Shown here one piece after another: positions 1 to 64,000 of a stretch of 64,000 nt of DNA (the first letter of the stretch is position 1; each line of letters opens with the position of its first letter). Source of the stretch: Utricularia gibba (lineage: Eukaryota; Streptophyta; Magnoliopsida; Lamiales; Lentibulariaceae); assembly GCA_002189035.1 (NCBI GenBank), contig NEEC01000007.1, positions 682,001 through 746,000 of the forward strand, in the 5' to 3' direction. The notes below the pieces were generated by a model. That model did not search any database. It was not told where the DNA came from and was given only the letters and a program-made list of their open reading frames with translations. The position numbers and the translations under genes are program-made.

Positions 1-355
1 TTTTTTATAGTGTAAAATTGTGATGCCCACGATCCGCGGATGACCACAAGACCATTGAAGGCAGCATTCGCTGCTCCTACAGAAATCTCTCTCTCCCGTC
101 TTTAAGTTTTGGTTTCACCACTCCTTTTCAAAGCTTGTTTCTGGGGACCCTTTGTTTTCCCATTGAGGCTTTCATTGGATTCTTTCTGCTTTGGGTTTGC
201 ATTGCTCCGATTTTCGCCTTTTTCTCGTTTTGAGGAAGGTCATTCCTTTTGCTTCTTTGTGGCATTGCGAATCACGGGTTCTGTTTGTAGTCCTTCTTTT
301 ACAGACCCTGACTGAGAAAAAAAAGAAAAACGAACTCTTTGAATTTTTACCGTTA

Positions 356-1820
356 ATGTCTCTGTCCGTTGGAGGTGTTTCTGGCTCTGAAACCATGGGG
401 TATGACGACAAAAAGGAGGAAGAGATGAATCCGGGTTCGGAGGGGAACAAATCTGGGCCTGGGTTGCAGAATCCTGATCCGGAAATTGCGCCCGAAACTG
501 GAGGTGGGGTTAGCCGGCAAATGAGTGAAAATTCTTTGTATACGACAGACGATGAAGATGATGAGGAGACTGAATCGAGGATTCAGTTGGGCCCTCAGTG
601 TACTCTAAAGGAATTGTCTGAAAAGGACAAGGTTTGTTCGTATGCTTGTTGTGTTTTATCTCTCTTAACATTTCCGCCTCTTTTCCTGCTTGATTTCGGT
701 TTCCATTGAGGTTTCAGGACGATGAGAGCTTGAGGAGATGGAAGGAACAACTTCTTGGCACTGTGGATATGGAATCTGTTGGAGGTTGTTAGTTTTTTTA
801 TTTTTCTGTATCTTGAGTTCCTTGCTCATTGTTAAAGTTTTTCAAAATGTATTGACAGAGCTTGGCATGGTTTACTAGTTGCAAAACTAGATTGCTACAC
901 CAAGAGTTACCATTGAGGTTTAAAACATCAGTTTGATAACAAAACGCGTGTAGCAAATTCTTTATTTTTCATCGCTAGAACCAATCCAAGGAAGTCTGTG
1001 GACAAGTTAGGGGTTTAAGCTGGCACATAATTGTGTTGCTACATTGATCCCTTCCATTGAGTTGATTGATGATTGCTTCATTTGGCCAACTGATACTTCA
1101 ATGTGCTCTGATTTCTAGAGATTTGTAACCAAATCCTTATTTCTTCTGTTTTGAAGAAACACTTGACCCTGAAGTGAAGATCCTGAGCCTTGCCATCAAA
1201 TCTCCCGGTAGGCAAGACATTGTTCTTCCGATTCCTGAAACTGGAAACCCGAAAGGTACATGGTTCGTGTTGAAAGAGGGGAGCCATTATAGTCTTCAGT
1301 TTACATTTAGAGTCAGCAACAACATTGTATCCGGCCTCAAGTATAAGAACACTGTTTGGAAAACCAGCATCAAAGGTTCGTTTCCCATCTCCACTTTCAT
1401 AGTTCAGAGTCTGAGAAGCAGATGTTGAATCCATATCTTATCTCACCTTTGTTTCAGTGGATCACAACAAAGAGATGATTGGAACCTTCAGTCCTCAGTC
1501 TGAACCTTACACACATGAAATGCCAGAGGAGACCACTCCTTCTGGCTTATTCGCCCGGGATCTTATTCAGCAAGAACACTGGTAATTCATTTTCACCTGA
1601 TATGAAGCATGTACTAGCTGAATATGAGCAGAAAATGTCCACAAATTGATTACTTATGAACTCTGTTCTCCTTGGTTTAACCTCCACATGATATATTTCT
1701 GGGGAAAGAGCAGTGACATGATGATGCTTATGCTGTGTGCAGTTTGTTGATGATGATGACAGATGCTACTTGGAACTCAACTACACATTTGACATCAAGA
1801 AGGAATGGCAGACAATATGA
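356..1820 (+). CDS. Rho GDP-dissociation inhibitor (RhoGDI), frame broken by one base
   Basis: RhoGDIs extract prenylated ROP/Rac GTPases from membranes and hold them GDP-bound in the cytosol. Exons read from the sequence are 356-631, 718-784, 1157-1375, 1458-1581 and 1743-1820. The N-terminus is acidic (DDEDDEETESR). It is followed by the family blocks LSEKDKDDESLRRWKEQLLG, LDPEVKILSLAI, GSHYSLQFTFRVSNNIVSGL, VDHNKEMIGTFSP, then SGLFAR, GSYSAR, and a C-terminal end YTFDIKKEWQTI. The splice phases agree throughout. In exon 4, however, GLFAR and GSYSAR are in different frames: the run at 1557-1559 has three G where the family needs four. As written, the frame runs into DLIQQEHW and a stop in the intron, or if spliced, to a shifted tail ending at 1917. 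The start at 356 is the first ATG giving a plausible acidic N-terminus; 191 is not an ATG. Identity is secure; the break is probably a sequence error. Confidence 0.9.
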
Positions 1821-1920
1821 TCCAATGTTTCTAGAAGAATGTAGCTTCTGTTGTGCTGAACATCAACATGCTTCATCTTTAGACTATGTTTTACGGTGCT
1901 TTTGTGATAACTTTTAGACT

Positions 1921-2360
1921 GAAGAGAATTTGATCCCTTTTGCTTTGTTGGGCTTTTTAAACGGGCCGATAGGTTGTTACTTAATTGGGCTTCGTAAAGA
2001 AAATATACTAATTGAAAGGGCCCCGCCCCGTTACTTTGTTGGGCCGTTTCGGACGGAACTCACGACTCACGCCTATCAATTCTAACGGTCCGATACATTG
2101 AGCGCCGGCGATGATTTACAGTCGACGGAATAGCAGCATCCTGTGATCAGGGTTCCTTATTCTCGCGGCGGCTGGTTTTTGTCTGGGCGACGGGAAACAG
2201 GTTCTTGTTCAACTTCTGCTCTGCGTTTTCGGAAATCAGGGAGAATAGCAGCTGGAAATAGGGAGATTGTTGTTACATATTAGGTCTAGTTTTGAAGCAT
2301 AAGGAAAGGCGTTGGTGTATGGTTAAGGAATTCATTCATACGTAAATACGCGTTCTTCTA
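1921..2360. promoter_or_regulatory. GART upstream region with three site II motifs
   Basis: This 440-base gap holds the RhoGDI 3' end and the promoter and leader of the formyltransferase gene. Three site II-type elements lie within 100 bases: TGGGCT at 1949-1954 and 1986-1991, and TGGGCC at 2040-2045. Such motifs are known in plants upstream of genes active in dividing cells, which fits a purine-synthesis enzyme. The link to this promoter is inferred from position only. Confidence 0.4.
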
Positions 2361-3913
2361 ATGGAAGCGCAACGTTTAAGTTTCGGTAGCCACTTAGCTG
2401 GAGGTTTTTCTGCAGTTCAATCGCAAAAAAGACATGTGGTGGCAGTATTATCTCCTCCGCTTTCTCCCAGTTTTCAAACACGTAAGTGGGCCTCCATCAG
2501 GAGTTGTAGTTCTGTTCGACCAGAAACTCTACCAGACAAAGGGGATTCGGAGTTTAGAAGCAATGTCTTCACTCGAGGGAGTTTAAGCTCAGAGAAGAAT
2601 GATAAGCGAGCTGTTATTAGAAGGAAGAATTTGGCTGTGTTTGTGTCTGGAGGAGGCTCCAATTTTAAGTCCATTTATGAAGCAACGCTCAATGGGTGTG
2701 TACATGGTGATGTTGTTGTCCTGGTTACCAACAAAAAAGGTTGGCTTTTGAATTCATGCCTTCTCCATTTTCATTCATTTGCCTTCATGCCATAATTGAG
2801 GCATGCTCTCTATGCTCTGCTTGAATTTTCGAAGTAGCTATTTTTCTTATGGTATCGATTTGGATTTCAAATTGCTGAAAGTTCAATTCTTTTTCACATC
2901 GTGTGATGCTTGCAGATTGTGGTGGTGCAGAGTATGCACGTCAACATGGTATCCCTATTATACTCTTTCCTATAAAGAATGAGACTTATTCTGCTGATGA
3001 CCTTGTAATGGCGCTGAGGTTAGAAGTCTCTGAATGCTGTTTACATTGTCTTGTTGATTCTGAAATCCAGACGCTTGAACAGCTTTTTTGTTATCTCTGA
3101 AGCTTACTCTTATTCACAATGAGATGATGAAGATGGCTTTTTTTTTGTGAAGCATTGTTTCTTGCAATTCTTGTGCCTTCTAGAAATTAAAACGAAATTC
3201 TCGCATATATGCTTTAAAAGCTCGTTCTCTGTCTTAATAACAGTGATGTTTTCTACTACATACCACCATGTGGCATTATCTTTCATCTGTTTTTACATTC
3301 TGATCATCAGATCATTCAATGTTGACTTCATTCTTCTAGCGGGGTATCTGAAGATTGTTCCCACCGAGGTGATCAAGGCATACCCTAATTCCATTGTCAA
3401 TATTCATCCTTCCCTTCTTCCAGCCTTCGGCGGAAAAGGTTATTACGGCATGAATGTTCACAGAGCCGTCATCGCATCTGGAGCCAGGTGAATGACTCCA
3501 TCCACTTCTCCTTGTCGGGTGACATCTCAAAGCATGGATTGTTTCTAGCTCAACTTATCCTGTCACCAGAAGATCCTCACGTATTGTGTAGGTACTCTGG
3601 GGTGACGATTCACTACGTCGATGAGGAATACGACACAGGACGTATCATCGCCCAAAGGGTCGTTCCTGTGCTTGCCACAGACACAGCTGAGGAGCTAGCT
3701 GCCAGAGTTCTTCATGAGGTACGTCTAACTCTTCCTTGATCAGCCTCGCTCATTGCACCTTTCTGAAAAGGCCGTTTGACCTCAACTTTGAATCTTCAGG
3801 AACACAAGCTCTATGTTGAGGTATCAGCAGCGTTATGTGACGAAAGAATCGTCTGGCGAGACGATGGTGTGCCATTCATACAAAGCATAGGAAATCCTGA
3901 CCAGCTTCTGTAG
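2361..3913 (+). CDS. PUR3: Phosphoribosylglycinamide formyltransferase (GAR transformylase), plastid type
   Basis: This enzyme transfers a formyl group from 10-formyl-THF to glycinamide ribonucleotide, the third step of de novo purine synthesis, which in plants occurs in plastids. Exons are 2361-2739, 2916-3018, 3311-3487, 3592-3718 and 3800-3913, and all phases are consistent. Residues 1 to about 85 are Ser/Arg-rich and suit a transit peptide. The catalytic domain opens with LAVFVSGGGSNFKSI, the phosphate-binding loop. It continues with LLAGYLKIVP, then NIHPSLLPAFGGKGYYG, which carries the active-site Asn and His, and then VTIHYVDEEYDTG, which carries the active-site Asp. It ends in FIQSIGNPDQLL. 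The length fits plant PUR3 and no break was seen. Confidence is high. Confidence 0.95.
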
Positions 3914-4545
3914 TATAACATGTTGGAATCCTTCGCAAACTCGGCCAATTCATTTTTCTCCGTGACTTGCTTTTGTAGTTCCAACTCTTTCCCATTCAGC
4001 TTCCTATGATATTCAGCCACTTTTTTGTCCAAGTTATGACTTGAACCTATACTCTCCCACCCTTCTTGGAGCTTTCTTCCCCACCCCTGCATATCTTTCT
4101 TCTGCTTCACAATAATGTGCATCAACTCTCGGAAATGGTAAAGAAAATCAGGAATACAAAAGAAAAGCTACACCAACGCCATCAAGGCAAGATGTTTGAT
4201 CTCCAAATGGATCTACACATATTTAGAAATGAAGGACAGATTTTCCTTACACTCAACTTCCCAGAAATTCCTTTCCAATTCTATGCCCTGCTTATTCATC
4301 GCCGCGAATTCTGCATCAACTTCTTTTTTTCTGACAACGAAAACCTCAACAGCATAGCACTTCGCACACATCGAAGTGCGACCGACGAGCAAATGCAAGA
4401 TCGTGGGCAATGCGTACCTTAAGAGAACTCTCGAAGTCGACTGGGCAATGGCAAGTTGACTTGGACGGACCATCACGACGACTCTGGACGCAAAAAGGAA
4501 AGGCAAATTAGGGTTGATAAGATTATACCCCATTATCCAACACAT
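3914..4545 (-). pseudogene. Degenerate coiled-coil-like reading frame, unrecognised
   Basis: Two minus-strand open stretches (4545 to about 4213 and about 4125 to 3925) read like one charged helical protein. The first contains MVRPSQLAIAQSTSRVLL and KKEVDAEFAAMNKQGIELER. The second contains HRKLNGKELELQKQVTEKNE. An in-frame stop lies between them near 4158, and the second part runs antisense into the GART terminal exon. I do not recognise a family. It could be a relic exon of a coiled-coil gene, a gene with an unseen intron, or chance. Confidence is low. Confidence 0.2.
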
Positions 4546-5524
4546 TTAGGGGCGACTGTCCTCACGCGCCCTAACATAAACAAAAATGAAGTTTAGACAT
4601 AATAGAAATAAATATTAATGTTTACATATATTTAGAAAAAAAGCAAATATAATTAATACATATTATATAATGAAAAATATACCAAAAAAAATCATATTCC
4701 ATACCTAACACCAATGTTTAAAAATGAATTATTATATCGTTTTAAACGACAAATTATTCATGATAATGATTGAATTAAATTCGAATAAAAATCTGTAAAT
4801 AATTATTTTTAACATTTAAATCACGCTTTAAAACTTAAAAAAAGTTATAGTGAAATGGACCAATCGCCTTTCTTCGAACGGGAGACTTACTATTCGTTCA
4901 CGCATTTGATTATAAAATACAAGAAAAATCACGGTCCATCTACTGAGTCCTGCTCATTTTGCAGTGTTTTTCACCTGAAAGCTCCTTCTGTTCCAAGAAT
5001 TTTTCCCGGTGTTCCATGATTTTGAATTTTCCTGGGTATTTTATGTGGTAACAAATTCCGAGCCACAAGCTTGATTTGGCTGTTGTCGGAGCTGAATTGA
5101 CTTGGGTAAAAGATTTGGAGGATTGAGGCGTAGATCGAAGGTGGGTTTTTACCTTTGTTAGTTCGTGGTTTGAGGCTTCTGGGTTTTGATATTGTAGCTT
5201 GTTCTTGGAGGAAATATGGTTTATATTGGTTGCAAAATTTTAGAATTTGGTCAACTCTTGTGTGATTAGCGGCTCAATTTGGTTTCTTGTTTTCTGGTTT
5301 TGGGTATTATGTAAAGTTTTCCGTTTCACTGAAACGTTGATGGAACCATCTGCTTGAAATTTTACCGTTATGCATTTGTTTGAAGCAACTACCTTTATCC
5401 CTGTTTTTGTGGCATAAAAAGCGAAGAACATGCATTGTTTGTAACCAAGTTTGTTTATTCTGTATTAGGTTATTTTTGAATTTTAGGTTATGTGGGTTGC
5501 TTTTCTACACTAGATTGATGAAGT
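4546..5524. other. AT-rich spacer and probable 5' leader of the PHL7-like gene
   Basis: Bases 4560-4890 are AT-rich with no coding signal. From about 4900 the composition becomes more mixed and resembles a transcribed leader. A GAAG/GTGGGT donor-like site near 5140 and a pyrimidine-poor stretch before 5525 suggest a 5' UTR intron, but I cannot fix its ends. Confidence 0.3.
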
Positions 5525-7182
5525 ATGTATCAGCCTAAGGCTGTTCCTAGTGTAAACACCAGCCCAGTGATCATACACCAGCCCTTGAACTGTGGCAGCA
5601 GTATAATGGATCCTACCATTGGAGGGAATGGTGGGAATAATAGCTCTAATTTGGCATCTAAGCAGAGGCTCCGCTGGACACATGAGCTACATGAACAATT
5701 TGTCGATGCAGTGGCGCAGCTTGGTGGACCAGACAGTGAGTTTTTTTTCTTCAAAAAGATGTTTAAACACATGTGATTAGGTTAGGACTTGGTTGGCTGC
5801 TAGGGTTTACTTGAGTTCTACTCTTGACAACTTTAATCCGGCAATGAGCTTTATTTTTTGTACTCCCAAATTCTCCATCCAAGCCGTGTAGAGACCGATA
5901 TAGTGGTAGGAATAAGCAGCAATTCATTTCCTTAGTGCATAGCTATATCAGTTATATGAAGGTAGTGACGGTTAAGTGAGAAGAAGCAGGAGTCTATAGA
6001 CTAACATCGGCATGTTAATTTTTCTTATTCTATTTCTTCTCTTCCAGGGGCTACTCCTAAGGGAGTCCTCCGAATCATGGGTATTCAAGGTCTCACAATT
6101 TACCATGTGAAAAGCCATCTGCAGGTAGTTCAAATATCACTTTTTTTTAGTATCAATTTTCTTCCTTTTTTTTAATAATTTCACTAATTCTGTTGATGAT
6201 ACAGAAGTACCGTCTTGCCAAGTACCTTCCTGATCCGTCAGCTGATGGTTGGTTTCTTAGTTTCGTTGATTGTTTTTTTGTTACTTAACTGATTTGGTGA
6301 CTTATGGTGGCCGTTTGGTGTTTAAAGGGCAAAAGGCAGAAAAAAAGGAGCCTGGAGATGTGCTTTCTATGCTTGATAGTTCATCGTAAGTTGCATTTAC
6401 GTCTCCTTTTTGCTCGGGCCTGTTCTTTTGATATGGAAACTTTTCATAAACTGATTCCATGTAGAAATATGTCCATTTCCCTTCTTAAGGTTCTTGTACG
6501 TATCATTTGTGAAGCCGGTTACTAGCCTGATAGTCCATGGCTTATTGTGTTTACTGTATCGGTGCATTTGATGGTTTATATGATTAATAAGCGAATCAAG
6601 GTAAAGCAGCGTGGACTGCTCTGTTGATGGCTCGCTTATCCGTTTTTCTTGCAGTGGAATGCAAATATCTGAAGCCCTGAAGCTGCAGATGGAGGTGCAG
6701 AGACGACTCCATGAGCAGTTGGAGGTACACTCATGTTTAAGCCTTACATTTCCCTTACAGTGTTTCTTTAATATTTTTTTGATTTGAGATTCATTCAAAA
6801 GGTACAAAGACAGCTACAATTACGAATCGAAGCACAGGGGAAGTACTTGAAGAAGATAATCGAAGAACAACAGCGACTCAGTGGAGTTCTCTCAGAATCA
6901 CCAGCCTCAGGGTCATCTATGGCAGGCCTTGATCCTGAAAAGACTCATCCAACAACCCCTGTGCCAACATCCGAATCTCCATTCCTCGAAAATCCTGAAA
7001 AAGAACATGCTCTTGGCCATGATGAATCCTTCTCCTCTCAGCATCAGCTTCCAACTTGTGATTCCAATCACCAAGCTGATACACCAGCTGCCAGGCTAGT
7101 GAAAAGGCAGCGAATGATCAATGATTCTTCATTTGCAAAACAGAGTATTGAACCGAGCTTGAATCCACCACACCCTCTGTAA
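5525..7182 (+). CDS. PHL7: MYB-CC transcription factor, PHL7-like
   Basis: This is a nuclear GARP-type MYB with a coiled-coil dimerisation domain, of the PHR1-like group that includes phosphate-starvation regulators. Exons are 5525-5735, 6048-6124, 6205-6247, 6328-6385, 6655-6724 and 6802-7182, giving 279 residues with all phases agreeing. The MYB domain is spread over exons 1-3: [20 protein letters not shown], then [20 protein letters not shown] and [14 protein letters not shown]. It includes the diagnostic SHLQKYR helix. The MYB-CC coiled coil follows in exons 5-6 ([40 protein letters not shown]). The tail is Ser/Pro-rich with a basic stretch ARLVKRQRM. The closest match I can recall is Arabidopsis PHL7; the exact orthology is an inference. 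Confidence 0.93.
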
Positions 7183-8208
7183 GAACTCAATACCATTACT
7201 CAGCATTCCCTTGCCTACTCAATCTGATGTTGCTTAGAGAGATGCAAAATGCTGTGCTGCATATCAATTGTATGTATGGAAGATACTTGCATAATTTCTT
7301 GAAAATGGTAGCTTGTGAGCATGTTGGTTGTTTAAAATCAGTGGCAATGAGAATCAAATGTGTATAGAAGAATTTTCTATGACAGCAAGAGCTTAAACCA
7401 GAAGGGAATGATGAAACAGAAGAAAAGTGCTGTGTTTCACAGTAAACAGGGAAGCTGAAAACAACTATTCTTAAACTTAGAGCGTACTTTTAACAAGCAG
7501 TAGCAGCAGAATAAACATGTCATTTAAATAAATACATTTGGATGGGATTAAACAAAATCTTTTCTAAACTTATTTCAACTTGTAGAATAAACATGATTTA
7601 TTATTATTCTTTTTTTTTTTACAACTCCAATTGTGACTAGCCGTTGATTTAACTTCTACATTTTTTTAATTATATTCATTTAAAAAATTTAAAAAAAAGC
7701 ACTGGAAATGATATTAATTCAGTAATTTGTGTTTAAAGTAATAAGAATGTGCTAAAAATCCGGGTTTTTTTAAAGATTTTGAGCATGTCCTGCCGCGTCG
7801 GCGAGTCCGAAGGTAAAACGGTTTTTGAACACGTCAGCAGGAGAGGACTGGCTGGTTCCATTTTGACTGCTCAAATCGCCCAGAAATGGCGAATGCACTC
7901 TCAGCATTCTTAGGTCCTCCTTCCTCGTCTAAGAAGGCGTAGGATAACTCTGGTTTACAATTCGACTTCGTGTTTGTCGATTTGTTTGTGCTTTTTGATG
8001 AGGAAAAAGTTAGGACCAAAGACGTAAGCGCGTGAGACACACCCCACACTGTACGTGATACCAAACCCTTCCTGGTTATCTTCTGCCGCGATCTTGTGTT
8101 TATGTTCTTGAATTACTGGGATTGTGTTTTGATTATTATTTTTTTTTGCGCTTGTAATTTGGGTGAAACGATTAGTTCTTTTAGCAGGAAGAAATAATTT
8201 GTCAAGCT
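7183..8208. other. Intergenic: PHL7 3' region and ALIS promoter/leader
   Basis: Bases 7183-7560 are probably the 3' UTR. Bases 7560-7780 are very AT-rich. From about 7790 a mixed-composition stretch leads into the ALIS gene. A 19-codon open frame with its own ATG (7886-7942, beginning MANALSAFLG) could be an upstream ORF if transcription starts that far 5'. No other coding signal is visible. Confidence 0.3.
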
Positions 8209-10242
8209 ATGAACTCAAGTGCTCCGTCGTCCAGTGCTGGGCCTTGGATCTGCCGATGCTCCTGTATCCCGCAGGAATTCGAAGCGACCCAAGTGTAAAT
8301 TTCTTCCGTTCTCTGCTGACTAGTGGAATCTTTGCTGTCAGAAACGTTCATTTTTTAATCGATCTATGTTTTTTAGTACGGATGATATCATCTAGTATTC
8401 AATTTGAGAATTATTACCCTGTAACTTCTTGTATTCTGTAGCTTTACATTTTAGAAATTTTCTGCAATCCGTAGTTCTGAATAGGTAGCGTTTTTTATTT
8501 CTTGATTTGATCGTAGGAGCATAAAAGAAGCTGATGCGTTCGTTTGCTTCTTGAACTTGATCACTTTTGAGACTTTTTTTCTCCTATTTTGTTTTTTCCA
8601 TTCACCCTCAGATTCAAGGTTTACGCAACAAGAACTGCCGGCATGCAAGCCTATTCTTACTCCTAAATGGGTGAGTGTTTTAATTTATGAACATCATAGC
8701 CCCGGCTCCAGATTGGGATTGCTTGGTTTGACTTTGTTATCGATGCAGATTATATCAACATTCTTGCTTGTTAGCGTCGTGTTCATTCCAGTTGGAGTCG
8801 TTGCACTCTTTGCTTCTCGAGATGTATGTTTTGGTGAATGATATGCAGATATATATACTTTTTATTTTTTAGTTGGCTTATTTTTAATCCCTGTGTCATG
8901 TAGATTGTTGAAATTGTTGACCGTTACGATGCGGAATGCATTCCTAGACATTTTAGAAATGACACACTGGCTTATATCCAAGGCCCTGAAGACAAAACCT
9001 GCAATAGGACTCTTAGGGTGAGCTGCTTTTTCATGGCATGTTATTACTGTTCGTATGCTGGACTGGGGATGTTTTTGTTTATTACCATGTCTGTCAATAA
9101 ATTCTGATTGATTTGTGTGACAGAATTACTTTGTGAGTTTCAGGTGACAAAACATATGAGGCATCCAATTTTTGTTTATTACCAGCTTGACGGTTTCTAT
9201 CAAAATCATCGCAGGTAGCCAAGTGCAAGCTTCTGCTTTATGTCACTGCATTGATTCTTACCCATTTTCACTTTCTCTGTGACATAATGCATCACGAGAT
9301 GTACATTGCTTTGGATTGCTTGATACTTTTAGATACGTAAGAAGCCGAAGTGATCAGCAGCTAAGAAATCCAGCAAGTCAAGCTACCACAGGACCCTGTA
9401 GTCCGGAGGGCACCACACCAGATGGGAATCCAATTGTTCCTTGTGGACTTATAGCATGGAGCCTTTTTAATGATACTTACAAATTAACTCATGGGAACCA
9501 GCAAGAATTGGCCATACACAAAAAAGGAATCTCATGGAAGAGTGATAGGGATCATAAATTTGGAAGAAATGTCTTTCCGCGTAACTTTCAGAATGGTACT
9601 TTAGTGGGTGGCGGAAGACTTGATCCGTCAATTCCCGTACGCATCCATTCCTCTATAGCTTTTCCAATTGCATGCGGTGTCTTGAGTGCATCCTTTCATG
9701 CCTGATTTTGTTTTGAATGATTTAGGAATGGAATGTTTCACCTAGAGTACATGGACTCGAATTCTTTTTTATAATATGCTTCTTTGACAGTTGAGTGAAC
9801 AAGAGGACCTCATAGTCTGGATGCGAACAGCTGCACTTCCTACATTCAGGAAGTTGTATGGCCGCATAGAGACCGACCTGCAAGCAGGGGATGTCATTCA
9901 TGTTACATTACAGAACAGGTATAACACTTACAGTTTCAATGGGAAGAAGAGACTTGTTCTTTCCACTGCTAGCTGGCTTGGAGGAAAAAATGATTTTGTG
10001 GGCATCGCATATCTTACTGTGGGTGGCTTGTGCTTTTTCTTGGCGATGGTTTTCTCACTCATTTATCTGATTAAACCAAGGTAGCAACCCCCCTCTAGCT
10101 TACATGTTCCCCATTTTTCTGTTAAAGCATTTGCGATTTAATGTAATATATCCCGACGCTATTTGGTCTTCTTCTCTGCACTCTCAGGCAACTTGGAGAT
10201 CCGTCTTATCTTTCCTGGAATCGGAACCCGGGTGGACGTTGA
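8209..10242 (+). CDS. ALIS: ALA-interacting subunit (CDC50/LEM3 family), frame broken in exon 1
   Basis: ALIS proteins are obligate beta-subunits of P4-ATPase phospholipid flippases, needed for their ER exit and activity. Exons are 8209-8294, 8612-8670, 8749-8823, 8904-9017, 9144-9214, 9333-9636, 9791-10080 and 10188-10242. The protein has the family entry [18 protein letters not shown], a first membrane span (about [20 protein letters not shown]), and a large glycosylatable lumenal loop with [29 protein letters not shown] and [15 protein letters not shown] second span follows ([20 protein letters not shown]), ending in [16 protein letters not shown]. The start [12 protein letters not shown] is typical, but the next family residues [16 protein letters not shown] lie one frame over. 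One extra base at about 8244-8245 (TT where the family needs T) explains this, and removing it restores the phase to exon 2. As written, translation stops near 8298. Confidence 0.92.
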
Positions 10243-10600
10243 TGTTTTGTAAGTATTCCGTGTTAGATGTTGTGCTTCAGTGCTACGGAAATGAAAGTTC
10301 GCTATCATGGATACATTTGTATGATATACTTACAAGATGCAACCACTGGATTCTGGTCTTAGGATGCTATGACTCAATATCTGTATTGCACTGCGGATCT
10401 ACTGAAATTGTATGGTTTGAAACGCTGTGCCTTCGTTATTCATATGCGTGGTTTCCCATTTTTCTACAAATTGATAAGCATTATGAATGTAAAGAAGGCA
10501 CAGGCATTGAAAAAATTTTCTATCACTGATCCGCTGGTAGAATCTGGCCTATTTTTAAGAACGTAGGATCCATAACATCCTTGAGGGAATCCATTATGCC
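10243..10600. other. Convergent 3' UTR region (ALIS and methyltransferase)
   Basis: This is the gap between the ALIS stop and the stop of the minus-strand methyltransferase. No coding or structured element was recognised. It presumably holds both polyadenylation regions. Confidence 0.4.
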
Positions 10601-12657
10601 TCATAACACTCTAACCAATATACTTGAGAGATACTCCCCTTGTGGATATGAAGGATCAATGGGATGATCGCAGGCTGCTCCAGATTGACGTAGGATTGTG
10701 ATCTTTCGACGGGCAGTGAATGCAGCACCCTGAAACACAATATGTTTAGCTTCAGTTCATTTGGTTCTGGAATTCAAGTTGGCTGCCGTATTTTGTTTTC
10801 CATCTCCATGGCAGATTTTTTGTCGTAGGTAAGTTCTAAGGAAGTTGGGGGATGTAAAGGACACTTACCTGTAGGATTGGCAGGAACACCCCACCTTGCG
10901 TTATTGCCCCAGAGCATGAGCAAGTCATCAGACATCCCCCTCTTCTTGTTACTTGCATTGCTAAGGAATTTAAATTCCTGCACATCCCAGATGCGTTTTG
11001 CATAGCCTGAAAAAAATTTTATGGTTCGAGGTAATAACCCTTAGATTTGCTTTTCAAGAATGGTTTTTGGACAGTGTGTACCTTTCTATTCGGAGCAAGT
11101 TTTGGTGGATCCAGAATTACCAAGTCCCATACATCACCTCTGGAGATTGCAGTCTTCAGAAAGTCTGTTGCATCTTGTCTTGTAAATGTTATCTCTCTGG
11201 AATCAAATTTATTTATGGTGATATTCTTCTTGGCAATATCCAGAGCAGGGGAAGATGAATCAACGCCTTCCCAGTAGTGAAAATAATCAAAATTCAAATG
11301 GGCAGGAATGAAGTTGCACAGCTTTGAAGAATGCAGGAAACTGAGGTATATGAAATTACCAGTTACACAGCGAGCTCCACCTGCTGCTGCACTAAGAGCA
11401 AAGCCTCCAGTGTAACAGCATATGTCCAGTACACTTTTGCCCTCAGAAATCGAAGATATGTAGGAACGGTTCTCACGTTGATCTGCATAAAACCCAGTTT
11501 TCTGACCCTCAGAAGACACCAAGTAAGAGATCCCATTCTCCACAACCTGGCTGTGAGAAAAGCATTAATGCACCAAATGGATTAAAGATGGAGCTGAGAA
11601 GTGCAAACTGGGTTATATCTGAATCACTTGGGAATACTGGCAGCTAATGAAATTGAAATGCAAAGTGCTGGATGGTTATACTTGTGACATTCTGGGGATT
11701 GTGATGCATCTGAATCTTCCATATCAGAAGAGGCCAATCCTTCCTGCTTCAGTAGTTCCTGGGATGGTCTCCACGTTATACTGTTGATGTTGTCTAATCT
11801 GCTGATACATTCCTTTATATGCTGTTTGTACTTCTCAACCCAAGCAGCAGATGAAGCAATGACAGCTTCGTCTCCGATAATATCGACAACAAGGCCGGAT
11901 AACCTGAAGCAGAGCACATCATTTCTAAACAAAACCAGAAGCAGCAGGTGGGCGCAAGTGCACAGAAGCACCACATACCTGTCTCCTTCACTATTGACAA
12001 GCCGGTAAACATTTGTTGCAGCAGAAGGAAGCCCAAGCTGCTCTCTTAGCGCAACAGCAGCATCAATCCTTGACTCCAGAAGGCGTGCTACATTCAATGC
12101 AGATGAAGGATCCCTGTTCCAGTGTAACATGATGATGCTCCAGTGAATATGAACCAAGTAGCAGTAAGAAGAGATACCGAGTGGCTTCATCTTCCAGCTG
12201 CATCAAGCGCACACAGAACATTGAAACTGAGTTATACATTCCCCAGCCTATGGGTTTCTCAGTTCCATCAGCGACGAGAACAACATCTCCAGTCGTAGGA
12301 GGTGGCCTTCCGATGATCCTGTCAACAGCACCACTGTAAACCATGGGGCTGCCATCTTTGAAAAGCTGAGCTTTCCCCTTCTTGAGTATAACCTTCGCTA
12401 TGCCTGAACGTTACCAAAACACAATTTAAAAGAATTCAATCCTCTGATTTCAGGTGCAGGAAAATGAATGTGCGAGTTTAGGGTATCCCGAAAAACCGAA
12501 TTTTTGAAACTACAAACTACGAAAATGGAAGCAAATGGGATGAATGGGGTAGCCGGAGTAACTACGAATTGGGAATACCCTTTGGGTGAGCGGTGGCAAT
12601 CTCTTGAAGACTGGCGGCGGCTGCGGCGGGAGCAGCTAGAGGAAGAGCTCTGGACAT
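10601..12657 (-). CDS. RlmI-like SAM-dependent methyltransferase (PUA + class I MTase)
   Basis: The bacterial relative RlmI methylates C5 of a 23S rRNA cytosine; a role in organellar rRNA methylation here is inference. Exons, read on the minus strand, are 12657-12579, 12403-12178, 12113-11979, 11903-11682, 11550-11360, 11266-11082, 11006-10869 and 10729-10601 (434 residues, all phases consistent). The Ala-rich N-terminus [20 protein letters not shown] could be a short transit peptide. A PUA-like region follows ([40 protein letters not shown]). The middle holds [20 protein letters not shown] and RENRSYI. The SAM-binding motif is [16 protein letters not shown], with a [14 protein letters not shown] acidic loop. 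Motif IV is [12 protein letters not shown], then [11 protein letters not shown] with the catalytic-type Cys, and the end is [20 protein letters not shown]. No break was seen. Confidence 0.92.
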
Positions 12658-12883
12658 GAAAAAGCGAGCAGGAAGAACCATCTGCGTTTCAGGAACTTGA
12701 AAACATCATTGGTATTTCCGCCGTCTGTAATTCACTCGGAACTCAGAAGAGAGGAAATTGGGCCGTGTATCTGGTATCTGCTTTCCTTTACATTTGGCCC
12801 ATGCTGTTAGGTCAAAAACTCGACCTTTTTGAACATTGCTGCCATTTGTAATATTTCGCGTTGAAGCAGGAAGCTTTTCAACA

Positions 12884-13232
12884 ATGGAGTCGTCACACAG
12901 CCTGATGCTTTCTTGAGTCATATCCAATTTATCGCGATTTTGAATTGGGAATTTGCAATCTGCAATGGTGTCTCCAAAACATGGGAGGAGTTGATGATCC
13001 CTCACGTTAACAGGTTGCCTTTCCCTGAATCTATTTTCCAGAATCTCATCACTCTTTCCCTGGCCACTCCCCAGTTGAAATCGTCAACGACAAGAGTTTC
13101 CCTACCGTTAAACTCCAGGAGCTGGTTCTAGGCTACCGGTTCTCGAGGCATCACCTCGCAATATGGCTCCTTTATACACACAGTGGACAGCATCCATTCA
13201 AAAACTTGCAACTCCGAGCGAAGTACATATGA
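12884..13232 (+). pseudogene. F-box/LRR-type gene fragment, frame-disrupted
   Basis: An ATG at 12884 reads MESSHS. One frame over it continues as PDAFLSHIQFIAILNWEFAI and CNGVSKTWEELM, an F-box-like helix pattern ending in the VSKxW hallmark. Next comes NRLPFPESIFQNLITLSLAT, a leucine-rich-repeat-like stretch. After PQLK the LRR-like sequence moves to another frame (TVKLQELVLGYRFSRHHLAI, NLQLRAKYI, stop at 13230-13232). At least two frame changes lie within 350 bases, and the fragment is much shorter than a normal F-box/LRR protein. It looks like a relic, though the window's other homopolymer errors could account for part of the damage. The family call is tentative. Confidence 0.35.
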
Positions 13233-13456
13233 TTTCTTGGTACATAGCAGGGCATCCAGCGCTTCCAGATGCGCTAAGATTACCCACTTCAAAAAACGAA
13301 ATCTTTTTTTACATAAACTCAAAAGCTTGTGTTCTCACCAGAGAACATCCCACAAGCCGAATAGCTTAAGCTCGTGCTTTATGGAGGAGCAGGGGACTGT
13401 TCTCTAACCTTCAGTTAACTTAAGATTGGTTGGTATAGCTTATTGACCAGTAAAGC

Positions 13457-14968
13457 TCACGCCCATCTGGCTAGAATCGACATGCACCCCGCCCCCAGCA
13501 GAAGAGAAGTATAGGCACCCAACTGAAGTCTCACGCTGTTCTGCATCCTTGGGTTCATGAAATCGGCGGCGAGAAGATCGACGAGGGCCATGTAGATCAA
13601 AATTCCGGCGGAAGCCGAATTGAAAACCCCCTCCACGATCAACGCTCTCCGGCTGCTCTCCGTGTAGAAGCTCGATATTCCGATCCCTACTCCCACACCA
13701 ACCGGAGTCGTCAGTGAGAAGAACATCATCATGATCGCATTCGTCCACGATTCAAACTTCGCCTGCGACAAAATTAAAAAAAAAATAACAAACCAATATA
13801 TTCAAGACTCCAATTTTATTACCCAAGATATATTTTAAAAAAAAAAACGAAAATTCACACTTAACTTAAATGAAAATTAATAATGAAGATGACTAATTTT
13901 CATAACTGATCGGGTGTCCGTACAATCATTTTGTAAACCGGAACCACCGGATCAGGGATTCGGTTCGCTCCAAAAACCGGGTGAAAAATGCGAACCGGCT
14001 ATTTATGGAAATTGAGAAAGGTGAAATGGAATGACGACATGATGTGCAAAAGATGGAGATGATGACGACATGATCCCACCCGAGGCTACTTTTTGGGCCA
14101 GCCAGGCTTTCCACTCCGATACGCTAATGCGGATGGAAAAAGGGAAGGGACACGGGGACACGCACCTGAGAAATGCAGGCTCCCAGTCCCATGCCTTCGA
14201 AGAACTGGTGAAAGGAAAGCGCTGCTAGCAGCGGCTTGATCCTCTCCACGCTCTGCGACGCTCCGAGGGACACTCCGATGATCACCGAGTGCACCACGAT
14301 CCCGACCTCCATGACCTGCGTTCATGGCTGAGAATGAGATGCTTTTTTTTTGTTTGATTGATGATGAGAGGGAGCAGGTACTTTAGATATTATCCGTTGC
14401 CGGGCGAGGTCGAAGGATGGAGCAGCGCCGTGGGCATGGCCATGGGTGGCATGAGTGTGCACATGAACGTGTCCGTCATCATCGCCGTCGCCGTCGTCTA
14501 CGCCTTCCGGATCAATTACATTAACTTGCTTCTTGACGTGGACGTGGTTCCTCCGGAAGAATCCAGAGGCTGCAGTGTCGGCCGTGAGAGTCGCGACAGC
14601 CGCCATCATCGCGACGAACCCTGCGACCGGGAAATCCGCCCAGAGAGTGCCGTGGAGGCAGGGAGAGGTCAGACTGGAGAAGGCATCCGGTAAGATATGG
14701 ATAAACCCCGTGGCGAGGATCACCCCCGCGGCGAAAGCTTTGATCATGAAGAAAACGTCGTTTTCGGGGCGGAGGGAGTGGATTTTCCGGCCGAGAAAGG
14801 GCAGGCCGACACCAATCCCCCCGCAGCGAGGATCGCGGCGATTGAGATGAGTTTGTACATGAGAGCGTCGCGGTTGTGCCGGTGGCGGGGCTCCTCCCCG
14901 TCGCAGGTGCAGAGTCCGGAAACCGCCGCCGGGATTAGGGCAAGCGTGAGAATCGAGGAACTCATCAT
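13457..14968 (-). CDS. ZIP family zinc/iron transporter, frame broken in exon 1
   Basis: ZIP proteins move Zn2+, Fe2+ or other divalent metals into the cytosol. Exons, on the minus strand, are 14968-14382, 14315-14166 and 13762-13457; restored length is 347 residues. The sequence opens with a signal-like segment [17 protein letters not shown] and CTCDGEE. Membrane spans follow ([36 protein letters not shown]). A His-rich cytoplasmic loop about residues 165-180 holds alternating [15 protein letters not shown]. The conserved metal path is [12 protein letters not shown] with [12 protein letters not shown]. The C-terminal spans end in [21 protein letters not shown] and [13 protein letters not shown] are in different frames: the C6 run at 14817-14822 is one short of what the family and the 588-base exon phase require. 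As written, the protein would end shortly after residue 70. Which metal it carries cannot be told. Confidence 0.92.
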
Positions 14969-15690
14969 CTTCGAATAGGCGATCGCGGACTGCGTGCGGA
15001 AGACGGAGTGAGTATATAGCTATTGCTTCAAGTGTCCCAACTCTGAACTCCAACCACCTTTTAATCTCTATTACAACCCTTTAACTCATTTCAAAAATTC
15101 GGTTTTATTTGTATTTTTACAATATAAAATATGATTAAAAACGTAATATAATCAGCACGTGCACGTGCAAATGCACACTAGTTCGTTTCCATTGGACTAG
15201 ATATTTTGGTGGGATGGTGGATGAGCACGTTCCTGGTACAAACATCCTTTGCATTGCGCCATTCTTTCTTGTCAGATAAAAGGCAGTTTTTTTGGGTGGT
15301 TTTCAGCGACTATTCCCTTTTGACCCCCGTCCTCAGTTTGGTTGGATGTAAATTAAACAGGAGTCATTCGTTTTTTCTGGAATAAAGAGGGATTCTTGAC
15401 TGGTCATGTCGAGATTCGGGACACGACGCAGAGCAGCATATCGGAGCTTAACTCACGGTGGCAGCTTCTCCCAGATCGCCGGGAGCTCGCCGGAATGCCG
15501 CCCGGTTGTGCTGCATCAGCATGTGTTTATCTTTTCAATGAGAACTCTTAAGCTCACAAAGGATTACATAAGCACTACTAGAGAGGAGGGGAATTTCTGA
15601 CAATGGCTGCTTGCTTATTCTAAGGTTCTGATAAAGTAACAGCAGCGCTGCATCGCCATTTCTAGACAAGAGACGAGGAGGGTGTTGCGA
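14969..15690. promoter_or_regulatory. ZIP promoter with tandem G-boxes; MTP 3' region
   Basis: Two adjoining CACGTG cores (15156-15161 and 15162-15167) lie about 190 bases upstream of the ZIP start. G-boxes bind bZIP and bHLH factors, and bHLHs control several plant metal genes, so the placement is suggestive only. A 64-codon plus-strand open frame (15406-15600, MSRFGTRRRAAYRSL) has no recognisable family and I do not call it a gene. Confidence 0.3.
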
Positions 15691-18077
15691 TCAGACCTTG
15701 TGTTCTGGTCGGTGAGTGAACTCGAAGTCGATATGGACGAAAGCTCGTTCCACTTCCTGTATTTGTTCCAGCTTTATTTGCAGGGTCTCGCCGATGTTAT
15801 GGGCTTGGCTCAGCGGCATGTCTTCTGGTAGAACAATATCAACCTCGACGAAGTACTGCATGCCAAAGGTGTAAGCTCTCACTGTGTCGATGTGCTGGAT
15901 CTCTTTGTGATGGTTCCATACTAGATAAGTTAGTTTTGCTAGGAAATCCGGTGGGGCAGTCCTTCCGATGAGCGACCAGACATTTTCGAACACGGTCTTG
16001 GTCCATGTGTTGATGGTGTACAATGCTATCTGGATCAAAACAAAAAAAAAAAAAAAAAAAAAGCATCTCAGAGAAGTGTCTCAGACTCATGGATATGGGA
16101 GGTTTTATGTAAAACTAGACGACTCTGTTGCAAGAGGAGATGGATGGCTTACAAGTATGGCGCCAGTAGGATCAATCCACCAGGCGTACCTGACTGCTAG
16201 CACAGCAGTTACTAGGCCGACTGAGTTGGTTACCACATCAAAGAAGTGATCTTGTGCATATGCTCGGACGATTTCGTTGGTGAATCTGCGGCAATATAGC
16301 ATAAGTAGGAACTTCACCACTGTCACAGATACCATTATCCCTATCATCCACATCTCCTTTGTATGGTCCAATTCACGGCTAGGCTGATGGGGCATACGAC
16401 AGTCAAGAGGTTCCATTAAGACAAAGAGGCAACTAGAAGCAATGTAAAGTGTATTTTCACGGTTGATTTGGAGGTTTGAGATTAGTGGCATACCTTTGAC
16501 ATTAGCTGCCTACCAGATTCAAGTATGATTTGCAATCCCAGAGTGGCCATTACTGATGCAAACACAATAATCCCTTGATCAAGCGAAGAACAAAAGTCAG
16601 CATCGAATTTTTGAATCAAGATGCAATTATCATTGTGTTTGTGATCAAGGCACACGGAAGGACAAGAATACACAATATTATGCATTACCACTGGTTGCAT
16701 CCGCCTCTTCCCAATTGGATAGTGGTACTGATTTGGCTTCTTCATGGCATATGCCGTGAACCAGAGGATCAGACCAGACAAGAGGTCTAGCAAGGAATCC
16801 AAAGTCGATGCAATAACAGCCATTGACTTGCTCTCCACTGAAGCATAAACTTTTGCCGTAAAAAGTAGCAAATTAAAAGCATTCGACACATGAATTGCCA
16901 TCCTCTCACTCTTCGCAAGCTGTTTCATTTCATCCTGAAACAAATGAAAGAAGAAAACAGTAACAGAGATCAAAAGGAGTCACGACACGAATTATATCTA
17001 AGGACCCTCATGCTGAAAAGCAGGACATGGTGAAAAAACAACGAAAAGCCAACCTCTGTAAGAGCGTCTGGTAAGAATCCGGTTTCGTGCATACTCTCCA
17101 TTTCATTAAAGCCATCTAGGAGCCTCTGCTGCCTCTTGTAATATTCAGCAATGTTTCGTTGTTTTCCTGCGACATGGAGAGTATGAAATACAATTGAAGG
17201 AAAGAGGGGAAAGAAAAAATAAACGGAAACCATGAGACAGGGAGGAATCCAGACATGAACCGAAGATTTCCAAAATCACACCAAACTAAACAAAGTGATC
17301 AAAAGCCTAAAGATGTACCAAGAAAGTTTTTTGCAAACCAGCTGCTCATCTTGACGGAAGAGGCATACAGAATTTCCATTTTTTTTTTCTGAAATGACTT
17401 CTAAACTTGTGAAAATATGCTTCAAACGCTTCAGAATCAAAAGTTCCCTGTTGCTTTTGAAAATTCTGTGCCAAAATTATGCCTTTTCAGAGATTCTAGC
17501 ACCAATCGTGGTACCCATCCACTTTACTACTACACGTTAGGCTGAAGACCATATTCAGAGTTGCATCTACTCAAAAAGCTTCAAATCAAATCAATGACGT
17601 TTCGAGGGCCATATCCTTAAACAAAATTAAAGGAATCCCCCACAACGATACAATTCGATTGAGAATGAATCAAAAGCTACTCATAACACAGAATCATCCC
17701 TGAAACCACAAATTAAGCAAACATCATAGAAATGCATCCGCATCAGATTCCCAACAGAACAATAACTTGGCACATTACCACAATACCTTAACGTAGCATG
17801 ACCAAAAAAGTCAGAACAAAGAATCCGACACGGGATGAATCACTCAAAAAAAAAGGAAATAAATACAAATCCGAAAAAGCCAACAATTGTACGAAACTAC
17901 ACACTCACTTCTCTTCCCCATAATCCTCCGAAAATCGAAGGAGCGGTTGTGAGAATCAGATCTGCGCTCCGGCAACCTGAACTTATCGATGTCCAACCTC
18001 CAGGAAGACGATTCGCCTTCATTCTCCGGCCCCAGAAGCTCCCTGCAACTCTCTCCGGCTATTCTCCCGATCTCCAT
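15691..18077 (-). CDS. MTP10: Cation diffusion facilitator, MTP9/MTP10-type (Mn-CDF)
   Basis: MTP8-11 group proteins export Mn2+ and related metals from the cytosol into vacuole, Golgi or prevacuolar compartments. Exons, on the minus strand, are 18077-17909, 17166-17054, 16934-16689, 16573-16494, 16383-16153 and 16029-15691. Visible landmarks are [30 protein letters not shown], and [20 protein letters not shown] with the Mn-CDF DSLLD motif. [37 protein letters not shown], and [20 protein letters not shown] with the second DxxxD follow. The cytosolic end is [17 protein letters not shown]. The family expects MQPVGIIVFAS across the exon 3/4 junction, but exon 4 is 80 bases where 81 fits; the C3 run at 16572-16574 may be one short. 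A GTGGTA donor giving MQPGIIV is an alternative. The intron before the last exon ends, on the coding strand, in a T21 tract (16042-16062). Confidence 0.93.
16042..16062. repeat. A21 run (T21 on the coding strand) in the last MTP intron
   Basis: On the MTP coding strand this is an uninterrupted T21, ending 12 bases before the exon 6 acceptor, so it serves as the polypyrimidine tract. Confidence 0.8.
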
Positions 18078-19381
18078 CGCCGGATTTGGAGAATAAATCT
18101 CGAGTGCGACGCTGGGAGAGTTTTGTTACGTAAACCTGACGACCAACTCCATATATCTCAACAGAAGCATGAAACGAAAGCGCCACTACCCCCCAAAACC
18201 GCCACTCCCCGAAATACGGGGCTAATTAATTAATTTACCTTTTAAATATTTCTTATTTTTTCTTATCCAAAAATTTTACTAATAGAAATATATTTTACCT
18301 AAAATAATATTATTGGGTAATTTTATTTTTCTATTTAAATATATTTATATTAATAATTCGATTTAATGACCTCGCGCAGGATCACACTCAATCAAGACAC
18401 CAATATTCAACGCAATTAGTACCTATCGAATATCAGCGACGTAAAATACGGATCATACAATAAAAAAAATATTAGATTGTAATTCTTTTTATATTTTTAA
18501 ATCAAACAAAAAGTAAACGTGGCCCTCCGCGCACACCAAATGCAGGGGCGTGGCCCCCGTGTCCCCGTGTCTCTTTGCGTCTTTATAAAAAGATGTCCCC
18601 CACCAGCACCCTCTTTCCCTTCTGGTTTAAGTTTTAACACATACTATTTTAGGCGCATGAGGAAAACCGGACACGTAGTAGTTGTTAATTCTTGTAAGAG
18701 TAAATTATAATATCACATGGGAATTAATATTCGTGAACAAGGAGTTGTATGCCAAATATAGAAACAAACAAAACCGGCGGTTGGAAAGAACCGCACGCTG
18801 CCTTTTGGCGAGTAGGAGTCGCGGTGTCGACGTGTCGTTGTCAACCCCAGCTATTATCCACCCGCACCCACCAAGGGATAAGAGTCTTTTTTTTCTTTTT
18901 TTTAAATAAAGTGTCAAAAATGGAAACGGGCAGTTGACTTTTTAATAATGGGGGAAACTAAAGTAAGCCCATATATACGCATCGTGGCTGACTTGGCCCA
19001 TTTAGAGGCCCACGTTGTCTGGGAGAGACGAAAACGATGTTTAACTCATTTTTTTAATTTATTCATGATTTCAAATTTAAATTTTTTTACAGAGTAAAAT
19101 CATAGTAAAAATTAAAATAATTATTTAAATTTAACATTTTTAAGTTTCAAAATTAAATTCTATATTTTTAAAATATTATTCTGGAGTGTGTTTTTCCGTG
19201 GTTGCTATTATTACGTAATATTTGCTATTTGATATTGTTTAATAAATAGGATAAGAAAAAGACTCATCGTCCACTCATTTCCTTTCCCTCCAAAAAAAAA
19301 GAAAAAAAAATCATGCTCATGCATGGAGCAAACCACCATTTTCTTTTCTTCACCGGTGGAATCTTCTTTCATTTTTCCGCC
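18078..19381. other. Intergenic between MTP and NHL genes
   Basis: Bases 17800-18230 are of mixed composition and include the MTP leader. Bases 18230-18520 and 19020-19250 are strongly AT-rich. No coding sequence was recognised. Bases 18940-19020 contain GCCCA-type motifs without clear target. Confidence 0.3.
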
Positions 19382-20050
19382 ATGCCCGCACCTCCACAGC
19401 ACTACGTCATGATCAACGGGCCGTCGAGGGGGGCTGCGTTGCCGCCGGGATACAAGCCCAATTCCGGCGGACGGACCTGCCTCTGGTGCCTGTGCTGCTG
19501 TTGCAGCTTCCTTGTCCTCCTCATCGTCCTTTTCGTGGCAATTCCTGTGTATTTCTGCATCATTTACGAACCAAAAGCCCCTTCTTACAACGTCCAGAAT
19601 TTCGAGGTGAAGGCCTTGAATTTCCAGCCTGATTTCAGCCTGTTCTCCCGCTTCATCGTCACCGTCAAGGCTGACAACCCCAACTCCGATATCGGGTTCA
19701 TATACGGCGACGGTAGCACCGTAGACGTCGTTTACTCCGGGAGCCAACTGTGCGCCGGAAAACTGCCAAGCTTCTACCAAGGCCATAGGAACATTACGAT
19801 GATTGCTGTGGAGCTGACAGGGAAAAGCGAATTCGGGTCGGGGCTGCAGGAAGCGATGATGGATAGTCGGAAGAATCACAAGGTTCCACTTCTGGTGAAG
19901 GTTAGGGTTCCGGTGAGAGTGGTGATCGGAGAGTTTCGTCTCCGGCAGATGATGGTGCTCGTGAACTGCTCCTTGGTGGTGGACAATCTGGCCCCTAACC
20001 AGAAAATTGGGATCCTTTCGAGCAACACCACCTTCAAAGTTGAGTTCTGA
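19382..20050 (+). CDS. NDR1/HIN1-like (LEA_2 domain) membrane protein
   Basis: This is a single-exon gene of 222 residues. The N-terminal cytosolic part is Pro/Gly-rich (MPAPPQHYVMINGPSRGAAL) and is followed by a Cys cluster (CLWCLCCCC). One membrane span covers about residues 42-62 (SFLVLLIVLFVAIPVYFCII). The extracellular LEA_2 part begins at YEPKAPSYNVQNFEVKAL and contains the family's NPN pattern as KADNPNSDIGFIYGDGS. It ends with NQKIGILSSNTTFKVEF. NHL proteins act at the plasma membrane in pathogen and stress responses; the function here is inferred from family. An in-frame upstream reading exists from 19313, but the ATG at 19382 gives the usual family N-terminus. Confidence 0.9.
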   Translation: MPAPPQHYVMINGPSRGAALPPGYKPNSGGRTCLWCLCCCCSFLVLLIVLFVAIPVYFCIIYEPKAPSYNVQNFEVKALNFQPDFSLFSRFIVTVKADNPNSDIGFIYGDGSTVDVVYSGSQLCAGKLPSFYQGHRNITMIAVELTGKSEFGSGLQEAMMDSRKNHKVPLLVKVRVPVRVVIGEFRLRQMMVLVNCSLVVDNLAPNQKIGILSSNTTFKVEF

Positions 20051-20283
20051 TCCATGATGTTGAACACCTCATGTACAAACATTTAGATGCAATTACACTT
20101 GTAATACATTTGCTGCAACTGTGAGCATCCCGGCCTGAAGATGGTGGCAAAAAAGAAGCAAACTACTCTGAAACTGCAGGCAACTCAACTGTTTACCTAG
20201 GAATCTTGTTGCTAATCTAACCTCAAATAATTTATTTCCTACAAGAGCATATAGTTCATCGGAGGTGGTGATCATAGGGAGGA

Positions 20284-23200
20284 TCAGGAGTCAGTCTGAT
20301 GGCACAAACCGGAATATACGGCGTTGCGGAAGAGGGGGTGAGCATCTTCAGTTAATACCTCTGCGTCCAGCTTCTCCATTAATGGCCAAATCTGTTAATC
20401 ATTGGAGAGGAAGACGATAAGAACCAAAAAAGAGATAAAAGAACACGGTGCAGGAGAAATAAGGATCAGTTAGAAATGAAGCTAAGAGCAGGATCATCAG
20501 AAATCAAACCTCAGAAGCATATTGGCGAGTGATGGCCTTGGCATACCCCAGCGTTGATAAGCACCATTGTTCCTTTTCACTGAGACTGTAACCATTTTTA
20601 GGCCTCTCGCCGTTGTGGTGGCTGCAGCATAAAACATTTTGATACAGTTAAGATAAATAGCCAAGCATGCAATATCCAAGAGGGAAAAACTCATAACCCA
20701 GATCCCCAATGGCTCTGCAGATGAATAAGTTTGAAGATTGGGAGAGACGGAATCTAATGCTTTTTGGGGAAATGGTGGAAGACACAGAACTGGATGAATC
20801 ACAGCACCTTTTCTCTTGTCTCTCATCATCTGCACTTAAGTCCACTGTGGTTGTATCCTCTTGGTCTACAGCCATTCCATCTCTCCCATCGGCCAAGCCC
20901 AGTAATCCATCCGTTTCTCCAATTTTTTCAGCCAGTACAAGAGCGAAGCTTTTGAACAACAAAAGGAATAATTCCTGATGCATATAGTCAACTTAATGAG
21001 ATGAACCCAAGTATAGACACACATGAATGAAACAAAACTGATTTCCATATACCTGAATTTCAGCAACAGCCTGACCAAGAAGAACCTGCTTCGACTCTAG
21101 TGACTCGCGTATAGAAATCTCTGCTGCCTTGGTTCTCTCAATGTTAAAATTCAACCGCTTCATCTTTACTGGATTTTCATTGAGAACAGGTTCACCATTC
21201 ACAAGAGTGAGAGTGAGTTTTGACTTGGCATCCTCCAGTTCATCTACAGCTTTTGATGCAGCTTCAGCAGCAGATACAATACCCTTCTTTAGTGAATTCA
21301 GCTCTTTTCTAAGATCAGCAATACGATTGAATGTCTTTGAAACAGAATTTCTCAGAATCTGCAAAAGAAAAAAGATGCGTGAATGATATTCTAGCATTGT
21401 CAAATGGAACAAAAGATGAATTTCTATAGTACGGAAAAATTTGAAATTTTGAAGCATTCATATAACACCTCCCATGGCCGATCAGAAGTGTGAAATTCGT
21501 TGGTATTTGTCTCAGAGAAAACCCATCTAATGATCGCAACATTTGATACAATTCGGTATCCCATCATTCTGTCAATGCAGATTGCTGTCATTTGGGCATT
21601 ATTCTTCCAGAAGGAACGCACTTCATTGATCAGCATGATTTGCTTGTCCTCGTCTGGACAAATCCTTGAGAAGACTTGACCATACCTTTCCAGAACGGTA
21701 ATTAAATGGGTAAAACTTTTTGAACCGATATTTAGAAGGGTCTGTACAACCACTCTAATTGTAATATCTAGCCCATGGGCTGGAAGGATTTGCTCTTCAA
21801 CCCACTTTAACATTTCCTGCAGCGTTAATCTTTCCTTAACCATGCCATTTAGTTCAGATGAAAGACCACGCTCAGTTAGATCCCCATCTTCCCCACTGTA
21901 TATGAAATCAGGGGTACCCTTTGGCGGTAGTAATTCTTCCAATTGAGGGGCACTCTCAATGCTCTGAACAAGAAAAATGACCCAAGTAAGGGGAATTGCC
22001 ACTCATCTTCATGAAAAAACTATCATAAAAAAATATTGAAAACACCAAACTACAGATACATTGAATCAGTGGATATATCACTGGTCATCCATTCCATGAG
22101 CCCAAAAGAACACAACGCAGCAAACCAAAAGCTCCAAGAAGAAACATCACAAACACAGAAAAATGCGCTTACTGTTGTTTTATACTTCTAAATTAAGGAG
22201 ATTCATTCTCAAGCAATCATGATATCTCCATAAAAAAAATAAAAAATAAAAAAATTCAAAGGCCATTATTTATTTTTTTAAAAAAAGAATTAAAATCTAG
22301 GACCCACAAAGTTGGATTCATGTAAGCTAGCTGCAGGACTGGATTCCAAAAAACCAATTTAGGGGTATGCAAAAAAAAATAACTGAATGTATGAATGAAT
22401 GATAAATTACCTGCTTGATTCTGTCCCAGTATGATAAACGAACTTCTCGTTCAAAAACCTCCTGAACAAATACTCTCTGTGGTGCCCACTTTGGAAGATC
22501 CAGCACAAAGGACCATTCTTCCCATGGCCAAATAAACTGAAAATTGGATCTGTCCATCGGGTCATAAAAATTTGGATGCAAAATGAGACATCCAGAATCA
22601 AATCATTTTCCAACATGAGGAAGAAACGGTGTAAAATGAAACTCACAAGTGGTGTGAAAACCAAAGGACAAGACGATTCCGACACTCCATGTCCATATCA
22701 GAAACCTTGTTGAAAAGAGAACGAACAGCACTGGCAACTACAGCTGGAAAGGCACCTGGAAGGGCCTGAAAAATTGTTGCTGTAAAAATACTGGAAACGC
22801 TGGCAGGAATGATTTTCAGCATCTTAAAGCACATTCGAGCATTTGAAAATTAGGCAACTACCTTGCAAAGGTCCATGATGACCAATGTATAATATACAGG
22901 TTTGAAAGGAGGATGCGGCAACAGGAGAATCTGCAATTAAAACAACTGGAAATAAGATAGGTCCAAGCACTAATAATATATGTCTCATTCATGCTGCTAT
23001 GATGTGAAATAGAATTGGCAACCCTACTGATAGTTGCAACTGCTATGATGTGAAATAGAATTGGCAACCCTACTGATAGTTGCAACTGCTATGATGTGAA
23101 ATAGAATTGGCAACCCTACTGATAGTTGCAACTGCTATGATGTGAAATAGAATTGGCAACCCTACTGATAGTTGCAACTGCTATGAAATCTGCAATTTCG

Positions 23201-26200
23201 AAATGGATATTTATTTTTTATGCAGCTGCCAAGGTTATCAATCAACCAAGTATTGCTGCTACTTTTTATAATTGTATATGCATCTATAACTAGTTAAAAA
23301 AACAAAAGCACGAGTAAATAAAAGATGCAGGAGCAACATTGACTATTTCCAGCTTCGACACATTACCTGAGAGAATATTGTCTCAGCCATTAGGTATTCA
23401 TAGCGAAAGGGAACAGGCAAGCCCACCATGGAAGAAGCACATTCCTTCCGACTAACTTTCCAGTAAGAGAAAGAAAAGGAGTGAAGACTAGATATACCAA
23501 CGGAGTAAAATACTCATGAACCATTTCTAACAGTCAAGGCCCGATGATTAACATTAACATTTCAACACTATTCTGAAGAAAACTAAAATTGAGATGATTT
23601 CTAGAAATGACATAAGATCTATCACTCTATATTAAAAACACACGCAGCCACACTGCAACCAACACATTAAGCAAGGATATGGAGTATTCCGAATAAATGA
23701 AAAACCAAACACACTCACCATCCATTTAGGAATAAAAGGACATCCAACAAGTACTCTTCCATTATGAATCGATCTATAGGTTGCAAATCCTACAAACACC
23801 ACAAGAAAATGAGCTTTTTTTTGAAGCAACAAGGTTTCCAAGGATACAAAGTTCATTTATATCTTGGCGCACTTCTCATCATGCAATAAGACCAATAAAG
23901 TTCATTCATATACAGATGTTACACTATGAAAGTTCATGATAAATGCAGATTATTTGTGTGGGTTATCATGTCAGTTAAATGCAGTGCATCATTGGTGTAT
24001 GGGTTTGTCATGACAAGAACATAAAATACGAATGAATAACTCAAAACAGAAGTTCCAAAAGCATGTCAGTATCTCACACAAAAGCATACTAATGCACTAC
24101 TGTTGTACTCTCAAGTGCTTACCCCTGTCTTACTAGCAGGAAATATTTGAAGTCTACGAATACGTTGAGGATATTTTAGATCAGCTTCATGCTTCTGTTT
24201 CCCAGATGCTATTGACGAGGCAGAGATTAGAGGATCGGGAGGTTCTGGGCAGTTCACCAGGCCAAAATCATGGGATTTCCCAGCACCAAGCTGATCTTCA
24301 AAGAAGAGTTGTGGTCTAGGAACTAAAAAATTGGAAAAAAAATAGTTGCGATGGTTAAATCATTTGATATGGTTGAAGTAACAAATAAATTATGCAAAAA
24401 ATCTTCACGTGTGATTCCGCTTGTGAATTAATCACCAGGGTACTTGTGGTTCCATCAATGTTTTGATGTTTATCCACATAGGATTCCACATTAAAACTTC
24501 CACAGCATAAAGGTTCCCACTCAAATGCATTTCAATATGATTAAACAAGAGCATGGGGAAAAACCAAGCCAAAAAGAAAGCAAAACCCAGACAACATACC
24601 ACTATCCAACTTCCAGTTATTGTTGGAGAGATCCTGTATTCGACTCCATAAATCTTCCAAAAGGTCCTGAAGGATAGATTATTGAAGACGTTAATAAAGG
24701 GAAAATCAACTGAAGCCCGTCATTCAGTTTATTTTCTGAATGCTTTACAGTTACGCTGAAATTACTTTATTATCATCCTCCTGAGTTCTTCCATCAATAG
24801 AACTGAACACAGAGTAGCCAGCATCCGACACATGCTTTCGTATACTCATGTATGCTTGTATACCAACCATAACCCTATCGATCTCCTCAGGAACTTGCTG
24901 AAAAAAATGAAATTTACCAACCTTAACACGAAAAATGTATTAAATATAATAGATTCTATCAAAAACAAAACAAAGTTATTGCCCAAAATTTACCCAAACT
25001 AAACTGAGCCTTAGCCTAACAATATACCATTCAAAAATTCACAAATCGTTTCAAACCAATAACAAGAAGCACGTGGTACTAAGGAGGCGAAATGAAACTT
25101 ACTTCAAAAAGCTCAGATCCTCCCCACGGAAGACAAGACAAGACACAGGTAATATAAAAGTCCGCACAAGACTGCCAACAGGGATTCCCCTTCTCTTCAT
25201 CCACTGTTGTTGCTGCTGATGATATTAACGTTTCAAACAGAACAACCAATGAACTCGGTTGTAGAACTTTGCTGCACATCTTCATTACAGAAAAAAGGGA
25301 TTCAGAAAACGTTATATGATATGGACAAGCAACAGCCCGCTATCTAAAAAGGAACAAATTATAGAATTTCTCTGCTGACAAGATTATGCCAAAATAATTA
25401 CATAATTCCTCATCACCATATAACTACTTAAAAGGAACTTTAAGTTTCTTCAAAACAATTTCGTAATCATGTGAGAAGAAAGATAATACATACCAAGGTG
25501 GTAAGAAAGCGCATAAGAACACGTATTCTATTACAATTCCCAGCATGCAGCGCATCCTGCCCAAAAGGACGTTCGAAGTTCAACAAAGGAAAAATTCATG
25601 TGTTAATATAAACAGAACAGGGGAATCTACAGTTGTTCTACAAACAGGAACTGCAGTGACATGAATCCTACAATCACATGTTGTAAAAGAAGCCTATGCT
25701 TACCTGCAAATTTCCATGAACATTCTCTAATGCTTTGCTTACAAAGTCTTCATCTTCTAAATTTATAAGGCCAACCTGTGGAACAGCAGAAAGAATAAAA
25801 ACTTGAGAACGTTTAGCCTCCAGACTATCAATCATCATATCTATGAGAAACGTTTTATGGACAGACCATCAAAAAAACGCACTAGGGCACTATTTCCACA
25901 TAGGCACAGAAGAAATACAAAGACGAAATAGTATAGTTTATTCCTAGATTAAACATCAAGGTGCAGTGTGATGCGTGTTTTTCAATTTAATATTAAAAAA
26001 ACTAAACACAGCAATTTTAAGGCAGACAAACACATCATCACCTAAACCCACAAGGATAAAATCAGGGAGAAAAGGCCAGTAAAACCTTAAAATAAAGGTC
26101 GTACCAACGTCCCATATAAAGGAGCCTTGTGAGGTAACTCTTCAGCGCATTGCAGAAGAAACTACATGGATAATGTTAAGAAAAGATTAACACTAGAGCA

Positions 26201-26626
26201 CTGGGATAAAATGAAAAAACTTCAAAAATTAAATTAATTGGGATGCCAAAACATAAGCCAGAAACAACTCTATGAAATTAAGGAGACAAAAAGTTCTTAC
26301 CGGCAAAATCTGGTCAGCCGCTTGCGACAGTTCACCGCTGACTACTCCTAAACAAGCCTCCTACAAGAACAAACCCTTTAGTGGTCAATATTCAGCAACG
26401 AAACTGCAATTGGATCAAGAAAAACTTCCAAAAATGGCATGAGAGCGCATATGGAGCGACCAAATAACACACTTTTACAGCAAATCTTCCCAAAAGACAA
26501 GCAGAGGACAAGAAAGAACTAGGGTTTTGTCAATGTACTAACAAGTTGGTCTTTGTACTCTGTAACTCCGTCGTACTCCGAGCATTTCTCCCCAAGTCGA
26601 AGCAGTAGACTTCTCCAACTGCTCAT
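20284..26626 (-). CDS. ABH1: Nuclear cap-binding protein subunit 1 (CBP80/ABH1)
   Basis: CBP80 pairs with CBP20 to bind the m7G cap in the nucleus and acts in splicing, export and microRNA processing; in Arabidopsis its loss causes ABA hypersensitivity. It is encoded by about 19 exons on the minus strand. The first are 26626-26543 (MSSWRSLLLRLGEKCSEYDG), 26360-26301 and 26161-26105, phases consistent. Later pieces in order are FETLISSAATTVDEEKGNP (25.2 kb), QVPEEIDRVMVGIQAYMSIR (24.9 kb), KYPQRIRRLQIFPASK (24.2 kb), DLQPIDRFIMEEYLLDVLLF (23.8 kb), PPFKPVYYTLVIMDLCK (22.9 kb), FQFIWPWEEWSFVLDLPKWA (22.5 kb) and MTAICIDRMMGYRIVSNVAI (21.6 kb). The end is EQWCLSTLGYAKAITRQYAS (20.5 kb) and IWPLMEKLDAEV, with stop at 20284-20286. 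These cover the three MIF4G-type helical domains. No break was seen. Identity is secure; some middle exon ends are approximate. Confidence 0.95.
22995..23178. repeat. 46-bp minisatellite, four copies, in a CBP80 intron
   Basis: Four head-to-tail copies of a 46-base unit begin at 22995, 23041, 23087 and 23133, and a partial fifth begins at 23179 (TGCTATGA). The copies are identical as far as I can compare by eye. The array lies in the intron upstream of the IMDLCK exon (minus strand) and has no coding role. Confidence 0.95.
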
Positions 26627-26766
26627 TCCGCCGGGTGAGAGCGACGAAGGCAGCGGGGGACCGGTAGCGCGTGAGCCGATCAACGAAGGAGAGCCGACCC
26701 GAGCCAAAGAACGAGCAGTACAATAACGCCCGCTGTACACTAGGGTTCTTCGCCCTCCATTTTTTG

Positions 26767-26790
26767 TTTTTTTTTTTTTTTTTTTTTTTT
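26767..26790. repeat. T24 run upstream of CBP80
   Basis: Uninterrupted T24 about 140 bases 5' of the CBP80 start codon (A24 on its coding strand). Confidence 0.85.
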
Positions 26791-29437
26791 GTAATTAATG
26801 AAATAGTTCCCCTTTTTTGTTATCATATTCATTATTATATTAATATTATAACACACACAAAATTCAAATTCAAATGCCAATATTAAAAAAAAGATATTGA
26901 ATCGTTCACGGGCCTATTTCATCATGGGCCCTCGCCTCTGATTCTTGATGCCGATCAAGCCCACTAAAGCCCATATTCACAAACTAATTTACTTTTTTCA
27001 TTCAAAAGCATAAATTTTGACATGTTTTTTATATTTTAAAAAAATCATAGAATCTCATCTTCTACCTTATTAGAACCATTTTTCCTTCGAATTGCAAATT
27101 AATATATTTTTTTTTCCAAACAAAAAGATAATATTAAATTATGTGCATCTAATGAGTGTTGGTGACCTGGTGCGATCGTGGCAAACATTTCTACAATAGT
27201 CACCTAATTCTAACCACTCCAATAAATGACTCGAAAAGGAAATTCAAGCAATTAATTTCCTCGACCGTGTGCAACTGTAGCAAAGCCAACTTGCTTGCTA
27301 TATACATCAATTATTGCACAATATTTTTCAAAAAAAAACCACATGAAAAAACCATATCATATGACCAGTAAAGAGCATTACCGTTTATGCTGTCTTAAAT
27401 AGGGTTTCCTCCCACGTCCCATTGCGTCCGTTATAATATTTGCATGTGGAGTCGGATTCCGTTTATAAAATTCTTGCATAACTCGTCTGTGTCAAAAGTT
27501 CTGATGATTTTTCAATGCATGAAAGGTTGCCACTTGTCTATCTTCCCTGTTTTGTTCCATATTCGATCATCTGGTACGCGATCAGAAAGAAGATACACAC
27601 AGAGGGCTGTGTTTCATGGGATGGAGTTGAAGCTCTACGTCCTTCTTCATTGAAAACTCTGTGGGGTTCCTTGTCATCAAGTCTGCAGTTCAACCACTCT
27701 ATCAAGAGTTACACCAAACACCCTTTAGTTCCACATTTGCCTGCCTCCTTCTGATGTTGAGAAATCTGCCTCACCACACGCAAGCATTAGAGCCTTTCGG
27801 GATCGGATTTGCACCATCCCTAAGACTTTTGGGTTTGGATGATACTTTGAAAATCAAATCTGATCTAATAAATTAAACTTTATGCAACTCATTCTCAAAC
27901 CCATCATGATTAAAGTAGTCACATCAGATAAACTATCTGAAATGTATTTTAATTAGCAATTCGGAATTCCACACATGCTCTTCAATACTAAATTTCCAAT
28001 ACATACATCTATCAGTTCACTTCTTAAAACTCATACCACAAAGGCACAAACCCTGGTTTTCCGACATGAGACGCCACCCCGGGTGGCGATCAGAACCAGG
28101 GTGGTTCGGGAAACCAGCCAAAGGGTCTCCTGCGGCGGAGAAGAGAAGGTGGGGAGTAGGTAAAAATGGTTGAGGTGTGGGGGCAATGAAGAAGGTCCGA
28201 GGCGTTGGAAGTTCGGAGGTTAGGCAGGCAGCAGTTAATACTCAGGAACGCGATTTAATTCCAACTAAGAATTAAAAGCACACCCTCTCTTCTCATTAAT
28301 TCATTACAGAAGGAGAGTCTTCTTCCTCTTGGGTGCGCATTTATTCCCTCATTAATTCCACCCAAAATTGAAAAATCCATCTCACCTTTCTCCATTTTAT
28401 TTCATTATCTCTTCCATGATTATAATTATTATCGTCCCTTAAATTACAAGACCTGTCTCCTTGATTGCACTCCTTTAAAACAAATTTTCCATAACCACGT
28501 TTAAATATTTAATTCTCACAATTTTATATTTTTTACTTTTGTTGAAAACACATCATATAAGAATAGGAGTATCTTTGTATTTAAATACGTTCTCTTATTC
28601 GTCCCTAATTGGATATGGTTACAAGACCCCTGAACTATTTTTTTAAAATTGAAATAATACTTAATTTCTCGTATTTATGGTGTGAAATATTTTTTTAAGA
28701 ATGTGAATATAATTCTTTTTATTTATTGCGGGGGTGTGCATTCAATATTTATACACGCAGAGGCCACGGCATGCGGTAACATTCATCTTCATGCCTTAAT
28801 TCTGGGAAAATGGGACAATAGCAATACGAATGCAGTATCATAAAGTATAACTGAATTAATTAATATTAAAATCTTTTATTTTTTTTCCATGGTCGCTTAT
28901 CAGTCCAATCTTCATAAATACACCGAAAACACACTGAACCTGCATCCATTCATTAGGTGGGTGATGTTCGTGGCATACCAAAAATGCATGCCTAAATCAA
29001 GCATGAAATGCGCAATATTATAAATAATATTAGAAATAAAAATGATTTATTTATTAGAACCAAAAAAATTTAAAATTAAAATAGTTAAATAAATACGATA
29101 ATTGTAGATCATTAGTAATCAATTAAATTTAATATTTTCTAATATAATGAATGTTTACTATTTCACGTTTTCTTGTCTCCCATGGTATACTTAATTTTAA
29201 TATTATTTGGGTATTTGGCGAATGTAATTAATTGGTGAAATCCAAGTTGTAAGAAAATTGCCAAAAATGTTAGCCGTCGTGCACTATTTTTGACTGAGGA
29301 GTGTCAGCTTGGGTAAAAAGTACCCAAATATTAGCGAGGTTTTATATTGGAATTTAATAGCTTTTAAAAAAAACATGGATTTTTCAATATTACCCAAATT
29401 TGCTTCGATTCTCTAATAAATTCCCCTGTCCTGCATG

Positions 29438-29446
29438 TATATATAT
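29438..29446 (+). promoter_or_regulatory. TATA box of the CFL1-like gene
   Basis: TATATATAT lies about 100 bases before the ATG at 29543, in the right place for a start site near 29470 and a short leader of about 70 bases. The intervening leader is CT-rich. Confidence 0.55.
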
Positions 29447-29542
29447 GTACATAACACAGTTTCTCTTCATCCCCCTGCCTCTCTCTCTGGGCAATCAATC
29501 TCCTCTCTGCTTTTTGTTTCACTCTCGCCGGCTATTTTTCCG

Positions 29543-30512
29543 ATGGCTGCGGATGTAAGCTCTATCGTGCGGCTAATGAACGCCGTTGATGCGAATGAGT
29601 CGGCGAAGTCCACGACGGCTCCGATTACCCGCGACCTTCTCGGTGGTGGGTGCACGCTTGATTCGCAGGAGCTCGACCTGGATTTGCAGGTTCCCTGTGG
29701 ATGGGAGAAACGTCTCGATTTGAAGGTAATCAATCTTTTGGATTCTTCGAGACCTAGCGAACGAGTGATTGGATTGGAAAATAGAAATCGAAATCGAAAT
29801 CGAAATCGAATCGGGAGTTGCTGTATTTTGGAGTATGATTTAGGGTTGGTTAATTTCTGGAGAGCGTGAAACGATTAAATGGTAGTGTGTATTCATGATT
29901 GCGCCTTAAACCTTTCGGTTTCCACTGTGGAATGATTTGGTTGAATGCAGTTTGTGTTTGATTACTTGTACGGGTAACCGTAATCATGGATTGGTAGTGA
30001 TCGGTATTCCCCTGTTTTTGGTTTTGCAGTCTGGAAAAGTTTATCTTCAGAGATGCTGTAATCCAACAGCCAAATTCCAGGACCTGAACTTCCCCCCCAC
30101 CTCAAGTAAACCAACGCTGAACCTCTTCAACGAGTCCAGCCTCGATCTGAAGCTCCAGTCTTCGGTTTCCCCGCCGCCCTCGTCCAATTACCAGAGCGTC
30201 TGCACTCTGGACAAAGTGAAATCGGCTCTGGAGAGGGCGGAGAGGAAGAATTTAGGGAAGCGAGCGGCGTCCTCGAGATCACCCTCACCCTTGGGATCAA
30301 ACTCGTCGTCCTCTCTGGGCAGCGGAGACGCGGAAGAGGACGAGGAGGAGAAGCTGACATCACCGGCGTCCCTCGCCGCCGGGTGCCCGAGCTGCCTGAT
30401 GTACGTCCTAGTTTCCAAGAGCAAACCCAGATGTCCACGCTGCCACAACCAAGTGCCCATCCCGGCGGCGGCCGTTAAAAAACCTCGTATAGATCTCAAC
30501 ATATCCATTTGA
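29543..30512 (+). CDS. CFL1: CFL1-like WW-domain protein with EAR-type motifs
   Basis: CFL1 (CURLY FLAG LEAF 1) proteins bind HD-ZIP IV factors and repress cuticle genes. Exons are 29543-29725 and 30030-30512 (221 residues). The WW-like core is VPCGWEKRLDLKSGKVYLQR, residues about 50-69, crossing the splice site. Its first Trp is at 54, but the usual second Trp position has Phe77. Three repressor-type motifs are visible: LDLDL at 44-48, DLNFPP (DLNxxP) at 79-84, and LDLKL at 99-103. The middle is Ser-rich and acidic. The C-terminus has a CxxC/CxxC pair, GCPSCLMYVLVSKSKPRCPR followed by CH, which resembles a small zinc ribbon, and ends in a basic KKPRIDLNISI. A role as a transcriptional co-repressor is inferred from family and motifs. 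Confidence 0.85.
29785..29808. repeat. (AAATCG)4 microsatellite in the CFL1 intron
   Basis: Four tandem AAATCG units lie in the single intron of the CFL1-like gene. Confidence 0.8.
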
Positions 30513-31463
30513 AACCTCCGATGGGTCATTTGTAAGATCGCAACACCTCTTCCCTCCCACCGTTCCTCCCTGTGTAAAAAACATATTGGAATAGGTACAA
30601 GACGAACAATTTCTTTATTTTTCGGGGTTCAAACAGAAAAGGCCAAAAGGGTAATATTGGGAAGCGGAGGGGTGTACTTTGAAATATTTATGATATTTCG
30701 TAATAATGGAGTAGTGTAAGGTGTTTAATAATACGGGGATGTTCAGATCATCAATAAAGGCTATTTATACCAATTTAATGACCAGATCTTCACCACTGAT
30801 CCTATTTCTAGTGGGGAGCAAATTGCCAAATTTGCAATCCAGTCCTCCAAAACAGGGCTTTTTGCGGTCAAAGATACTGGCACCCCCCTCTGTGCACAGA
30901 AAATGCAATTTATGCATCCTCACAGGGCCACAAAGTGAATAAAATAGCTTACCCTCCAGGAGAAAAATTGCATAGAAGACCAGGAGTGGGGATGTAAATA
31001 TAATTATATCTTTAAAACAGTGATGAATTTTAATCTTAAATACGATAGAAATATAATGATATCTCCAAAAATGATAATGATTTTCATTAACAACAACATA
31101 CCGTTTCAAAACTCATGCTTCAAAAAAGAAAAAAATTTGAATCGCTCCAATTTCTGGATTGAATTTGAATTCCTTGAAAGTAATTTTTTTTAGAAAAATC
31201 ATAAATTGAGTTTTTTTTTTGATCATTTAAAATAAGATAAAACAGGTATGACACCAGACTAGTTGAAAGGGGAGTAGGAGGGGAAAATGAATGCTGGTTT
31301 TTGTGCCTTAAAAATGCATTTAGTGAAGGCTACTGGATCGTTATTTTTGTTCACACACCCAACCATTAATAAATAATAAATAATAATAATCATGGCCATA
31401 AATGAGACCTTTATTGCTTCCTTCCTAACCCCGCTTCCATTACACCCAACGGCCTCTTAATCA
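30513..31463. other. Intergenic, CFL1 3' side
   Basis: This holds the CFL1 3' UTR and then AT-rich sequence. The open frames in 30720-31110 show no motif or coding bias that I can recognise. Confidence 0.3.
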
Positions 31464-32034
31464 ATGCCCCCCGCTCCCCTCGCCTCCGTTTCCTTCCACC
31501 TTCTTTATTGCTCGCATTCCTCGCCGTATACGTAGCCGCCGCTCATTTAGTTGACTGGTTTTCCGGCCCACCGGAACCGGAATCTCATCGGGTCGACTCG
31601 TCGGGAATTACTACGGATTTTAGAGAAATGCCGACCATGCAGATGCATTGGTTCACCGTACTTTTCTTGTCTTTAATATGGAGTCAGCCGGTTTTATTGT
31701 TTGGACTGGGACTTGCCTCCTCTTGTCTTTATTCAAATTTATTCTCATACGCCCGGTGAGTAACTCAAACAGACCAAAACCCAGAGAGATTCTACGGCTT
31801 CCCCAACAAAGAACACATTCTAAACCGGTGTGTAACAAGCAGTATACGAGGAATCTGCATCTGGGATTGGTGAATTGCCGGCGATCCATGTGGAGGATCT
31901 GTGTTTCCAACTGGAGGACGCGGCTGCTGCGGAACGGTCAAGGAGTCATGTCAGCGACTGGGCAGGGCTACGGGGTCCGGCGTTCTTCCCAGTTTTTGAC
32001 CCAGCAGAAGAGGAATGCAGACACCAGGAATTAA
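31464..32034 (+). CDS. Possible unrecognised membrane/secreted protein gene, frame-disrupted
   Basis: Speculative. An ATG at 31464 is followed by C6 (31467-31472). One frame over runs an open stretch of more than 80 residues with a strongly hydrophobic segment, LPPSLLLAFLAVYVAAAHLV, then DWFSGPPEPESHRVDSSG. One more C after the ATG would give a signal-anchor-like N-terminus starting MPPRSPRLRF. A GTGAGT donor lies at about 31756. Downstream, 31780-32034 is open in more than one frame, with no match that I know. Composition is more GC-rich than the flanks, which supports transcribed DNA. It could be a small gene, a relic, or chance. Confidence 0.2.
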
Positions 32035-32040
32035 ATGCGA

Positions 32041-34630
32041 ATAACAGTATTCAAAGACGACGATAACAGTCCAAGAGACCCGGGGTGTATTACAACACCC
32101 TATTTATTGCTTGCAACAGAGATGGGTTCGTCAAAATATGCCCCGACCGACCCACGCTTCTTCATCCATCATAACCCCGAAAGGTGAATGTAACTTAAAT
32201 TACGATATCTTACATTCGATAATATAACGTAAAATCGTAAGGATTAGATGTATATTACGAACCCGAGTTTCCAACCATATGTTGTTTTAGGTGACCTAAA
32301 TTGGTCGCCATTAAAATGGTTGGACAGGGGTACATGCATTGGTATCTCGATACATAACGATATTAAAGACGACATATATCCATTTTTTTTGCTATATAAA
32401 AGAAATTAGATTTTTGAAAGCGTGGAAGGAGGACACGTGTCGGACGAAATGAAGGGGTCCACAGAAGGGAGCTGTTATCAATCATGTCCAAGAATTAATC
32501 GTGGCTAAAGCGACATATGCCTACTTTCAGGTTAAATGGTTGCCTGGGGAAACGCGACTTTTGTTTTTCTACGATTTCTATATCTAGTGCTGGAAAACGT
32601 GAATTTAATGGTAACGTAAACAATTTTAATTCCTCCTTTAACAAAATAAAATATATATTAATTCCTGAAAGCTTAGTTTTTCAATTCAAGAGAGGTGCCC
32701 TTTCATCCATTACCTATTTAGAAGATGTTATGCAAACTTATTACCAGTTATATTTGTAAAGTTAAGAACATTGTAACGTTATTTCACATTAGTTATGCAC
32801 GAAAGATACTATATACTTAAATAGATTGATTCTATTAATATTGTATGAAATATTTTTTTTGTAAAGAATAATAAAAAACCACAAATTTTAAATATTCGAA
32901 ACGTATAATACCATGTAAAAATAAAATGAGTCATTACAATACCAATATTGTTCGTTTTAGATTTGATCAAAATACGAAATAGGCGTGTTATATGGAGGAT
33001 GACATTGTCATCATATAATAACCCTTCCCGAGTTGCTGTGTGTGTATGACAAGGGTTTTAATTACAAGACGAAGACAGTCGCAGGTATATCCATGCAGTT
33101 TGGTTGTCGGGAAGCTTTCGGTTCATGCATAATGGAAGAGTGAGTGATAAACACCAAAATAAAAAGTATTAAAAATTAAATAAAATAATATACTTGCAAG
33201 CTGCCATAAATGTATCGATAGCCAACTTCAACTACACTTCTTAAGTACCTGCGCATGCCATAGACGTCGACGTTTCAGGGATGTAGATATATTATTATTA
33301 TTATTATTTAATTATTTATTGTTATATTTTCATGCAAATAAATTAATCACCACTTTATTATTATTTTTTAAAAAATTGACGAAGTCAAGTAATCCAACTC
33401 TTTTGGGTATAAAACGGAAAGGGTAACCGGTGTTTGGGCCATTGGGGGTAATATGGGCCGGAAGCCCATAAACGGAATTTGTTAGGCGGCTCATTAATCT
33501 TCATTCGAAAGTACTGTTAACGGCATCCGAGAATATTTAGAATTTCGGGTTTAATTCAAAAAAGGAAAAAATGACCAAAATTTGAGTAAATTTACAAAAG
33601 AATTGAAAATGGTTGGTTCAGATCTTCTATAAGATGAAATAAAAAAACAGTGATATTTGATAAGGAGGAAGGGGAATGTGGGCGACACGGCATACGTGTC
33701 CCCGACCTGCGTGTCCCCCGTATCACCCAACCGCAGTTTGGCGACGTCCGGTTTTTTCCTCCGGCAGAATCCGTGGTCGGTATTGGGGAAAGTCCCCACA
33801 TGACACGACGGATACGATTGCGCTGCCTGCGAACAAAGAGGAGGAACTGATCGGACAGTGGAGAAACGGCTGCGTAGCTAAAAACTAAATGAATGGCGAT
33901 GGCGTCGTCTAGCAATAGATGGTTGTGTTTCAATTGGAGGATGTGTGGCCGAGGAGGCGCACGTTAGATATAGTGGATCCATGATTAAAATAATGGATTG
34001 AAAAGATTATGATATTTTTTTAGTTGGAAAACAACTTCGAATTCATTTTAATTTAAATAAAGATTTATCGATACTCACATGCACAACATACGAATTGTCT
34101 TTAAAATATGACATATTGCGTATTGATAAAAAGGTTGAATTAGGGATTCCATGTATTCACATAGCCACAAACATATATGCTGATTAAATTTGAACTCATA
34201 ATCTATGGTGATTATGTACTTTAATAAGTATGCAATTTATACAAACATACTAATGATTACTTAGTTACAATCATTGTTTTAAAATTGAGTGCAACTTATT
34301 TTTAGACTTCTTTATATTTTTGGAGTTTACATAGATTTTTAAAACATAGATCAAAAGAATGAAGAATTTGAAAATAAAATAATAAAAGAAATTAAATTTT
34401 AAATTCAGATTCATTCAATAGCAAAATGAATTCATAAACTTAGTCATATAATAATCGTATTAATGCGAATATTTAAATTTATTGAGGCAATGAATGTATT
34501 TGTATTAAGAAGCTCATCTGAATCTATTTTCGAATATTGAAAATCAAATTCCATGTACTTAACTCTGTCTTCAATTCGAGCCATGTATTTATGTATTATT
34601 CCACATGAAGAATTACTACGCGCCACGCCG
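32041..34630. other. Gene-poor AT-rich spacer
   Basis: I recognise no gene in this 2.6 kb. A TTA microsatellite lies at 33289-33308. A GC-richer island at 33670-33960 gives open frames in several registers on both strands but no recognisable protein. Confidence 0.4.
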
Positions 34631-34978
34631 TCAGAATCCATCGGAAATGGACCGGATCACCCCCTCCGCTCCCGTCCCGCCGGCGCGGAGCGTCTCCAGG
34701 ACGCGCTCAAACACGCTGACTCGACAGGGAATCCGCAACCCGCCCCGTTGTCCGTACCCGTACTCCGCCGCCGAACTTTTCAGCAGCTCCGCGAAGATGG
34801 GATGGTTCAGGATATCCGTACTTACCACGAACCGCTCCATTTCCTCTCCTACGTACACCGGAACGTGTCCTTCCGGCACGGCGGCGTGTCGCTTCCCGGA
34901 AGCATCCGATTCCACCCCCAACTTTACGTACTGATACGAATCCGAGACTTTCGACAGCCTCCTCGCCAGCTTCTTCAT
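34631..34978 (-). CDS. SAUR: SAUR-like auxin-responsive protein
   Basis: This is an intronless gene of 115 residues, as usual for SAURs. The N-terminus MKKLARRLSKVSDSYQYVKL is basic. The SAUR domain core is AAVPEGHVPVYVGEEMERFV followed by VSTDILNHPIFAELLKSSAA, EYGYGQRGGLRIPC and VSVFERVLETL. SAURs are short-lived regulators; several inhibit PP2C.D phosphatases and so promote cell expansion. The PEGHVPVYVG and HPIF blocks make the family assignment secure. The start was chosen at 34978 because it gives the family N-terminus; the frame is open further upstream but crosses the probable promoter. Confidence 0.92.
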   Translation of the reverse strand: MKKLARRLSKVSDSYQYVKLGVESDASGKRHAAVPEGHVPVYVGEEMERFVVSTDILNHPIFAELLKSSAAEYGYGQRGGLRIPCRVSVFERVLETLRAGGTGAEGVIRSISDGF

Positions 34979-35050
34979 TTCCCCCCAAACCCAGAAATCG
35001 AAATCAGCAATCCGTTTCGTTTGTCGGAGTGACCCTGAAACACGATCAAG

Positions 35051-35093
35051 TATATAAATAAAAGCAGAGGGGGTGGGGGGGGGGGGGCGGGGG
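35051..35093 (-). promoter_or_regulatory. SAUR upstream TATA-like element and C-rich (G-rich on +) tract
   Basis: A TATATAAATA stretch (plus strand, 35051-35060) lies about 75 bases upstream of the SAUR ATG. Just beyond it is a near-pure G tract on the plus strand: G5 at 35069-35073, T, G13 at 35075-35087, C, G5 at 35089-35093. It can in principle form a G-quadruplex. Promoter assignment is positional. Confidence 0.4.
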
Positions 35094-37348
35094 TCAGAGT
35101 GACGGTACGGACAAACAAGGCTTAATAATTTAGCCAAGGGGGGAGGAAGGTACATGAGGGTACCTAATAAATACAATTTTACACATTTACCCACTCGTAA
35201 CCGTTAAAATAAAGAAAATCTGTAAAAAAAAAAAACTATTTTAATATTACTTTTTTACCAAAAAATTATGCAATTTTCCCCAAATTAAATCTTGGATTAA
35301 TGAAATTAATTGTGTAAGGTTTAATTATTATTAATATTATTATGAAATTTTGAAGTCGTGGCAGTAGTTGTGGAGTTGAAAAACATGCCCAAGTAAACTT
35401 GACTGGCGACTGGTGTCGTTTTTTTCTCTAACTAATCTCCCCAAACTTGGAAATTCACTAAACCAATTTTTAAAAAAATTAAAATATCTTAAATAAATAT
35501 TAATTACTTGTACGGTATTCATTTAATGAGAAAGTGAAAAAAAAATTTCCTGGTAATAGTGAGTCAGCGGTCACGGTCCCCTTGTTCCCCATGCATAAAT
35601 GGTAATTAAAGATGTCTTTTATATTTGGAGAGTCCAATTAATAAGGTAATTGGCATGTTTCAATTCTAAGGTGTAGCATGTGATCCATCCAAATAAATGA
35701 ATTAAAACTATGTACTATGAGGCTCCTTTCAATATCAACTCACCTAAACACTTACTACATTCGATGCGATATATTAATAAAGAGCTTCGAAATGGTATGT
35801 TGTGAAAAAAGATATGTCAAAAAATATATGATATACTTTGGAGCAAGGGACGACTGTATAAGCACACCAACATATTTATGATGAATATAAATCTGCAATA
35901 GGAGGAGCAACGGCCATTGAAAGATGGTATTGAATGGTAGGGTATAGTGTCACGACACCGTGTCCGGTGGATGGTGGGTACGGGTGAGGACACGGGCACC
36001 ACCACGGCATTATGATGAATATGATAAAAGGGTAGGTTCGTTTATTTCTTTTGTTTCCATGTCTGAAAAATACAAAATACCAAACGCATACTAAGAATAA
36101 AATTCGAATGGCATTCATTGATTTAGATCAACTTGTGTTTTCTTACATGGTTTAATAAAGTTCTTCTCTAAAACAACAACATGAGAATGGAAAGAATGAT
36201 TCGAATAAGTTAAAGAAATGAAACACAAGGGCCTGGAACATGTCCCCCCTAATCATTCTCATTGCCTATCAAGTCCAAATAGGAACCACGAGGCTCGGAT
36301 TTTGGTACGGTTTTTCCATTCCAGACCCCCACCCGTGTCCAACAACGAGCACCGGACCGAGCCAATGAGCCTTGTCGTTTGGTTCGGGGCGACACGACAA
36401 ATCCCGTTAGTCTGGTTGGGTGGGCAACTGCAATCAAATCATCATGCAGGATTCAGACAAGGCAGGTGGGCCATTGGGCCCTGCCGTGTATGGGCTTCTG
36501 ACCCAATGAAGAGAACAGGCCCATCGTCTCTTTTTTAGTGTTGGAAATGCCTGGAATCAGACTTGTCAGCACACTTCACTGGGGGCAATGGATTCCCTGA
36601 CGAGATCCCATTTGTCCGCCGGCTTTGTTCTCAGCAGATGCTCATCAATCCAGTTGTAAGAACATCATGCATAAGCTGTCAATGTTCTTCCTCATTAAAT
36701 ATTAAAAACCACATCTTGACCCAGCCAGGTACATTCCTGAACTACGTGTTTTGGGTATCCCACTGTCTAGAAAGAAGATGCTTTTTTACTGTTCCATTCA
36801 TTTTTTATTCCAAATGCAGATCATCTTCAGAAAGTCGTTGGGATTTTTTATTTTAATTCGCTCATACTCTGCATCTAACTCAAGAACTACTAGAATAAAA
36901 AATTCTATATCGAAATTTGAAAATGAAATAAAAAATTATATAAAAAATTATAAATCAATAGTAATTTATTTATTATATACTTGAAATAATGATAGAGATA
37001 TAAATCTGTGTGTTGATTGTACTTGTTCCCCTGGAAGATGTTTTTGGCCCCAAGGAACAACCCATCACTTCACTTTATTGTATTACAAGATGCAGACGAC
37101 GAAGATCACATTTCGGACCCTGAACAAAGCTGCTGATACAACCCTTTGATTCTCTCACAAACTACGTGTACATCACTTCTCACCAACACAAATCTTAATA
37201 CTTTGGATTTGATTCCCCTTCTCGCTTGGGGAATGAAATATTTAAAAAGGGAATATTTTGCAACCTATAAGTAGCGAGCAACCTCGAGCAATCTTCTTGA
37301 GCTACGAGAACAAACCTTTCCAGCATCTTTCATCGTTTTTTCCCAAAA
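35094..37348. other. Gene-poor AT-rich spacer
   Basis: No gene was recognised. A slightly GC-richer portion at 36220-36530 has short open frames without a family. Bases 37040-37348 are the probable promoter and leader of the CCT-motif gene. Confidence 0.35.
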
Positions 37349-38547
37349 ATGGACGTCCCAATGCCCCTCCACTTTCTCTCCAACAACATCGGCCTCTCCG
37401 GCGGGGTTCTCCGTCGTCCAACTCCGGTGGGGGTGGAAGAAATATCACCCCACATGTACAACAATTTCCATGGTTCAGGAACGTGGTACTCCCCGATCTC
37501 CTACGATGACGCATACTCATCTCCATCGGATCCCACATTCTCCTCCGAACATGTTGTGTTCCCGAAATATGTGGAAAACGAGTCCCGGTGTCGTGATTTT
37601 GACAAACAGTACAGCAATCTGGGGCTTGAGCCTGGAGAAGCAGAGTGGAATAGTTTGTTAGTCCCAAACCCTTGGCCTGATTACTGTCCTACGGCAGCTG
37701 AGTACTGATTTTCATCCATTTTTTTTCTCTCCCAAGACACCATAATTCATGTAGTTCATGGTTTGGCGCATCATCTCTGGAGCTTTTATATGAGATTACG
37801 GCTTGCTTTCAGGCTGGAAACAACACAGCACTGAAAATCGACGATTCGGAGACGAAAGTCCGACGATACTCCGCCGCAGAGCGCAAGGATAAAATCCTCC
37901 GATACTTGCAGAAGAGAAACCAGAGAAATTTCAATAAGACCATCAAGGTACACCTACGTCTACTTAGACATAAAATCTCACCACCAAGTGTGTTTTCTTC
38001 ACAAATTCAATTTCTTATTTTTCATTTTCAAAAATAAAAATTAATGATTTTATAAAACATAAAGTATTTATATTTCTATATAAATATATACAATTTTTTC
38101 TATTTTTATAAATGTATATAACTTATTTCTGAAAATAATTAATTTACTTTTTATTTTTCATTCTCGTTTTTCAAAAACTTATTTCCAGAATATATTCCTA
38201 TTGCACATATACTCCATCAAACAAAAATTTGTGTTTCAAATCATTAGATTTAACTCCGGTTGTTGCAGTACGCATGCCGGAAAACCCTAGCAGACAAACG
38301 TGTCCGAATCCGAGGAAGGTTCGCGAAAAACCAAGATGACAATCCGGACGACATGGATCCCCTCTCTCAGGTTCGGCGTTCATGTCTTGATTTCTTCCAC
38401 CGACCACTCGTGCACTGATATGCGACGGTCGTCTCGTCGACGTGATGCATGCGCTATTTGCAGATGCGAGATGGCGAAGACGAGGATGATGGGTTGCTCC
38501 AAGCCGCCATTGCCAATTTTGTGCACTTCCCTTACACCACCACCTGA
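37349..38547 (+). CDS. CCT-motif family protein
   Basis: CCT-motif proteins are nuclear regulators related to CONSTANS-like and PRR proteins, often linked to flowering or photoperiod. Exons read are 37349-37702, 37813-37947, 38269-38370 and 38464-38547. Exon 1 encodes MDVPMPLHFLSNNIGLSGGV and a Ser/Tyr-rich middle. Exons 2-3 carry the CCT motif: ERKDKILRYLQKRNQRNFNK, TIKYACRKTLADKRVRIRGR and FAKNQD. Exon 4 ends GLLQAAIANFVHFPYTTT. Exon 2 needs a phase-0 donor after GCTGAG at 37702, but the sequence there is GAG/TACTG, lacking the G that would make GAG/GTACTG. As written, the frame stops at TAC TGA and the CCT motif is lost. One missing G is the simplest explanation; intron retention or another donor is possible. 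Confidence 0.85.
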
Positions 38548-41445
38548 TAAGCTTTCTTTTTGTCCGAGAATTAAAACCCTAAAAAAACCCGTTTTCGTTT
38601 CGAATCGCTCCGATTTTGTTCCAAAATTGGTGTTCTTGTGGACAATAACAGATCATGTCTTATTTTTGGAATAAGATGTGTTGAAATTAAGGACTAAGTA
38701 GGTGGAATGAACATATATATGAAGTTCAAGTATACAATAAATTTACATTACATTAAAAAAAATTAGATTCAATCAATTACTCATGATTTATAATTTTTCA
38801 CATACGTGATTATTTCAATTTCAAATATCAATATGATATTATTTGACGTAATAAGATGATGAATCCAAAAAATAAAAGAGAAATTGAAAAAAATTTATAC
38901 ATTAAAATTAATTTTATTATCAAATATAAAAGGTTTTGATGTAAAAAATACAATATATTTAAGAAGCTTCAGACATCTATATTTCAATTTATCCAAAATA
39001 ATTCTCGAAAATAATTTTATAAAACTTGAATCAAGCGCAATATTAATAAACCATCTAAAAAATGAGCTTACCAAAACCCAATAAAAATGAAATTGGGCCT
39101 ATAAAATCACCAGAAAAACCCAATAATCAGCCCAAAACATGCAAAAGCAGCCCAATAAAATTACAATACAAATAATTTAAATATTAAAATCCGATACAAA
39201 GGAATCTATGTAACAAATATATTTCCATTTTATTTTAAACTATATAATTTCAATTTTAATAAGCTATGAAACGATTTGAGCCCCCGTCTTCAGTAATGGA
39301 ATCCTAAAATTGACTTCATTAAAAAGGTAGCATGAGGTGACGCATTTAATCAAATTTAGGAAAATAAATATACTCTATACTTTTTTCCATATAATAACTT
39401 TAAAAAGGGGAGAAAAAAAAGAAAAAGAAGGAATCATCTTTTAATCCGAGACAATGGACGGAACAGGATACCGTGGCCGTACAGAGAGTATGGTTCCCAT
39501 CACTTTTTATTATTTATTTCCGGAGAAAAGCTACTACTCCTAGGCAAATAAAATATACCCAATAATTTCATTATTATTTACCCATGGGGTGCGGAGTGAC
39601 GTCGTTTTGACAGGTATGTTGGTGCATGGGGCCCACCTCCACTCCCCCCACCCCCCAGCGCAATGAAAACGACACCGCATCGCCTGTTTTTACTTTTTGC
39701 TGCCTTCCGCACCACCACCTGCTCCCTAAAGGAAAAGGTAAAAAACATTAATTAATTAATTAGTTATTCGATGTCACCCGTCAATTAAATTAACCACCCG
39801 GTTTAGAAAACAACCCGAGCCGAACAGTTTTCCGGTTTGCCGGTCCAGGTCTAGATGCTATTGTGTATACATTATATTTAAATTAGGGTTCTTATGAATT
39901 ATATGATCACACGTGAATCTCAATTACATAATAAACGTAAATCATATTTACAAAAATCAGATCTAACTAATTTTATTTGTGGAGGCTATGTTGAGTGATG
40001 ACTTTAGAGGGAAAAAAATGAAATGTGAAAGCCAAGAAAAGTGGAAACACCCAACAAGTCACGTTGCTTCATTTTTTCCCTTTAATTCAATAAAGAAAAA
40101 GCTTTTGATTGAGTATTCAAAAATTTATTAATCATGACGATAACTTGTTCTTTTTCTTTATTCCACTTTTGGTCCCCCAAATTCAGAGTAATTGCAAATC
40201 TTGATCCCCCTTGGTCAACGCACATTCCGAAGACGCCGTAATTTTGAAATAGTAAAGAGTCGCGCCGACAAATTTTACCGCCTGTACACGTCATCATTTT
40301 GGGGGGTACGTAAAATACAAAATTCACTTTCTTTTTTTTTTTTTTTTACTTTCAGGACACGAAGGAAGTGCTGGAGTAGTAAATGTGTCCCAAAGGAGAC
40401 AATAATTCAACAACTACTGCAGCATCAACATTGAATTCCTTTTTGGTATTTATTTTTGTTCGGAAATATGTTAATCACAGTAGGGCCCACTACCGTGACA
40501 TGAAAAAAACACACACACAAACCACAATGGGTGTATCATTTTCTCGAATATTTAAATATTTAAAAAGATTTTCTGAATCCAAATGATAAATTACTCCGTA
40601 ATAAAAAATAAGGAAATTGTCCTATATTTGATGCAATAACATATAGTATGATTTAATGTGCATAAGGTATATTATGAAGAACATGTGTATGAAATAATCG
40701 TGATTCTCGATACATATGTATTTGATGACATAAGCATACCTATTATATAAGATATTGTTAGTTTACCCTTGCAATTACGTTATAATAATAAAATTGAAAA
40801 GGGTTTAATATGGGTTAAGATTCGGTGGGGATGAATGGGTCAAATTTAATCCCTTATTATTTTTATTTTTTAAAAAATAATAAATATCTGGGCTTCGGTT
40901 GGTTCAGACTTCAGAGTTCACACGCTAAGTCTATGGCTAATGAGCCTAATTAGGGGAATAATCAACCGGTGGAATAGGTTAGGATTTAGGGTGCGGATGA
41001 CCGGCTCGTGAAGTTGAAGAGGGAAAATTCACCGGCGTTTCGGGTAACTGTATCTCTTTGAATGGGAATAAATAAATATAAATAATAAGTTTGTCTGTGG
41101 CGACGTGGATATATTCATCTATCTCCATTTCAATGCGTCGCAACGAGCATGTTTTCGCCACCTTCTTTCTCACACCATCCTTCACTGCGAGAACCGAACC
41201 TGATCGGATCACAGAGTTGAGCGTACAAAAACACGCCATTCACGCTTTCTTTCTTGCATTTTTTGTTTGATTTGACCGGTCGGAGAATATCTGTTTTTGA
41301 TAATGGCGTTTGAAGGTCGCTGCGTCGGTCAATTTCCGCCGCTGCTGCTCGGAAATAGGTAGAGTTGGTGATTTTTTTTTGTGGCGGTTTGTTATTGAGT
41401 TGTTGGGTGTTGGATTCATTTTTGCGGTTTTGTTGCAGAGATTTA
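38548..41445. other. Gene-poor AT-rich spacer and BOI promoter
   Basis: Mostly AT-rich without coding signal. Several GCCCAATA/AGCCCA-type motifs cluster at 39075-39160. Bases 40979-41239 carry a minus-strand frame of 86 codons (MACFCTLNSVIRSGS...) with no recognised family. Bases 41250-41445 look like the BOI-gene leader, with a possible leader intron ending in TTGCAG at about 41438. Confidence 0.35.
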
Positions 41446-42374
41446 ATGGCGATGAACTATTTCGGAGATGGGTGTGGGGTGCAAATGGGGAACGGTGTAT
41501 TCGATCCGGTTTCAGGGACGTCGACGGCGACGGAAATGGGGGTCCCGTTGTGTGGCCGAGCCGTTTGTGATAGCTACGGGATGGGGGGTTTGAACGTGAA
41601 ATCAAACAGTTGTCTAACGTGCGCTGTTCCTGCTCTGAGGAAGCGTTCTAGGGTGGAGACGGTGGATCCGTCATTGGAAAGCGGCGGAGTGAGCAATGGC
41701 TCCCGCGGCGGAGTATTTTCACTTCTCGACAATGATTTCTCGGCTGCGATGCAGCAACAGCAGTTAGAGATCGATCGGTATATCGCCCTTCATGTAAGTT
41801 TTTTCTTAATGAACCGCCGAATCCGATTCCTGAATCTGACTGATTGACGGCTCTATCGGCTTTCATCGCAGACGGAGAAAGTGCGAGCTGAAGTTGAGTC
41901 ACACCGGAGGAAATTCTCACGGCGGATATCGCCGGCGGTAGAGGATAACATACTCAAGAAACTGAGAGCCAAAGACGAAGAAATCGAAAAGATCGGAAAA
42001 CTGAACTGGGCTTTAGAAGAAAGAGTGAAATCTCTGTCAGTTGAGAACCAAATTTGGAAGGATTTAGCTCAAACAAACGAAGCCACCGCCAACACCCTCC
42101 GCTGCAATCTGCAACAAGTTCTCTCTCAGGTTCAATACCCTGCTGCCGACGAGGAATCCAGCTGCAGCAGCTCCACCCCCGAGGCCCCCGTCCCCGCCCC
42201 GTATCGGATGCCAAACGCCTCTGTAGAAGTTGCCGTATAGAAGAATCCTCCGTACTCCTCCTCCCCTGCCGCCATCTCTGCCTGTGTACCTCCTGCGTTT
42301 CCTCTCTCCGTCACTGCCCCGTCTGCAACTCCGTCAAAACCGGCACCCTCCAAGTCAATCTCTCCGCGTTGTAG
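41446..42374 (+). CDS. BOI: BOI-type RING E3 ubiquitin ligase, frame broken before the RING
   Basis: BOI and BRG proteins are RING ligases that ubiquitinate regulators of stress, cell death and gibberellin signalling. Exons are 41446-41793 and 41872-42374. Exon 1 starts MAMNYFGDGCGVQMGNG and includes RKRSRVE and QQQLEIDRYIALH. Exon 2 has the conserved coiled coil TEKVRAEVESHRRKFSRRI, then LRAKDEEIEKIGKLNWALEE and NEATANTLRCNLQQVL. The RING follows, CRSCRIEESSVLLLPCRHLC then CTSCVSSLRHCPVC, a C3HC4-type set, ending GTLQVNLSAL. The coiled coil and RING are in different frames. The C4 run at 42197-42200 needs one more C to read APVSDAKRLCRSC, and exon 2 then becomes 168 whole codons. As written, translation stops at 42240 without the RING. 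Confidence 0.92.
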
Positions 42375-43216
42375 AAAAAAAATTGCAACAAATGGAAATA
42401 AAATATAATTAGGTACCTAATCCGTATGTCGCATTACCGTTTTGTCCCCCTTGATGAACATTACTTCAATGATTTTTGTCCATATAAGGCATGCTTATCT
42501 AAAATTAAATAATTTAACCATATATTATTAATTAAATTATCATAACTTAATATGCTGTTATACAGACAAGTTGGAAATGGGCGATGACGGTTTAAATTGA
42601 TGGTGGGAACAAACTGTGTAGTTGATTCATGGAAGTCGTACTTTAGGGCATGAATCGAGAGCGACACGTCGAGTGTAAATCCGACACGTCGGACGCGCGC
42701 GCGCAAATGTCGCTGTTGGAGGACGCCGACGTGTTCACACACAGAAGGAAGGAAGCAAGGGCGGGAGAGGCGTTACTTTTGTGGTGTACTGCAACTGTCC
42801 AAAGCTGCACCGCAGAGAAACATACAACATGGGGCCCACGTCTAAAATAATTATGTTTAATAATATTGGAGAGTTAGACCGGACCGGAGCGCCTTTTACG
42901 TGGGGCGCACGACGCGCTCCGTTTTCTTAATCTGAACCGACTCCCTCCCTCCCCGTCCCCGCCACGTGATAGAAAAAACGACCGATAATGTTTTAATGAT
43001 CCAGTGCGAGGCGTGCACGACACCAGCGGTGGGGTGGATTGATGGAGCGGGAATTCCACCATGAGGTAAATGGGGGATTATCAGCACGTGACGGATTGGG
43101 CGCACTCACATCAGCGGCTCCATCGCGTGGTCAATTATTGAATTTTCAGTCAAATTTGGGGAATAAATTCAATTCCATGGAAAATAATGCACAATTATCA
43201 CTTAAAATGAATTAAT

Positions 43217-43240
43217 CCTTCCTTCCTTCCTTCCTTCCTT
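43217..43240. repeat. (CCTT)6 microsatellite
   Basis: Six tandem CCTT units. Confidence 0.9.
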
Positions 43241-43422
43241 CAAACTCAGAGTGGGTATTCATAATTGTGAAAAGGATGTGGAATTTAGTATTCATTTGCA
43301 TGAAATTCCACCATCGTTCATTTATGAGTAGCCGTTTCAGTTGTAAAGGCATGATGTGCTCGGGAGTAAAGACAGCGTGTTCCGCATTTACATTTGGAAG
43401 GTGTGGTCACGAGTCGCATAAT

Positions 43423-43478
43423 GAGACAGACAGACAGACAGTCCGGACCGGGTCGGCCCGGACCGGACCGGACCGAGG
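43423..43478. repeat. (GACA)n tract followed by GGACC-rich repeat
   Basis: About four GACA units (43423-43441) run directly into a GC-rich block with repeated GGACCG units and a CGGGTCGGCCCGG palindrome-like core (43443-43478). Confidence 0.75.
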
Positions 43479-44842
43479 CCACCCCTCCTACCTGCTTTAA
43501 TGATCCAGGGACGGGACTCGCAGTCACTGCTCCAATGCCCTCTGCATCTCAGTCATTATTACTACACATGCCTCCTTGACCACCAGGCATCATCCATTCA
43601 TTCAAAACCAGATGGTTTTTTTTTTCTTTCAAATATTAAATAAAAAATACACATCTCACTTTAATTTTCTAAATATTTTTTTTGAAAAAAGTCTATAAAC
43701 GTGGGCCCCCTTGTAATAATCGATTCCTTTTCTCATCCTGGAAGCGCTGGGTCCCACAGGATCAGGACTATCTGTCGTTTTACGACCGGCATCCTTTACA
43801 CCCAGCGCACGTGACGTTGAACAGGCAGACCAACTTTTTTTTTTTTTCCTTCCACCTAAAGTAAAACTTTAAACCTGGCTGGAATTACCTATTTTTTTCC
43901 CCCATCAATAAAATACTAAAAATAAAAAAAGTATTTTGCATCATGCCTTATTTTAGCCTGTTCTAGTAATTATTATTGTTATTATCATTATTATATTTCT
44001 AGTCAAATCAAATCTGAATAATAATAGACTTTTTTTGCATATGATGTGCATGTGATCATGATAATAATGTCTTTGTTTATTTTCCATTATTAGGCCAACA
44101 ATAATATTGGCGCCTAGTTCGTGACGGTTCTTGAACTGCTTTAATTGTTGCCACTCTTTCAGATTTACACACTTTTCGGTATTGAAGGTTTGTCCTTGAG
44201 GGCATTTTGGGGCACATCTAGTGGGTGTTACGGAATTTATGGATTTTTAATTTTGTTATTCTTTAATATTAAACGGCTAATAACGAGTTTTTGGAAAATT
44301 TGGTAAAATGATGCAGCAGCGCATCTAATAAACCAAGAATTTGATAATCAAAATGATGCAGCACGGGAAAATGGTATTTAATAGTAACGTTTTAATGTTG
44401 TTATGATGATTTGAAATGTCGTTTTTACCCCTCACATAACTACTCATGCGTGGGTCCAGTAAACGGACATGATTTTTGTAGCATGAGAGAATTGTACGTG
44501 GACCAATTGAATCATATGCTTAGATTAGAATACATGTAATTTAAAATTGAACCAATTGAAAACATGATGTGACGTGCCTGGTAAGACGTGGGCCCCACTA
44601 TCATACATCCCCCGCGTTGAATCGTGGTTAAAATTTTAATTTGTCACATTTTTTATAATTATCCATTAATGCTGTTCCCTAAGTTTGTCGTTATGGGCGT
44701 TCCCTTGGACTGAAATGAGATGCGTGGAAGTTGGGCCAGGCTCTGTTTGCAAATATATTGGGCTTGGGATGGCCCATTATGGTGTACCATTTCCCACCGG
44801 GTTGCTCCATTTACAGCTGCTACGCCTTTTTCCGGCGGGGAT

Positions 44843-45879
44843 ATGGTGTTTTCTGCCGGGAAGATGGCTGATCAAAGGTCCTCTTCGCAGCCTTCGTTTC
44901 ATCCAGTAGCTTCTGGAAAGGTATGCATTTTTTTATCCTCTCGGGGTGGGCTTTCCTTCTTATTTTGATCTGGAATACTTTTTTTCCCAGTTCTTAGCCA
45001 TTAGTTTAACCATGAATGTGGAGTGCTTACATGGTAGCAAGTGCGTTAGTTCAAGGTGATTAAAGGAACATGCCCTGTACTTGGGAAGAATGTGAATGGA
45101 CCCTGATGAAGTGTTTGATGAATTGCTCAAGAAGCATGGGAAGGTAGGAACAAAATGGGGCTTCTGTCTCTGAGGTTGATGATGATGCCGAAACCTTATC
45201 CTGTGAGCTTCTCATTGCACACCTTGACCTGGCAGATTTTCATGTAAGAAGATCTTACATTACTAACTATAATGTTTATGATTTGAGTTTTTGTATTTCC
45301 AGTAGCATTTTGATTGAATCAAAGATCATAGAGATCCATGTGGTCTCCTTTGTGTTCGAAATTTTCTTCTAGGATAAGAATGCATGAAACAAGAACAACG
45401 TGCTATATGTTTTCTGTTTTTGTCAACCTCGAACCAAAAATCACTTTTTTTCTTGGTTCTACTGATGTCTGGGCTGCAGACATAGGGGTTCTCTTTTTGA
45501 AGCATATGGTTTACTGGGATCGCCCCTTCATCATCGCTACTGCTTTTTCTCGACTCAAACCCATGCAATTGGGCAAGCAACTTGTGTGATCATCCAATTT
45601 CTAGAATTGGTATCAACTCACTGGGTAATCAGCCTTTTTTCTATGTTTTGGTTTCAGGTCAAGAATCAGAGACTTGGCTGAAACTGAGTATTCAAGTACA
45701 GCAAAAGGGGATACTGAACCCAATACTTGCAATGAAAATGCTCAATCGTCAAGTTCAAAAACCGCAGCACTTGCAATGAAAATGCTCTTCTTCGAGCAAC
45801 CCAAGCCATCATTGGTTGTGTTTCTTTCGCTACCATTCTTACATTCTTTGGTGTTTTTTTTTTTATGAATGTTCAGTAA
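44843..45879 (+). CDS. Unrecognised gene for a probable tail-anchored membrane protein, frame-disrupted
   Basis: Pieces of one gene are visible but I do not recognise the family. Exon 1 (44843-44920, phase 0) reads MVFSAGKMADQRSSSQPSFH and ends at a good AAG/GTATGC donor. A further coding-like stretch at about 45095-45243 reads DEVFDELLKKHGKV and then, one frame over, EQNGASVSEVDDDAETLSCE and LLIAHLDLADFH before a CAT/GTAAGA donor; one surplus G at 45147-45148 explains the shift. The last exon begins after TTTCAG near 45658 (DLAETEYSSTAKGDTEPNTC). After A5 at 45757-45761 it continues one frame over as NENALLRATQAIIGCVSFAT and ILTFFGVFFFMNVQ, stop at 45877-45879. The end is a single hydrophobic span at the extreme C-terminus, typical of tail-anchored proteins. 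The exon structure between 44920 and 45658 is unresolved. Confidence 0.4.
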
Positions 45880-46006
45880 GCAAAACCTCGTCCGTACAAT
45901 GGAACAAGAAAGATGAAACAAAACACAGCTGAACTCCGACTTCATGAAAGAAAAGAAGAAATGCAAGACGGCATCTTACTTCACCAAAGCCACATTCCCA
46001 TGTTGC

Positions 46007-46327
46007 TTACTTGGATCTCTGCCTCATCTTTCTTCTCTTTCTCTTCAATCGCCTCATACGCTTCTTCTTCCACTGGGAAAAGAAAAAAAAATGTAATTTT
46101 AGATTGTTGATCAGCGGACAACATCAAGAAGAAGATGAAAAAAGTCTAGTGACTGGAAGACTAGAAAATAAGAATCCTAACCGGGGAAACATGAAAGCAG
46201 CTTACAAAGTAATCAAAACAATGGATTAACAGAATATTGAGCAATATCTGTCGGTGCAACCAGACACAGGAATCAAATCAGACGCGGCAATTCATACAAA
46301 GGACGAAGGCTTTACCTTTGCCCTCAT
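46007..46327 (-). CDS. RPL41: 60S ribosomal protein eL41 (25 residues, split gene)
   Basis: eL41 is the smallest eukaryotic ribosomal protein, a single basic helix at the subunit interface. Exon 1, on the minus strand at 46327-46316, encodes only MRAK and ends at AAG/GTAAAG. Exon 2, at 46072-46007 after a CCCAG acceptor, reads WKKKRMRRLKRKRRKMRQRS, then K and stop. Together these give the full 25-residue protein, matching the near-invariant family sequence. Both exons are far too short for ordinary ORF listings. Upstream is a telo-box and site II motifs as in other plant ribosomal-protein genes. It is divergent from RECA1, whose ATG is about 370 bases away. Confidence is high because nearly every residue matches the known protein. 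Confidence 0.95.
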
Positions 46328-46412
46328 GCTCGCTAAGAAACTTTTACTCCCAGAGCTTCTTCTTCAAAGCAGCGTCAGGATTCGTATTGCGATTTGGCTT
46401 TAAATCCCTGCG

Positions 46413-46533
46413 AAACCCTAATCTGAAGAAGACGATGGCCCATAAAGCATTTCGGCAACCAGCCCACCTTTTAGTGACCTGATTCAAATTGGGTTTTGTC
46501 CTTATTGCACAAATATGGCCCAATAAAAGCCCA
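46413..46533. promoter_or_regulatory. Shared promoter of RPL41 (-) and RECA1 (+): telo-box and site II elements
   Basis: A telo-box AAACCCTAA lies at 46413-46421, close to the probable RPL41 start. Site II cores on the RPL41 strand lie at 46437-46442 and 46517-46522 (both GGCCCA on the plus strand) and at 46528-46533 (AGCCCA). The telo-box plus site II combination is the known signature of plant ribosomal-protein and proliferation genes. The whole gap between the two start codons is 46328-46696. Confidence 0.65.
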
Positions 46534-46696
46534 GTAGTAACGGGTCCGTGTTGGCTGGCCTATCAGACTTCGGAAGTTGAACGAATCATGCCTTTCTTTA
46601 ACTTGCTCTCTTGCAGGCAGCTTCATGTTCGTAGACTGAAGTTTTGTTCTGCTTCGTGTTCCAGAAAGTGTTCATTTTTGCCAAGAAACAAAGAAC

Positions 46697-49457
46697 ATGG
46701 ATATGATGTTCCCACTAAAGAGTGCATTCTGCTCGAAACCCAGCATTTCGTCTACATTCCCGAGTACTTTTGCGCCGGTAAGTTTGTTTCAGGTATCTTG
46801 TCCGGCCCGGGTGAAGAGTACAATAAGTGGGGTTCGAGCAGAATTCGACGGTAAAGTTTTTGACGGCGCTCTCTCGGCTGATTTTGACCCTCGTTTCCAT
46901 GACCGGGTTAGCATGCACAGCTGATAGCTTACATATTTTGATATGTGTTTGATTTCTTGATAGGGTATTTGAAGTTCATAAAGTTGTTCCCCTTAGTAAT
47001 GGTTTTGGATATTGGGGATTGAGTGCGGAAGGCCCTATATGTGTATCCGAATATTTGAAAGGCGTACGTGAACTATGTTGGAAGCATATGTGTAATTTTA
47101 ATGCTATGTTGTGTGCATCGTACAGCAAAAAGCGCTTGAGGCTGCCATGAATGATATTAATAGCTCGTTTGGGAAGGGAAGTGTTACAAGATTGGGGAGT
47201 GCTGGGAGAGCTTTGGTGTAAGTTTATTTTCGCGCCTTGTAGTTGATTGTGCTGAGTCTCTTTATTGACTGTCTCCGCTCTAGAGTTTTGCATGTGCACA
47301 GAAAAATCCAATTGTATTTTGGGGCATTTGAGTTGTCATTAGACACTAAACACTCGTTTTGTTTTTGTAGTGAAACATTTCCCAGTGGTTGTTTGGCATT
47401 GGACTTTGCATTATGTGGTGGTCTTCCTAGAGGAAGAATTGTAGAGGTCTGAGATCTATTAATTTACTTGTCTCTCTTAGACGTAGTGAGTTATATTGAA
47501 ACATTAGATCATCTGTCTACGGTAGACAGAATTTGTAGATGGTTTATAGCAATTAATCTTTTTTCCAAAAACAAGACCCTGTGTTGATATTTCATGGATT
47601 ATGAAGTAAATCCAACTGATAATGACAGTGTTTTTCCATTAGATATATGGCCCAGAAAGCAGTGGCAAGACCACCTTAGCACTCCATGCAATTGCAGAAG
47701 TGCAGGTCTAGTACGTGCTTTGTCGTATACACGGGTTGTTTAGCAGCAGTGGGAAGGCTTTCTTCACAACAACCTGAATCTGTTATTTTATGAACAGAGA
47801 CTTGGAGGAAACGCCATGCTTGTTGATGCAGAACATGCTTTTGATCCATCATACTCAAAAGCTCTTGGAGTTGATATAGAAAATTTGATTGTTTGCCAAC
47901 CTGATAATGGGGAGATGGCTCTTGAGAGTATGTGTCCATTCCATGTCCTTACCTGACACCTTACCTCAGCCTCCTAGGTTATAGCTGTGTTGAAATTAAA
48001 TTTTTGCAACTGTTAACTGTGACAGTCGCTGATAGAATGTGTAGATCTGGTGCTATCGATCTCATTTGTATTGATTCTGTGTCTGCACTTACTCCACGTG
48101 CTGAAATTGAGGTAAGTTGCAGAACTTACATAGCGCATTCCTAGAGCAGGTAATCTTTATCTTTTGTGCATATACTTGCATAGGGTGAGATTGGGATGCA
48201 ACAAATGGGTTTGCAAGCACGCCTAATGAGCCAAGCATTGCGCAAAATGTCTGGAAATGCTTCGAAGGCTAGCTGCACTCTAATATTTTTGAATCAAATT
48301 AGATACAAGGTATTTCTTTCAACTTCCAAGCTAAATATCTGTGCAAAGATTTACAAGGCCTTTTTTAAGTTTTTTTTGTCCATTAACATCTTTTTTTTTT
48401 TTTCAGATAGGTGTATATTATGGAAATCCAGAAGTAACAAGTGGTGGGATTGCCTTAAAGTTCTTTGCATCTGTTCGACTTGAGATACGCCCAATAGGGA
48501 AGATAAAATCCGTAAGCAGGATCAATCTGGTTATCTAATTTTTATTTTCTAAATCTAGAGGCATTTGTGTGGAATATGGCAATCCTGTGTCTTTTTAAGG
48601 TTAAAGGAGATGAAGATATTGGACTTAAGGTTCGTGTAAGAGTTCAAAAGAGTAAGGTAAAAAATATCATTCTATGAACATGGTCTACAAATTCAAAAAG
48701 GATCATTGACAGTTTCCACTTTTCTTTGTGATATGCTCTTAGTTGAAAGCTTGGTGTGCCTATGGGTTCTGTTTTAGCAGCATACATGTAGCCACAAGTG
48801 ATTCATTGACAGTTTCCACTATACTTTGTGAAAGCTGATTTTCGACTTACCATTATCCTGGCACTGATTAGTAGGTTAATGACAGGTTTCAAGGCCATAT
48901 AAACAAGCTGAGTTTGAAATCATATTTGGTGAGGGAGTAAGCAACCTCGTAAGTGAAACTTTGGTCTCATTACTTTCATTGTTGTGATAGATTTATTGTA
49001 TTTCCAGAATCCAAACTCCCCGTCTTGATATCGGCTTCACTTGCAGGGCTGTGTGCTGGATTGTGCAGAAATGGTTGATGTTATCCTAAAGAAGGGCTCA
49101 TGGTATAGCTACGGAGAGCAAAGGTGAACTTTTTGCTTAAAAACAAAATGAAAACTTAAGCTCCAGAGAACTACCCTCTTTAACTTGAGGATAAAATGTA
49201 GACTGGGTCAAGGAAGAGACAGAGCCTTGCAATACCTCAAAGATAATCCACTTCTGTCACAAGAAATCGAGAAGGTAAAACACTTAGTGTCTGATTTGCA
49301 ACTTGTTGTGGCTGGCTACCTCATTTGCTAAGTTGTGGTGCAGAAAGTTCGTGGTGTCATCGCTGAAGGCAGCGGGCAGATGACTTCTTTTGCTCCCAAG
49401 TCTCTGCTTCCAGTATTCAGTGATGAAGAAGAAGATGCATACAATGAGTTGCAATGA
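46697..49457 (+). CDS. RECA1: RecA recombinase homologue, chloroplastic (RECA1-like)
   Basis: This is a nucleus-encoded bacterial-type RecA that acts in plastid DNA repair and genome stability. Thirteen exons are readable: 46697-46906, 47126-47217, 47371-47446, 47643-47705, 47798-47927, 48026-48111, 48184-48309, 48407-48511, 48600-48656, 48886-48948, 49047-49123, 49202-49274 and 49344-49457; phases agree. The N-terminus [20 protein letters not shown] is a Ser-rich transit peptide. The RecA core has [20 protein letters not shown], Walker [30 protein letters not shown], and Walker B-like [12 protein letters not shown]. The L1 region is [20 protein letters not shown], and L2-like [20 protein letters not shown] follows. 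The acidic end [11 protein letters not shown] is normal for the chloroplast form. The match to Arabidopsis RECA1 is close throughout and no break was found. Confidence 0.95.
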
Positions 49458-49592
49458 TCTCGAACATGATTTGGATTTGGAATCCCGTGCAAAATGCTAA
49501 TGACAAGTATTGGGAGTCCATCCAGTTACACTTTTTTGAGGAAGATGAGGTTCTTTTGCTTTCAGGTATCTATATAATCATGAACTTGCCCA

Positions 49593-51419
49593 TCAGAATA
49601 TAGGGGAATCAAACAGAAAGGGCATGCCCTTTTGCTGCAGCCTCTCACAATCTTCTTGGCTTGCTTTGGGATCGGTCGGATCAAAAAAACTGCCATCATC
49701 ATCAATCGCTAGGCCTTGCTTGAGACGTCCCAGTTTCCTTGAAAATTCGACCTGCTTCGACACCACTGGGAGACGAGTACGCTGATATTCTTCAAGTGCT
49801 GAGCTTAGATCATCAGCACCCCATTTCTCAAGGCATTTCCCCAGAACAGCAGCATCCAAAATTGACATGTTTGTACTTCTCAAACCATGGGGAGTAGTTG
49901 GGTGGGCTGCATCACCAACCAAAGCAACCTTGTCCCACACGATCTGGCTGAGAGGCTCCATGTCATATATAACATTCAAGAATGGATCCTTGGTTTCTCG
50001 TATAACTTTCACCAGCTCAGGAACCCAAAACTTGTCTGCTGCTTGGTGCATTTCTGAGATCAAATCAGAGCTCACTTTCATTGTCACGGAAGTTCCCTGG
50101 TAAAAAACGAGGATCGATGTGTCCGAATGCCACAGTTTTCATTTGTAGAAAGCTAGCAAACTGGAGAAATGAGAGGAAAAAGCATACCTGAAGCTGCGGT
50201 TCTAGTTGGTTTATATACCAAATCCAGTTGATCCTCTTGTTAAGCAACTCATAAAAGACCGAGTGCGTCTGTGTTGCCAAGTCAAAATATAAGCACTTTC
50301 CAAGATCGGGGTAAACTTTCTTTAGTTCCACAAAGATTTCCTCGTTGTCTGAAAAATCAAAGACCCCTCTCCAGGCACAGTATCCAGAATACCTAAACAA
50401 CAGATGTGCATTTTATTCTAAGTGCACATAACTGAGTGGAAGCAGAAATGTCACACTTATCTCACAAACCTTAGTTTAAGGTCGGGGTAAAAGCACCGTC
50501 GAATCGAAGAGAGGCAACCATCAGCTGCAATAAGCAAATCGCCAGCAACTTCATAAACACAGCCAGTCTGCAGTGTTTTTGCCTTCACTCTAACACAAGA
50601 TTTGTCATCAGAGACGCAAAAGGATAGGAATACATTCCCCCACTGAACAGTCTCCGTGGGCAGTGCGGTATACAAAAGTCTGTGCAGATCAGACCAATAT
50701 GCTGCTTTGAAATTGAAATTTTCATCCCTTGTGAGAATCCTGACCCTCTTCTTCTCTGCATCAGTGGCTCCGTTCTGTAGGTCCAAAAAAACACGAAACA
50801 TGACTAAAGAATCATACTAATCGTCAATAACCTTCAACAAACCGTTTACTTTAGCAGCTTAATTAGAAGGGGGCATCAAAGAATCATATTGCTCCTCAAA
50901 TAACCTTCAGAAAGTGGACTTCTTTAGCAGTTAAACAGAGAACCAAAGAATCATACTAAGCCTCAAGCAACCTCCAACGAACAGGATACTTCTCGTATAA
51001 GAGAGGATAACAAGAAATCACATTACTTCAACAGATCAATTCTTTTCGCAGTTGGACAAAAGGGACTAGCAGAAACAGACCCTCAAATGACGCTGTTTCT
51101 TTATCAGGAGGGAATCAAAGAATCATGTTCAATTTCGACAAGATGATTTCTTTAATTGTGTGAGGCAGGGTACCTGATCGATGGTTAGTGGCAAAGTACA
51201 CAGCTCAAGGTCCCGTGATTGTTTCAGCCACGACGGTATAATCTTCTGAGCAAGAGGGTCGAGTCCGAGTCCTGCACCTGTGGCGCAGCTGTTGGAAGGG
51301 AAAGCTGTTTTTTCTAAAACCACCACTTCCCAGCCCGCAGCGAGGAGTGCATGGGCGCAGGAAAAACCAGCTATGCTGCCGCCGACGACCACCGCTTTCC
51401 CCGTACGCGCTGCTCCCAT
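49593..51419 (-). CDS. FAD-dependent monooxygenase, 2,6-dihydroxypyridine hydroxylase-like
   Basis: Exons, on the minus strand, are 51419-51174, 50774-50470, 50392-50188 and 50096-49593 (419 residues, phases consistent). Next to the start is the dinucleotide-binding motif KAVVVGGSIAGFSCAHALL (GxGxxG-type, with GGSIAG), then VVVLEKTAFP. The middle has YWSDLHRLLYTALP and the DG motif DLLIAADGCLSSIRRCF. The second FAD motif VALVGDAAHPTTPHG contains GDAAHP. The C-terminus ALEEYQRTRLPVVSKQVEFS is typical of this class A flavin hydroxylase group. The in planta substrate is unknown to me; the bacterial relatives hydroxylate N-heteroaromatics. There is no clear organelle signal. It is divergent from the response regulator, with 533 bases between start codons. 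Confidence 0.88.
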
Positions 51420-51952
51420 CACACCCACAAGCTGCCGCCAGAGCCACACCCCAATTGAATCAACGGGTACAACGAGACATATATAACAAAGTTACTGATA
51501 CTCTTCGATTTCAAGCTTCAACCAAAGCAGCAACTTGCAGTAACCCCCGGTAAGAAACTAGTCCAAATCAAACAAGCACAAGATCAATCTCCAACCAGCA
51601 TGATTAATCCCACCCTCAGCTTTGTCAATATCAAAGTAGAGATTGTCAATATTTTTTAATTACGAAATTTGTTTCTTAATTTTTTTTTATTGTCAATCAC
51701 CTTCCCCCAACATATAAGCTACTATTCCGGGAAAGGTGACAATCATGCATCCCCTGTAGTTCAATGCCCTTTGAAATTTGGCAGTATCTTTGAAGGCATG
51801 GCACCAAAATCTCATCAGATCTTGCTTTTTGCCTTCTGAAATTCCCATTTCAAACCCCACCAACTCTTCCTCCTCCCTCCTCCTCCTCCCTCCTCCCTCC
51901 CTCTACTTCCTCTTCTTCTCAAACCATCAACGCACCGGCGAACTGTGAAAAA
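51420..51952. promoter_or_regulatory. Divergent promoter region with CT-rich leader tract
   Basis: This is the gap between the monooxygenase ATG (minus) and the response-regulator ATG (plus). A nearly pure pyrimidine tract of TCC/CTT units covers 51863-51920, ending about 30 bases before the ARR start; such Y-rich stretches are common at plant leaders. An AGATCT core near 51816 would suit type-B ARR binding, but one short site proves little. Confidence 0.4.
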
Positions 51953-53751
51953 ATGGCGAATTCAGAATCGCAATTTCACATCCTGGCCGTTGATGACAGT
52001 TTGATCGACAGAAAGCTCATCGAATGCCTCCTAAAAACATGCTCCTTCAAAGGTAACTCAATCGTTTATTTTTTTACCTCAATTTGTCGACGCTCTCCCA
52101 CAGAATTCTTCCGTCTCTCCAACAGTAACCGCCGTTGATTCCGGTAGCAAAGCCTTGGAGTTCCTGGGGTGGAATCAAGATCAAGCCGAGACCTCCTCCC
52201 CCCAAAATTCTCATGTAATAAAATCACCATTTTTCTAATTTTCCTATTCCCAACGCGGTAAATATTATTTACTTACTTTCTTACTGTGTGTGGGGTCCAG
52301 GTGGATGTCAATCTCGTAATTACAGACTACTGCATGCCAGGGATGTCTGGGTACGATCTACTCAAGAAACTGAAGGTACCGCAACTTGCTCCCAAATTAA
52401 CCCTTTAATTTATTCCTTTTCCCCTTTTTTTTCTAATTTAATAATAATTTTTTCCTAGGTTAGCTTAGGTTTTCATCTATTTTTTTTAATTTTTTTCGCA
52501 TTTGAAAGGAATTAATAAGAATAAAAGAGGATAATTTACTCGTATATTTGTGGGGTATATTTTAGGAAAATGTAATAATAATAATTATTATTATTATTTA
52601 TTATTAATATAATAAATGGGAAAAATAATAGATATTGTAAGATTTGACGTATCTAGCGAGGATTGTATGTGAAGATATGGGGGCCCGCCTGTCGCACTTT
52701 GACATGAATGAGAATCAAGGCCAGATCTTGGGTGGGGCATTTTGGTACTTTTAATTTTAAATAAAACTATAATATTCTTGTTTAAATTTATATATTTTAT
52801 TTAAAATAGTCATTTAAATTTGAAATGTATTTGATAATGTATATTTTAATTTGACATAAACACATTTATAGAAAATTTAAATTTATCCAAAATTAATTTT
52901 TTACTTATTATTAAATATTCTTATTAAATAAAATGCTCTTCAAAAGCAATTCTAAATCATCAAATATCGCCTAATAAATTTACATTTAATAACATATAGT
53001 AATTTTTATTTAATGAGAAGTGATGCATAATGTTATAAATTAATAATTAAGATAATTTATTAATTATATTTTTTTAATTTTTATTGAAGCACTAATTTAT
53101 ATCTCTATGAATTTAGATAATACTATGATACAAAAGACAATATTATTTGTTTTCAATTATTGACATTTTTTTATAATATTTTATATATTACGAAAAAACC
53201 CATTCATGTTTTTTATTTAACTAATTTTTGTGCAAATGAAAAATGATTACCAAACTAATCCTAATCACTTTCCGTTGGTAAAAAAGGTAATTTTCAATTG
53301 TTACCGCCGGTAACTTTTCTCCTCCACGCTGTTCTGACTGCCAGGAGTCGTCATGCTTGCGGGATATACCAGTGGTGGTTATGTCTTCCGAGAATGCCCC
53401 TCAAGAATCACCAGGTTTTTTTCTTTTTTTTTTTATAAAAAAATATTTTAAAATATACAGAAATTCAAGAATCACGGTGGCAGATGCTTGGAGGAGGGCG
53501 CCAAGGAATTTTTACTGAAGCCGGTCAGATTAACGGACGTTAAAAAACTGATGCATCACATCGTCAAATCAAAGCGCAAGGAATCGGAGAAGTCTCGAGA
53601 TAGTCAAGAACCCGGCCTGCTACCGGTTCACCCGGATGCCTTGGAAGACCTGAGGTCCAATTTTATCAACAAGAAGAAGAGGAAGAGTTCTTCCGATGAA
53701 CCGGATCGAGTCACCCGGGCGCGACTCGATGGCCTGACCGTTCACTCGTAG
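51953..53751 (+). CDS. ARR9: Type-A response regulator (ARR8/ARR9-like), frame broken in exon 4
   Basis: Type-A ARRs are cytokinin-induced receiver proteins that damp cytokinin signalling. Exons are 51953-52052, 52126-52214, 52301-52375, 53345-53414 and 53484-53751; restored length is 200 residues. The receiver has [20 protein letters not shown] with the acidic pair DD, then [35 protein letters not shown] contains the phospho-acceptor Asp of [15 protein letters not shown] has the conserved Ser, and [20 protein letters not shown] the conserved Lys. A short basic C-terminus lacks a DNA-binding domain, as in type A. Exon 4 needs SSENAPSRITR followed by CLEEG. The C4 at 53397-53400 gives only [10 protein letters not shown], out of phase with exon 5. 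One more C restores both sequence and phase. Intron 3 is long (969 bases) and AT-rich. Confidence 0.92.
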
Positions 53752-54874
53752 ATTATTTTTGTATCAAGTAATTTTTTTCCGGTTTGTATTTACTATTTTT
53801 AGCTACGAAGGTTGTGCTTGATTGGCTGGCCGGTTGCGTTTAAATAATTAATTTAGTTAATAAAAAGAAAAAAAGAAAATAAATTTTTAATTTTTATTAT
53901 TAATTTTAATTATTTAATATTTAAAGCCACTTGATCCCTTTGTTTTATAATTGGATTAATTTATTTTTATTTCAATTAAAAAGGAAGAGACTAGTCTTTT
54001 GAATTATGACCGTGCGACTCGTCCACACGTTTTCTAACAAAACGGCTCCCTCCGAGCGTGGGGGAAAATATTTCTTCTTTCCCGTACATACGGAATATAA
54101 ATTTTTAATAATAAAATATAAAAATAAAGAATTACTCAGGAAGTGAGAACTTCAGAACTGGAGGAAGGTTTCTAGAAGTAATCGAATTTTCATATATTTT
54201 AAAAAATAAAAATTTAGAATCTAAAGCATTTTTTTGTTTGTGAGCACTGCGGAAGGTTGACTGGAGGGATGCCGTACTGAAGAGTGATGCCGCGTGATTG
54301 TTTGGTTGCTGCAGGTAGCTTTCCACAGGCTGGTTTTCGTCCCCGAGAACGTTCGGGGGGAGTCCGAGTCCAGGTTCATACCAAGTCATCATGTTGAAAA
54401 GTAGAATTCCCAATTTCAAGGCTTCCTAGTAAACTCGTCAATTGTTTCCTCGCCAGTTCACATTTGTAATATCTGCTTATATTATTTGGGGTAAACAGAA
54501 ACCGTACTAAAGTTTTCATCTTTGCTGTTTATTCTTGGTGTCAAGTCCCTTATATACGGTGGGTGTGCTTGACTCCTTTCAATTTATGCTGGGTTTTGTG
54601 TTTTTTCTGTGGTGTGGGCATTCTTGATTGATTGGTTTCCGAAGGCTTTATCCACTATCTGTTGGGTATGATTGAGCTTTAATTTCTTCCTCTTATTCTT
54701 GGTTGATTGCATGCTTGTTTTTTGCTTCTCCCCGTCCTCCTGAAACACGTTACTCTTTAATTTTTCCGAGTTGGTTGGTTGCCAGTTCGATGGGAAAATA
54801 GAACTGTAATCTTGGACATGGCAGCTGTGAATTGCACAGAGTTCTCACAATTCGGGATGTATTTCTAGGTGAAT
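53752..54874. other. Intergenic: ARR 3' side, CRPK1-like leader
   Basis: Bases 53752-54120 are AT-rich. A minus-strand frame from an ATG at 54392 to 54132 (87 codons, MMTWYEPGLGLPPNVLGDEN) has protein-like composition but no recognised family and overlaps the probable leader of the kinase gene. I leave it uncalled. Confidence 0.25.
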
Positions 54875-56925
54875 ATGACCTGTTTACCGTTCTTCTCATC
54901 CAAGGCGAGGAGATCCCATAGCGAGACAGAGAATCATGATAACGCGGATGGTTGGTGTCAGAGCTTCCTTTTTTCGTGAATCGTTGTTTGCAAAATTATT
55001 AATCATGTTTGCATTACGCATCTGCTTATTTGGATTTTAACTACTCCGTAGAGCTCTCTGGGGTGTCAAATGTTCATCTTTATTCATACAAGGAGCTGAA
55101 AGCTGCTACAGATGATTTCAGTTCGCAAAATAAAATTGGGGAGGGAGGATTTGGTCCTGTGTTTAAGGTAGTATGTTGATTCTTAACATTTATGCATGCA
55201 GAACATGCGATTCTATCATCAGGATACTGATGACAGCCTTGTTCAGTGCAGTTTTTCATGTGCGTTTAGATTTTAGATTTGATGGGGTTTCAAATTGTTC
55301 TTTGTACAATGTAAAATTCATCATGAAATCAGTTTAAAACGCTTTTTTAAAATGGCACTTTGAATGGGAAAGCGCTATATTATCTCAGATTCTGACGGTT
55401 TTGTATAACCAGGGAAAGCTGAAACATGGCAAGACGGCTGGGATTAAAGTACTATCATCTCAATCAAGGCAAGGAACCAGGGAATTTCTGACAGAGATAC
55501 AAGTTATTTCAGATGTTGAACATGAAAATCTGGTCAAGCTGTATGGTTGCTGTGTGGAAGGAGACCATAGGATTCTTGTATACGAGTATCTTGAAAATAA
55601 CAGCCTAGCTAAAACGCTCTTTGGTATGCATTTTCTTATCTCATTGCTATATAATCTTTAACTGCCTCTTCACAGGGATGTTTTAAGGTGCTGGTACCTT
55701 GTCTTGTACTCAAAAGCGAAGAGGATTTATGTGAAACATGGCTGGCTATGAACAGCGGCCGAGTATTTTTTTTTAATCCTTTATCCGTGATTTTCATGCT
55801 TCTACAGGTGACTCCTGTGATCACAGCAGCATCTTCTTCAGCTGGCCAGTGCGTGTGAATATTTGTATTGGCGTTGCCAGGGGGCTTGCTTATCTTCATG
55901 AGGAAGTCAGACCACATATTATTCATCGAGACATCAAGGCAAGCAATGTTCTTCTTGACAAATCCTTGAACCCGAAAATTTCAGATTTTGGCCTGGCGAA
56001 GCTCATCCCTCCAAACATGACTCACATCAGTACACGCGTAGCTGGAACAATGTAAGCAACCTCATTTTACAGAGCTGTTTTAGATACTTAGAAGTTGAGT
56101 TTGCGTGATTTTTTTTAGTAGTTTTTGTTTGTGATGAGGGGGAAGTAATAATAGTGTCTTGTATCATTTGCATTTTGCAGCGGCTACTTGGCACCAGAAT
56201 ATGCATTAAGAGGTCAGGTTACACGACGATCAGACATCTACAGCTTTGGGGTTCTTCTGATTGAAATAGTGAGTGGAAGAAGCAACATCAACAGAAGACT
56301 ACCCAGCGAAGAGCAGTATATTCTTGAAAGGGTATGCTTGTTGCTTCATTTAGATTCTTCAACAGCCAATAGCTTGCTGTTTACTTGGATTTCCACGTCT
56401 CTGGTAGCAATAAGTTGGGACTTCCCTTTCTTGCATCCTTATGCACACCAATTGCTAAACTTCCTTAAATATCCTGCATCCTTTCAACATACTGTGTCTT
56501 AACTCTTAGTGCCACTATTACTTGGAGATGTCTGAAAATTGGATCGTGTTGCTATTCTTGTTTTCACCCAGGCGTGGAATCTTTATCAGAGGAATGAGCT
56601 GGTGCTGCTTGTGGACACATCCCTGAACGGTGATTTTGATGCCGAAAAGGCTTGCAGGTTCCTTAAGATAGGCCTGCTCTGCACTCAGGATGATCCTAGG
56701 CTCCGGCCCTCCATGTCGAACGTCGTCAAGATGCTCACCGGAGCAAAACAATTTGACGAAAACAAGATAACAGCGCCAGGCTTGATCAATGACTTCATGG
56801 AGGTGAAAATAATTGGCGACGATGTTTCTCAGGCTGCGTTGCCAAACACCAGCAGCTGGGATTCCTCTGCGAACACCACAGAGACTCGAGCTTCTACTGC
56901 TGGTTGTGAGCAGAGTTCATTGTAG
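54875..56925 (+). CDS. CRPK1: Receptor-like cytoplasmic kinase, CRPK1-like
   Basis: Arabidopsis CRPK1 is a plasma-membrane kinase that phosphorylates 14-3-3 proteins in cold signalling. Exons are 54875-54950, 55052-55167, 55413-55623, 55808-56051, 56181-56331 and 56572-56925 (383 residues, phases consistent). The start [16 protein letters not shown] is Cys-containing and basic, which suits lipid anchoring. Kinase motifs in order are the glycine loop [12 protein letters not shown], the VAIK-type lysine in AGIKVLS, and [20 protein letters not shown]. Then come [39 protein letters not shown], and [19 protein letters not shown]. The C-terminal [19 protein letters not shown] precedes a Ser/Thr-rich tail. 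All catalytic residues are present, so it should be active. The name follows overall similarity; other members of this small group are possible orthologues. Confidence 0.92.
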
Positions 56926-58415
56926 AGGACGTTATGCTCTTCGAGGAAAATTGTGGGTTGTAAAAAGGTGTATACAGTTTGGCTTTTTTGTACTGAGTGA
57001 TTGAGTTGCATAGAGAAGTTGAACTATCAAGGGGATCAAGACTCCCAAGTGCATTGCATACAAATTTCTTTTCACACAAACCAATGGATCAGCCTATTCA
57101 TGTGTGACAACTTTCAAATATCACGACTCATTCTTGTTTTATATGATATTATTCATTTCGTATATTCAATCCTTATAATTTTACATTTTATTATCAAATA
57201 TCATATAAGATTAATAATATTCTTTTATTTAAGCATATACTCACTCCATCTATAATCTATATATGATATCATCACTTAATCTATATTCTTACATTCTTTT
57301 ATTCTTAGACACTTAGCCTGCCAAATCAATCAGATGATGAGTGATTTTGAAACATACCCATTGTTAAAATAATGTGTGAAAAAATTACTCATTATGTATG
57401 TAATTTTTTGTATTTAATATGTAAGAGAGAAATCAACGGTAATTATTTTATAAACGACTCACTAGCCGACTTATTCTGTCATCATTGTCAATATTTAGAA
57501 TCATTAGTATTTTAAATTATGAAAAAATATTTAATATTTATGAAGAAAATATTAAATTCCATTGAATAGTAATTAAATTAAAATTTAAATATAATTCATT
57601 TTTATTTAAAATATTTAAAATTTAATTTAACTTATATATGAACGATTATTAATTTAAAACGATTCAATCGTGATTGAATTCATACACAAAATAAATGCAT
57701 GAGAACAAGACATGAAATTTGGATGTTTTGTGGTGGGCTTTGAAATTGTAACTGATTTGATTGGGCCGGCCCACTGAATGTTTCATGGTCTAGCGCGTGA
57801 ACACACTCTCCGACAAGCGCGTTGGTAGAGACTAAAAGATAAATGGGGAACCTTTTGTTGCAGGTGGGTGGAATGCTATTCTTCCACGTAAAGGAGAAAT
57901 TGGGGTTTTAGACTCTTTTTTGTGCTTCGTCGTCTTCTTCTTCTTCATTTTGCAGAACCAAACTTACGAACAACAGCCGTTTGAACTGATGGATCCGTCA
58001 CCGGGGACTTGTAATCGATTCCTAGATTGCCAAAGATGTGCCTTAATTTTGCAAAGTCTTCGTACAAACATATAGTCCAGTGAATTCTGTTGGCTGTATT
58101 CGATTATAGCTTGAAATTGAACTTTTTCTCCGGAGGACGGATGGTATTGTTTGGATTTGCAATTGAATTGATATTTGACAACTGACAACAGGATCTGAAA
58201 GACCGAAACCCTAAAATTCAGATCCGGACTTCCACAAGGTAACCGTCCCCATTTTGAGCAGAATTAGAAATTTTGGCTTGGAAATCGCCAGATCTACATC
58301 TGAAGTGATTTGCTGTTGCGTAATTGTCTGTAGGGCTGTGCAAGTTGAGTACTTTCCAGTTGCTGATCGAAATTCTCTAAGCATCTGCATAATATTTATT
58401 CGAAGATTAATTAAA
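56926..58415. other. Intergenic and leader of the At4g26450-like gene
   Basis: Bases 57100-57700 are AT-rich. From about 57800 the composition changes to that of a transcribed leader. AAACCCTAAA (telo-box-like) lies at 58206-58215, and an AAG/GTAACC donor at about 58241 suggests a leader intron before the ATG at 58416. Confidence 0.35.
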
Positions 58416-61159
58416 ATGCATGCAAAGCACAGAAATGCACCAGGGAATGGTTACAGGGGAAATGCAATGGGGGTGAGCAGCATTGCTGGTTCCTCCAGAA
58501 GCTCTTATGAAGGTCCAATCCGGGGTCATAGGATGTATAATCCTGAGTACAGGAACTACAATCGTGGCGGTTATGGTCGTGGTGGCCACTCTAAACATTT
58601 TCAGCACCAAATACAACCTCCAAGAGAGGCAGACATTATAATGGAAGCCGGAAGGTTAGCTGCTGAGTATTTGGTTTCTAAGGAGTTGCTGTCTCCAGCT
58701 GCACTTTCTGGGAAATACAGTGATGCCTTGGATAACCAGTTTGGAAATTTCGAGATTAGACCACAAAAACTTGAAGTTTCTGATGGTCGTGTGTCAGTTC
58801 ATTCTCGTCTTGGGAATTCTCTTTCGAGTTTTGGACAAGGTAGGAGAAGGTATCCTGATGAATACATTTCATTAGGTTCAAGGAGTTCTATGAAAGGAAG
58901 AAAAAAAGCTGAATCTATGAAAATTAATGCGGCAGATTTCAACAGAAATTTTAAGCGAACTGGATCATTGAACAGTAATAGGACTTCGTCATACATTGAG
59001 GGTGATGCTAATGCTTCCAACGGGCACGATGAGGAACAAACTGCAGCTGAAGATCTTAATAGTGGTGTGCAAAATTCATCACTTGTGGAAGCTAACCGAG
59101 AAGCTGATTTTGGTAAGAAATTAGATAATGCTGATGCAAAACATAGTTCTTCCAGTAATGAGGTTTCTAAGGCATCGGATGTTGAAGGGCTAGTTATGAA
59201 GGAGCTTCATGATGTTGACAAAGTTGGTGATAACAAAGAAGCAAGCGGAAGGCTGGATGATGATATGCACCAAAAGTGCCATGAGAATGAGGAGATCAAA
59301 GATATGCACCAAAAGTGCGATGAGGTTGAGAAGGTCAGAGCTTTCTCTGGGGAGACTGGTGTGGCCAATAAGGATCCTGTTGATTTATTAAAGCACTGCA
59401 AATTCATTAACTTGCCAACAAGACCGCGCTCCTCATTGACAATTAAAGGTTCAAGGAGCACCCGAAATTCCACTAATGATGAAAAAGATAATTCAAGAAT
59501 CGAACGTTTGGAAGGTTCGAGTGTTCATGTTATGGATGTTGATACTGGTAGTTCAGTCTGTAATGATTCTTCTGGTCAGAAAAATGAGTTCAAAGCCCTT
59601 CAATTACATGTTACAGACTCTCCTTCCGTGGAGAATAATGTGAGCCTGCACTCCACGAAGATACCTGGAGAATCTTCAAAGTCTGTATCTAGAGAGCAGG
59701 AAATAGATGATAGCGTGTCTAGTTTTGGAACATCAACCTCCGTGCAGATTGAGAGTGGCAAAAAGCGTTCAGTAGATGGTGATGTTGATGATATTGAGGA
59801 CACCAAAAAATTTAGACCATGGGTCCTTCCAGTGGAAATCCAGTATGATTGTATGTCCCAAGTTTCTACCTCGTTGGATAACCAGGCAATGGTACAAGCG
59901 CCTGGAACTTCTCAACACGCTCTGTCAATTCCATCTTATGATGAGAGCTGTCTAGCTATATCTCTATCACCGAAGGTCCATAGTGGTATTCAGGTCATGG
60001 AAGAGAAGGATTTGTTTCCTTCCTCATTTAAGACGTGTGATTTAAATCTCAGTGGCAGTCATGAAGCTGATTCTCTGCCTGTTTTTCCGTCAACCAAGCA
60101 AGCTGAAAAAGTGTCTCTACCTATTGATATTGATTTGTCCATCAGTAATACCTGTAATCTGGCTGCTTCAAATGGTAAAAATGTTGTCAGCGAAAACAGC
60201 ATAGAGATTCTTGATCTAGAAAAGGGCTCTGCAATGGAGATCCAGACCTTTGGAAACCCGGACAGAAGGTTAATATCTTGTTCAGCTTTCATACAGATGC
60301 CTTGCCTGTGATTGAATGCCTTACGTTTGGTCATCAAATTAAGAATATTTATCTTGATAAGTTGATTGCTTGTTGATTTGGGTACCCATCTTAATATTGG
60401 CTATGCAGGGGAGAAGCCTTGTTTACCGGTTTTGATGGTTTGTTCAGTAATGCCAACGTGATTTCTGATGTTCATGATGGTTTTGGTCTTATGATATCTG
60501 AATTTCTTGGGAATCAAAGTCCAAGCTGCTCTTCTGTTCCGACAGACTTGACTTCGTTGCACAATCAAATGATTCTTCCTAATCATGAGGTAATAATTCA
60601 ATCGTGCACATGGCTGCGCAATCAAATGGTTTTTCTGATTTGTTTCTCCAAGTCTACGCATTGAGAAATAAAAACTAGCTTGCATAGTAGCAGTTACTCT
60701 TGAATAACTTCCTTCCTTCATGGTCAAGTATTCGTGGATGGGCTCCTGAATACGATAGAATGATTTGTTTTCAAGAATGACACAACATTGGGACAACAAG
60801 ATTGTCATTTTTCCTTTATTATTTGACTGAAACAGTTGTAATGTTTCTTACAGGGGATTCTTGCTGATGATGACTCTATTTATATGTCACTGGGAGAGAT
60901 ACCAATAAGTATGCCTTAATCTTCCGTCCCTTCTGATTAATTTCAATATTTTTCTTTGAATTTTGTTGACGAGCATTCAAATTGGTTCGTGATGAGTACA
61001 TAGTCTCATTCTCCATTTGAACGTGTAGTTGCATACATCTTGTGCTTGCTGTCAGATTAATACATAGTTCTTGTTTTCAACTTGCTTGTTGCTGGTTCTT
61101 TCTCAGGCTTCTTAGGGCCATGGGAACCTCCTGCCCCGGACTATGGAAAACCATTTTGA
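58416..61159 (+). CDS. Plant protein of unknown function, At4g26450-like
   Basis: Exons are 58416-60268, 60409-60589, 60854-60908 and 61107-61159 (713 residues, phases consistent). The N-terminus MHAKHRNAPGNGYRGNAMGV leads into a Gly/Arg/Tyr-rich region with RGG-like spacing (about residues 45-65, NYNRGGYGRGGHSKHF), which suggests RNA contact. A short conserved helix follows, ADIIMEAGRLAAEYLVSKEL. The long middle is polar, Ser/Asp/Glu-rich and probably disordered, with a duplicated DMHQKC element at about residues 285-305. The last three small exons encode FDGLFSN, ILADDDSIYMSLGEIPIS and the end FLGPWEPPAPDYGKPF, which I recall as a conserved mark of this family. The family is uncharacterised as far as I know, so no function is claimed. 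The start was chosen at 58416; the frame is open upstream to 58254 without conserved sequence. Confidence 0.85.
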
Positions 61160-63259
61160 GCTTCCCGGCAATCTCCTGCCTTGCAAGTTTGAAATTTAGA
61201 TTATTTCATGTGTTGATTGTAACTCGTGCACAGGCAGACTGACATGAGCAGCTTCTTCCATGCATGACCCTTGCCTTTAGATGACAACCTTCTTACATGG
61301 GGGAATAGAAGGATATCATTTGAACCGCTTTATTCTCTTCTTTATCACAACAGTTCATGATAGATTTCCCAATTTCTGTTCATCTTTTAATGCAGTAGAT
61401 TTAATCTTTTACTACAATACAGAACATTAGCACACCTTTGCAACACAGAAAAGAACCCATCTTTGTCATCTACACATGATCAACTCAACCAGAGAGAGAG
61501 GGCCATCTGGCTCCCTGGTTTTTCTATAGCAACTATCTAGCAGCACAGATAGCAAGGGAAGATCTTGACCGTCAGATGCTTTCTGAATGATTGGATAGCA
61601 AGTTGTTGAGATGATGAATGAAACCAAGAGCTGGAGTGTTAGGTTTACAGCCAGTCCTCCCGCTACACACTGATTGAGGAGAACAGATAGCAGCAGCAGG
61701 CACCCCATTTGTGTAGTTTTGTGGTTGATGGTTTTGTGATTAGATTTCAATGGATCTGTGTGGGGCTGAACAATTGAATACTCTGGTTATGGTGTGACAT
61801 CTGATCAGTGTTTTAAAACCCCAGATTCGATCTACTTCAATTTAAATTCATGATTTTTTAGGTAGATTTAATCATTTTTATAAAAAATATTTAATTTATA
61901 TAATTAATTTGGATGATTTAATTCGAAGATGATTAGAAGTGTCAAAAGCTTAATTACATGGTAATTATATACTAAAATATGTATTAAAAAATAGAATGGA
62001 AAATTAGGCCGATACTGTGTGAAGGCGTGAGGCAGTGGGAAAAATGAGTAATCGACACAAGGAGAAGAAAAAGTGCAGGGGAGTTGTCTCTGACTCTGAT
62101 GATGTTGTTGTTGGGTAGCGTCGACGGGGACCTAACGGGGCTTTAGCAGCGTAATTTCACGGCAATGACAAGGTCAAAACGGTGAACTCACCGGCCAATG
62201 GCGCACTGCATTGATGGCGATGCCCCGCATTTGACAAAAAGAAAAAAAAAAAAGAAACGAAATGGGAGCAAACAATGATGTAGAGAAAGAAGGTTGCAAG
62301 TGTTCAGAAAGAGGGAAAAACGGGAAGCCATACGCAACTCATCATCACTTTCACTTCATTACATGATTGAGGGTGGGATAAGAAGAAGAAGAAAAAAACA
62401 GAGTGTCTCTTGCTACTCTTCTTCTACTTGTTTATCCTGGTGAATTCTTCGTTTCTGTCGGAATCGCATATTCAGAGTCCGCTTTTTTCCAGTGGAATCT
62501 GATGCCACTTTTGATTTTGCATTTGGGTGGTGGCTGTTGGCTACTCGTTGCAAAGTACCAATCGTTGGCATGGTGACACTTTTTGGTCTCTTATCACCAT
62601 TGAAAAGAGAACATCTGTTGTTGGTTGTGTAGAGATCTCAGCACAGACAAGGGTCTGTTGAAGAACCGCTTTGTTCTTGTTTCTTTACAGTTTCTGGGTT
62701 ATTCGGTCTGGGATTTTCACTTGCTTCTGGCATCTTTTTGCCTTCTTGGGTAGTGATTTCTTGGTTTTCTTTTTTTATCCGCGTTTCTGGAACTGGGAAG
62801 TTCCATCCCAAAGCAAGTGCCCCAATTTTCTGGAGAATAGTATGTCTATCGCTACCCCAACTTTTTGCTCTGCGTTTCAGTGCTGTTTTCGACTTCCCCG
62901 GTGTCCCTTTTCTGGAGTTCGCAAGACCTCTGTTTCTTTCGTTTAAACCACATAAAATGACGACCACTGAGCTTTATGTAAGCTTCAGAATTTCATGAAT
63001 CCCTTGTTTCGCAGCTCCTAGCTCAATAGTTACACATAAAATAACGTTTCCTTTGGCTAAGATTTCATTTCTTCGGCGATATTTCCTCCATTCATTCGTA
63101 CTTTTGCTGTTTTCCAGGGTTCAACTAAACTAATGATGAGATCTTGAAGGTGGGTTTTGCTTCTGGGTCAGAGTGAAAAATTATTGATCAGGTTTTGGGG
63201 TAGGAGAAGTTCAAAGCTCTTGTGACTGTTTTCAGACAGCACAAGAGGGAAGCGAATTG
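61160..63259. other. Intergenic and leader of the last gene
   Basis: Bases 61160-61440 are 3' UTR-like. The minus-strand frame at 61466-61750 has no recognisable family. Bases 61800-62000 are AT-rich. Bases 62330-63259 look like a long leader, probably with introns, for the gene starting at 63260. Confidence 0.3.
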
Positions 63260-64000
63260 ATGTTTACCAATGAAAACCCTCCACATAGTTCCCCATTTTA
63301 TCGTGAAAATTCACAGCCCGGTGACGATTTGTTGGAGTCAAGCAGCAATGTTGAAAACCCACTTCCTAAATTCTCCATAAGGTTGATTTCTGTACCATTT
63401 CTACTCTTTTGTTCTGTTCTCGTGGCATATTTTCTCTGGTTGTTCAGATCCAAGAACATGGGATCTTTTTCAGAGTCCAAACTTGGTTCTTGATCAACTT
63501 TCTTTGTTGAATCCTGGAAATTTATCATATCAAAGTTGTCATTTTATGCTTTTATTCTGCTAGTTAAACCTGATTACGCATCTTCTTGTTTTTCTGTGGC
63601 TAAGGAAGAGCTCATAAATGTTGCAGAGATTTTGTTTCTCAGAATCGGGTGAGAGATCTGAAGAATAACTGGCCATTCTCTCAGGAAAGCTTGCAATTTT
63701 GCTTAAAGAATGAAGTGGATGATGTACTGCCGCCTTTTCAGTCACTGGATTCTCTGAGAAATCGCGGTAAGTTGACAAAAATTGCTTCTTTAAAAGAGAA
63801 AGCTGCCGGGGTAGTGGAGAACGTTGCCTCATTTGAGCTTGAAGGAGATGAAGAATTCCCATCAAGAGCAAGAAGTATACTTGTTTCTGCCTTGAACTCA
63901 GTTTCCCCAAAAATAAATCCCGAGGAAAGGACTGAATTTGCTGTTCTAAAGAGCAACAAGAGTAGCATTCGAAGCATAGATAAGAAACGTAGATTTCCAG
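63260..64000 (+). CDS. Unrecognised plant protein, 5' part only (runs off the window)
   Basis: Exon 1 is 63260-63381 (MFTNENPPHSSPFYRENSQP, ending at an ATAAG/GTTGAT donor, phase 2). Exon 2 starts at 63627 after TTGCAG and is open to the window end. It begins RDFVSQNRVRDLKNNWPFSQ ESLQFCLK, then VLPPFQSL, and becomes Lys/Ser/Glu-rich. The splice phases agree. The block KNNWPFSQESLQFCLK looks like a conserved plant element, but I cannot name the family. The rest of the gene lies beyond the window. The long leader from about 62330 is typical of a regulated gene. Confidence 0.6.

Follow-up and report, generated by a model that had tools for sequence, protein, structure and literature searches.

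Several otherwise conserved genes of Utricularia gibba are interrupted in the genome assembly by frame breaks that are almost certainly residual long-read consensus errors. In this explanation, consensus calling would drop a single base from runs of G or C, with a probability that climbs steeply with run length, and genes that the plant itself carries intact would thereby look frameshifted in the assembly. We favoured it because the same G/C losses recurred across unrelated gene families and rose with run length, because redundant contigs disagreed with each other and because constraint at third codon positions continued past the breaks. What the assembly shows directly is that the breaks exist, favour G/C, depend on run length and are spread over the whole genome, and that redundant contigs disagree with each other. 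The preliminary description of this DNA had preferred residual long-read consensus error as the better explanation, and the genome-wide rate, the run-length trend and the disagreement between contigs C316 and C412 support it.

Frame breaks in the window

The window, that is, the whole stretch of 64,000 nucleotides that was analysed, corresponds to positions 682001-746000 of contig C213 (G000:C213:682001-746000) in a plant assembly of 100.09 Mb and 516 contigs. Genes were located via their open frames and each was read in three frames together with its splice sites and phases, the reading covering the window outside the end of a CBP80-like gene (20.6-23 kb). In addition, a Pfam profile search was performed on the window translations with stops treated as residues. 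Seven breaks were listed, the last two as likely ones:

1557..1559, + strand: RhoGDI (gene 356-1820), exon 4; GGG, one G short, frame and splice phase broken beyond
8239..8247, + strand: ALIS/CDC50-type gene (8209-10236), exon 1; +1 frame slip in GGGCCTTGG
14817..14822, - strand: ZIP metal transporter (13461-14968), exon 1; G run of six bases, one short
42176..42200, + strand: BOI-type RING gene (41447-42375), exon 2; one C short among the C runs (5,5,4,4)
53397..53400, + strand: type-A ARR (51953-53751), exon 4; CCCC, one C short
16688..16689, - strand: MTP/cation diffusion facilitator (15700-17300); likely break, GG at the splice donor, intron phase requires one G more
37702..37702, + strand: CCT-domain gene (37340-38000); likely break, G at the splice donor, phase fits with one extra G

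The first five genes had previously been described as carrying a frame jump each, and all five breaks are present in the sequence as written, as the three-frame reading, the profiles and the paralogs confirmed. Both RhoGDI paralogs from the same genome (C4:1014 kb and C413:3080 kb) showed GGGG at the break position, and the Pfam Rho_GDI profile carried on in the next frame past the break with the correct splice phase. The ZIP protein started in one frame while the Pfam Zip match (16-232) lay in the next, beginning only past the break. In BOI, the frame switched among the four C runs, ahead of the RING domain, whose frame differs from that of the gene start, and this region was open in three paralogs. 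The ARR ohnolog, a syntenic copy at C244:2482 kb, presented one base more at the break point and an open frame.

Three more genes had been considered probably broken; we found two further likely cases. The MTP paralogs on C142 and C375 encoded the residues QPVGII uninterrupted within one exon, and a further frame break at the MTP splice donor is likely. In the weaker case, the CCT-domain gene, exon 2 requires phase 0 at its start and the sole nearby donor gives phase 2, so that a break at the donor is likely. The jumps had also been described as one base long and mostly one G or C too few. This applied to six of the seven breaks, in which one G or C was missing, while ALIS had the opposite sign (+1). 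Its start codon (ATG, 8209) belongs to frame 2 and the remainder of exon 1 to frame 3; the paralog at C413:1752 kb was open, yet it differed by 8 bp around the break. The +1 shift may reflect either a single surplus base or two missing ones, the double loss being suggested by a GRAS gene at C244:1855 kb in which an apparent one-base gain was actually a loss of two.

About nine window genes were read through intact (GART, MYB-CC/PHL, an RlmI-like methyltransferase, NHL, SAUR, RecA, an FAD monooxygenase, the gene at 29.5-30.5 kb and the RLK exons read), in agreement with the eight unbroken genes described earlier. The RlmI-like methyltransferase had been a candidate for a break at one splice donor; it was rejected, since an alternative donor preserves the frame, and the gene was counted as intact.

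With regard to other copies of this region, the BOI-to-ARR part of the window (40.9-53.8 kb) is retained as an ohnologous syntenic block at C244:2468144-2482542. A second copy of the first 20 kb of the window was sought in the assembly and diverged paralogs only were found. Positions 38670-38865 of the window hold a dispersed repeat of about 180 bases with at least 30 genomic matches at roughly 72-82% identity.

Loss of single bases from G/C runs across the genome

A GRAS profile search was performed over the whole assembly, involving many contigs, and the breakpoints were then read. GRAS genes are mostly intronless, so that a frame break in them appears as a pair of neighbouring profile matches whose frames differ. 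We found 13 one-base deletions in 36 GRAS genes (41.0 kb of coding sequence), 12 of them in G/C and, as a counter-observation, one in an A run. The HSP70 family presented six additional one-base deletions, all in G/C. The Cpn60/TCP1 family was searched too, its exons being too short for break scoring. Inspection showed that two GRAS candidates, one at C4:1155 kb and the other at C1:1229 kb, were introns; they went uncounted, as did a third candidate at C375:103-105 kb, likewise an intron.

Gene families unrelated to each other thus presented one-base G/C deletions genome-wide at a rate of about 0.3 per kb, and the breaks were spread over the genome without regard to gene identity (7 in 15.5 kb in the window, 13 in 41 kb in GRAS, 6 in HSP70). 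At the genome-wide GRAS rate, 4.9 breaks would be expected in the window against the seven observed (P = 0.22), with its coding sequence estimated at about 15.5 kb across 17 genes from approximate exon sums. The break density of the window is therefore unexceptional within its own genome.

Taking the window, GRAS and HSP70 sites together, 24 of the 25 clear deletions affected G or C, while G/C accounted for 49% of the runs of two or more bases (P about 5e-7). We then related loss to the true length of each run, deduced from the reading frame by adding one base to the observed length wherever a break occurred, for the GRAS genes other than a multiply damaged one on C414. A base was lost in 2 of about 3198 G/C runs of length 2 (about 0.06%), 1 of 580 of length 3, 1 of 160 of length 4, 3 of 32 of length 5 (9%), 1 of 4 of length 6 and 5 of 5 of length 7, numbers being small at lengths 6 and 7. 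The GRAS coding sequence retained no G/C run of seven bases or longer. A/T runs in GRAS lost a base once among 38 of length 5 and never among 8 of length 6. The earlier description of homopolymer length changes therefore holds as regards one-base losses, but not for all homopolymers: the deletion process is specific to G/C rather than general to homopolymers, and it extends to runs of just two bases.

Constraint beyond the breaks

Differences from paralogs past the breaks were found mostly at third codon positions. At first, second and third positions, the differences numbered 6/3/32 in the final long exon of ALIS, 31/28/71 in one GRAS pair and 4/2/14 in the ARR tail. Judged from these patterns of substitution, the broken genes look functional on either side of the break. 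The hallmarks of a pseudogene, relaxed constraint and more stops past the break, were absent in the clear cases.

These data bear on the proposal that the broken genes are pseudogenes being lost following whole-genome duplication. For several of them, this genome does contain paralogs that are intact. However, each broken window gene other than ALIS carried a single one-base fault with otherwise normal splice sites, and no further stops were seen in the clear broken window genes in the three-frame reading. Moreover, the rate was similar across unrelated families and the breaks tracked G/C run length, not gene type. We consider it exceedingly unlikely that gene loss accounts for them.

Alternatively, the frame changes could be real and bypassed through ribosomal or transcriptional slippage or through unannotated introns. 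Slippage sites are typically homopolymers, and two of the GRAS candidates did turn out to be introns. Nevertheless, the sites shared no common motif beyond any G/C run, varied in position among paralogs and were absent from intact ones, and the gaps at the breaks measured 0-30 bases, below intron size. A bypass of this kind is next to inconceivable.

Disagreement between redundant contigs

The assembly is also inconsistent with itself. Contig C316 (38 kb) is almost identical in sequence to C412:822-860 kb. Natural variation is characterised by indels far rarer than substitutions. Across two clean blocks of 29.2 kb, C316 and C412 differed by 23 substitutions, 35 one-base indels and 7 longer indels. 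Twenty of the one-base indels were G/C and 15 were A/T, and part of the differences between the two contigs may be truly allelic. At C316:32581, a C3 versus C4 difference left a GRAS reading frame of 615 aa open in one contig and cut to 412 aa in the other.

In C316, nine of the 35 one-base indels fell within the terminal 1.4 kb, and the most damaged GRAS gene, with several losses, is likewise close to a contig end (C414, at a distance of 1.3 kb). These two examples are compatible with an excess of errors at contig ends, which low coverage would be expected to produce and mutation would not.

Contigs C241 and C304, compared as another pair, showed mainly substitutions and few indels, a result that is neutral. 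Positions 10001-20000 of C241, a contig of 31 kb, hold a sequence almost identical to that at C304:2234000-2244000, either an allele or a recent duplicate. An HSP70 break was present at the identical G run in both contigs; if it is an error, an error can recur in two copies, or else this break is real.

Real mutation as an unlikely alternative, and the COX1 motif

Another explanation is that the breaks are real and recent frameshift mutations in a deletion-biased genome driven by ROS, marked by the COX1 CC motif, in which oxidised G runs lose bases. True indel rates likewise climb with run length, and the run-length trend would be compatible with such mutations. COX1 on contig C515 reads LLLLCCSALVEV and this genome does bear the CC motif. 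The adjoining cysteine pair at this COX1 site is found in all Utricularia and in one section of Genlisea, and deletion-biased repair in the Utricularia lineage has been published as a hypothesis (PMC11688529). Real mutation would nevertheless demand about one recent null per 3 kb in otherwise intact genes, the conserved HSP70 genes included, while constraint continues past the breaks. It also leaves unexplained why indels outnumber substitutions between C316 and C412 and why they are densest at the contig end. Altogether, we regard real mutation as very unlikely. It is extremely improbable, too, that a real Utricularia process of guanine oxidation with deletion-biased repair strips single bases from G/C runs, leaving many genes recently broken or rescued by slippage.

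As a separate observation, the mitochondrial COX1 gene is split at C515:183547-185854 by a sequence that runs into a LAGLIDADG-like endonuclease frame and is apparently a group I intron.

Origin of the assembly and consequences

The published U. gibba assembly was obtained with HGAP at 88x and has a contig N50 of 3.4 Mb (PMC5793159). The COX1 CC motif of the present assembly agrees with that source. From this we infer the platform and polishing history: the present assembly probably consists of PacBio CLR data assembled with HGAP, polished with Quiver and otherwise uncorrected. The sizes of five contigs are exact multiples of 2,500 bases (C1, 8,500,000; C2, 6,192,500; C505, 3,452,500; C409, 2,492,500; C507, 642,500), as though consensus calling had proceeded in windows of fixed size and the final piece had been discarded.

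If the rate of about 0.3 losses per kb of coding sequence is extrapolated, some third of all typical genes would seem frameshifted. Counts of pseudogenes, gene losses and family sizes taken from the U. gibba assembly would then be biased toward what the deletion-bias hypothesis predicts. The U. gibba genome serves as a model of genome reduction and of a proposed mutational bias toward deletions. For gene and pseudogene counts in it, the breaks constitute a strong warning. Most errors of this type would be removed by short-read polishing.

Comparison with known systems

Comparable errors have been described in bacterial PacBio CLR assemblies for which Quiver was the sole polishing step. In Streptomyces albus SM254, HGAP3/Quiver left 205 indels, 'nearly all' of them in G or C homopolymers (PMC4832174); as here, the one-base indels were overwhelmingly located in G or C runs. 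Enterococcus faecium ATCC 700221, with a chromosome of 2.9 Mb, presented 561 single-base homopolymer deletions (PMC4888979), which resemble the present breaks both in type and in density, at about 0.2 per kb. In contrast to these two cases, in which Illumina reads proved the errors, the present one stands on internal evidence. Gene fragmentation by long-read indel errors in draft assemblies is a topic of PMC12007338 and PMC8812927. These two papers deal, as we do, with homopolymer length errors that create apparent pseudogenes, but in small or bacterial genomes, whereas our case is a plant with a bias toward G/C loss. The consensus-error phenomenon is itself ordinary; what is added by U. gibba is a genome-wide, G/C-specific and run-length-graded form of it that is visible within the assembly.
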